64,000 bases of DNA from Daphnia pulex (taxonomy: Eukaryota > Arthropoda > Branchiopoda > Diplostraca > Daphniidae). The DNA is taken from NCBI RefSeq assembly GCF_021134715.1, contig NC_060017.1:6138001-6202000 (forward strand), in the 5' to 3' direction. The translations under genes were made by a program, and so were the position numbers. The notes under the pieces were generated by a model. It did not search any database and was not told the DNA's origin. It saw nothing but the letters and a program-made list of their open reading frames with translations. Shown here piece by piece: positions 1 through 64,000 of the stretch. Each line of letters starts with the position of its first letter. Position 1 is the stretch's first letter.

Positions 1-407
1 ACGACTTCAGTGTCCGTGTTATACTCGACTAGCGGATCAAACTTTACGGCTCCCGACTAGTTTGTAACATTAAATCGATTGTGCCGCGTATCCAGTTCAA
101 CGTCTTCTTCGACCTCACTCACAAGGATTTGGGCAGTCGTAACCATAACCACCCCATCTCCCCCCCCCCCGTCGTCGTTGGAACTCCCACAGTGTCCAAT
201 CGTTTCTTCCGTCTCAGAGTCACGTTGGTTCCAGAAGCAGTTTCTCCCACACAAGAGAGAGAGGCCCGGCCGGCAGAGCTACACAATCGATGCAATCTTC
301 ACAAATTATACCAAATGACCGGAGCTTTGGGCCCTGCGTATCATCTGGGGGACTGTTTGACATGTATATATGCGTATATATCGGCAGATAAAAGCACTAA
401 AACTCTA

Positions 408-434
408 GTAGCAGCAGCAGCAGTAGTAGTAGTA
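408..434. repeat. AGC/AGT trinucleotide repeat
   Basis: Short imperfect run of GCA units passing into GTA units. Simple microsatellite with no surrounding gene evidence. Confidence 0.8.
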
Positions 435-775
435 TCTAGCGGCGGCCTATCTTTATCCCTTTTTGCCATTGGCCGCTTCTTCTTAGCTCCCCCTTTTTGA
501 TTTAGAGAGAAAACTCGTGAATCAAAAAGATATCGGCAGCCATCTCGCTGTCCATCTGACGTCGCATTTCTTTTACAGCCCCGAAATAAAAAGGAGAGCC
601 GCGATAAAATCAAATGCCTAGACCAGTCAATGCACACACGAAGGAAGCTGTGGGGGGAAAGAAAAACCCAAGAGGGGGGAATTTGTTTCTTCTGTAAAAT
701 GTCAAAACGACCGAGAACTTTTATTCCTCCATTGAGCGATTCCAAACATTTTCTCTTTTCAAATCGGCAGATATT

Positions 776-793
776 TGTGTGTGTGTGTGTGTA
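776..793. repeat. (GT)n microsatellite followed by TATAAAAAG
   Basis: Nine GT units directly followed by GTATAAAAAGCGGG. The TATA-like word could be a core promoter but no downstream transcript was recognised. Confidence 0.75.
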
Positions 794-1484
794 TAAAAAG
801 CGGGGCCACGAACGCGTCACCAAAAATAGAACGCCAAAACACAGAGAGAGAGAGGAGAATTCTAAACGGGCCAACAACTATCGGAGGTGGCGAGAGAAGT
901 TCCGGGGCGAGCGCACACACTACACATTCGCCGGATATAGCGGGACGAGCATTTTTTGATGGTGTGTGAGAGAGAGACTTCATTTTTTTCTTTCTGTTTG
1001 AAGTTTCTCGACCCAGAATGAAAAAGATCCCAACAACAAAACAAAACAAAAAAACCCAGTCAGAAAACATAGACCATTAAAACGAACGTGTAGGTGCTGC
1101 CGGACCGGAGAAAAAGCGGATGAAGCGTCGTGAAAAAAAAAATACACGCAACGATCCTCGTAGCGTACAACTAAAGCCGGTCTAAACATAGCTCGTCCAC
1201 GCTCACTCTCTCTCCTTCTCGTCGTAGTGTATAGTAAAGCGACTTGGCCCTCTCTATACTATTATTATAACGTTCTCGTGCCAAACTTGTAGAGTTAACG
1301 AGATGATTCACGTCAATGGGTTGCCATGAGCCAATAAATACATTCATTAATTTCGACTTGGGGTCGACAGAGGCGACTGTTTCTCAGTCATTGATTTTCC
1401 ACCGTCAGTCGAGTTTTCACCGTTTCTTAAAAAAATGTAGGGCGGCGTTTTCCGACTAACGAGCAATCAGTGGAATCAGTTTTT

Positions 1485-1496
1485 GGGGGGGGGGGG
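1485..1496. repeat. Homopolymer of 12 G
   Basis: Uninterrupted G tract; prone to length error in assemblies. Confidence 0.85.
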
Positions 1497-4400
1497 ATCT
1501 TGTAATCAAGACAAAAGGAGGGAAAATGATTAGAATTTCGTGTGTGTGTGGGGAGAAGAAAAAACAAAAGGTGCAGGATAAATGTGGGTGCGGCGGTAGT
1601 TAAATATTCCCGTTGAGATCCTGGCGGGCCACACCCGGAAATCGATGGACCACCACCGACTATACAACTCGGATCGATGAGTGTCGAAAAGCACCTACCT
1701 AACCTCCGCAACCTAAACATACCCAATCCGACACCACCTACTCTGTTTTTCCTTAACATTTTCTCTCTTTCTCTTTGGGGCTGTTATTAAAACGAAGAGG
1801 GAAAGACGATAGCCTACTTGAACCTTACACGGGAAAATAAGCTTTGCGATACATGTATTAATCCCGGCATTGAGCTTCTCCTCTACGCCAGTCAACGCAG
1901 CAGACGCTCTAACTCTACGGGTGTCGTTTACAGATTCTCGATTACTTTTTCGTCGTTATACCCCGTTGTCGTCGTCGTGTTGACGCCAAGTTGTGTGTCT
2001 GACTACGTACCCAACTTTTTCTATTTTCTGACGAGCCAACTCCGAGTTGTTTAATCTCGGAGAAAGGAAGAAAGAAAACAAAACAAAAAAAAATTGGGGA
2101 GAAAACGAGTCGACTGCTACTTGATTGCCGCCGAAAGATTCCTTGCGGGTGTGATAACCCACCGCACGGATCTCTCTCTTTTTTGGCATGGCGGCAAGAT
2201 CCCAACATTCTTGAGCCACCGACGCCCACCCACAACATCCTATCATACAAGTCCCGGCGACCTACGCGTGATTGCCACAGACATGAAAAGATGACTAATG
2301 CACAGCCATTTCCTCTTTTTCTTTTTAAAAAAATGTTACGGGATTCTTTTATTATTTCTTTGGGAAGAGAGTCGAAAAGAATCCGAAAGGAATAATATTG
2401 GGACTATCGTACATGGAGATGCTTTCACTTCTCATTGTAACGACGAATGAAAGAGAGAAAAAAAAGATAGATAGATAAGGATATAATATATCTCTTTCCA
2501 TCACTCGAGTGGCAATCGACTCACCCGTCGCGCAGGAAAGTGCAATGGCGACGATCCTATCCACATATATAATCCTTTGAAAACCGTCTAAAACGTTCGT
2601 TAAAGTATGCGAGACGGCGCTCTTCAACACACTCGAGAGCCTCCTTCTCCTCCTTCCTACTCAATAGAAATAATAAGGAGGAGCAAAGACAAAAGCCAAC
2701 GGGAAAATATCAATGCAATTAGTAGTCGGTGGAGGAAGGAAACGGGAGCACTCCGCCATTGACGATTATTATGACTACGACTACTTTGGCCCCCCAAAAA
2801 AAATTAAAAAAAGAAGCATTATTATTTCACTTTGTCGAGCTTTGATTGATGATTCTCGGTCCGTTCGTCATCTGTTATTCTATCAGCTTGTTTGTACAAA
2901 AGCCAATCCTTCCCCGATGTCCCCCCTCCACTCCCTTTCTCTCGCCCTTTTTGTGATTGTTTTAGGAAAGTGAAAGAAAACCGAAGGGATCCAAATGGAT
3001 TGGCGTCTCTCTCCCCATCTTCTTAGCAATGAGAAATGGAGAAGAGGGGGAGCAGCTCTGCGAGCTGTTTGTACAAGTGGTGGACGGACAGAGACACCCA
3101 CGTACCCCGCAGATGGAAAGTGAGAAGGTGGATGACAACATCTGCGCTGCATCAGGGCGAATATGAAAAAAGGGGCTATGGGATCCTGCCGAGAGATGAA
3201 AATGTGGAACAAATAATAAAAACCACACGGAATCTGATCCTCTTAACTCCACCCCCCGGATATAAAAAAGGGGAAAATCATTGCGCGATGGAATTTATTT
3301 TTCACTTCAAACTTTTTTTGTGATAAAGCCCAGGAATAGAAAAATGACAAAATCAACATAACAAAAGGACTTTTTTTTTATCAACTACTCTCGTCGTGTG
3401 TGTGTTATCGTCGTCAAAAAGTTTCAAAGTTCCGGAGCCCCCCGATCGAACCAGCCCGGCCACAGAAACCGCAGTCAAACGCGGGGCGGCCTCTGACGGT
3501 TTTGATCCTGTGCTATGCCGTAATAATCCGGTTGATTTTGAAAGCACACGCACGGAAAATAATATAACACAAAGGCGCACAATGGTGTGTGTGTATACTC
3601 TGGTCGTCAGCTCTATGCCAGAGAGAGAGGGAAGAAATATTCCGACCCCACCCAGGTGATTGAAAACATTGAGGCATATGCCACACGCATATGAATTTCC
3701 CCCCTTTTTCTTTTTCTTTAACGAATTCGACGACAGACTTGTCATGTCAAGATGATCAACTTTGGATGCACGTCAATCTCTTTCCAGCTCCATTTGGAAA
3801 TTTGAACTAGAACAACAAAGTAGTCGGGCTGTAATAAAAACGCACAACCCGTTGGAAATTGGCGACCGAGTTGTTGGAATTATGTAGTCGCAACACGAAC
3901 AACATTCCCATTATAAGGAATATATATTCGTGTAAGTCTTGCCCCGACAACAACAATTTTCGACCTTCTTCTAATTTTGCTTCCATTTGTTTTTTGTTCG
4001 TTGAAAGACAATGGAACATGACAGAAAACGGCCACTTGAAGCCAAACAAAAACAAGGGTGTGTGGAATCTAGACGTTGATTTTGACTCCCGGCCCAACAA
4101 CAGGAGAGAGAGAGAGGAGCGTCAATTTTTGTGTTTTTCTTGTGCCTCGAAGGCCGAAAGATGAACAAGATTGAGAGGGGGAAATTAAAAACAAATAAGC
4201 AAAAAGGAAGAGCCTGGCCAGGAAAAGAGTTAAAAGGGCGAAACACAATTTCAGTTCGTGTGTGTGAACATGTCCAGAAATGGTGATATGAAAGTGGGCA
4301 GGCAGGCAGTGCCTTGTGTGTAGTAGTATTTGGTGTCACGTCCAGACTCACGAATCGGTTAACGCCCTTGTAACGTTTGCGTGCATGTATATATGGATGT

Positions 4401-7400
4401 GTTGCGGGCCAACGAGCGCGGCCTTCAGGAGAAACTGACGGCCAACTCCATGGACAGAAAACGCGTTCGATAGGCAACAACTACACTCAACCCTACCCAA
4501 CCGACCACTCCATCCAATCCCTTGGACACCTTAACCGGGATAGCAAAATAAAGGCACCTGTGCGCCCATCGATGGCTTTTAAAAACTATTTTCCATGTCC
4601 TTTTTTTTGGCGTTGGGAGTTGTTTTTCCCCCTTATCGAATGCGACAAGGAGACTCGAAATTCCAATTGCATGTGACAGTTGGAGATACATATAAAACCC
4701 GGGGAAGAAGAGAAACGGTAGGCTATTTCTCGTTCGGTGGATATCATTAACCGAAAATAGAAATAAGGGATTTTTTGATACAACGTGGCCTGGGCGACAC
4801 CCAGGCAAAGGGGCAAAAAAGGTTTAAGAAGATGCTTTACCTCGCCGTTCGTGTGTGGGCGGTTGTGTAGAGCCGCTTGGGCGATTGTTTTCCCAACAGC
4901 TCCGTCGACGTGAAGAGCAAAAAAGTTGTCTATGTGCTCTGATGGGTTTCTTCTTCCTTTGAGCTTATCTTGTTTCTTGTTGCTTCCTTGCTGCTGCTTT
5001 AGTTTGTTGACGGTTTCCAAAAAGGCCAAAAAAGGAGTTTCGAATGGAGAACTGGGTTCCTCCACCAAACCCGGGGGGTGAAGATACAAAAAAAAAAGAC
5101 CTGCAACGTTCAGAAACAATGAAACGAAATGAGTTGATCGACTTGAACAATGCAACAAAGACAACACATATCAAAACAAAAAGGAAAGTTAGCCACACAG
5201 ATGTAATCATCGAGTTCTCGCCTACACCTCAAATTTGTTTCTTTGAATGAATTGAGAAATTCGAATTTTCAAGGAGGGGAAAGTGACGTCATCCTCACAA
5301 ACTTTCGGCTCAAACCAAGGATTGCTCAACTCAAGTTAGTCAGACTTATAAAAGTAGGCAAAAAAGGTCGCCCCTGTTTTGTTTCATCTAAGAATAATTG
5401 GCTATTTTCGGACATTACCGACTATGCTGCTCACTGCAAATGACTAAACTGAAAAACACAATCAACTGCGAGAGAAGCAGACGACAAAAATGTACAAATT
5501 GTCAATCACTGGGGGGGAAATGTTATTGACGTTCGATCGGTTCGCATTAAATCCTTAAACACACACTTAAAAAAAGAAGGGTGGCAAAACTTTCAAAATA
5601 ACAACAACTCGGCGTGCCGTTTTGACAACTGAACGAAAAAAAAAACTATTTCCAGATTTGCAGTAGTAGTACCGAGAGAGAACTAAAATGAACACAAAAC
5701 GCCAAACGATTTGGGCGAAGTAGTACCCAGAGATAGCGTAGACTGACGGCCGCCTAGTTTTTCGCGTTCAGCTAAAACTAGAAAAAAAAAGGCAAAAATG
5801 TTTTCTTTCTTTCGCTTCCTTATAAAGGCATCCAGCTCGGGTATGGTGTGTGTATACCCCACAGAGCGAGATGTAGTACGGGAGTGAGAGCAGCAGCAGA
5901 AGAAGGGCTCTAGCAAAGAAAGACAGAGGGCCTTGCCTATAATACCAATAGTCCGCACAGCTGTTTTTTCGTCTGTCCGCCAACGACTCACCGATGCGGC
6001 CAACACTTTGAAACGATGCAAAGGTTGACGGTAAACTAGTGAAACGGATTAAAGGGCACGTCAACGGCCATGATTTCGCCAAATTAACTGGTGAACGAAC
6101 GAAAATGACGAGACTTACAATCAGCGACAGCACTTTCCACCGACACGCCCCTGTTGATACTGAATAAGCAACGCTGCCAGACCTCAAGTCAAATACACCG
6201 CGGACCGCGCGCGTCTTTCTGCAGCCCCGGCAACACCTACTTTTTTTTAAAAAAACGAAACTGTGAAAAATAAAAATAAATAGTACAAAACTTTCTTTTT
6301 TCAAAGTTCGTTTGCGACTTCTTTGCGGGACTCTTCGTCATCATCTACACGCTGCTCCATCACAGAACTAAAAAGAAGAAACAATACACACCCAGTTGTT
6401 TTCATCCAGTGTTGAAAAAGAAAAAAACCTGTCCTCATTTATCATTATTAAGCTCTTTTTCCATGTTAGTACAAATATACACCATATAGACTCCTATGTG
6501 TATATACACGGAACTATCGTTATGGCAGCCCTGGTTCGATGTTCCAAGTCGACCCACACGCCGAACACTTTCAATTCAAAGTTCATTTTGTCCGTGCATT
6601 TAAGTGATGGATGGAAGAAAATAGCTATAGGATATATAGCTCGTCGGCTCTTTTTCTCATTTCCGCTTCAAACCTTTTTGGGGGAACTTTTTCTCCATTA
6701 TTTTTTTTTACAAAAAGAACAATTATTTTTCACGTTTCATTAACTACCACACGGTACACTCTTTGGCAGTGTTTCTATCAATTATGACTATTACTTCATT
6801 AATTATCGATGCGGATCGGGGGGAAGGTACATATTCAATCCCAAAATTAATTTTCAAATATGCAAGGACCGTCGATTAATAGGCCGGGATTGAAGACATT
6901 GCGACGGAATAATAAAACAGCTGATTCTCGGGAATCTTTCTAAGCTCAAACTGTATTTAAGCCCGCAATCTATTTATTGGATGTATACAAGTCAACTGCC
7001 TGGAAATGGGTTATAAGAAAAGAAGAAGAAAAAAAAAGGCTTATACACAACTTTCGTAGCTCACAAAAGCTTTTGCCGAGTTGATGTGCGTGAGTGGCGT
7101 ATAGAGGCAGGGCAAGGCAAGCAAAAGGGTGGAGCGTATCAACATTCATGGAACGAGTCCATTTCGGCTTCTTCACAAAAAAGCTTGAAGGAAAAGAAGA
7201 AGAATACACACACAGAGGCAAGGCCTATATATCTAAAACTAACAAGGGCACAACTCTCTTTTTCCATGCCACATCATTGAAAAAGGGAAGGCTCTTGAAG
7301 GCAGAAAAACACCAACAAGAGGAGATGGCAGCAGCCGGCCTCCTCCTCCCACTTGTGCTGAGCGCCGGGCAATGAAGAAATATATAAGGGACATTGTGTC

Positions 7401-10400
7401 TACACATGGGGGAGTAGTAGTAGTAGTATAACACGGTCTATAAAAAGAAATGCCTACTATTTATTTGGATATGTATAGATTGCTCCGATGAGTGTTATGA
7501 ATCCATCCCGTGATTGCGTTCGATCCTCCTCCCCTACGCAGTTGTCGAGCAATTGCCGCAGAGGATATCAAAGCGATGGTTGCCGGATATCCGTAAAGAA
7601 ATCAACAGAAGGGACACTCTAGACATTTCGACTCGAGAGACTTGCATATACACACACACAGAGTTAGTATATGGCCGCCAGCTGCATCTATACACCACCA
7701 TCGTAACGATAAAGAATAATAAAGTCAACCCACATATTTATATTGTACAAGAGAGATGTAGCCGTTGCCAATCGGCTGTCAACTTTGCGGACGTTGCATT
7801 CATCCTATATAGCTGGGAACTATGTCCTACTATCCGAACCCTTTTCCTATGTGTTACATCAACAAATCCATAGATTGATATGGAAATGTATTCGGGTTGC
7901 GAGGGTGGGCACCCCCCCAATCGATCGTATACACTACACTCTCGTCCGATTTCATTTCCTTCTATGACTTCAATCTTCATCAACTTGAAACAAATTTTCT
8001 TTCTTTTTCCCCCATTAGTCGATCCGAAATAGTCGAAACGAAATCAGCCGGCACTCTTCATCTGCTGTTCCGTCAAACTAAATAATCGAATCAGCAGCCT
8101 ACGGGCGCGTCTATTTTAAATATGTTGGAGAGAAAAAAGGGCGCGAAGAATAAATTTCAATCCGAATTCCAAATGAGCGTCGGCAGCCAAAAGGGGGAAC
8201 GTATAACAAATGGAAGAAGAAATCAACAATGGGGGAGAAAACGAACGACGTGGAAAAGAACAACTTTTGGATATATAATAAAACATGATGTGTACTCGAT
8301 AACCCGCCGTTTGCTTGTAGTACTAGTTCCTCTATATAGAGTTGTGTACGTCGGGTCATTGATGACGGCACTCGATTTCCCCGACTGGAGTTAACGACGC
8401 GTGCGGTAATCATCGATGAGCAACAACAGAAATGTCGGAGTCTCTTTTGTGTGTGTATTCCCCTCCAATGGGATCCTCTTTGAAAAATCTATTCCAAACG
8501 TTAGATCAATTATTTCGGAGATCAATGCGCTAATCAATGCGAGTTTCCATTTCAAACGAACTTGCGCGGGAAATTTCGAAATGGATTTTTCTTCGCCGAC
8601 ACTGCAGTGCATAATACACACACAACATCCAGCGGAAAGAACCTTTTTTTTCCAGGGCCAATCTAATCGAATCAAAAGGTTTTCCTTTTTTTCTGCCCAG
8701 CAGTGCTGTGCTGTGCCACTGCGTCTTAAAAAAGGGACTTGTTCTATCCGCTGCACGGTTGTATGTAATGTATTTTGTTATTCCGGGTTGATCGTCGCAA
8801 GTGTACAGAGCGCTCCTCCGGTATATAGACGATCGTCTACTGGGGTACAACGTCATGGCTGTACTTTTGAGTAGGTACGTATATACATATGTAGAGAGGA
8901 CACACAGGCGACGGGGGAACAAGTCAAAATCTACACAGGGCCAGAGAATATGTCAGAGATCCCGGCACGTCGCCCTTCTTGACTTTGATCTCGTGACGCC
9001 TTTGATCAAGTGCTGGATTGATCCGGCCGCCTCCGCCGGAGTGGTGTAGTAATGGCTGTCGCGGTTTTCGACTGCTGCTGCATTATATCGCCAAGCCCAG
9101 CATGTTCGACATGAGACTTTTTGACGGGCAGAGAGACATGACAAGCCTACGACACCGCCTACACCAGGCGCATTATTACCTTCACATGCTGGGAATTTCC
9201 AGGATCAAATTGACTTAACAAGTTACAAAATAAAAAAAGTTTGTTTGTGTTTGGCGCGGTTTTCTCTCAGCCGAAAAAAAGACAAATAAAAAGTGAACAA
9301 CAACAACAACAAAAAGAGGAAGGGGGGACATGCTGACTGGGCGAAAAATAAAAAAGGAACCGGATATACGTGGAGGACGATAGAATGAGCACGGGGGCAA
9401 CATCCCATCGTCAGCAGCCAGTAGCTAAAAGGAAGTTGCGAGTTCGATCCAAAAAAAAGCAAACGCTCCCCCCCTTCTTCTTCTTCTGAAAAAGAAGGAT
9501 CGTCGATCCTTCTATTTCTTTGCCTCCTCCCTCCAGTGACTTTTCCTTCCGGAGTCGGCAGAGTTTCCGGCCCGACTCTCTCCCACATCGCTCCCATCGT
9601 CCTCAGCATTGCCAAGGAGCAGCCTGTATATACTTTGATAGTCATGCAACGTAGAAGATGATGGCCCTAAATAGTAACTGCAATCTTACTATTCTTGTAT
9701 TGAGTTGAGTTAAACAAGTCGGAGTGGGCCATGCGTCACTTCCGACAAGTTTGTCGCTGTCGACCCAACGAGGAGAGACACACCAAGAAGAAGACGCTCA
9801 ATTGGCACGGAACGTATTTCTAATACGCACAACGACCAGCAGCTAGCTACGAGATAATAACGGGACAATAACAAAAGAGCCGTGATGCGCATCTGGGACC
9901 AGCACTAGCGTACGCTAGCGCAGTAAATGTCATCTGCAACTCGGCAATTACTCTCTTAGACTCTCGTTCTATTTCGTCCAGGCTTTGACCGAAATATTGT
10001 CTGACCTTCTTCTCCTCTGTGTGCGTCTCGCAAGGATCTTTTATTATGTAGACCAAAAGGTTTTCACGATGTTACGTTATAGACAAAGACATCCGAGCCG
10101 GAGCTTCTTGAAATGTCATCTGTATATATACGGACAGTAAGGACTTGTACATAGGTATTTGGTCGAACCCCCAGATGACGAGCTCCTTTTTCATCCGAAA
10201 TCAGATTACATCACAAGAGTTGCAGGCTACATGATGCAGAGGTTCAAATTTGGCTCGTTCCCGTTAGACTCAGCCAATATACTATGACTATGTATGTATA
10301 GATTATTCGGATGGGTATGCGCTCGTGACACATTTGTCTGATTACCAATAAATGGGGTCGAGACGATACTCGAGAAGTTGTGTCGTAAATATTCATGCGA

Positions 10401-12652
10401 CGCACATTTCTTGGATATGCAATAATAGAATTGCTTTAATAATCGGAGGAGATGTAGACAAATAACTCGGACACATACATTTGATGGTAATTAATCTAAC
10501 TTTTGAGTGTGTCCGAAAAAAAGAAAAAGTGAATGATGATGGGGAGTGTATGCGGAGCTCTGCCTATAGCTCTGATGGGCGTTTGGCTCCTGTTCCAGTG
10601 CTATAATACACACTGCGGGAGTTCTCCGCGCACAACCGTAACGGCTAAACCACCTCCCGACCAACAACTAATCCATCATCGCGTGTATAAATCTCAAACT
10701 GGTGCCAGCTCGGCTCGTCATCAACAACAACAACAGCTTCATATATCTTATAGTATATATTCTCTAGTTTGTTGGATATAGGCGCCCAGTTTCGCTTCAG
10801 AGGTTTTAGCTATAACATTATTCGTATAGAGTTGCCATAAAAATATCAACAACTGCGTCTACAGCCCTCAGCATCGATTTATATCCGCAGAAACAACAAT
10901 CAAAACAGTTGAAATTTGCATTCGTAGAAAAAATGGACATAGAATTTTATGATTGTCTAGATGTTATGCAAGGGATGGACATTTTCCGTTCCATTCCCAA
11001 CCATTTGATTACATATATATCTGCCGCTATATAGTCGATGAAATACTTTATGACGGCAAGCGAAATAATAAAAAAATATATAAAAACGACCGTCGTATAC
11101 TATACATGCATTATTTCGACTTCCTTCCTCTTTTTTTTTTTCTTTTGGGCTTTTGATTTGATGCACAGCTCATTTCACTTATACAGGAGAAAGGGGGGGG
11201 AGAAGAGATTGGGGTGCGGGATTGTTTATCGCCGACAGATATGAAAATAAAGCGCCCGAAAAATAAAATAAAAATAGAGAAAGAAACATAATTTAATTGC
11301 GCGAATAGCAAATTGAATGTCTTTCCCATGTAGAACATCCTCCTCCCCCCCCTATCCCATTCAAAATGAAATATATATCGTCAACGGGATGGATGATAAA
11401 AGGAGAGTCGCAGATATCGATTATGTGGTCCGCACCATTAAGATCCCGAGACACACACACCATTTCGGCGTCTAGTATAGAAGATCTATCAAGACCTTTT
11501 TCTGAACCATTATTAATAACAAGCTTCGAGACTTTTTAGCCCAACTAAAAATGTTTCGATCCAAACACAAAAGAGGAGGTCCTCTATAGATAAAATTTCT
11601 TCCATCGAGTTAAGTTGTGTGTGTGTTGTTAAGACTATATAGTAGCTCTCAGAGGCAGCTGAGCCAATTCCTGTTTTTATGTGTACATAGATCGGGGCCG
11701 AGCGACAATGGGAAAACCTCTCTTTTGCCAGGCGCCTATTTATGACACAATATCGCGTGTGTATATATCCAGTGCAGGGCCACATCGAAATAGGAAGGCA
11801 TCTAATAATGCCGGGGCTGCTGGATATATCTGGAAAAAATCGCGCGGGGTGGAATGGATGTATATAGAGTGGGGGGAGTGGGGGGCCGGCTCCTGCCATA
11901 GAATAACAAAAGAGTAGTGTGCTGGCCCCAGTCTCAAAAAGAAGAAAGAAAAGAAGCATGAAAGAAAAAAGGAGAACGACGACTATACTTCCTTCTTCCA
12001 TCAGCGTGATAGATATTCCCTTGTCTGCACAGGCCATCTCCTCCATGACAAATTGAGTCGCCCGCCGACGACTTTCACATCGTCGAGATTGTTCAGCTCG
12101 GCGGGACAGCCCAGTACAGCCCAGCTCAGCTCAAGTTAAAGCCCCCCCCTTGCTTGTCAACTGCCATCCACTCTATCCGATGGCTTGGGCTCCTCTTGTT
12201 ATATTCCCTCCTATTGTCTTATGCATTTTGTTTATAGATTTATTCCAGTTAGAAACGGGCCGACGAGAATGAACGCCTACAAGTTCTCTGACACGTTGAT
12301 AACATTTCCCCCTTAGATTCTTACGTCATCCGTATCTTTTCCAGTCGATCGAGTCTACAAATAATAAGACGCGTACAAAAGCCTTCATGTTTTCCAAAGT
12401 GCTTTGAGCTATTTGTCCTAGATGTGATGAATCTCAGTTATATAGCCCAGCATAGAAAGCGATAAAAATCAAAGCTAGAAGTAGAAGAAATTCCCAAAAA
12501 TTTATGCTCGGACCGTCAAACATTTCTTCCTTCCTTTCTCGCTGTCGATAAAACATTACTCGGATGTCGGTGGGTGGAAACAGGAAGAAGAATTTAATGT
12601 TGGCTGTAGATCTCTCTCTCTACGCGCATTACACACTAAATCAACTCTTAGA

Positions 12653-12789
12653 TAGAGAGAGAGAGAGCGCCGGGGCTTCTTCTTCTATAGGCCGTAATAT
12701 CCATACACGAGTATAACATCACATCCGGAAGAGAAAGAGAGAGAAATGGAGGGGGCGGAAGCTCTACACACGAGAGAGAGAGAGAGAGG
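12653..12789. repeat. Two (GA)n microsatellites
   Basis: GA runs at 12653-12667 and 12772-12789, separated by a purine-rich spacer that also contains GAGAAAGAGAGAGAAA. In arthropods GAGA tracts can bind GAGA factor, so a regulatory role is possible but not shown. Confidence 0.7.
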
Positions 12790-13179
12790 GAAAGGTCATT
12801 TTTTATCCCGAAACTCTGGGGCCATTAGATATTTTCGCAGTCGAGAGAGAAAGTGAAAAAGAGAGTCGAAATAGTCGCCCGGCCATGAATGCTGCGCTCC
12901 CATTGGCCCCCACCATCTGAGCTGTTCTTCTTCGTGCTGCATGCTGGGATCTTTGGGGCACATCTTTATTATTGCCGGGGCTAGTTTTCAACAAGGGGAG
13001 AGAAAAAAAAAGAAGATGTAGCAATGCCCTCGATCCTGATTGGTGCCCCCCCAACAAACCCAGCAGCAGCCAGCGATCTTCTTCCTCCCTCTTTTCATTC
13101 TCTTCCGCTATATTCTGTGCGGAAGAGAGAGAGGAAGGCAAAACGCCAGGGTCTTTTTGGATGGATATGGATCGTCGGC

Positions 13180-13407
13180 ACTTCTTCTTCTTCTTCTTCT
13201 TCCCCCTCTCTTCCATAGTAGAACAGTATACATATACATAATAAAAGAAAGGGCATATAACGGGTGGTGGGGGGGAATAAAGAATAAGACACAAATCCTG
13301 CACAACTAGAATAACATCTTCTCTTATAGTACATTGATTTTTCTCTCTAATGTTGTTCGGTTGGACAATGCATATTCCAGCAGCCGGAGGAAGAAGAAGA
13401 AGAAGAA
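13180..13407. repeat. (CTT)n and (GAA)n inverted microsatellite pair
   Basis: A CTT run at 13180-13202 and a GAA run at 13389-13407 are reverse complements, about 190 bp apart. They explain the chance long ORF on the minus strand here (poly-Lys/Glu stretches). Confidence 0.7.
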
Positions 13408-13567
13408 AAATACAAAACTTTTTCAGGATTTTGGGATCCGACCAAATCGTATATATAGTAATTCTATTCAATTATTTAATGCTAGGAATAAACCTCATGT
13501 ATCAAAAGATAACGCAATACATTTTTAGTGCCATCCCGAAAAACTTGACCCGAATAAATCAACTCGC

Positions 13568-13583
13568 GCACACACACACACAG
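13568..13583. repeat. (CA)n microsatellite
   Basis: Short uninterrupted CA run in non-coding DNA. Confidence 0.75.
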
Positions 13584-16390
13584 CAGAAAAGCTCTCAGCA
13601 CTTTGCTATATGATCAAGATATTAACATAGTGATTGGATGGAGCTGCTCAACTGCTCCCGAGCTGTCCTGTGTTTACGTAAAGCCAGTCTTGTTATGCAC
13701 AACAACACACACCACCCCAGCATAGCAGCATATATACTCTTTGATGACGTTAAAGCTTTCGAGATTAATCGCTGATGTAACGCCCTGGTAGCTGGCACTC
13801 TTATCGAGGGGTCGAATCAATCACGCGATTGACCCCCCCCCCCTCCTCCTCTTCCTAGCCTTGCACGCAATGATTCAGGATTTTGATGAACTCGGGATAT
13901 TTCTTGATGTGTTAACCCTTTTAGTGATACACCCCATGGACGTATACTACATCGTGAAAGAGGATAAATAACTCTAATTAAATCAAGAAAACAGGGGCTT
14001 GACGTTGATTTATCGCCCACTTTTCACCGATAATTTCCTTTGTACACTGCGTAATAATACGTACATAGAGTTCTATAGATTGTTTTTATATGGACATTCA
14101 GATTTGTGTCCCCCCATTTTATTGGATTACATTTTCTATAAGCGTTATTTTATCAATTTCTGTTGGAAGAAGAAGAAAAAACAACCGAAATCAATTTTGA
14201 ATTCGGCACTTTAGTAGTTCAGGGATTTAACGCAGTGACAAGAGAAAAGTAAAAAAATAAATAAAGAAAAAGGACATAAAGGAATAGACGTGGGTCAGAA
14301 TTGTCTGTCCTCAGTGACTTTAACGTAGCGTCCGCTATATATCTTTTATACAGTCTAACCGGATTGACGACGATATCTTACTAGTGAAAACGGACATTTT
14401 TTTGTGGGTGAGGGGAGTTGCCTTGGTCCTTTTGAATAAATTTTCACTTTTGTGCCTATACAAAAATATCGATTTCGGTTGGTTGAACATTCTGGGAATG
14501 AATGAAAGATTCAAAAGCTTCGCTTCATTGATCAATTCACGGCATGTTTTCTTTTTCTATCTTTTTATTAGATATGCCCCCAATCAATAAGAATAAGGAT
14601 ATAGGGAAAAAGGTCTTTTCTTACTGGAACAGTTTCAAAATTCGGTGGGGGTCGATTTTCCCTTTTTTTTATATATATATAATAACCAGAAACCTTGATA
14701 TATCATGGATCTCCTGTTTCGCACAGGACTATGATCCGTCATTCTGTCGCAGGACACTTTAGCCCTCCTTCCCCCGAATAGCCGGAAAATAAAAATAAAA
14801 GAAAAATTGGGTAAAGGTTTTTTTTTTTTCTCTGGCATGACAAGAAATATCCCGCTGTGTGTTGTGTTTTTGGGCCTTTTAGATATATACTGGCTACTCT
14901 GTGTGAATAATATAATCGGATTACAAGCGCGTATAGCAACAAAGGCGGCGTGATCCGCCGTGATTTGCTGGCCAGTCTCTCTTCTACAACATCTTTTATC
15001 TATGTACTACATGCCACAATTCTCCTGGCTTTATAGTTATATATAAACAGATATGGTTTCAATTCGATTACGCAGACTTTGGAATACATCTAAAAGAATA
15101 CAAAATACATGACCAGTGCAATCATAATAATTTCAGGAGGAGATATACGTTTGAAATCGATCCATTTGATTAGATTTACATACGAAATTCGATCCTGAAT
15201 CAAAATAAAATCCTCGAGTCACTGTTTTAATTGAATAAATCATATCGCTAAAGTCATTTATCGATCGTTATGCACAAAGCTTCGTAGCCCCCCCCAAAAA
15301 GGATCTCAAGCGTTTTAATACACTCGAGCGATTACTTATTACTTAGCCGTCACGATACTTTGGATTGGATGGATTTGGCGCTCCCTCCAGCTCATGAATC
15401 TTTACACAATTTTTGCAAATCTATACGCTAATATACTTGGTGGAGCTCGGCACGAGTATAGACGGAGGCTTTCCATCATGATCGAACGTGAGCTACAAAG
15501 AACTGCGGGAAGAATAACAGAACCATTATCGTTTTTTTCAAGAGATGAAGGGGAGGTTATTTATTGTTTTCTCCCTACTTCCTCCTCCTCCACGTGTTAT
15601 GACAAGTCAGCTCGTCCCGTCCCATGATTGAGCATGCCTCTAAAACCAGCCAAAGAGAGGGAATAACAAGGATTTGTGTATCTTCTTCTTCTTCTTCTCA
15701 ATTCGATCGATTCAGCTGCTGCCAACTCTGTACTACTTATACAAGCTTTTATCACTTTTATTTATTTTTCTGGCCGGCAAACATAAAGTTACATGTTTTT
15801 TTCTTTTATTTGCGTTGAGCGTGTATTCTGTTTTCTAGACGGAATGTCAAAATACCCAACTCTGCACTTTGTGTGAAACGCACGACATGATGTTCTTTGA
15901 TATTTTTGCAATCATTGTCAATCTGAGTGAACAAGAGAACACAAATATTTTTCCTCTTTTTAGATCTGCGCGGTAGTCTACAGGCGAGACGGAACTCAAA
16001 TAAGAAAAACCACGAACGTTTGATTAAGGATTTTCGCTGTTACGTCTAGCGCTGACAAAAATGGATTCTTTTGAATTTGCTCATTTCCGATGGCGGCGCA
16101 TATCCGGCGCCAACTGAAATGTCATTTAAACTATTTTCTTTCAAATGATTTGAATTCACGTCAATTGAATAAGATGGGAAAAATTCTAATTTCGTCGAAA
16201 TTAATTTCGAATAAATAATTGGACCAATAATTTTAATTCAAAAGTCATTAAATCGCCTGTTTGGGGAACATGCGAATCGGAACCGTCGCCTACCGAATCT
16301 ACAAGTACGGGTCCACACAAAGTAATGAGAATGTAATAATCTGGATTTTCATTTGGATTCAACTAAGCTTTTTCTCAATCAATAATAACG

Positions 16391-17929
16391 ATGGATTTAT
16401 GTACCGCCATCACTTCTGGGAGCGTCGACAATGTCCGGCACGTAATCGAAGTCGGCAAAGCCGACGTTAACACGACCGTAATAATGAGCTCACACGGCAT
16501 TACTTTTGAGCCGGTGAATACTCCGCTGACCCTGGCCGTTCAACTTGGTCGACTGGACGTAATCCAACTTTTGCTGGACAAGGGCGCCAACGTCAACCAG
16601 CCCAACTCGGAGGGATTAACTCCACTCACGATGGCAGCGACTGGATTCCGTACCGGGAGCCACAAGCCCAACGAAGAGATCTTCCGACTGATTTTGGAAC
16701 AAGCCGGCCAGCCCATTGGCCGCCAGGGTCAGATCGATGCGCTCGAACTCATCGGCGCTACTTACTTCAAAAATTCGACGACCAACAGCGGATTCAGTTT
16801 CGAGCGGGGAATGTTTTACTGGAGGAAAGCCATGGCCCTGCGCTACGACGTGGAGCCCGTCATGCCCAAAACGGCCGTCGTTGGATTGTCCGAATGCGCC
16901 CGTAAGGCCTTCGCCGTTTCAGAAATTGGCACTTTGGAGGAGCTGGAAAATTTGAGTCTTTTCTACGACAACGATACGTTCAAAGTCCAGGCTCTTTTGA
17001 CCAGCTATCGCATTCTGGGCGGGAGCAACTGCTGGACATGGCTGCTATTGTCATCCTACGCTGTGTTTTGCTGGAAATTGGACAACAGGCAACGTTTCAT
17101 CGATTACAATATGCTCACTCTCGAGTGCTCTCTTTTGGTCGAGGATCCTTTGGTTTACGAGTCTGCTCACATGATCCGTCGCTTGACGCTGGCCTTTTAC
17201 TTTTTAATCACGGAGGAATCAAATTCTGACAGACAACTCGTCTCTTTCACCAACGTCATGCCCGTCCTGTCCACCACTTTTCGGTTGCTGAAAATGAATT
17301 CGATTTACCGCAGCGAACTGCTGGATTGCGTCGTACAATTAACGATCCTGCTCACTTCGATGGATTTGACGCCGGAGCAAAGCTTCCAGTTCAAGTCGTG
17401 CCTGTACCAACTAGTCCGTCTGGAAGAATCTTTTGATGCCAGCAGCGGACGAAATCTGCTCCTGACGGCCTGTTCACCAACAAGCCCTTCATTTAGACGG
17501 GCGTTTCTTTCGAGAGAAAATCTGAGACTCGGATTCCATCACTGTGGAAAATTGCCATCCGCAAAAGTTATACGCGTCCTGCTCGAAGTGGGCGCCGATC
17601 CTGATTCGACGGACAAGGCGTTAAACACGGGACTTCACTTATTGATCAAAAGCGGCGAGAGGGAATCTTCGACAGCTGTGCGGACTTTATTCCAAGCCGG
17701 AACTCACGTCGACCAAACTAACAAGGACGGTGAAACCATGACCGATTTACTCTACAAGGATTATACGCCAAGGATTTGCGAGGAAAACACGATTCTCGTC
17801 AATCCGCTGCAATTTCCGTCGCTCAAATGTCTCTGCGCTCGTGCAGTACGTCGGTACGGCAACCTTCCCGATGATGCCCGTCATCGCCTTGTGCCTTCAA
17901 ATCTATTTGATTTTATCCATTTGCACTGA
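16391..17929 (+). CDS. FEM1-like ankyrin-repeat protein (CUL2 E3 substrate-receptor family), single exon
   Basis: Predicted 512 aa, uninterrupted by introns. FEM1 proteins are substrate receptors of CUL2 ubiquitin ligases that read C-terminal degrons. Visible parts: N-terminal ankyrin units around residues 35-95 (TPLTLAVQLGRLDVIQLLLD, LLDKGANVNQ); the FEM1 hallmark 'DALELIGATY...YWRKAMALRY' near residues 115-155, matching vertebrate FEM1 'NALELLGATF...YWKKAMNMRY'; a helical middle; C-terminal ankyrin units (VIRVLLEVGADPDSTD, LHLLIKSG) around 395-450; and the FEM1 C-terminus 'LKCLCARAV...LFDFIHLH'. Vertebrate FEM1 is about 620-670 aa with about seven N-terminal ankyrin repeats. Here that array is cut to about two or three, so the degron pocket is likely altered or lost. 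The ATG at 16391 (ACGATGG) is the first that gives the complete family start MDLxTA. No introns suggests an old retrocopy or a lineage-specific intronless expansion. Confidence 0.9.
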   Translation: MDLCTAITSGSVDNVRHVIEVGKADVNTTVIMSSHGITFEPVNTPLTLAVQLGRLDVIQLLLDKGANVNQPNSEGLTPLTMAATGFRTGSHKPNEEIFRLILEQAGQPIGRQGQIDALELIGATYFKNSTTNSGFSFERGMFYWRKAMALRYDVEPVMPKTAVVGLSECARKAFAVSEIGTLEELENLSLFYDNDTFKVQALLTSYRILGGSNCWTWLLLSSYAVFCWKLDNRQRFIDYNMLTLECSLLVEDPLVYESAHMIRRLTLAFYFLITEESNSDRQLVSFTNVMPVLSTTFRLLKMNSIYRSELLDCVVQLTILLTSMDLTPEQSFQFKSCLYQLVRLEESFDASSGRNLLLTACSPTSPSFRRAFLSRENLRLGFHHCGKLPSAKVIRVLLEVGADPDSTDKALNTGLHLLIKSGERESSTAVRTLFQAGTHVDQTNKDGETMTDLLYKDYTPRICEENTILVNPLQFPSLKCLCARAVRRYGNLPDDARHRLVPSNLFDFIHLH

Positions 17930-18477
17930 TTCAAGTTCAAGTTATCGATTACAATTAAATTCTCATTTCTGATGATCAAAAATACACGTCCAATTTCATT
18001 AAATTTGTTGCTTTCACTTGATTTTAAAATTCAAGCCGTAGTAAAATGTTTTATTGTCGAGATTTAATCGACAGAGAGCTTAGAAGCAAATTGAGTAAAT
18101 CTCTGGTTAAAGCCGTTTGTGCAATAACGCCGAGTTTATGTTTTGTACGACACCTATTTAACCCAATCAAGAACCAGAGATTTAAGTTGATGTAAAATAG
18201 AAACGATTGTTTGCACACTTACTGTTTACTGCAGAAGTGCAAACTTCTGAGAGATGATTGTCAGTTTCAGTATTTAACACTTCAAAACGGTCAACCAATA
18301 TTTGAACGAACAGAAATTCCGCACTAACATACGAAGTCAGACAGCCATCGCACAAACATTGAACATGTTTGTGGATTGCACCTGCTACTACATCACGCCA
18401 AGCAGACACAATAAAGATAAAGTAGAGATAACACAAGTCCATAAAGTTACCGTTTAAAATAGAAAGGAATTTTAGCC
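17930..18477. other. Intergenic DNA 3' of FEM1-like gene
   Basis: No gene recognised. A minus-strand open frame (18182-18523) overlaps the duplicated block and is treated as non-coding. Confidence 0.5.
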
Positions 18478-20035
18478 ATAAACGAGGAGGTGTCGAACGA
18501 GCAGGTCCCTCTTGGACATACAATTATTTAGTTGCATTTTGCTTGAGGTGTGTAGAGTTCAAATATTTTTGAAATTGATGTTTACCCACACAAAGTTGTG
18601 AGGTACGCAAAAACAGGCCTGATCTGCAGTCGTTCTATAAACGAGTTATTTAAATGAACCCTGACTGAATAAACAAAAGCGGCAAGTGAAAACAGTTGCA
18701 GTCAATAACCGCCTAGCTCAGGAATAATCGTACTCCGTACGGCGTACGCCTACTCTGTCACGATTTCTAATCAACGCCAGCAAATAGTCAAAAAGAAGAA
18801 TAGAGAAACAGAGAGTTTTCCTACCTTTAAGCCTAGGAAATTCGGCCAGGCATCACCAAGTGCTCCATCCGCAGTAAAAGTTGAAGACATCAGGCCAGGT
18901 GGGATAGAAAAAAGGACCTCCTCGTGAATAATACCCATACACACTAGGGTGTACACAAGGGTAGAAGGGATTTAAAGAAAAAGAAATTTCTCCAATCAAA
19001 TGGGATGTTTATCTAAATAAAAAATAAAAAAATTGTTACGGCAAATATTTACAGAACACAACAAGTAAGAAAAAGTTGAAAACAAGACAGTGGGTAACCC
19101 CTAATTTGTAATAATCAGGAGAATAAAGTTCCCAAGTAAAAAACTGCATTTATGCAAGTTATGTATCACTAAAATGTCTTTAGCAGGTCACAGGAGATAA
19201 AAGTAACGAATATTATTACCACAGTGATGTTGCTGAAATTGTTGCTGGTGGACCAGCCCAAGCAAAACTTACATAACTTTTTTGTTCGGATGGCTGGCTC
19301 AGGCCTGAAATCTGCACAAAGGAAAAGGTTATAGGCTACATAGTGCAAACAAACTGCCATGCATAAACAGGGGGCTTACACGAAAAATCTAGACTGCAGC
19401 GCACCTAGTGGCCTGACGTTGCTCCAAGCCTCCAGCATAGCTATGCGCTGGCATAGCGCAACGTCAGACTGCAGCGCACCTAGCGGCCTGACGTTGCAAT
19501 AGCCAAAATACACTATAGCAACGTCAGCCTGACGTTGCAATAGCGACGACCGGGCTTACATGATAAACTCTCAATATAAGCTCTAACATTTCACAAATTT
19601 GGAAGTTTTCTATTTAACTCCCATAGTCATTCTATTTGTATTCGCTTCGTTTTATTTACCCGCCAAAAACAGCATGGAATGGAGAGCGTGACAAATTCAC
19701 ACGAGTTCACACCGAGACAACTGCGACAGAGTTCACACGACGACCACATTTTTGTGATTTAATTTGTTCTGCTATTTTTCGTGCATCTACGTGTACGTTT
19801 CCAAAAAAGTGATCGTTTCGTTTTATTTGTAATCTTATTTAAAACAAGTTTGTTCTCCAGTTTTTCGAAACTTGTAAAGCAGACGACACTTTTGACTCTT
19901 CTTCTACCATTCGTCATCTTTTTAAAAGTATCGATAGAAACAATAAAAAATCGACCCCCCCCCTTCTAAATCCAAACCGCTCAAAATCGATCATTAAGCG
20001 GTTTTCTCACCCGCTGAACGGATCGGGAAAGGTAA
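18478..20035 (+). repeat. Duplicated block A (inverted homologue of 43630-46770)
   Basis: Read on the plus strand, this block is collinear with the reverse complement of 46770 down to 43630. Anchor matches: the minus-strand word CCTAGGCTTAAAGGTAGG near 18835 with CCCAGGCTTGAAGGTAGG near 46466; CCTCACAACTTTG near 18595 with the same word near 46632; GACGACCACAT plus GTTCTGCTATTTTTCGTGCA (19739-19784) with the reverse complement at 45671-45717; and TATCGATAG...TCGACCCCCCCC...GCGGTTTTCTCAC (19930-20010) with the reverse complement at 43655-43735. Divergence looks like roughly a quarter of sites by eye. It could be an old segmental duplication or two copies of an interspersed element. No intact ORF is conserved between the copies. 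Confidence 0.8.
19381..19551 (-). mobile_element. 171-bp MITE-like insertion with 9-bp target-site duplication
   Basis: The direct repeat GGGCTTACA flanks the insert at 19372-19380 and 19552-19560. The homologous site in block B (45895-45903, GGTAAGCCC on plus) has a single copy and continues into matching flank, so it acts as an empty site. Read on the minus strand the insert begins GGTCGTCGCTATTGCA; the larger element at 43802 begins GGTCACGCCTATTGCA with identical spacing. Inside are a 31-bp direct repeat with one mismatch (19392-19422 and 19467-19497) and two near-perfect palindromes (GCAACGTCAG c CTGACGTTGC at 19518-19538; one around GCATAGCTATGC near 19435). The other terminus (CGAAAAATCTA...) is more decayed. 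There is no coding capacity, so it must be non-autonomous. Confidence 0.8.
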
Positions 20036-21058
20036 ATTTGCACGAAGCCCGCAAATAATTACTTTTAGACCAAAACCGCCTCAATAAGACCCCCATTGAA
20101 ACACTTTTGGAAGCCAAGAGAGAATGATAGTCAACTTTATACAGTATTAGATTTCGCCATGTCATAACATGTCATAGGCTATAAATTCTAAGTAGCCTAC
20201 AACTGTGACATCGCGTGTCTACAACAGCTGCTTCTTACGCAAGCTTACGTGATCGTTACAGGTGCAACACAATATATTATGTTAACACAGATTAAAAAAA
20301 CTGGTGTTTACCAAAATACCGATAAACCTTATTCTAACCTTGGGTCTTGTTTGTTAAGCGAACAGATAAATTTAAATAAACAACGATATAGGACTTACTG
20401 TAGGCTACTTTCTATTAACAATAACTAGAGATGTCCAACCAAGAGTTGAGCTTATTACTGAGCGGCGCCAGGAATTTTACTCCAATAAGCTGTGGTACCG
20501 AAGGCAGTGTATTTCTCTCTGATACGTTTTGCTTTCAAAATCCCGGCGTGAAAAGTTGTGAAGGTGGAATGTGTACCATGAACATTCCGCAGCTATATGA
20601 AAAATAACACGAAAATGGGGGGGGGGGCAGAAAATATTCGCCTTTTAGGCAGAATCACATCCATTCACTACGCTGTATAAAACACATTCATCACAAAATG
20701 AAACCATTCAAAAAATAATTTCCTTCTGCACGATGAAATAAAAAAAATTGCATTAAACAAGACGGATAACGACATCCAGATTAACTATACATTAATCATG
20801 TCGTGCATTACCCCGTGATGTTATTTTTAAGTCAATCAAATTGCCACTTATTTTGCATTCATGCACCAAACTCAAATTATGCATTGAGGTATTCTTAAAA
20901 AAAAAAAATGATAAAAAAATATTAGTATGTAGTTTCGCCGGATTCCAATCACTCAGTTTCACAAGCAGGGAAAATCCACTACCTCCTCAACACTTTTGGT
21001 CTCCACATAAAATTCTTCTGTTATTTTTGTAACAAATGGAAATCGATACTCTGCATTC
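20036..21058. other. Intergenic DNA 3' of LMAN1
   Basis: AT-rich, with a G9 tract near 20620. It holds the probable 3' UTR of LMAN1 (minus strand). No other feature recognised. Confidence 0.5.
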
Positions 21059-23292
21059 CTAATAAAATTTCTTAGCTTGCGCTTCCTTTGTATCCCTACA
21101 ATATAAAAATAACGGATAAGTAAGATAAGTTCATAGACTTTAAACGGTTAACGTACCTGTAGATGAAATATCCGATCATGATAACCATCTGAATGACCAT
21201 AAAGACAGCAAAGATGGTAGTACTGAGACATGGTTGCGCTGTAGGGCAGGAAGTGACAGGTTGTGCGGCCAGGCGCTGAGCTGTTACACTAATATCTCGT
21301 TTAATTAAATTTAGTCCCTCTTTGACTTCATTCAAACTATTCTGAACGTGATCGTAACCGATGGGCTGTGCAGACCCGCCCACCTGTTTACCCTGATTCT
21401 GAACGATGGTGGCAGTTCGTTGATGGATTTCGGTGACGTATGCCCTAAACAACAAACGATTAGACATCCGTAATTTTTCAGAAAAGGTTCAGTTCTAATT
21501 TACTTGATTTCTCGAGCTGCACCAACGATTTCACGCTGATTTGCGAGAGCTGTATCGACTTCGTGGCGCCGAAGAACGTCGCCACCTGGAACTTGACCTG
21601 TTACACTAGGTTGCGCGACTCCGCCAACTGCATAATAAACGGTACAGATTATATGGGCTTGGCTTTAACTACACTACCAAAATGTAGGAAATAAAAACAA
21701 ACCTTGGTTAGTTTGAATGGCTGACATCAGGCTGAGTGTCCGTTCTTGACGTCCAACAAGGTCGTCCATTTTGCGCTGAATATCCCGCAAAGCATCAAAC
21801 ATTTTGCTCTGTCCAGCGAAAATTTGTCCTAACTCGCGCTGGTTATCAGTTTCAAACCATTCCTCTGGATTTTCCATTTTGCCAGTATCAGCCTCATCTG
21901 GATGAGCCTGTCGGTATCTAAATTGGACGAAAACGATTAAAACCAAAATTCAAACCGAACCGAACAAGAGCCTTACTCGTCTTTCTGCTTCTGTAGTTTA
22001 TCTTGATAATCCTGGAATTCTTGTGAGAGCTTCGCACGTTCATCTTCAGGAATATGAGGTTCGTTTGTACCGGTGGAGTCAGAGCTTTGCAAATTGTAAG
22101 TGAGGAATTTAAGGGCATCGTGATCATCTACAACAGCACGTGATGACGCTTTAAAATTATTGTTCATTTCGATATAAAAATATGTTGATTATTACCAGCA
22201 AGACCACCAGTTGCAGCAGTGACACCAAAGTATCCATACTTTGGCAATACGACATTTTCGACCCTGAAACACATTTCGTAATCTTGTTCGTTGTTTGACA
22301 TTCCATTGTGAAACATAACCTATACAATTAAGAATTTGAGAATAATACTGAAGAACAAATGAAAGCAATTGGGAATAATATACCGAAAGCGTGTTGTGGT
22401 AGTACTCTATTTTGGCTCGAACTGGAAACGGTTTGTTTCTGAAATCTCTCAAACAACCGGCTAACTGTTGCGTAGAACCATCCCTAATGAACGTGATAAA
22501 GTAATGTTATCACTATGTTATTTTTATTCCTAATTAATTCATTTAAGCTTACAGCTGATGAGAATAGGATTGAGATCCATCATTTGTCATTGCCATGATA
22601 AAGGGATTGTTGTGTTTGTTGTCATTATCAAAGGAGTCAAAGAAAAGACCCAGACCGTTCCAGTTATCATTGGAACCAAACACAGGCCCCTCAACACCTT
22701 TGCTCTCTGTATACCACAAAGCCTATAAAAGAAAACATTTTTATAAACCACAAATAAAAATAGACAATACGATAATCAATTGAGCAGCAATTTTTAAGAA
22801 GTCAAATTCAAAAACTGTACCAAGCCATCAGCTCCAATTCTTCCACGACCAGTTACTCTAAACACCAACTCAACCTCCCACCATTCAAAATCAGTTGGCG
22901 TTCTAGTCCAAATTTGGCCTAAGTATTAACAATCAACATTCAATAGTGGTATTGCCTAAAATTACGTTCAATATAATTGCATCTTTACCTTTTTGACTTC
23001 TGAGAGATGGAGTGATTCGGACCATTTCTTCATTGGCAATGGCATCTTTTTAATGAATTGAAACAAAAGTTAAGGATTAGAATTGAGTAAACACATGACA
23101 TCACTAATAAGAGCACGTCTTACTTCCTGAGTATTCCCAAAACGGAACACTTCCATCTTTTTGCGCCAAGTAAGGTGGCTTAAAACTGTACTTGTACTGA
23201 AAGCTCCGGAATGGATTTTGAGCGTTGATACTATTAAACAAAAATACAACAGCTAAACCAACAAGTAGTTTCCATCTGGCCGGCAGTGCCAT
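21059..23292 (-). CDS. LMAN1: ERGIC-53 / LMAN1, L-type lectin cargo receptor
   Basis: Eleven exons, all in frame: 23292-23124, 23045-22989, 22918-22821, 22722-22553, 22483-22384, 22319-22196, 22127-21977, 21917-21703, 21627-21504, 21444-21157, 21095-21059; 510 aa, the same length as human ERGIC-53. It is a type I membrane lectin cycling between ER and ERGIC that carries high-mannose glycoproteins out of the ER. A signal peptide (about residues 1-25, ending INAQ) is followed by the leguminous-lectin-like domain (about 30-270) with GNAIANEEMVRITPSLRSQK, the metal/sugar loop NDNWNGLGLFFDSFDNDN and CFRVENVVLPKYGYFGVTAA. Then come a coiled-coil stalk, a Cys pair before the membrane (SCPTAQPC, equivalent to the oligomer-forming cysteines of the family), one transmembrane helix and the cytosolic tail ending KKFY. 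The vertebrate tail is KKFF; K-K-aromatic-aromatic keeps both ER retrieval and COPII export signals. Confidence 0.97.
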
Positions 23293-23797
23293 GTTGGAAC
23301 TCGGTAAGAGAGATCCCCAAGAAGATCAAGACGGGATCGCCGAAAAGACACTTCGAAATGACAGGTATCTACCGGAGTCTGTGGAGAGGGAAAAATGTCT
23401 AATCGATTTCTTAAACTTTCTTAAATTCAGAATTTAAATTGAATGAATTCAGGGCTCACAACGAAGAAATTTGAGTATGAAAAATATATTGGAATCAATT
23501 TTTTGGCAGCCAAAATTAAATATTAGTGAATTATTATATAAAACGATATAAATTAGAACTTCTCGCATTCGCGCTGCTAGAAAGAATAGGGAAGTTTTCT
23601 TCATTTTCCGCCGGCATCGCCGCATTTCTGCTCGAATTACGATGACGTGTGATTTCGCAGCCGGAATTTTTCCTGTCTGGCAACGTCGTTTGTTTTTCTT
23701 TTTTCTTCTTTTCTTAAACATTTTTTGTTATCATTTGAAGTTAGAATTTTGTTGGTATCGGCTGTCACTGATTGTGTCATTTTGTAGAATAGTTAGA
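23293..23797. promoter_or_regulatory. Shared divergent promoter region of LMAN1 and granulin
   Basis: Only 505 bp separate the start codons of two head-to-head genes, so both promoters and 5' UTRs must lie here. No clear TATA box is seen. Bidirectional activity is inferred from spacing only. Confidence 0.5.
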
Positions 23798-24595
23798 ATG
23801 CGGTGTGTAATATCTTTGCTAGTAGCGATGTTCTTAGTTGTGATTGTAAGATCACAAAACAACGAATATTCTGTTGGTGATATCTATAGAAAATCAGAGA
23901 ACTTCACAACAGGAAAAGATAGAATTGATTGTCCAGGTTCAATTTTTGTTATGACATTTACCAGAACACAACATTTATTTATATTAATTTTGTAATTGTT
24001 TAGGAGATAAGAAGCAAACTTGTGCTGATGGATACACATGCTGTGAGAGTCCATCAGGTGATTACGCCTGTTGTCCACATTTGAATGCTGTCTGTTGTGA
24101 GGATCACATTCATTGTTGTCCTCAAGGTTCTTCATGTGATGTTGGTAGATGTAAAAAAGTAATCTAAATTAAATTATTCTTGCTTAAACCAAAATTTAAT
24201 CTACAACTATCATTATGTTTCTATTGTTTTTAGGACAAAAAAGACAACAATAACTTGATTGATATGTATGGGTATCCCATATTTACCATTGATGATATGA
24301 TGAACAGTCTTGAGAGGATCAGTCACTCTGTATGTCCAGGAGATGAATTTCAGTGTCCTTTACAAACCACTTGTTGCAAGCTTTCTGGGGGAAAGTTGTA
24401 TGGGTGTTGTCCCTTTGAGGAGGTATTTAGTTAACCAAACCTTAATTTTTAAAGCCTGTGATTTAATTAACTTTTATTCAGGGTGTTTGCTGTTCTGATG
24501 AGCTTCATTGCTGTCCCAAAGGATTTGAGTGTACTCCTGAAGAGACTTGTGTTCATTCCAGTAACTCTACCATTCCAATCTCAACTATCAATTAA
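23798..24595 (+). CDS. Small secreted granulin (two granulin domains)
   Basis: Four exons: 23798-23936, 24004-24158, 24234-24422, 24482-24595; 198 aa. Granulins are secreted, disulphide-stacked growth/lysosomal peptides. An N-terminal signal peptide ([20 protein letters not shown]) is followed by two complete 12-cysteine granulin modules: about residues 46-98 (DCPG...C...CC...CC...CC...CC...C...C, with [12 protein letters not shown]) and about 130-185 (VCPGDEFQC...[12 protein letters not shown]...C). They are joined by a Cys-free linker of about 30 residues rich in Asp/Asn. Vertebrate progranulin has 7.5 modules, so this is a short form. A longer open frame upstream of 23798 lacks a signal peptide, which favours this ATG. 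It converges on the HECW gene, whose stop lies 266 bp away. Confidence 0.95.
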
Positions 24596-24605
24596 TTTTC
24601 TGGTC

Positions 24606-24611
24606 AATAAA
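24606..24611 (+). terminator. AATAAA polyadenylation signal of granulin gene
   Basis: AATAAA 11 bp after the granulin stop codon; the closest match in the short convergent interval. Confidence 0.7.
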
Positions 24612-24860
24612 ATATAATCTCAACAAGTGCAGAATTTATGCTTTTAAATTCACAATGTATTTTTGCGACATTAGAATAAATCAATTATTCAAACGACACC
24701 AAGTTCTCGGCTTTCTTGGGAGTTGAAAATAACATGAAGCGCTGACTAGGACGGTACCGGTCATAGCTTTTGGTACTTGTGTCTTGGCACTGCATGCAAT
24801 CAACATCTTTTGTCATTTTCATGGACGAATTAGGAGGAACAAAAACAAGTGTGCTCTATA

Positions 24861-30102
<5,242 letters not shown>

Positions 30103-31376
30103 TTCCTGTTCAAATGTCGTAATACTGTGACTTATTCGGAATTGACCCCTTTAACAACAGCGGACGTAACGTAAATTCCATTCGTCTTAACCACCTATAT
30201 TGCTACAACTACGTACAACTGACTAGACATTTTGCTTACATAGTATTTAGTAATTGTATTTCTACACATCCTAGGGGTAACACACTCAACAGCATTTTTT
30301 TTTCTATTGATTTCTACTGCTGATAAAAGCTTCTTCTCAAGTTACAACATGTCATGAATTTAAAATCTTAAAAGAAATGAACGTCTTATCGAAGAACGAG
30401 CTCGTTTTTACTTTTTAGTTGCCTTAACAAAATCTGGCGCTTTAGCTTAAGTTAACGGGAAATTTTTTAAATATTATTATTTTCAATTTTTCCCATGGTT
30501 GGAAACTAAAACGTAGAAATGACGAGAATATAAACATTTTTTTTCTTTCTAGAAAACAACGTGAAATTATGGGTCGAGAGTGGGGACAGAAGGGGGAGGG
30601 TTTCTAAAGGAATTTGATTTTACGACGCATGCTGATGGGAGTGATGGCTTTAAATCAATTAAAAATTTACTTCAAAACAACGAAAAAATGTATCTCGTCA
30701 CTCATGTAGTAGAAAAATTTATCTGTGTTACTCAATAAGGCAGAATGTAGCACAAAAAGTATCCATTATTTGTTTGAAACTTACCAAGGGCGTCTTGGCA
30801 CACCCCTGTTTCAATAATCGATGCAAACTGGAAAAGTTGTTGACAACTGCTAGGCTCGATTAAACAAAGATTCTTCTAAATGTTTCATGACACTGGAATC
30901 AAACAAAACACAAATACCAGGCACAATGTATAATGAAAATAACTGTCAGATCAGATTTGTGAGAAAAAATTACAGATGCCAAACTCAACGATGAGATCGC
31001 CATCTGGCGGGAAATCGTAAATCAAAATTTTGGCTAGACGGGCTGGACAAGAGGCGGTTTAGTTTTGTTTATTACACATTTGTTGTTGTTACGTTCTTTA
31101 TATTGGGATAATCTAAAATATTAATCAGCCTTTAATAATCATGTGGCATAAGAGTTACATTTTATACCGATCAATAAAAAAGAAAGAAGCATGATGAAAT
31201 TGCGCCAATGGGCCGGCAATGCCTAGCCTGGCAGCAGACGAAAATCAAAATCACGTCAGACGAAAATCCGAAACACGTTTTATCTTTTTTGTCGGATGGT
31301 GTTTATGTAAAATAAAATATTATCGTGGCAAATTCTAAAAAACAGGTTAGATAATTAAGTTTTTATCTAATTAATC
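30103..31376. other. Divergent intergenic region between HECW and PITRM1
   Basis: AT-rich, with no recognised gene. It must hold promoters for both flanking genes. No TATA box stands out. Confidence 0.5.
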
Positions 31377-34300
31377 ATGGGTTACAGTCATTTGTTCAAT
31401 TCCTTACGGAGTCTTAAAGTCCCAACAACCCGGTTACATAAATGTTTTGGCGTGACTAAGCGAGCGGCCTATTCTGCGTTGGCCAACACAAGTGAAGCAA
31501 GAGTACACGTTGGAATAAATGATCTTTCAGTCGGCTCCGAGTACGAAGGTTTTCAAGTCAAATCGATTCAAGAAGTGCAAGATCTTGCCCTGACTGCTGT
31601 GCGACTCTCTCACCTGAAAACAGGGGCCGACTACCTGCACATTGCCAGAGAAGATTCCAACAATGTTTTCTGTGTGGGATTCAGAACTACTCCAAAAGAT
31701 TCCACTGGAGTCTCCCACATTCTTGAACACACAGTTTTGTGTGGAAGCAAAGAGTATCCAGGACGAGATCCTTTCTTTAAGATGCTCAACAGATCATTAT
31801 CGACATTCATGAATGCCATGACCGGACCAGATTACACCATTTACCCCTTTTCCAGTCAAAATTCAAAAGATTTTAAAAATCTCTTGTCTGTCTACTTGGA
31901 TGCAGTATTTTACCCTCAGCTTCGAGAATTGGATTTTCTTCAGGAAGGCTGGAGGCTTGAAAACGAAAACCCTTTATCTCAAGAAACCCCTCTACAATTT
32001 AAAGGAGTTGTTTTTAATGAGATGAAAGGTGCTTTCTCTGATGCCTCTTATGGTTTAAACCAACATGTTATGAGGAACCTACTGCCCAGCCACACCTATG
32101 GAAACTGTTCTGGAGGGGATCCTCCCAAAATCTTGGATTTAACCTGGCAGCAATTAAAGGACTTTCATGCCAAACATTACCACCCAAGTAATTCCAGGTT
32201 TTACACTTATGGCAACATGCCGCTGAAAGAGCATTTACAATTCATCAATCAAAACTACTTGAAAAGTTTTGAGAAAATCGCTCCCAGTGAAGAAGTCCCG
32301 AACGAAAAACGGTGGAGCCAACCTCGACGAATCAACATCGAAGCGAGAGAAGATCCCTTCGCAACAAATCCCGAGAAACAGACATCAGCTGTTGTAAGTT
32401 ATGCCCTTTCAGACATCAACGACTTGTATGAAACTTTCGTGCTGCAAATCTTGGGCGAACTTCTGACTGGAGGTCCAAACTCACCTTTCTATCATAATTT
32501 GCTTGAACCAAATATTGGCACAGGCTACTCACCCGTTACCGGATTCGATAGCCACACCAAGGACACTACCTTTACTATTGGCTTGCAGGGCATTCACAGC
32601 AAAGACGTGGACAAAGTGCTGGGTATCATCCGCTCTACATTTGAGGAGGTTGCCCGAACTGGGTTTCCTGCTGAACGAATTGAAGCTGTTCTTCACTCGA
32701 TCGAGCTGGCCGTGAAGCACCAAACTTCAAATTTTGGTTTATCAATGGCTATGAATTTGACGCCACTATGGAACCATGGAAGTGATCCAGTGGAAGCCTT
32801 GTACATCAATTCAAAAGTGGAAAAATTCCGACAAAATCTACATGAGAATCCCGACTACTTGAAGAATAAAGTTCGCCAATATTTCATTGACAATACCCAT
32901 CAGCTAGTGGCAGTCATGCAGCCGGACAAGGAATTTGAAACCAAATTAGAACGAGAAGAAAAATCCATTCTCGAAGCCAAATGTCAGGGCTTGAGCGAAG
33001 AAGACAAGACTTTGATTTTCGCTAAAAATCAAGAGCTTATAGCCATGCAAAACAACGTGAATGACACTGAATGTCTGCCGACACTTCAACTGAGCGACAT
33101 TTCCACCCAAGCGGAGCGAGTGCAGCTAGATACCGTGAAACTATTGGGAGTTCCTGTTCAGGTGGCTGTTCAACCAACCAATGGCATCACATACTTTCAC
33201 GGTGTTTTGAACACTTCGGGCTTGCCTGAGAAACTTAAAATCCATTTGCCTTTGTTCTGTATGGCTGCCACGAAAATGGGTGCAGGCGACATGGATTATC
33301 GTCAGCTGGATCAACAGATCGAGCACAAAACCGGTGGATTGTCTTTCGGTTTACATTTGACTGAAGGGCCCGGTTCAGTCCAATCTTACGAGCAAGGAAT
33401 TGCGTTTTCATCCCACTGTCTCGATCGAAATCTCCCCGACATGTTCCAGCTATGGCAGTCCATCTTCAACCGACTCCGCCTGGTAGACGAAAACAGACTG
33501 GAGACGCTCATCCGCAACTTGGTGGGAGATTTGGGCAACAGTTTGACCCATTCCGGACATCATTTCGCCATGACTCACGCCGGATCTTCACTCACACCGA
33601 CGGCTCACTTGAAGGAATTGGATGAAGGAGTGACGTACATCAGGCGGGTGAAGGCCATTGCTGAAACCAATCAATTTGAGCCACTGTTGGAGTGTATGCA
33701 CGAAATTGCCAAACATGTGCTGGTGAAGAACAACATGCGCTGTGCGCTCAACATGACGGCCGATTCGCAAGAAGAAGCTACTAAGCACTTGGAAGGTTTC
33801 GTGTCTTCAGTCAAAGGATCGCCAATCGACCAAGCGTTGTGGACTGTTGATAGCGAATTCCAACCAGCCGTCCAGCGCACCCATTATGTGTTGCCAGTTC
33901 CTGTCAACTTTACTTCCAAGGTAGTTCCTGGTGCTCCTTACCTATCGCCAGATTTCGCCCCGCTACGAGTTCTCGCCGGAATCATGTCGTCCAAATTCCT
34001 GCATCCTGAAATCAGAGAGAAAGGTGGAGCTTACGGAGGCGGTGCCGCCGCATCCGCCACGGGACTCTTTTCCTTCTACTCGTATCGCGATCCCAAATCG
34101 CTGGAAACCATCGACACCTTTGATCGAGCCGTCGAGTGGGCCCTTAAGGCCAACTACAACGAGGAGGCGATCAAAGAAGCCAAACTTCGAGTGTTCCAGA
34201 AGATCGATGCACCAACTCCGCCGTCTGGCAAAGGGATGAGACTCTTCCTCAGTCACATCAGCGACGAGCAATTCGCCGCCCAACGCCAGCAGCTGATTGA

Positions 34301-34433
34301 TGTAACCAAAGACGATCTCGTCCGAGTTTGCCAAGATTACCTTCGCCAGCCGGCCGTCCATGGCGTCACCATCATTGGCCCCCCAAACGACATTACAACG
34401 AGAGATCCTTCGTGGAACGTTGAATTCTCTTAA
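31377..34433 (+). CDS. PITRM1: Presequence protease, mitochondrial (M16C metallopeptidase), single exon
   Basis: 1018 aa in one uninterrupted exon; human PITRM1 is 1037 aa. It degrades cleaved mitochondrial targeting peptides and other short unstructured peptides (including amyloid-beta in mammals) in the matrix. An N-terminal presequence rich in Arg/Lys/Ser (about residues 1-35) is followed by the inverted zinc motif HxxEH at H114-E117-H118 (SHILEHTVLCGS). The distal ligand Glu215 lies in FNEMKGAFSD; the H118-E215 spacing of 97 equals that of the human enzyme. Other family landmarks are RDPFFKMLNRSLSTFMNAMT, WRLENENP and, near the C-terminus, REKGGAYGGG. The ATG at 31377 supplies a targeting-like leader. 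All catalytic residues are present. The lack of introns across 3 kb is unusual beside intron-rich neighbours. Confidence 0.97.
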   Translation: MGYSHLFNSLRSLKVPTTRLHKCFGVTKRAAYSALANTSEARVHVGINDLSVGSEYEGFQVKSIQEVQDLALTAVRLSHLKTGADYLHIAREDSNNVFCVGFRTTPKDSTGVSHILEHTVLCGSKEYPGRDPFFKMLNRSLSTFMNAMTGPDYTIYPFSSQNSKDFKNLLSVYLDAVFYPQLRELDFLQEGWRLENENPLSQETPLQFKGVVFNEMKGAFSDASYGLNQHVMRNLLPSHTYGNCSGGDPPKILDLTWQQLKDFHAKHYHPSNSRFYTYGNMPLKEHLQFINQNYLKSFEKIAPSEEVPNEKRWSQPRRINIEAREDPFATNPEKQTSAVVSYALSDINDLYETFVLQILGELLTGGPNSPFYHNLLEPNIGTGYSPVTGFDSHTKDTTFTIGLQGIHSKDVDKVLGIIRSTFEEVARTGFPAERIEAVLHSIELAVKHQTSNFGLSMAMNLTPLWNHGSDPVEALYINSKVEKFRQNLHENPDYLKNKVRQYFIDNTHQLVAVMQPDKEFETKLEREEKSILEAKCQGLSEEDKTLIFAKNQELIAMQNNVNDTECLPTLQLSDISTQAERVQLDTVKLLGVPVQVAVQPTNGITYFHGVLNTSGLPEKLKIHLPLFCMAATKMGAGDMDYRQLDQQIEHKTGGLSFGLHLTEGPGSVQSYEQGIAFSSHCLDRNLPDMFQLWQSIFNRLRLVDENRLETLIRNLVGDLGNSLTHSGHHFAMTHAGSSLTPTAHLKELDEGVTYIRRVKAIAETNQFEPLLECMHEIAKHVLVKNNMRCALNMTADSQEEATKHLEGFVSSVKGSPIDQALWTVDSEFQPAVQRTHYVLPVPVNFTSKVVPGAPYLSPDFAPLRVLAGIMSSKFLHPEIREKGGAYGGGAAASATGLFSFYSYRDPKSLETIDTFDRAVEWALKANYNEEAIKEAKLRVFQKIDAPTPPSGKGMRLFLSHISDEQFAAQRQQLIDVTKDDLVRVCQDYLRQPAVHGVTIIGPPNDITTRDPSWNVEFS

Positions 34434-34522
34434 TTAGAGTTGTGAAATTGATCGCATTAGAAGAATGACTATAGTTTTTGTTAACCCTGAATCGTGTTCT
34501 ATTCCTGAGAACTGTTCCAAAA

Positions 34523-34528
34523 AATAAA
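34523..34528 (+). terminator. AATAAA polyadenylation signal of PITRM1
   Basis: AATAAA 90 bp after the PITRM1 stop codon and only 67 bp before the next gene's ATG. Confidence 0.75.
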
Positions 34529-34559
34529 CTCTTGATTTGCACACAAGCATGATGTTGTC

Positions 34560-34583
34560 TTATTTTTATTTTATTATTACCAG
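34560..34583 (+). promoter_or_regulatory. Strong 3' splice acceptor just upstream of the METTL25-like ATG
   Basis: A T-rich tract ending ATTATTACCAG lies 11 bp before the ATG at 34595, and the frame is open from the acceptor to the ATG. This predicts that the mRNA starts with a spliced upstream exon (cis) or, less likely, a trans-spliced leader. Confidence 0.55.
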
Positions 34584-34594
34584 GTTCAATCGTC

Positions 34595-36182
34595 ATGGAA
34601 TTCTTAAATGGGCAGTGTGAGGGAGAGGACATCTTTTTTGGCGAGATCGTGCAGCTTTTGTCAAACTTTAATTGGATCTACAAGTCGCGCAATACCGACA
34701 TTTTAGCTGATGACATTCTAAATTGCATTCCCAAGTCTTGGATTCCTATTTTTCAATTGAATTGTTTGGACAATATTCAAACGGCCATCAAGGGTGACAC
34801 TAAAGTATAATTGTTAATTTAGCAGTGGCACTCAAAAGTTTGAAAAGTAAAATAATTTTAGAATTTGTTTCCCGTTAGTCGTCATGGCCACCGGATCTTT
34901 CCGATTTGGTGACACGGTGCTGGCGCCTTTCATTGTGGATAGACTCCAGTAGAAAGCCGGAAGTCACTTCGAAATGGAAAAAAGTCAACCCGAAGAAAAT
35001 CCACGAAGTCCTGAATTTCGCTCAGCTGATTGGTGAGAAATGCGCCGAGAAACAAATCCAACATGTCGTCGACATCGGAGCTGGTTTGGTATAATAGAAT
35101 TGCCATTTCGATTTTTCATTTGCATATAATTCCGCTATTGATCAATTTGAAGGGATACTTGGACAAAGAGCTATCGGATCATTGGGACCTGCATGTACTT
35201 GGACTTGAACGAGATGCTTATAGAGTTTTGGCGGCCAGTCAACGGACCAGCAGTGACACAAAAGAAAACACGGCGAATCGATGCCGTTCCACTTTCAAGG
35301 AGTTGGCAGTGAAAGCCGAAAATTCCTTAGAGGATCAAATCGAATCCGTTATTGGCGACTGGTTCGATGAACTCAAAGCCCAACGCGAGTCCGCCCCGCT
35401 ACTCTGTATGATTGGTTTGCATTCGTGTGGGGATCTGAGTCCTGTGATGATGAAACTATTTATCAACAGCCGTCGCTTCCGCACTCTCCTGTTGGTGTCG
35501 TGTTGCTATCACAGGATGGAATGGAAGAAAGACCTACCACTAGCGGATGAGAATTTATTTCCACTCAGCTCGAGTCTGAAAAATGCCAGTCATATTGTAC
35601 CCTTCCATCAGCAGGAAGGCATTCAACATCTCTTCCGCTTGGCTGCCCAAGAAACACCCAATCGCTGGATGCAGCAAAACACCGTCAACTGTCAACTTCA
35701 AGCACAGCACACCTTCTACCGATCTATAATCCAACTCTACGCTGCCATTGGTTAATAAATTTAAAAATAATTACGACATGTTGATTGAAAATTATAACGA
35801 GAATGTCCTTTTTTGTTGGTTTCTAGAAAATATTCAACTGCTAAAACGGCAGAGGAGACCGGTCAAAACGCACAACATCTCCGACGTTTTTGAAGAGTAC
35901 GTCGACCAGGTCATCGATGGGTTTGGATTAGAAGGAGACGTCGCCGGCCACCGGGAGAAATTGGTGAACATTTATCGATCCAACGCACATCTTCTACCGG
36001 CACTGGAGACTCTGATAGTTTTACAAGCACTTTTCCAGCCAGTTGCCGAGGCGTTGATCCTCGTCGATCGAGTAGTCTACCTAAAAGAAAACGGACTTTC
36101 CGCTACTTTGCGACAGATATTCGATGACCGCATTTCACCGCGATGTTTTGTCACCATTGCAGAGAAACTAGAGTCTCCATAA
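34595..36182 (+). CDS. METTL25B: METTL25/METTL25B (RRNAD1)-family methyltransferase-like protein
   Basis: Four exons: 34595-34804, 34879-35088, 35153-35750, 35827-36182; 457 aa (human METTL25B 475 aa). The family has a class I SAM-dependent methyltransferase fold of uncertain substrate. Landmarks: N-terminal helical region; 'KKIHEVLNFAQLI' before the SAM motif I VDIGAGLGYLDKELS (split by intron 2, about residues 133-147); LCMIGLHSCGDLSP and the following VSCCYHRMEW (about 275-315); and the family C-terminus ending in ALETLIVLQALFQPVAEALI and YLKENGLSATLRQIFDDRIS. The gene begins 162 bp after the PITRM1 stop on the same strand. METTL25 rather than METTL25B is possible; the length fits METTL25B better. 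Confidence 0.9.
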
Positions 36183-37162
36183 TCATCTGACATCTCATTT
36201 TATTCAACTGTAAAAATTGTTGCAAATTTAAGCCGACTGATGGCAACCAATTGAGAATAAAAGTCTGAAAGAGTTGCACAACCCTTTAAATCAAACTCCC
36301 GCTCAAAATTGTATTTAAAACCCATCCTTTCCTCACCTAGCGCGCGCGTTGCGTCATATGTAAATAGGAGACCGTGATAACGGGAACTGGGTAATACACT
36401 TCCCCATCGCTTTCTCCTCTTTCTTCCTGCGGCTATATCGATGTATGCGTAGAGCAAACTACAAAGTTCAGTTGTTTGGAATCAAAAAGAAGAAACAGCA
36501 GACGTTCCACTTGTTTGCTTTTGGTCCCGTTCAGTTGATATCTACTTTTTAGTGTCTTTTCGACTGGTGTAAACGTTGGAACTAAATTATTACATCTTTC
36601 TTTGTATAACAAACGAAAATTTTTCGACTTTATTTGTTTATTACGCATTGAAATTTAATAAGTAAAGAAATGAAATTTGTTGTTACATGGCTGTGTTGTG
36701 CCGTATAAGCAGCTATTTCCTTGACACGTGTAAGACCAAATAAGATAAGCTGTATAAATAGTTTTTATTTTGGGTAACTTTCTGACAGTGCATATGGTAG
36801 CCTTCATTTCAGAGTTTTCTTTATCCCCGAGGCTAGAATCATTATGGACATATGCAAGCAACTTGTGGCCTTCAGCTACGTTATTCGCAATCGATATTTT
36901 AAATATTTAATTATATTTTTATTAAAATATGAAAATATGAAATAATTGATTAACGTTTCCCTTAAATGATTTTGACTTTTGCCAAGTTCACTGTACAATA
37001 AAGAATACTAGAAATTTATTCCTATTTTCCAACGGCCTACGTGCTTCCTACTAGTTCTTATATGTTTTGAATTGAATTTTACAAGTCACGTAGTCTGTTG
37101 CTGGTCTTTATTCTCTTTTTGATCCTTGGCAAGGTTAGTTCTTCTTAAACTGCGATTGAAGA
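36183..37162. other. Intergenic region upstream of urate oxidase
   Basis: AT-rich apart from a CGCGCGCG run near 36342. It holds the 3' UTR of the METTL25-like gene and the urate oxidase promoter; nothing else is recognised. Confidence 0.5.
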
Positions 37163-38447
37163 ATGTCGACTTACAAGATCGTGGATGATGCTTACGGTAA
37201 TACCGATATGAATTTTTTACGTTAATAAGTTGATTTACACATTACAATCTTGTTTTTACAGGTAAATCTGGGGTGAAACTGTTGCACATCAAACGTGATG
37301 GACCTGTCCATTCCATCAGAGAATTGGAGGTCAGCAGCCAGTTGACATTGTCTTCCAAGAAGGACTACACTGAAGGTAAAACCATAAATTTAAAGATGAA
37401 ATTGTTCGTATAATTTCATGAAAATAAATTTTTATTTCAGGCGACAATTCCGACATCGTCGCCACCGATTCCCAGAAGAACACAGTCTATCTTCTGGCTA
37501 AGAAACACGGTGTCAACAGCCCCGAAGAGTTTGCCATCCTCCTATGTCGCCATTATCTCAGCACCTATGCTCACGTACTGAAGGCCCAAGTCCAGATTGA
37601 GCTCTATCCATGGCAGAGGATCGATGCCGATGGAAAGAAACACAATCACGCGTTCGTGTTCACACCTGTGGCCACTCGCTTTTGCGCCGCTCGCATGGAG
37701 AAAAACGGTTAGCTATAATTTACGCCTCAAAATAAAATTCAATTTATCTTGATTGGAATATTTTTGCACAGGAATTCCGACTATCGAATCAGGACTGAAA
37801 GATCTGCGCGTGTTGAAAACGACCCAATCCGCTTTTGTCAACTTCGTCAACGACGATTACCGTAAATATTTCAATTAGCCCAAAATTCATTTTTTGAATT
37901 AATTGATGAAAATATTCAACAGGTTCCCTGCCCGATGCCAGTGATCGTGTCTTCAGTACCGTGATTACTTCACGATGGGAATACTCAACGGTTAATGTCG
38001 ACTTTTGTAAAGCTTGGTATTTTATTTAAGACCAAAAGCTATTTAATGAAATAATTAAATACGAAATTGCTTATTCATTCAGGAATACGGTAAAGGATGC
38101 CATCATTAAAGTGTTCGCCGGACCAGCGGACAAGGGCATCTACTCGCCATCAGTTCAGAACACTTTACATCTCACAGAGAAACTGGTGCTGGATTCCGTT
38201 CCTGAGGTATCATATTCTTATCTCATTTCTTAAAATTTGACTATGTTTAGTGTTTCATATTTGCTGTTGCGTATTTCAGATTAATTATATCGAAATGATC
38301 TTGCCAAACAAGCACTACATTAACGTAGACTTGTCGAAATTCAAGAATGTCGGATTCGCCCACAACGATACCGTCCTCCAGCCACTGGACAAACCATCGG
38401 GCAACATTCGAGCAGCTTTGACCCGTACCCTGGCCTCAAAATTGTAA
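37163..38447 (+). CDS. Uro: Urate oxidase (uricase), peroxisomal
   Basis: Seven exons: 37163-37196, 37262-37375, 37441-37707, 37772-37861, 37923-38016, 38083-38206, 38280-38447; 296 aa, normal family length. It oxidises urate to 5-hydroxyisourate with O2 (no cofactor), the first step of urate breakdown. Two T-fold halves are visible. The conserved YGK (K13) and VATDSQKNT (T58) supply the catalytic dyad. Other signatures are [30 protein letters not shown] and [11 protein letters not shown] (active-site His). The protein ends in ASKL, so the last three residues SKL form a perfect PTS1 peroxisomal import signal. All key residues are intact, so urate should be degraded in this animal, unlike apes. 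Confidence 0.97.
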
Positions 38448-40127
38448 AAAAAAAAAAATAATTCCAAGAATTCAATTGAACGCCGGCCCATTGAGGGTAA
38501 AATTATGAAAGTTTGGTTGTATAAGAAAACGGTTACATGTTGTAAAAGGTATCTTGTTAGTTCTTTGGGGGAAGACATGCCGTTTCAACAGAAAGTAAAA
38601 AAAAAAAAGTACACTCGTCGGTCAACCCGGAATATGCCTAATTGGATTTCTTCTTTTATGTTGCATAAGGACACGGTTTCTAGGCAGATGAGATACTGGC
38701 ATAACAACGTTTCCAGGGAACTCTTGATTCCTGTGTCCAGTTTCTTTTTATAAAAAGATCCGTGGATAGTACACGTTGGTGATTTGAACCACATAATTTC
38801 AGTTATTTTAAAGTCTCTTTGAAAGGCCCAAATGAAGTTTGCTGTCGCTCTCTGAAAACTGAAAAGGAGTGACAACTTGACGGGAAAAGGCCTATGTAGA
38901 CTGTCACGCGTGTTGAATTATTGATCAGTATTTTTACAACTTTGAAGGAAAAAAAAAATAACTTCTTTAACATGCAATCAAGTGTGAATGGTCGTGATTG
39001 TCGTGACAATCTTGCGGGTTGCGGCGGGAAAATCGATGGCTTCAAAAGTAGTAGGCTGTTTGTCGGGCTTTGAATCGATTTGCGGCCGCAAACACGACGA
39101 GTCTTGTCAAACATTCGGTATAGGATATGTTGAGGATGCCAATCAATTGCCAAAAGGAAAAAGTTAGCCTCTTTTTTAATAATACGCTTCGCTGCTCGGA
39201 TACCGAAAGATGTCAAACTTGTTATTACACATTTCTTATGTCATATGAAAAGAAACGAATTGACTATATTGTGCGAGAAATGTGAGCCGAGCGCGAGTCT
39301 ATTGCTTCACTCTTTGTAGTGGTGCGTGTGTGTATCGATCGATCTGTTAACTGTTCCTGATTGATCGGGTGGTACACGGTTCGCATTAAAACAGGAAGGA
39401 AAAAAAGAAATTGCTTAGACGTTAGTCAACTATTTTTCATGAGAAATGTTTGGCTGACAGGTTTCTCATCGTTCTGAATTCTAATTTATGTACATAGTTA
39501 GACGTCTTATTTGGTTGTTAAAAAGGCAAAGATGAAATTGTTGAAAAAGTTTAAATTTGAATTTCCAATCTAATAAAATATTTGGAGTTCCAGGGAAAGT
39601 ATTAAAAAGGCTAACATTTTTTAATCAATCCTATCTTCAGGCGAACCATCAAATAGTGCACAAAAAATTTTCTTTTTCTTTTTTAAAATTCACCCTGGAC
39701 TAACCTTGGGGAAAACTAATTACCAACATTCCTGAACAAGGGAATAACCCACCCACCTTTTTTTTTAAAAAGAAAAAACCAAAACATTTCCTTTACTAAA
39801 TTTCAAAAGGCAAACAAAGTACCGAGCAGAGTGACAGTGAAAGTTCGCCGGGTAGAATATAAATCGGAATGAAAAAGGAGCAAATAAGTCTGCGGAGGCC
39901 AAGGGGAGAGAGAAAGCAAAAATAAGAAATAGGTAGTAGAGAGGTTGAAAAAAGGTAAGAACAAAATAAAATGTTGCTCATGTGTTTTCGCCTGAAGGAG
40001 TTTTAACGACAGAAAAGGCATCCCAGACATTCGAAGGACGAGCCGTTGTTGTTGTGCGTACCCAAATAATCTCTTCGGCTACAGGTGGCAACAGGTGAGA
40101 GCGCCTAGTTTCGTCTCAAAGGTAAAC
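38448..40127. other. Intergenic region upstream of kynureninase
   Basis: No gene recognised. Several A-rich runs, and a GTGCGTGTGTGTATCGATCGATC stretch near 39322. Transcription of kynureninase presumably starts in the last few hundred bases. Confidence 0.5.
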
Positions 40128-42452
40128 ATGGACAAGTCGCACGAATCGATCGCGGCGGCAAACGGAATAACGCAACAGCGCCAACATGTAAGTCCTTCTC
40201 CCTCCAAACATTTGAAATGTTTATTAAGCCTATACTTCGTTTATGTAATATATCTTTAGGTTGAGCTGACGAACACCTTGCAAAAGTGGGGCGATAGTTT
40301 CGGTGTCACCTTGGAAAGTTTGGAATTCGCCAAGCGAATGGATGCCGTCGACCCGCTTCGAGATATCCGAGCCAATTTCACCTTCCCCACGATGAAAGAT
40401 TTGCCTTGTGGTAAATAGATTTAGATCCTTTAAAAATGTGATGAAATAATGAATTATGGATTGATTTGTAACAGTGGATCAGTCGCTTGTTGAAAATCTT
40501 GACGAGGAATGCATTTACCTGTGTGGAAATTCTCTCGGTCTCAAACCCAAACGTGCCGATGCCTACCAACAAGACGTTTTGAATTGCTGGGGTAAATTGT
40601 AAGTTTGTTTTTCTGTTGAACAAATAATCCGCTGCTTCCGGTTTTATATTAACCGACTATTTTTTGGACAGGGGTGTATTCACCCATTTCACTGGGCGCT
40701 TCCCTGCCGCCCAGTGCGATTTACTGGTCAAAGACTCTTTGGTGAAACTGGTGGGTGCCGGGCACTCGGATGAAGTCGTTTGCATGAACGGCCTGTCGGT
40801 CAACATTCATTTGCTGCTCATTTCCTTCTACCGGCCGACAGCCAATCGCTACAAAATCATGATTGAAGGCCACGCTTTTCCTTCCGACCGAGTAAAAAAC
40901 GATTGAAAAAGAAATTGCCATTATTATTATTTTAATAAAGTTATATTTTTTTTTAAATTTCTAGTACGCAGTTGTATCGCAATTGAAATTGCACGGTTAC
41001 ACGGAAGAGGACGGATTGGTTATTTTACAAACTAGACCGGGTGAGCATCTTCTCCGCACGGAGGATATTTTAGCGGCTATTCAAGAGCACGGGCAAAGCG
41101 TAGCCGTCGTCTTCTTGTCCGGAGTTCATTATTATACAGGTAATTAAGAATATATTTCAATTAATATCTATGACTTGTCAGCTTTGTGATTTCAGGACAG
41201 AAATTTGACATAGAGACGATCACAAAGAGCGGCCAAGCTCAAGGATGTCTAGTTGGATGGGATTTGGCTCACGCTGCAGGCACGATTTTCTTAATTGTGC
41301 TTTGTTTTCTTAATTAATGAAGCAATCGATATCATTTCAAATTCCTGCAGGCAACATCGAGTTAAAACTTCACGACTGGTCAGTGGATTTCGCCTGCTGG
41401 TGTTCTTATAAGGTAAAACATCTCATTAATAAACAATTACTTTTAAATATTTTGATAGTATGTAATCCAAATGGAATTAAAAAGAAGCTCTATCCTAACT
41501 CTGTAATTAAAAAGTTTGAAGTAATTCCTTGATAAAAAGTTTGAAAAGAATCACAACAAGATAAAAGCAAAGTTTCTTGATATTATTTCAGGTACTGCAG
41601 TCTACTTTTAAAATGTTCCATAGCAGCCCAGCGTGTTTTATTTTTATCCATCAAATCCTTTGCTTTATTCACAGTGTAGCTATTCGTTTTAAAAAATGTT
41701 TTGTTTTTTCCAGTATCTGAATTCAGGAGCGGGTTGCATTGCCGGCGCTTTCGTTCACCGAAAACACCATCAAGATGATCGCCCAAGGCTCTGCGGATGG
41801 TGGAGTAATCGCGAAGAAACGCGATTCGATATGCAACATAGTGTCGACGCCGCTCCCGGAGCCGACGCCTACCGTCTCTGCAATCCTCCACCGGCTCTTG
41901 TTGCTTTGCACAAGGCCGGCCTTGAGGTAAACTAAACATATTGCTCCACCTTTTTTTTTTTTAAAATAATACTTTCATGGAAATAGATTATTTAAACATG
42001 TAGTAAACTGATGTTTGAGTGGAATAACAGATCTTTGAGGAAGCCGGGATGGATCGTTTGCTTGCCAAGCAGTATTTGCTGACGGGCTATCTTGAATATC
42101 TCATGGATCATCTGGATCCTGATGCTGGCGAAACTGGAGACGAGAAATTCGTGGAAATTATTACGCCACGTGATCCCCGGCAGAGGGGCACTCAATTGTC
42201 CGTCATGTTCCCGTTCTCCGTCAAGGAGATTCACGAGAAACTGGAGAAAAGAGGAGTTGTGGTTAGTAAATAATTCCCTTTCAATTCTTTCAGGACCGAA
42301 TGAACTTTTCTTTTTTGTTGTACACCACACAGTGTGACGTCCGTTTGCCGAGCGTCATGCGTTTAGCTCCGACGGCGTCCTACAACACATTCACGGATGT
42401 TTATCGATTTTTCACGGTACTGAAGCAGGTGATGATGGAGTGCAGGATGTAG
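40128..42452 (+). CDS. KYNU: Kynureninase (PLP-dependent)
   Basis: Ten exons: 40128-40187, 40260-40410, 40475-40598, 40672-40891, 40965-41139, 41196-41279, 41351-41412, 41714-41926, 42031-42261, 42333-42452; 479 aa (human 465). It cleaves kynurenine/3-hydroxykynurenine to (hydroxy)anthranilate and alanine in tryptophan catabolism, in the cytosol. Landmarks: [67 protein letters not shown] with the PLP-pyridine Asp; PLP Schiff-base Lys at K292 in [24 protein letters not shown]; and [17 protein letters not shown]. The intron after exon 6 (41280-41350) is GC-AG and flanked by a 9-bp direct repeat. Catalytic residues are complete. Confidence 0.97.
41280..41350 (+). other. GC-AG intron of kynureninase bounded by 9-bp direct repeats
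   Basis: The conserved DLAHAAGNIEL is restored only if splicing joins G at 41279 to G at 41351. The intron then begins GC (CTGCAG|GCACG) and ends AG. CTGCAGGCA occurs at both ends (41274-41282 and 41345-41353), offset by exactly the 71-bp intron length. No GT donor fits the frame and the family sequence. Confidence 0.85.
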
Positions 42453-43629
42453 GCGAATCTCGTTATTCCTTTTGACGACAACCATGGCAACTAATATCAC
42501 GGTCATGCTCTTTCAACAGAACAAAAATAAGTTTTAAGTAATGGCACTATAGAAGCAATAGGACATATAGTATACACATGTTATACCCCCCTTTTTGAAT
42601 GAATAAACATAAATATTTGACATTTCTCGAGTTCAATGGATGCACTACGCCACAGGAGACGCATCAAGTGCTCTGATTGAAAGGTAATGCGCTTCAATAG
42701 GCATTCATGCAGGATTATTTTCTCGTATTTTTCTTTGGAGAGAAAATGTAATCCTCTTAAGTGCTCATCTTTTATAGCGAATTCAAGTCCATTGAATGTG
42801 AGCATGTTCTCCGAATGACGCAAGATGTATACTAGCAAGATAATGGATTCTTGTTAGTTTAAACCATTTCACGGTAGATGGATTCAATAAATGTTTACTA
42901 TTCATAGTTGATTGTGAGCGTCAGTAACCTCCGGGTGAGTCTGCTGGCCATTAAAAAGGCTTATTAGCTGAACGATCCGTACGAACCCGCTGAGCGCAAG
43001 TGGATTGTCAACAAATGAAATTTCCTCCAGCAGCGTGTTAAACGGGCCAAACGGTTTCCCGTGATGACAAATTCGTGCAAACTTGAAACGGAAATCAAAA
43101 GACGAATTATTTGGGTTTTTTTTTTTTTTTAATTGACGAGTCTTTTGACCGAAATGTATCGCTCGCAACACGACATCCTTCAAGTTTCTTCTCAGCGGCG
43201 TCTCTATTGTGGTCTCACAAACAGACGGGATCAATACGAGAGAGGGTTGACTGCTGGGCTGTGTTGATAAAAAGGTATCCTAGCTGCCGGTTCCTTGTTC
43301 TATAACGTAAGCTAAGATTGGAAAAATCTCATTTAGAGGAAGAAGAAAAGTTGGTTATTTATTTGTTTGTGCGCGAATCGGGGGCCAAGCAATATGAGAC
43401 TTTGGCTTAATCTAGGTGTACAATATCTAACATGTGTATGATTTAGGGTTGACGCTAGACAGGGGAGCTTCGGGTTCGTTTAAAAATAATTCATTCCTTC
43501 TTTGTTTCCAAGAGGAAATAAATTAATTTAACGTAAATTTCCAAGTAAATTTCTAATCTTGGCTTGTGGATTTGTGGTAGGCTCAGTGTAACTTGATGAG
43601 ACGAACTGTTAGATACTATAAAACTATCC
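42453..43629. other. Kynureninase 3' flank and intergenic DNA
   Basis: AATAAA at 42602-42607, 150 bp after the stop, is the likely polyadenylation signal. The rest is AT-rich with a T14 tract near 43117; no gene recognised. Confidence 0.55.
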
Positions 43630-43792
43630 AGATCCGTTCAACGGATGTCGAGCGTGGTGTGAGAAAACCGCTTTGATAGTTTTTGAATGGTTTGAATTTA
43701 GAGGGGGGGAGGGTCGATTTAAATATCTATCGATATCTTAAAGCATCATTTGGCTAATTAGAAGATTATGTGTCGTCTGCTATCGTACTCGT

Positions 43793-43801
43793 TTAAAAAT
43801 T
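43793..43801. repeat. Left 9-bp target-site duplication TTAAAAATT
   Basis: Identical to 45595-45603 and directly abutting the element ends. The unoccupied homologue in block A reads AACTTGTAA on its plus strand at 19869-19877, matching the reverse complement AATTTTTAA at 7 of 9 bases. Confidence 0.85.
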
Positions 43802-45594
43802 GGTCACGCCTATTGCACTCCGGGGTCCGGAGCGCTCTAGTGTCAAAAGTGGCTATTGCACTCCGGAGTCCGGAGTCCTCTAGCGTCAAAAGTGGCTATT
43901 GCACTCCGGAAATTTATGGCGACGAATTGCAAATAACGACTGATTCTGTGTTTAGACTTTACAATGGTTTTGAATTCATTGAATATTCAATTAAAGGTAA
44001 GAAATAAATTTGCAATGTAATTATAATAACAATCAAATATATTTTAATTTCACTAATAACCACAAATAGCCAGTATAAACGATGGAACTTGGTTAGTATT
44101 GTTAACTTAGCTAGAGTCCACCATTGAATCAGTACCTTAATGTTCAAATTGCAAATATAGTTAAGTGTCTTGCAACATGAATCAATTAGAATTGATAAAC
44201 ATATCAACTCAGGGTGTATTTCTTGATAACCATTTCAACTTCTTGCTCTATTTGCTCAGGTTTCAGTATATTGAACTTTGTTTATGATTATCTCCGCGGC
44301 GTTGGAACCCAAAGCAACCCATCATCAAAGGACAAGGCGCTTCCATATTCCGCTCTTAAAGGATCTTTGATTGACGCCGCACCATGTGCCAATTCTTTCC
44401 CCTCTTAAATCAATTATTTTTTCATTGTCAATTCATTCATGTGATGACAAAGCACCGAGTGAAACTGAACACGAAAATACCAAGTATTTTTCGCACTCAC
44501 AATTCAGTTAAAATGTCTTTTGATATTCTCACTATAATAAAGTAAACTGCATCTGCATGTTAACTTAGTTTTGTATTGTTTTGTTTCAAGATATGAAAGA
44601 CGTGTTTAGCTGTTAGTTTATTGGAATAAGAGACACGGGCATTGCATGGTTTATAGCGTGAAATCAGCTGAATCACACGTTACGTGTCAATCAGCAGAAA
44701 TAGTGAGTTGCTGGTCAATCCGTTTAAAGGTCACAAAGAACCCCTCGAAGCCCCGTTCTGAGAACTCCGGCTCGACCTTCAGGCAAGTAAGGGGGCGACA
44801 GAGAGTGACTCACTATGTCGTGTGTTAATAGCGTGTTTAACAACCTAAATTTATACTTTGAATATAATGATCTCTGTGTAATAGAGCTGAATCACACGTT
44901 ACGTGTGAATCAATCAGCAGAAATAGTGAGTTGCTGGTCAATTCGTTTAAAGGCGGTTTAAAGGTCACAAAGAACCCCTCGAAGCCCCGTTCTGAGAACT
45001 CCGGCTCGACCTTCGGGCAAGTAAGGGGGCGACAGAGGGTGACTCACTATGTCGTGCGTTTATAGCGTGTTTAACAACCTGTTTAAATCCTTACTTTGAA
45101 TATAATGATATAATATAAATAATAACACTGAGCATATAGAGCAAGACATTGAAATGGTTAACAAGAAATATCACCCTGAATTGAAGTGTTTATAAATTCT
45201 ACTTTATTCCTGTTGCAAGACACTTAACTATATTAACAATTTGAATTTTAAGCTGATTCAATGTTGGACATTGTACTCAGTACTCTAGCTAAGTTAACGA
45301 TAACGAAATAAAAGTTCCTTCTATACACTGACTATTTTTATTTATTAGTGAGATTCAAATATATTTGATTGTTATAAATACATTTTATTTGAATTTACAA
45401 ATAATTCAAATCTAAACCATTCAAATTTCAAAACACAGAAACAGAATGCCATCGGTCGCCAAATGAAAGTACTACATATTTCCTTTCCGGAGTGCAATAG
45501 CCACTTTTGACGCTAGAGGACTCCGGACTCCGGAGTGCAATAGCCACTTTTGACACTAGAGCGCTCCGGACTCCGGAGTGCAATAGATTTTACC
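43802..45594. mobile_element. 1.8-kb non-autonomous DNA transposon, Mutator-like (long TIRs, 9-bp TSD)
   Basis: Ends are GGTCACGCCTATTGCACTCC and the complement of GGTAAAATCTATTGCACTCC, abutted by TTAAAAATT on both sides. Terminal inverted repeats are about 450 bp (43802-44251 and 45136-45594). Each begins with a 43-bp unit repeated twice plus a third partial copy (left: 43811-43853, 43854-43896, 43897-43910). The internal 0.9 kb holds a 219-bp-period direct repeat and no transposase. A 9-bp TSD with TIRs of hundreds of bp is typical of Mutator-like elements (MULEs). Foldback elements are an alternative because of the tandem units in the TIRs. Transposition would need an enzyme supplied from elsewhere. 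Confidence 0.85.
44666..45109. repeat. Tandem direct repeat (period 219 bp) inside the transposon
   Basis: AGCTGAATCACACGTTACGTG starts at 44666 and again at 44885 (first 20 bases identical). The copies run on through GAACCCCTCGAAGCCCCGTT and GTAAGGGGGCGACAGAG to TACTTTGAATATAATGAT. The second copy carries a small internal duplication (GTTTAAAGGCG). High identity implies a recent duplication within the element. Confidence 0.85.
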
Positions 45595-45603
45595 TTAAAA
45601 ATT
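45595..45603. repeat. Right 9-bp target-site duplication TTAAAAATT
   Basis: Perfect copy of 43793-43801 flanking the element. Confidence 0.85.
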
Positions 45604-46770
45604 TCGAAAATGAGACAAAAGTTTAAGTTACAAAGAAAATGGAGCGTTTCCTTTTTGGAAAATGCACTGCTGCACGAAAAATAGCAGAACTAATAAAATT
45701 ACAAACATGTGGTCGTCAATTTCCGAATTTCGTCTGGTGTCGCGGTTCTGCTTCTGCATGCTCTCCAGTCCCCACTCCATGCTGTTCAGCAGGTATATAA
45801 ATCTAAGAATGCAAATAGAATTATTATTGGAGCTTAAATATCAGAGAAACCTGTTTCATATTTCTGAAATTTTATTACCTGACTAGTATTTATTGGTAAG
45901 CCCCCTGTAGATGCATTGCAGTTTATTTGCACGGAACCCTTTTTGCAGATTTGAGGTCTGGAGCCAGCCATTATAACCATAAGATCTGCCAGTTTTGCTT
46001 CTGTTGGTCATTGACCTGTCACCAACAATAACAATCTCAGTATAACTTGGGTATAATTTTTGTTATTTTTATTAATCTGAGACCTGCTAGTCATGTAAGT
46101 GATGCATATGACTTGCATAAAAGCAGTATTTTCCATGTAAACCTTAAATTCTGCTGTTTATTCAACAATTATGGTTTACACACTGTGTCATTTTCAACTT
46201 TTCCTTCCTCATTATTTCTGTCAATATATATTTATCGTAACCCATTTTTTTATTTTTGGTTTTAGATAAACAGCATCCTGTTTCATTGGAAAACTCCCGA
46301 TGTCGGTAGTTCCCCTTTCTATAAATTCACTCTGCCCCCGTGTACACCCATGTGAAGGGGGGTATAAAATTCACAAGGACCCCATTGCCTTTCCTGTCTG
46401 GCGTATTCAACTTTTCTACGAATGGAACACTTGTGAATGCCTGTCCGTATTTCCCAGGCTTGAAGGTAGGAAAAATTCTCTAATCTTTTTTCTTCCTTTT
46501 TGACTATTTGATTTCCTGCGTTGATTATTAATCGTGACATTGTACGAAATACGATTATTCCTTAGCTATAGCCGGTTGACTGTTTCCCCACTTGCCGTTT
46601 TTGTTGACTCAGTCAGGGCCCAGTTTTTTACCTCACAACTTTGTCCGTGGGTAAACGATCGAATTCAAAAATATTTTAACTTAAACAACTTCAAGCAAAA
46701 TGCAACTAGAAAAATTTATGACCAAGAGGGATCTGCCGTCACAGCAGCACCTCTTCGTTATGAGGTTATT

Positions 46771-47115
46771 ATGCGGAAATAAAGAAAAAAATGTTTTTGA
46801 TATGCGCGAAAACAATCTCGTGCATTCCCTCGTGTAATGGTATAAATTATGACAATGGGCTTTCCGAAATCTACCACGGAGACAGTTGGCATGTCAAGTA
46901 TTTAACTATTTATTGCGTTCACAAAGAATCCATTAGGCCATACAAAATCAACAGCGCAAAGATTTCGATCCAGACTAAAGGGTAAATCTAAACCATGGCG
47001 AAACTCCTTTCCATTCCGACTGTGACTTTTTTTCTAAATTTCGGATTAGCCGGGCCTTAAAAATAAAAATAAACTCAATAAAGTTTGCATGAAATCATCT
47101 AAAAGAAAAACGATG
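46771..47115. other. Intergenic DNA right of block B
   Basis: Nothing recognised. Plus-strand AATAAA words near 47071 and 47080 could end an unannotated plus-strand transcript. Confidence 0.4.
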
Positions 47116-47313
47116 TTACCAAACATTCACGCAACGATTCAGTTTAGAATTAAATTTTTGACCATTCTTACAATTGCTCGGGCCGCCGATCGCTATGACT
47201 GGTATTGAATTATCTAAATTTTCTTCCGGAGATCTCATGGTGTTAGAACCAGCAATTGAGCTCGTTAACAGAGTGAAAAGAACGGCAAATTTCAGAATGA
47301 TGTTCAACTGCAT
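47116..47313 (-). CDS. Small secreted peptide (C-x2-G...C-x2-VW type), paralogue 1
   Basis: Predicted 65 aa precursor. A strong signal peptide (about residues 1-22, MQLNIILKFAVLFTLLTSSI) is followed by a short, mostly neutral propeptide-like segment and a C-terminal module CKNGQKFNSKLNRCVNVW with two cysteines that could form one disulphide loop. The gene at 49571-49783 on the same strand ends with a similar module (CPTGHLLDKNNVCRMIW), which supports both as real genes. I do not recognise the family; it could be a peptide hormone, a cuticle/vitelline component or an immune peptide. The terminal TGG-TAA also reads as a splice donor (TG|GTAAC), so a further exon cannot be excluded. Confidence 0.6.
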   Translation of the reverse strand: MQLNIILKFAVLFTLLTSSIAGSNTMRSPEENLDNSIPVIAIGGPSNCKNGQKFNSKLNRCVNVW

Positions 47314-49570
47314 TCTTGTTTTACTGATTGACTCGGAGTAACTTGTCGTAACTTGTTACATTAGTAGAATACCGTACAAGCACATACTCCGACTGGCCGG
47401 AAAGTATAACACGCGTCTAATGGAAAGCATTAATGAATGTCTATGTGCCGGTTGCAAGTAACCGCACGCTTTATTAGGATGTGGTTTCACAGGTTATAAA
47501 TCTTATCCATCATCTCCGGACGCGTGTGGTTTTATAATAACAAGCAATCCCGATCCCTACAACATATATCCGCTCGCTCGTTCTCGAGCCCCTTTGTTTG
47601 ATAATGGGTTCGCAGAATACTATAGTGAAGTTGGCAGGCCATATTTTCAGTTCATTTGACACCCTAATTGCTTGTGATTAGACAGACTCCATAAATCGAC
47701 CACCTGTTCATTACAGAGCTACGAAACATGAAATCGATACCAGCCCTTATAAAAAAAAATAAACTTTTGAGCCAGGGGATGACAGGTTCTTAGCGCTAGA
47801 AGTTTGCATCTTCAAGTTTGACACTTTTTTATTAGTTCACGGCTGAACATTTATTGAGTTCCCTGTAGAGTAGGAAGTAGGGAAGTAGCATATTTTCAAG
47901 TTTTAGTGCGCAGAAATAACCTCGGTTAATAATCCTTAAAGCCGATTCAGTCAACCAATTACAGTAATGAAAATTTTCGTGATATATTAACTCTTGTCGC
48001 ATAGGATCGAGTCTGTCTAGAAACACGAACCGAAACCGAATGAGCGGATTGAAGTGATACACGATGGAAGGAAGTGGCCGTATATATAGAGTAGATGGGA
48101 AAGCGGGGTCGTTTGGCTGACAAGGATTTAAGACGGATGCTGTATACACTACAGATGCGTACCACAGACAGCGAAATAGAGTATCCTCGTTAAAACTAAT
48201 GGGGGATAAAGTTTTTTTTAGTATTGGGTGGGACGCAACATTAATAGTTACCGTAGTAAAAGGTAATATACCATTTGATTCCGTTAGAAAAGAAACGACG
48301 GCTGACGCTGACTGTGTAATAAAATCAGGAAAAAAGGACGGTCTGCGCGAGGCGCGTTCATTATCCGATTAGAACCAACCAAACGTGATAATGCGTAGTA
48401 TCGACCGACCGTGTGTCATCTAGCCACGTCTAATATCGTGATGAATCCCCTGTATGATGCCCCGTAGACTGTATTGTTAGCAGCTTATGACAAGGGACAA
48501 CATAACAACGATTCAGCAAATAGTAGCTAATAGCTTTCATGTTAGGATTGTACTCAAATTGTTCTCGAAGTTTTAGCCGCATTGATGCGACTCCCGGATG
48601 ATTACTACGGGTAAAAGAAAAATTCAGTAACATCAAACTTTCGTACACTTCCGTTTTTGGGTGAACCACTTAAGGTCGAAGTATCTAACACGGTCGACTA
48701 TGCACAGAACAACTTGGAGATGAGTGTGGAAACACAATTCAATTTGCATATCTTTTACGTTTCTATTCTTTCCCTTCCGCGAACGTTTCTCCTCTTCGCA
48801 TCAACTTTCAAAGGGAATAAATTAAACATTGATACCAATGGCGCTTGTAGCTCGTTCTGGCGCACTTGGGATAAAAGGTGTATGTATACTCAACGACTGC
48901 AAAGAGAGAGCGCATGTAAAGTACATATGCTACAGCTACACAAACGAGACTATTTTCAAGTTCAATTTCCGTCTTTTTCTTACTGCTGTAGCAGTATACT
49001 GCAATAGGCTATGCAACTAGACCGTCCGCGTATTATGAGCTATGCTGGTGATCCGTGAAGTGCATACAAATAGGAAAAGTTGCCCGTCTTTCTACCGCGA
49101 AACGTCTTATTCTAATAAAATTTTATACATTCCGAAAAGAGAACTGAATAATCTACAAAACTGTAACTCGCTAACGACGTGAAATTGAAAAACGAAGCGA
49201 AAAGTTCAGTTGAGCATATGCTTAATCAATAATAGAAGCCGAAAACTGTATTATTAGTATTACCGTGTATTTTCAACTCTTGAAAAGGGAAGCAAAAAAT
49301 AGAACCGACAAGGATCGACATTTTTTCGTATTATAACGTTATGTTTTCCGCATACATTTCCCTTCTTCCATATTTTTACATGATCCGCGAATTCACCAGG
49401 CCGTGTATCTCGTTCATTAAATATGGATGAGAACGTGCTTTTCAAGAGTCAAATCTAACTTGCAGACTGCTGATTGATGGGGAGACTATTGTTCACCCAA
49501 GCCTTCAGTTTTTAAAAAATAATTCCTTTTTTAAATAGACGAGATCCAGCATGAAAATGGAAAGTAACAA
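47314..49570. other. Intergenic region between the two secreted-peptide genes
   Basis: No coding region supported. The ORFs here (up to 116 codons) lack signal peptides, domains or the two-cysteine module. A TATATATAG stretch lies near 48080. Confidence 0.45.
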
Positions 49571-49783
49571 TTACCATATCATTCTGCAGACGTTGTTCTT
49601 GTCTAGCAAGTGTCCAGTGGGACACTGCCGACTTGGAGCTACCGCCACTTGCTTCCTGTTGTAACGCGGCGTAGTCGTTTGCTGGTGTTTCACGAAAATC
49701 GGCTGCCGGTTCGATTCGCCGGGCTCAACCAGGAAACAAAAAGCGATCGTCAAAGAGCAAATCAACAAAATGCGCCACTGCAT
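49571..49783 (-). CDS. Small secreted peptide (C-x2-G...C-x2-IW type), paralogue 2
   Basis: Predicted 70 aa from the ATG at 49783, chosen because it places a signal peptide (MQWRILLICSLTIAFCFLVE) at the N-terminus. An upstream in-frame ATG at 49858 would add 25 residues and bury it. After the signal peptide come a basic, Gln/Thr-rich segment (RQPIFVKHQQTTTPRYNRKQ) and the C-terminal module CPTGHLLDKNNVCRMIW. Shared with paralogue 1: same strand, signal peptide, C-x2-G-x(6-8)-N-x-C-x2-(V/I)-W-stop. Both stop codons sit in TGGTAA, so a donor splice reading is possible here too (TG|GTAATT). The function is unknown. Confidence 0.6.
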   Translation of the reverse strand: MQWRILLICSLTIAFCFLVEPGESNRQPIFVKHQQTTTPRYNRKQVAVAPSRQCPTGHLLDKNNVCRMIW

Positions 49784-50455
49784 GCTGCTTTTTTCGACAG
49801 AAGAATCGTCGTCGAGGATGTTGGCTTGACCAAGGAGGAAACTAGAGTGAATCTTCAACCTTTTTCAACTGTCTAGCCGTGTGCACAGTCAGACTGACGT
49901 TCGTTCGCGCGCATGCCGCAGACGGCCAATGCTTGACGAAGATGTGGCCATCTTTGGGCGAGCAGACAACGTAAGTGCGATTGCATAAACACGCCAATTG
50001 TCAGCTACCTGCGTTAGCGAGGTCTGTTTGTTATTTGTGTTTCGTTCAAAAAATATATTCTGTACTGTAACATCAATTTCTAATATTTTTTAATTTTCGC
50101 TTAAATTTTACAGTTGAGCCATCTAGTGCAAAATCCAGCGCAGAAACCCTTCAGATTAATTAAAAGGTAACTAGGTTAATAAGATTTTTTTTTTCCAGTT
50201 CTTACGGGAGTTCTTCTTCAATAGTTGCCATGTAATAAGCGGTAAAAATGTCTTCAACAACCTTCCCGGTATCCCATGAAATCAAAAAGAAAATGTTTAG
50301 ATACTTAGAATGTATACAAATAAGGAAACTCGTATCGCGTTTAACTTTATTTTAATCGTGTTCTTTCACTTTGAAATAGAATTGATGAGAATTTACTAGA
50401 AACATAAAAAAAAGTTTATAGATGAAAGAAATTCACTGCTTTACGTTTTTTTAAG
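49784..50455. other. Intergenic region between peptide gene and ADAMTS 3' end
   Basis: No gene recognised. Includes a T10 tract and the probable ADAMTS 3' UTR on the minus strand. Confidence 0.45.
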
Positions 50456-53400
50456 TTATTTGGATAAGTAATTTGAACACGAATGACAACAAGAGGCCTG
50501 AAACTGGGGTAGTGCGCAGTAGCGTTGCAACACGACCAGGCTGCAATGGTTAGATTTATCTTTGCATTTCTTGGTGTCTCCGTCATTCCGCTGAAGTGGA
50601 CACTCTTGATTCACGCACGGACGAGATAACGTCGGCCTAGGTCCACACACGAAGTTTTTCCACTGGTTGTTGCTCTTTCCTTCCGCTTTGCGCTGGTTGA
50701 AACCGTATGCCGCCTCATCATGGAAATCTTCCTCGATGGGCGATTCGACAAAAGCTTCAAGTTCTTTATTCGATTTGCTTTTAGAAGAAACACAAATAAA
50801 CTGCATCTCTTGGCGACCAATCCCGCAGGTTGTTGAACACTAAATCCCATTGCAGAAAAGACATTAAGTAAAAAACTAATCAAAGTCAATTAAATTAAAT
50901 CAGCGTCACCTTGGTCCAATTCTTCTCCACCCATGTCCCGTTACACGGAATTCTGGAACAGGGCTGAGTCTCAATCGGTGGCTTATCCTTGCATAAAGCG
51001 GGATCGGTAATAGCATTCGGATTCCAATGAAGAACCTCATTTTCGACAGCCAATTTTTTCTGGAAATTAAATAATTTACTTATTTGAAACCAGTATTGCA
51101 GATTTTATCAATCATTAGATTACCTTGTGATCTTTAATTGTGGCCTTCCATGCATCCACAGTTGGAGGACTGAGTCCGGTTTCGGATCCAGAACTGCTGT
51201 CATCATCAGTGACTTCCGGAAGTCGTCGAGCCTCGTTTACGTGACCACTTATTTCACTCCAATTCCGATCAAAAAGAATATTCTTTTCCAATTCTAGTTG
51301 GGTTATTGCTGGCGCTGTCATGTTGTTGTTGGTGGACAATGAAGTAACCATGGCAGTGCGGACACAATAAATCATTCGAATCTGGACTCCATCGACTCCA
51401 CACGTCTGCGAACAACCTTCCCACGGTCCAGTCACCCACCGGAAGTCACAGCTTTTAACAAAAGTAATGATTCCGTGAAAATCGGCTCTAGATTTAAAGT
51501 TAACTTCCAGCTGAAAAATTACCTAAACGTGTTGCATAGTCTCGTCAGAATTTCCGGTTCGCTTAGGCTATTGCAGTGCTTACGTCGAACGACGTGTCCA
51601 GTTTTACGATCACGACAATACCACACTTGAGTCTGCGTCCCTTCGCCACACGAACGTGAACACACGGACCAACCGGCCAGTTCCCAGAAATATTGACTCT
51701 GTCGACTGTCGCCGTCTCCATCCGGGCCAGGATTTTTCTTCCGGTGGGATTTCGGCGGCATACTCCATGTTACAGTAACATTGGCGTGCTCTCGAGCAGG
51801 ACCAGGGACAATCTTTCTCCCCGCGAAAAAAGCACGTTTTAGTACCGCATAGTAAAAGGTTTAATTAACGGAAATACCATAAGCGTCACATCTGACAGAA
51901 GAGGCCCTCTTGCCCGCATTGTTTCCAGACCAAAGACCGAGTTGTAAGTAAAACGGGCGCCGGAAGCAATGAAGTAGAAAGTGGCAATGTCGTGCACGAT
52001 GGGGAACGTTCCATTCAGGATCCAATTTTGCGAATTGCGAGCCTTGACGGCCAATCTGTTTGAACTGTTGGGCTCTTCTTTGATGCGAATGTTTCTCGCT
52101 CCTCGCGGTATCACGACCACCCGTCGATGAGCTATTTTCAAATAGACGTCAAACATCTATTCTTTCATTTATGACCGATTAGATTTTGCATTCTTACGAG
52201 GGCGAGGAGCTCCGCTGTAGTGTCGGCTGGCCACGGCACAGTCGCCTTGTTTACCGTGACATACACCGCACTCGTTTTCCACTGCGGGAGAGCCTAGTCT
52301 TCTATCGCAGCCCATAATCTGACATTGGCCCTGTGACATAAAATAATACAAATGAATACGGATAGTTTAAATTTGACATAAATTGGCAGCTCGGTCCATA
52401 CCTGAATGCAAATGCCGTTCGATTTTTCATAAGAGCAGGCAGTTCCGTCAACGACATTCTCCAAAGATTCGAAAATTTCCCCAGTTTCACGTGCCATGCA
52501 GGTTAACTGACAATGAGCCGATTCTAGGAAGATAACTCGATAATCGATGAATACATCATTTTGAGCGAACAATTCAGAACTTACGATTGTTTACTTCCCA
52601 AGGCAGCCAAGTCATGGAAAATAATGATTCATTCATGGGGAATAATAGCGGAATAGTAGCGCATTGTTCGCCTCTAAAGTCCGTCCATTCGGCGCATGGA
52701 TTGGTGTTACAAAGTTCGGAATCTTCGCTTTTTCCTTGGCACCCTTTTCCTCCATTGGCCGGCCTATTAGACCATTTAAAATCATAAAAGACGAACATGA
52801 TAAAAATCTATTTTTCGGGTTTTACGTGGGATTGTTGCATTTTCGGGTGCGGAAACGAACTCCAACACCACATGTTCTGGAACATGTATTCCATTCAGAC
52901 CAAGTGCTCCAATTGCCATCTCGAGGATTTTTAACGACTGGACCGACAGCTTTCTTTCGTTTTCCGATTGCCTCGCAAAATCCTTTAATGCACCACTGCG
53001 TAGTAGCGGCATAGAATTCGCACAGTTTTTTTTTAATAAACAAGAAACAAAGATAAGACGCTCTTTTACCTTATCTTGTCCGCAGGGAGTGCCTTCAAGT
53101 GGCGGCCCTTTTTTAGTTTTGCACAACTGCGGGCTGGACTTGTGTCCGCACCAAAGATGCGTGCACGGATCACTCAGGGCAAACGACCGACATAGAAAGT
53201 ATCTAATAAAAATAAAGTCTATTATTTGTGAATACTGTTTTGATTAAATTAATTACCCTTCGCCGAATTCCATGCGACATTGCTCGTCTAAACTGTAACT
53301 GTACTGGATAGCAGATTGGACGACCGTTGCGTTGGTATTGTTGACATTGGGCTGATTTTTCAAACATTTCCAATTGCTGTAAGTTAAAAAAGTTAATCAA

Positions 53401-55508
53401 TAAGATCATATCGAATGAATTTAAAGTATGACATGGGCCTTGGATTACTGTTGCTTGAAGTGATACTCCCAATGGGTGCAGCGTGACCAGTGGAAACGAC
53501 TGAAAGTCGCCGCCACCATGGGCGCCATAACAGAGCCTTGAAGTGCTTCATCGTGGCAATCATTCCCCGCTGACACGTCTCCGTCATGAGAAAATCCTAA
53601 TCTGGAATTGAGGAAAAACACATATACAGACAAACAAACGAATAAGGATAGACCGGGTGAATTTGCCTTGAAAAAAACTTACACGTGCCCCACTTCGTGA
53701 GCGATAATGAACGCCGATGTGAGACCTTCGTCTCGACTAATTTGGAAATAGAGATCAAGACATTAGAAAAAAAAAACAAGAATAAACAGTGATTAAGATA
53801 GAAATGGAAAACACTTGAGTGAGCAGCTACGATCCGGATCACAAACTCCGGCAACAGGAGCATAGCCTGAAGGTCCTCCCAAATCGTAGCGTGTAAGCCA
53901 GACGGCTATGTCGTGAGCTTCGGCGCCAGAATTTCGTAAAAGTCCCGCATTCCAAGCATTGACATTTTCCAAAGAGCGTTTAGAATTACCCTCGCGAACC
54001 TATCAAAATCAATTCAATATAGATACTCCTCAGCAAATCATGAAATAAATTTTACCTGTCCTTGCTTCCTGTCTTCATAAAAGATCAATCTAGACACGAC
54101 TAGACGCAAATTAGCCTCTAACGAAGTATCTTCGTAAATTGCACTGACCTGTCATTGACACGATATTAATTAGCAAATTTTTATCTCACCTAGAATTCTG
54201 AATTTAACTTACGATATTCAAAAGTGTCAACACGTACTGCTGAACTCTTTGTCTGCCATGAAATTTGATGACTGTGTGGTCGACGGCGAGTGCCAATTCC
54301 AAAAATTTTGCCGAATCCTCTCCGAGAGCCGATTTCGAAACTGGCTTTTTCCGTTTGACGGCTTGTGATTCACCTAATGCACAATAAGCACCAATTAAAC
54401 CATTTGTAAGTTACCTTGGTGGACGGAAAAATCATACCCTCCCATAGCTTGTCAACCGAGAAGCCATCAATGTCAATTGTATCATCGATTTTCGTAGACG
54501 TGCGATTGTCTAAAGGACTTTCTTCGGCTTCTTGGAGAGACTTTGCTTCCGTTACCACGGGCGGAGGATGGACATCGTAATCGTCGATTTCCGAATACAC
54601 ATCCGAGATGATGACATCATCATCGATCGAATTACTCAGCTCACTCTCTTCGTCGGTTTCATCGTCAACGCTCTGACTGTATTCTTCCATTTCTTCTAAT
54701 CGGACAGTATCGACGATTTCATTTCCTTCCTCGTCGTAGTCGACTTGAGTTGAACTTCGTTTATGTCTCTGGCGGATACCAAAGTCTTGGTCGTTTTGCA
54801 AAACAAATGAACCGGAACTGTTAGCCATCGTAAGCGGATAAATAATGTGAGTCATGTTTGGATGAGCTGGATTGCTTTCAACGGGTTCCAGCAACATAGT
54901 TTGATTATTGGTGCGGATAAATCCCGATAATCCTTCGCAGACACCCAATGAAACGACGGAATCGGTTTCATTCTCTACGGCACCAGTGTACCTTTTTCAA
55001 ATAGTCCGACATGAATTTTTAAAAAAAAGAAAGAAAATTATTAATGGACATACCAGCAATTTTCGGTGCTGATCCCGCGGGTAAGGGTGCGTTCACCGTT
55101 CTCGGCAACCCACTCGACTATTGTATTGGGCGTGACGGGGTGGCTCTTGGGTCGAAGATTCAGATTCCAAACGGCGTTAGGCAGAGCGTCTAATGATATC
55201 CGGATGGATTCTTGATTCATAAAATTTTCTGACTCTCTTTTCCGTCGAGGTTGTGGTGAAACGGATATTCTCTTGTGAGTGTCCCACTGCCACGGAACCT
55301 TTGCCTGACCTCGTACTAAATACACTTGAACCGGAATTTGTTCAGACGGCTGCGCCATTTTCTAAATCTCACACAAAAAACAAAACAAAAACAAAACAAA
55401 AGAGTCTTTAGTTATTTGGTCACTTGGCATTGACTGTCGTAAACTTACCTGCTCAATAACAAGCACCATGATAAACATCACAAAACTTTTTTCAAAGAAC
55501 CAAATCAT
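50456..55508 (-). CDS. Adamts2/3/14-like: ADAMTS2/3/14-type procollagen N-proteinase
   Basis: Nineteen exons, all in frame: 55508-55449, 55361-55054, 54991-54438, 54373-54213, 54148-54056, 53999-53815, 53736-53683, 53601-53449, 53376-53257, 53202-53070, 52995-52826, 52763-52585, 52523-52402, 52330-52198, 52131-51878, 51812-51523, 51451-51124, 51059-50910, 50839-50456; 1276 aa. It is a secreted zinc protease. In vertebrates this clade removes the N-propeptide of fibrillar procollagens. Order: signal sequence; acidic prodomain with basic sites (RRKRE, VKRKK); catalytic domain with HEVGHVLGFSHD (about 466-477) and Met-turn GSVMAPMV; disintegrin-like; TSR1 ([20 protein letters not shown]); Cys-rich/spacer ([13 protein letters not shown]); three more TSRs; PLAC domain ([15 protein letters not shown]...CCHSCS). 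[12 protein letters not shown] and [14 protein letters not shown] are diagnostic of the ADAMTS2/3/14 clade. TSR3 is split by an insertion of about 70 residues. Confidence 0.95.
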
Positions 55509-56005
55509 TTTTGCGTTCTACTGGTCTCCGGACCTTGAGGACAACTGGTGCGAGTTGTGGTGCAGAGACGAAGGAACACGTCAGGCTGTATCTATGTAAA
55601 CAAACTTTAGTCTTGATGAAGAGGGCCATCTGTTTAGTTTCCGGTTTTCCGGATGAGGTAATGGAGATCCTGGAACTGAAAATTGGTCGACGAAAATGAT
55701 TCAGAGATCTAAAGCCAGTGCGATACGCGGTCGCATGTATTCAACAAGTTGTCAAAACATTTTTTCCCCCCAACAAACCAGCCAATAACACCAAACGAAA
55801 GCAAATGATTGCATCACGCCTTGATATTCGACGTCAATGCAAAAAAAAAAAATTTAGGTTGGGTGAATAACTCATTTAAGCCCACACAACTACATCCTGA
55901 TGTAGGCGGAAAGCGCTTCGGAACAATAAAAAATTTTAACGAAATAAAAATAAGAAAAAAAATGTCCCCCCTTTCTACTCTTCTTAGAGTATGTGCTAGA
56001 TTGTT
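55509..56005. other. Interval between NCOA4 and ADAMTS (same strand)
   Basis: About 500 bp that must hold the NCOA4 3' UTR and the ADAMTS promoter; nothing else recognised. Confidence 0.5.
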
Positions 56006-58538
56006 TTAACGATTCAACCATTGAGCCCAACTATTCTGAATTTGTGCCAACTTTCCGCTAGTTTGCCTCATTTCGTTGAGCGCATCGCTGACAGATAGCC
56101 CTGAGTGTAGCATGGTCGATGTTTGATTAATAGGACTACTTGCCAACCAAATATTGCCGCCATTAGAGGCCGAGGCCGTCTTCGTCACCAGAGAATCCAT
56201 GAAGTTGAATCCGGTTTCTGAAGCGTCCGGGTTGAGATTTTGATATTTAAACGAATAATTGGCGACATCTTTTGACGCGCGCGCTCCTGCCAATGATTCA
56301 GGATGCAGCCACTTACGATAATCTTCCTCGGACGAAACAGATGGGAGTTCAGGAATCTTATTGGAAGTAGATTTGGTCATGGAAGCAAGGGAGTCGGGAT
56401 GAAGCCAAATGGTGTAGTCGTCATTAGAAAAGAGTGACAATTGTGGGATACTGTTGTTTGCCAAAGACGTCGTCGGCGGAGTAGCAGGGTGAAGCCACAC
56501 GCGATAATCATTTCCTTTATTTTCTTGCTTTTCTTTCTCATTGCGGTTCTTCTGAGATAGGTCGTGACAGTTGATCTCGCATACGCACGCATCATACGAA
56601 CCACAAACTGAATTGGCACGACAAGCCTATGGAGGAGAAAAAAAATGATTTACGTCGATTTAAGTAAAAAGAATAATGAGTCTTACCTTTGAGATTGGAA
56701 TGTCTCTAATATTTTCTTTCGATTCTGATACCAGCCAGCGTTGTTTTTCGGCTTTTAAGCAGGCATTGAAATTATCAGCCAAGTTTTCAATCTCAAAATC
56801 ACCCAACACTTTCTGGCAGGCACCAACCCCTTCACCGTGCTAATAATAATAATAATAATAATAGTAATGATATTTGCGCATTTCTAAATTGCATAGTAGT
56901 ACTTACTTCATTGCTGAATTTGAGGCACATATTTGCAATCGATACTATTTCAATGCTATCGGAGTCTTTGCTGTTTAAAGAAGCGGTATCCGAGAGCATA
57001 ACCAACTCGGGGGAGGAATCAGAAACACCGTCCATTGGTTCAGGAGCAGTTTCCGATTGAAGGCAGCCCAACCAAGTCTGCACGTCACACGGTTTATAGC
57101 TGTCCGTACCCTACACACAAAAAAACGAGAGATTAGGCTACTGTTTCCTTCGAATTAATATGTCTGACGTATACAATTACTTTACGATATGGTCCATAAC
57201 CAGAGTCTGGTTTCTCTTCTTGTTGTGTTGGACGAGACAGCCAATACGAATAATCTTTGGGTAGCTTGGGAAACTTGATGTCAATTATATTTGAATGTAA
57301 TGGTTTATTCAGAACTTGGTGTTCTTCTTCAAAATATTCTTCAACCCTTTAAAGAATAACAAACTATTATTATAAAGTAAAATCTTATGCATTGGTTAGA
57401 AGGCTATACCTGCTAGGAAGACAACTAGATTGCTCCGAATTGGGAAGTAGGAGGACTCCATCCATATCTACATTTCCAAAATTTGCAATAGCCTCATTCA
57501 AAGGAGCTTCATTTAAAGTCCAGTTTAGTGGGATAGACGTAGCCCATTTTTTCATCCTGAGAAAAAATCAGTTGTGTTTAATAAGGCTTAATAAATTAAC
57601 TAAAGAATGTATACTTACTCCTCAAATTCCCTACTATCGATCGTCAAATCACAGCTATACTTTTGCAACTGCTCTGACCACTTTCGGGACGTCTCTAATG
57701 CTCCGAGAACGCGGTAACAGTATGCTAGTTGTTTCTGAAGTAGTTCACCTCTGGAGCGAAAGATTACATCCACCTGCCTAAGAAGTTGAGTTTCACGATT
57801 GTGAAGGTGAGATAGCTGCCTTCCAAACATTTGAGATATTTCAGTTTTGGCTTGTTGGGATTCATCATTCAGTCGTTGGATTCTTCCTAGTACCCCAGAA
57901 AGTGCACTTTCAATGTGTTCAAGGGCTTTAGCTAGTTCAACTGTTTCAGACTTTCCTTGGTGATAACTTGATTGAGTCATTTTAAGTATATGGGGGCTTT
58001 GCTTTCTTGATTCCTCAATAGACAAAAGATGCCTTTCAATCACCTAAAAATGTAACCAACACATGTAAACAATTGAAATGTTATCATCACAAAACCTTTT
58101 AAAATTCTAATTACTATATTTAAGGTAATACCGAAACGAGATACATAATGGCATGAGTTATGGGTTATGTAACAATCAGTCAATCATCACGGATCTCGAA
58201 ACGAATCAAAACAATCCATCAGACATTAAAACTAGGTCGACTACTCTTTAGTGTTTTATGCGTTTTATGTTTCAATAACAGATTGCAATTAATAGGACTA
58301 CTCAACGAAATACGTTTGATAACTATAAAACTGGAAATGTACTTACGGAATTGATCAAGGAATGACCGCAATTTATTAATCTAGAAATATCTATTAAATT
58401 GTTTTTGGTTGCAGTCACGTACTCTACTAATGCACGTACTCCCCTTTTTATGGTAATGGCAGATGACTGAGACACCTGCTGACAATATTGTAAACTAGTA
58501 TAAAAAGTCGTGGCAAAAAGGCGGCAATGTGTTAACAT
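56006..58538 (-). CDS. NCOA4: Nuclear receptor coactivator 4 (NCOA4/ARA70), ferritinophagy receptor
   Basis: Exons: 58538-58347 (putative), 58043-57619, 57556-57410, 57346-57181, 57110-56907, 56839-56687, 56626-56006. It is 635 aa from 58538, or 550 aa if translation starts at the ATG at 57980 (MTQSSYHQG). NCOA4 binds ferritin and delivers it to autophagosomes, releasing iron. The N-terminal ARA70 coiled coil (ALEHIESALSGVLGRIQ ... FGRQLSHLHNRETQLLRQVD) aligns with human NCOA4 residues 25-100. A Cys cluster ACRANSVCGSYDACVCEINC closely matches human CRANEPCTSFAECVCDENC, the region implicated in Fe-S/iron sensing. The C-terminal third carries three Trp repeats DYRVWLHP, DYTIWLHP and DYRKWLHP, like the WL repeats of the vertebrate protein. 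The extra 5' exon is open and in phase but I do not recognise it. Confidence 0.9.
56841..56862 (-). repeat. (TTA)n microsatellite forming the NCOA4 3' splice site
   Basis: On the minus strand the ATT/TTA repeat runs directly into the acceptor TTATTAG|CACGG of the NCOA4 exon 56839-56687. The repeat itself is therefore the polypyrimidine tract. Confidence 0.85.
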
Positions 58539-58555
58539 AGGCTCTGGCAATTTGA

Positions 58556-59043
58556 CTAGGTTTTTGAACAGGAAATCGTACTTGTTTTAATCTCAAAAGG
58601 ATACGTGCGTCATTACGGCACCAAGTTGCATTATTTTTAAATGCTTACTAAAAAATGTAAGTAACACATTTTAATGGTGCAGATTATACCTGGCATAAAA
58701 GTGTTAGAAGTATTCAATTAAATACAAGTTAAAACATTTCCTTTCAAATGTACGCACTATAGCGAAACCGCACTTTTAGACTTATGGCAGATACACAAAC
58801 GACGACGCAATAACCAATAGATAAAGATAAAGTAAGAACCAACGAAGTATGGTGTCAAATAGACGAACGTCGCAACACCATTAATCAATAGGTCTTTGAG
58901 TGCAAAGAGTCTAGCCTATGATGCACTTTGTCGTAGTCTCTAAAATCGTACGAGAAATAATTCAATTAGAATGGCTATATTATTCTGGCACTTTAGCCTC
59001 ACAATGAACAGCGCAGAATATTCGAATAATGAGATTCAAATAA
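58556..59043. other. Interval between S28 peptidase and NCOA4
   Basis: No gene recognised. An acceptor-like CCTAG at 58556-58560 precedes the putative first NCOA4 exon, so another upstream exon may lie here. Confidence 0.45.
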
Positions 59044-60850
59044 TCATTCGATTGAGATCCACGAGCGGAGATGACTTTCAATAACATTTCTTGCTTCAGT
59101 TAGTTCGAGTGAATCTTTCGGTGACGGTGGATACATATCAGCACAGTGCGCCGTTCCTGAGATAGAATTAATAAAGAATTGTTTTATCTTTACGAATGAT
59201 CTTTTGAGTTACCTTGAATAAAGATGGCAACATTTCCTGTTGTATTAGAGGTGATCCCTAAAGCGGACCAAGGATCCACAGATCCATTAGGAAACACGGT
59301 TCGATCTAGTTTCAGTCCCAGGCCACCATAGATGAAATTAGTTCGAGCGACTGCATTCTTTAGAAGCTTATAATTGAATTTCCCTCCAAATATATCACTA
59401 CACTGGCGAACAGAAAATTCAATGGGAAATCTTTTCCCAAAGGGCTGATCCTCAAGGTCGGACGATTGGTAATAGCCAAATTCAGTGCAGGTTTGGTACG
59501 TCCATTGGCGACCTTTAAAATCACAATTATTTTTGCATGATAACAAAATATAACGAAGATAAAAATACGAAATAGTGATGAACTCTTACCTCCCTCAGAA
59601 GCGGAACTGTTCCATTCTATAGAACGCATGTCTTTGAGAAATTTATCGTACTTATAGTCAAGACACTTTTCCCCGGTAGTGCCTAACAACACATTATTTA
59701 CTGCTGCATAACGAGCAAGTGGAGAGCCAATTTTGGGATCCGTCATCATATCACACAAAACGTCCATCGTGATGTTTGCTCCTTTAAAATCGCGATTGTC
59801 TTTGTTGTACTGGACAACGCCTTCGAAATTGCCAGCCAAAGTTTCAAAGAAATTTGCAACGTCTAGTTTGTTTGTGGTATCAAGGGGATCACAAAGGCTA
59901 AAAAGTTTGTCCATTGTTTTGCAGCAACTTGTTGATTGGATCTCGTCTTCCAAGGCAATTGTTGCCTGTTCTATAGCACTAGTGCACTGAGAACTTTGCA
60001 ATGTTGTTTGCAAAGCATTGGTAACAACGCCGAGGTATTCTAAACAATAGAAAAATTTGTATAGCAGTAATACATACAAAAAAAAATAATAATAAGATCT
60101 ATATTACCTTTGAAATTTATTTTTGCAAAAAGGGGTGCACTAGATGCAACAGCACCATGTGCAAGATGGGGATATTTTAGCCTGAACCAAGCTGCCAATG
60201 AGCCTGGGTAGGAACCACCAAATACAATCCATTTGTTGTTGGACAGTTTTAGTTCTTTCTTCTTTGCTTCAATGAAATAAGCCAAGTCTGCAAGAGCCTG
60301 TTCACTGCTGAGGTATTTGAGATTCTTAGTGCTCATGTTCCTATAAGATGATAAAAGAGGTTGAGTAAAACATTCAATAAACGATGTCCCAGAATAAGTA
60401 CTTTGTTGGATGACTTTTTCCATAATATCGGTGTTCGAGCTGGAAGCACAGAGCATTAAACTGTTTTGCCCACTCAATCCACATGCCTTGTACCATCCAT
60501 TTTGGGCTAGCTTCACCTTCACCACCAATCATCAAGAAGACAGGGCTATCTCCTTTAAAGAAAGTATCATTGGTATGATACCGCTGTAAATGCAAAAATG
60601 GTTTTTTTTTTGACAAAATTTTATCTAATGATGTGTTATGTAATACCTGTTTCCAAGTTTTTAAGTTGACAACATCAAAGTGGTCGAGCTTCTGATCAAA
60701 CCATTGATCTGGTGGTAAATTAGTGTTACTTGAGGATAGTTCCACATTTCTTTTAAACCATTTTCCACGCCAAAAATGTTTCCATGCCTCCGCATGATTA
60801 ACTAGAAGTAAAACAGTGACAACTAAGCACCAGCAAGTAATGCGACGCAT
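59044..60850 (-). CDS. S28-family serine peptidase (PRSS16 / thymus-specific serine protease-like)
   Basis: Six exons, in frame: 60850-60647, 60583-60402, 60340-60108, 60039-59590, 59512-59213, 59156-59044; 493 aa (human PRSS16 514). The family comprises secreted or lysosomal serine exopeptidases related to prolyl carboxypeptidase and DPP7. A signal peptide ([20 protein letters not shown], cleavage near AEA-W) is followed by the family start [10 protein letters not shown]...TWKQRYHTND and [11 protein letters not shown]-type oxyanion region ([18 protein letters not shown]). The nucleophile is in [20 protein letters not shown] (GxSYxGxLAAW). The acid is in [11 protein letters not shown] and the histidine in [11 protein letters not shown], so the triad is complete. 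The length and the [12 protein letters not shown] motif favour PRSS16-like over DPP7. In an invertebrate, digestive or lysosomal roles are likelier than antigen processing. Confidence 0.95.
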
Positions 60851-63081
60851 CTTCTACGCAGAAAATGTCTTCAATCTGTGTCAAATTTTCTTTGTTTTTA
60901 CTTTTGACAACAACTCTAATTAGATAAACTGATAAGAAGTTTAAAATTTGTCGTCTGCTTATTGGCCACGAGATGCCTCTCTTTGCATTTTTCATTTGTT
61001 TTCTTGACCCAAAGTGTCCAAACGTAAAACAATAATTTTATTAGTCAGTTTAAAATTAAAAAATAAATAATAAAAAATATTTAATTTCATTTAAAAGAAA
61101 TTAATTAATTAATTTCATGTCTCTTAAAATCATCAAAAGACAACCATGGACACTGGCCTCCAACACACCCCTTGCTCAGAGCAACTCAGACACTCAGTCA
61201 GACACCACTTCATTCCCAATACAATTTTTTCAAATGAAAAACATGTGAATTCAGTCATCAAGGTCAGTTACGTGAACGGGCCACTCCTTTTCAAATGTGC
61301 CCCACTGTTAGGGAATATCAAGGTTGCTGTTTATATCGTAGCAATATAGAAAGCAATGAAAACCACCGAGTACGGGATTCTAGGGGCGTGTTTGAACGCT
61401 CGTCGACGGTAGATGGTACCGCCCGCCGAAGGTCGAATCCTTGTGCAAATGGGATATTTTTACTCATGCGCCACAGCCAAATCCATGTCTATACCGCTAA
61501 CTGTGAGCCTTTCACGCAGAGAACTCACTGCTGCGCACTAGACGGGTTCTATCCTGTTTCTTTGCAACTAACCCGTGGTTGATCACGGTGCGAACAAAAA
61601 GCTATGCTACATGCCCTTGGTTGATCTTCAACTTTTTAACACCTTTTTCTCGACTGATTCGTTTACATTTAAACGAAATCCTATAAAACAACGACAAACT
61701 GTTCGTCAGCGGCGTAAAAAACTGTTTGAGCGTAGCCAAAACCGTTTACATCAGAGGACCCCGCATTATCCAAGGTACAGCAATTTATTTATTTATTTAC
61801 GTTTCGTTTTGTTTTTGTTTTTTTATTATTTTAAGTTTTCGGCGGTTTTCGGTTATTATGCAAAAGTTTATCCGTGTGTTACGAGTGTCCTGTTTGGCAG
61901 TAGACTATGGTCACTATTTTTAATGCCATACATTTTCTAAAGATAAGGTTGCTGTGTGATGTACACTTTTATACTCAAATAGAACCAGCCTTTTGTCATG
62001 TGTACAGCCAATTTCTCAACAGCGAGTTTTGGCTGGAAGTTTCTAACGTAGGGCTTCACTTTCTGCCCAGATGGCCAATTATTTGCAGAGATTGTGAAAG
62101 TGGAAGTGACGTCAAAGTTTTCTATAAGGTGGACAAAGAACATTTTCTTGGTAAATTTGCTGTGGTTAGGTTACTTAATGGAATTTCCTGTAACGTTCGG
62201 GTTTTACCTCGCAGACGAGTCCCGCCAATATTCTTCCATTGCGCTTGCGGATCGATATTCCCAGCCAGACTGGCGAACAGCTGTGACCCCGTTTCCCGTG
62301 ACTACCCAACTGATCGTGCTCATTAGTATCCTGAACGACTCGTAGTATATTATCTCTAACCATAGATTCAATCTTTCGTTTTCGTCCGGTGGTGCGATTA
62401 CAAAACTAACTCTACTTGAATGACAGCCCCTTATCAATTTCCGTACCATGTTATGTTCGTCTGTAATTTAGGCGGGAAATTGGGCGGATATAAAAAAAAC
62501 TTAATAACTGGGCAAATTTAACGATCACAACCGGTTGTAGCGGGACAAGCTGTCAACAGTAAAGTGATCCGACAGTCATAAGCTCACTGTGCGCTTTTCA
62601 CAATGTGCTTTCAGCAGCTGACTTCCGTTGGAATGCAATGAAATAAGAGCAAGAGTTGGGAAAAAATGACGGCAGACTAGAAAGTTGACGCTGTGACCAA
62701 CTGATTACCATTCTGTATATCGTGTTATTAGCAGTTTTATTTTTCCTGGAAACGGTCGCCTTATACTACCGCAAGTGGATTGTGTTATTGTTATTCGGCT
62801 GTGTACATAGAAAACAAACTTATCATCACGACCACATAGAAAGTCTTTTAGCTGAAACTTTACGCTTTCGACGCCGAACTTGATGCTGGTTGGATGACTG
62901 TTGAGGGCAACAACCCGTAAGAGAAAAACGAACAACTCTAGACGCGCAAAAAACTAGTTTGATCAAATTTCTCCGTGACTGCACCAATTTTTCAAGGAAG
63001 AAAGCGTTTGTCCTTTGCCGAAGCTAGTCTAGGTTTTATTTTGAGAAACAACATTTGTCGCATTCGCAGAGGAGCTTTCGG
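60851..63081. other. Intergenic region between S28 peptidase and nucleotidase-like gene
   Basis: No supported gene. Plus-strand ORFs up to 139 codons (61575-62345) have no recognisable domain or good splice context. A GTCGAATCC word near 61434 looks like a tRNA B box but does not fold as a tRNA. The last 500 bp should contain the promoter of the right-hand gene. Confidence 0.45.
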
Positions 63082-64000
63082 ATGTTCAACAAGTCTAATA
63101 TGTTTGGGATCCTTTGTAAAAAAAAACGAAAAACAGGTGAAATGTCGCCCACGGCGGCCCATTTGACTGGAGAAAAAACTCTAACTATTCTTCACTTTAA
63201 CGACGTGTACAATGTGGAGTCGGTGAATACGGAGCCTGTTGGCGGAGCAGCTCGTTTTTGCACGGCATTTAAATCATTCTCTCATTTGCATCCCCTGGTT
63301 TTGTTCAGCGGTGATGTATTCGCTCCGTCATTCAGTAAGTGCTAAAGTTCTTGGAAATTCAATTATTTATTTTATTCTAACAATTCTTTTTTATTCTTTT
63401 TTTTTCTTTAATTTAAAAGTGAGTACATTCACCAAAGGTAAGTTTCACTTTATTTTTTATTTTTTATATTTTTTAAAAATTAAAGTTGCTATATTTTTGT
63501 TAATTTAAAAAGGAGAGCAGATGGTACCAGTCCTCAATGCCCTAAATATTCAATGCGCGGTCTACGGAAACCACGATTTCGGTGAGCCGTAATCGATTAA
63601 CTATAAAAACAATCAGATTAGAGAGAAAAAAAAAGAAAATGTGGTAATAATCGACACTAAATAACTTTTCGTTTTTAGATTTCGGTATTGACGTGTTGAA
63701 GCAAAGAGTTGAAGCCACAACGTTTCCTTGGCTAATGTCCAACGTGATAGACAACGAGACACGGAGGCCACTGGTAAGAATAGAGAAAATTTATAATTGA
63801 TTTTGACCTTAATAAACACAAATTGTTTAATAATTCAGGCAGATGGAAAGTGCAGTCTAGTTATTGATTGGCACGGAACCCGCATCGGACTGGTATGTAA
63901 AGCAAAAATTTAAAACAAATTGTCACATAATTCCAAAATTATATTTTTATAATCTATTTGTCATCAGGTGGGGTTGGTGGAGAAAGAATGGCTGGACACA
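63082..64000 (+). CDS. 5'-nucleotidase-like metallophosphoesterase (partial, runs off window)
   Basis: Exons seen: 63082-63334, 63420-63437 (an 18-bp micro-exon), 63513-63581, 63679-63773, 63839-63892, 63968-64000 and beyond. Calcineurin-like metallophosphoesterase of the UshA/5'-nucleotidase group, which hydrolyses phosphate esters such as nucleotides with two metal ions. Visible motifs: TLTILHFNDVYNVE (metal ligands D and H), LVLFSGDVFAPSFM, STFTKGEQMVPVLNALNIQC and YGNHDFDFG (GNHD). The motif order matches invertebrate and protist proteins often named mannosylglucosyl-3-phosphoglycerate phosphatase or YfkN-like. There is an in-frame stop at 63025, so the first ATG is 63082. A second ATG at 63142 (MSPTAAHL) has a better context and may be used. 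No signal peptide is evident with either start, suggesting a cytosolic enzyme. The C-terminal nucleotidase domain lies outside the window. Confidence 0.9.

Follow-up and report, generated by a model that had tools for sequence, protein, structure and literature searches.

Blocks A and B, two inverted sequences in a window of 64,000 nucleotides of Daphnia pulex DNA (contig NC_060017.1), are very probably old, independent copies of one rolling-circle transposon family of the Helentron/Helitron2 type, each of which was later hit by an element of the MULE superfamily that left a 9-bp target-site duplication (TSD). Together they are a clear instance of nesting among transposons of known kinds, and an ordinary one. 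The coordinates of the features are compiled in Table 1. Here we present the extent and the genomic family of the host repeat, its ends and coding relatives, the two inserts, and the order in which these sequences may have arrived.

Table 1. Features of blocks A and B, of the flank of block B and of related loci elsewhere in the assembly
Feature	Position	Strand	Remarks
Block A, non-coding repeat copy of about 1.47 kb	18481..20126	-	5' end at about 20126, 3' end at 18481; 38-row alignment and located end motifs
3'-side subterminal inverted repeat TCCCTCTTGG, block A	18506..18515	+	25 bp from 3' terminus; alignment majority
TSD GGGCTTACA, copy 1	19372..19380	+	9 bp, perfect
MULE-type element, 171 bp	19381..19551	+	10 bp from one terminus, CGAAAAATCT, fused to 161 bp from the opposite one (...AGCGACGACC)
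TSD GGGCTTACA, copy 2	19552..19560	+	9 bp, perfect
Block B, second Helitron-like repeat copy	43492..46759	+	5' end at about 43492, 3' end at 46759; self-BLAST, alignment, end motifs
TSD TTAAAAATT, copy 1	43793..43801	+	9 bp, perfect
Non-autonomous MULE-type (foldback-like) element, 1793 bp	43802..45594	-	termini GGTCACGCC and GGTAAAATC
TSD TTAAAAATT, copy 2	45595..45603	+	9 bp, perfect
Block B flank common to C1:6386283-6387188	46800..47722	.	about 0.92 kb, 88%; only two places found
Helitron Rep domain	C11:5889330-5889910	-	inside 11.9-kb end pair
PIF1 fragment	C11:5886795-5887037	-	inside 11.9-kb end pair
Coding MULE/Rehavkus-like copy L065	C9:155607-162603		
Coding MULE/Rehavkus-like copy L066	C3:125514-132348		
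Coding MULE/Rehavkus-like copy L067	C5:259027-265861		

Two copies of an interspersed repeat

The original prediction described A and B as collinear blocks in inverted orientation, and self-BLAST of the window aligned 18477-20010 with 46762-43659, collinear and inverted, with E values down to 3.9e-28 and interruptions at the sites claimed for the insertions. The homology of the blocks stands, whereas their limits had to be moved, the shared repeat being slightly longer than described. Without its insert and one copy of the duplication each block amounts to 1466 bp of host repeat, the copy in B being split by its MULE-type element.

An alignment of 38 rows was built from A, B and 36 other loci, which are all of the listed matches to the left part of the repeat; as the core sequences of L034 and L056 do not differ, 37 of the rows are distinct. 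Mean column identity rises from about 0.3 to about 0.7 at 18480, stays at 0.67-0.88 up to about 19670 and then declines gradually to about 0.36 near 20100; one edge of the repeat is sharp (at about 18480) and the other diffuse (near 20100). In this alignment the insert of A was excised with a 10-bp shift to the right, and row B is without most of both copies of its duplication; some 10-20 of about 1470 columns are affected.

The assembly searched comprises 133,188,837 bases in 13 contigs. With block A as query at least 103 matches were obtained (40 of 726 candidates scored), block B not being among them. Patterns derived from the repeat ends occur at 138 places for the left and 100 places for the right end, and not once in the reversed-pattern controls. 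Pairing of all 100 right ends with 100 of the 138 left ends gave five pairs spaced at 441-538 bp, ten at 1256-1466 bp and single pairs at 2.1, 6.1 and 11.9 kb, the left end in the 6.1-kb pair also belonging to a 496-bp pair. The original prediction had named a segmental duplication and an interspersed element as the two possible origins of the blocks, and the genome-wide search answers this with a dispersed, interspersed family.

Had a single segmental duplication in inverted orientation produced A and B, with a later transposon hit in each, they would also be homologous and inverted, and they lie about 23 kb apart; such an origin is nevertheless extremely improbable. No match between A and B was found outside the repeat at E 1e-5 in the self-BLAST of the window, and this absence of a shared flank rules the duplication out. 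The right-end patterns are, moreover, spread over all 12 large contigs, and with an identity of 0.760 (76%) in the aligned core A and B are marginally less alike than the average family pair (0.772, 703 pairs), so that A and B are ordinary family members, no closer to each other than random pairs. Copies of the repeat diverge by about 23% on average. Because the match between the blocks ends with the repeat and the left-end pattern recurs at 138 places, A and B are interspersed copies and not an inverted duplication; no special meaning was found in their inverted orientation.

A known RNA gene was ruled out as the identity of the repeat, as no Rfam family reaches its gathering score anywhere in the window. 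The sequence TATCGATA is present near the 5' end of the repeat in both blocks (19929-19936 and 43728-43735), with TATCGAT as the majority sequence at this site in the 38-row alignment; we take this motif to resemble the DREF promoter motif.

Ends and coding relatives of the host repeat

Read on the element strand, the majority letters of the aligned ends give a repeat that starts with TATTCCCTCTTGGCTTCCAAGAGGG and ends with ..CCAAGAGGGACCTGCCGCCACACCGGCACCTCCTCGTT. A 9-bp stem can form at the 5' end (z -3.15), and a subterminal inverted repeat, CCCTCTTGG, sits 4 nt from this end. On the 3' side a possible palindrome TGCCG..CGGCA precedes the end by about 10 bp; its stem is weak, with z -1.65 and an equally good fold in 16 of 200 shuffles. 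The very ends differ from each other, and on one side the inverted repeat lies inside the terminus. At 15 end pairs (14 of 37 loci and the element on C11, several with weak end matches) no target duplication was detected above shuffles, the mean direct repeat being 1.93 versus 1.83 in shuffled sequences, with 203 of 500 shuffles equal or higher.

Relatives that combine Rep and PIF1 sequences with the ends of the host repeat were observed directly. The 11.9-kb end pair, C11:5882447-5894362, encloses a Rep domain and a PIF1 fragment in the expected order and orientation. On C10 a 5' end (10040582), a Rep domain (10042565, 56% identical to that on C11) and a PIF1 fragment (10045626) lie in line; a 3' end of this locus was not found among the end matches listed. 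Rep sequences 55-100% identical to that of C11 occur at four places, C11 included, and repeat ends are nearby at two of the four; at C10:9218875 (Rep 79%) and C10:6648010 (Rep 55%) no repeat end was nearby among the ends listed (100 of 138 left ends). Chance co-location of Rep and repeat ends was rejected with P=0.004 for two or more cases under random placement of the right ends, at an 8-kb distance limit chosen after both loci had been seen and with all 100 right but 100 of the 138 left ends covered. The coding relatives on C11 and C10 look degenerate, and in these degenerate elements neither a PF14529 endonuclease (150 of 228 candidates scored) nor a PF03372 endonuclease (150 of 178) was found. 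The Rep motif reads RGALHAH. Elsewhere, at C12:4569708-4652113, a span of 83 kb contains four stop-free Helitron frames of 1790-2068 aa with Rep and PIF1.

The end architecture, the lack of a detected target duplication and the 11.9-kb relative, in which these ends flank Rep and PIF1, suggest that the host repeat is a non-autonomous Helitron-like element with ends of the Helentron type, an end type that also bears the name Helitron2. Because an endonuclease was not found, the repeat is filed under Helitron-like elements of the Helentron/Helitron2 end type and not as a strict Helentron. Its copies would have moved by a rolling circle.

Alternatively, the repeat might be a cut-and-paste element, such as a long MITE with imperfect ends, or belong to another class. 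The inverted TCCCTCTTGG common to both ends and the diffuse right edge in the alignment would agree with this, and DINE-1 was itself formerly classed as a MITE, according to the part of PMC2374699 available. The subterminal position of the inverted repeat on one side, the unlike termini, the lack of a target duplication above shuffles and the presence of Rep+PIF1 with the same ends at two loci nonetheless make a cut-and-paste origin unlikely, and the assignment to Helitron-like elements is retained.

Among described systems, the repeat resembles the Helentron-associated interspersed elements (HINEs, DINE-1-like), as far as these are covered by the available part of PMC4067079: it is non-coding and dispersed with no detected target duplication, it has subterminal inverted repeats, one of them palindromic and very near the 5' end, it may carry a small palindrome near the 3' end (with a weak stem here), and Rep/helicase relatives share its ends. 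It differs in the distance of the 3' subterminal repeat from the end, 25 bp as compared to 38-60 bp in mite HINEs (PMC4067079), and in that the copies studied here are old and divergent. The RGALHAH motif matches neither the Helentron nor the Helitron form in the portion of that paper available, and the coding relatives are further set apart from Helentrons by the lack of a detected endonuclease. The HeliDaphNA elements of D. pulex are also non-autonomous Helitrons of this species, listed at 27 to 389 copies in the section of PMC2884549 available, and were compared by description only.

The two inserts and their coding relatives

Both insertions were observed directly, with their ends, their duplications and the dispersal of their families as well as that of the host repeat. 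The 1.8-kb element predicted in B and absent from A proved to be 1793 bp long, and the 171-bp element predicted in A is indeed absent from B. Perfect 9-bp duplications accompany both, and those of B fall exactly at the predicted outer limits of 43793-45603; each block offers the empty site of the other, and the element ends were read to the base. At the site in A no other row (37 in all, B and 36 loci) exceeds the insert-free A by more than 40 bp; one exceeds it by 38 bp. That two separate insertion events took place was part of the original prediction; it can be added that the same kind of element was involved, with related termini and a 9-bp duplication in both.

Ends and duplications were scanned in 27 sequences by a script that retained the end pair with the best duplication. 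Perfect 9-bp duplications were found in 17 of the 27 and one with a single mismatch in L067, and no end pair was returned for nine (A, L052, the host-repeat locus L056, L069, L071-L074 and L076), the duplication of A having been read directly. Paired elements carry a GGTAAAATC-, CGAAAAAGC- or CGTGAAATC-type end on one side and a GGTCACGCC-, GGTCGTCGC- or GGTCGACCC-type end, followed by a TATTGC motif, on the opposite side. Judged by their 9-bp duplications, which fall in the MULE range of 8-11 bp, and by their related termini, both inserts belong to the Mutator (MULE) superfamily.

The insert of B has inverted arms of about 455 bp that are 78% identical, with 43-bp tandem repeats in each arm. 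It is 97.6% identical to the copy L057, and differs by about 2% from the nearest copy found. Its coding relative was likewise observed directly: three copies of a coding element (L065-L067) measure 6835-6997 bp, and the insert is about 95% identical to most of their first 1213 bp and to their last 162 bp or so. A stretch of about 300 bp in the inner 3' arm of the insert has no counterpart in the coding element other than an inverted copy of the 5' arm, 79% identical, so the insert is not a simple deletion product; in terms of its sequence it is a shortened and rearranged relative of the 6.8-7.0 kb element. The insert also contains a tandem duplication of about 205-225 bp (44666-44871 and 44885-45109, 88%), and parts of this unit, 44666-45109, match several other places in the genome at 68-72%.

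The insert of A appears from its sequence to belong to a sister family of the B insert. Between its positions 11 and 171 it is 98.8% identical to one end of the 1659-bp element in L053. It could have moved at its present size or have shrunk after arrival, and probably it landed as a full element of about 1.6 kb that then lost its interior at this site by deletion: of one arm 161 bp are retained and of the other just 10 bp, the three A-type copies with both ends located (L053-L055) measure 1606, 1606 and 1659 bp, and no second match spanning all 171 bp was found among the matches listed (40 of 726 candidates scored). Inverted arms promote internal deletions. Against this, other short copies may exist beyond the candidates scored, and 10 bp of one end together with the other end might be enough for the element to move.

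Among the coding elements, L066 and L067 are 99.97% identical over 6835 bp, and this near-identity suggests that elements of the L066 type (MULE/Rehavkus-type) have been active recently. L066 has domains above cut-off for ZSWIM3_N, ZSWIM1-3_RNaseH-like (67.3 bits, cut-off 27.2), MULE (28.0 bits in the next frame piece, cut-off 27.6) and Peptidase_C48 (Ulp1). A SWIM match (18.9 bits, cut-off 19.6) and a PHD match in the C48 frame (21.8 bits, cut-off 24, E 1.9e-4) remain just under their cut-offs. L065 has ZSWIM3_N, RNaseH-like/MULE and C48 domains above cut-off, without the SWIM and PHD pieces. A minisatellite in L066 (6873-7586, period 162, 4.4 copies) precedes the 3' end repeats at 7741-7841, and the element in L065 exceeds that in L066 by exactly 162 bp. 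C48 and MULE frames on the same strand, 1-5 kb apart, recur at C7:4246014/4250729 and C5:5163109/5164995. The three coding copies are each located within 270 kb of a contig start and have different target duplications; L065 directly adjoins a frame with BTB and BACK domains (L065:7917-8819).

The 9-bp duplication, the long inverted ends, the MULE-type RNaseH-like domain and the minisatellite directly before the 3' inverted end are shared with Rehavkus, as described in the available part of PMC6446971, and the candidate PHD finger (here just under cut-off) would be a further feature in common. The L066-type element adds ZSWIM3_N, a SWIM-like motif and Ulp1 (C48), which the same part of that paper does not mention for Rehavkus, and in its eukaryote-wide 2019 survey the hosts of Rehavkus are confined to insects and annelids (PMC6446971). 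Phantom-type Mutator elements of the same superfamily are known from D. pulex itself, where MutatorA1-A10, as given in the available part of PMC2884549, were compared by description only.

Order of events and genomic surroundings

The flank of block B is shared with C1:6386283-6387188 (L038), a locus that carries the host repeat without the 1.8-kb insert. In the repeat B is 0.821 identical to L038, as compared to a mean of 0.751 to the rest, and the flanks of the two are more alike than their repeats. Since L038 shares flank and repeat, is without the insert and is nearer to B than the rest, the most likely order would be the host repeat first, then a local duplication together with its flank, and then the MULE-type insertion into B. 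Within the flank, identity to C1:6386283 is 98-99% at 47503-47700 versus 78-82% at 47104-47303, the latter segment containing a minus-strand frame that by eye resembles a small secreted cysteine-bearing peptide.

In the reading favoured here A and B would have inserted independently, as copies of one dispersed, non-coding Helitron-like family, and a Mutator/MULE member would have been cut and pasted into each copy much later. B would have taken up the foldback-like, non-autonomous relative of the 6.8-7.0 kb coding element, presumably moved by the transposase of the latter, and A a member of the sister family, of 171 bp at present.

Neighbouring host genes in the window include an ankyrin gene (16391-17929), a HECW-type HECT ligase (25039-28370), a PreP-type M16 peptidase (31377-34433), a methyltransferase (35030-35755) and an S28 peptidase (59360-60079).

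For two transposon families of a model crustacean the termini and the rules of insertion are thereby fixed, and a relative chronology of Helitron-like insertion, local duplication and MULE insertion is obtained. Of greatest interest is a sequence beyond the window, the coding relative of the B insert, in which MULE, Ulp1, PHD-like and minisatellite features are combined. Tentatively, this partner might be a recently active crustacean element that joins features kept separate in the literature covered, namely SWIM/FLYWCH-type MULE transposase domains, Ulp1, a PHD finger and a minisatellite before the 3' end, and it could connect the canonical MULEs (Phantom) with Rehavkus.
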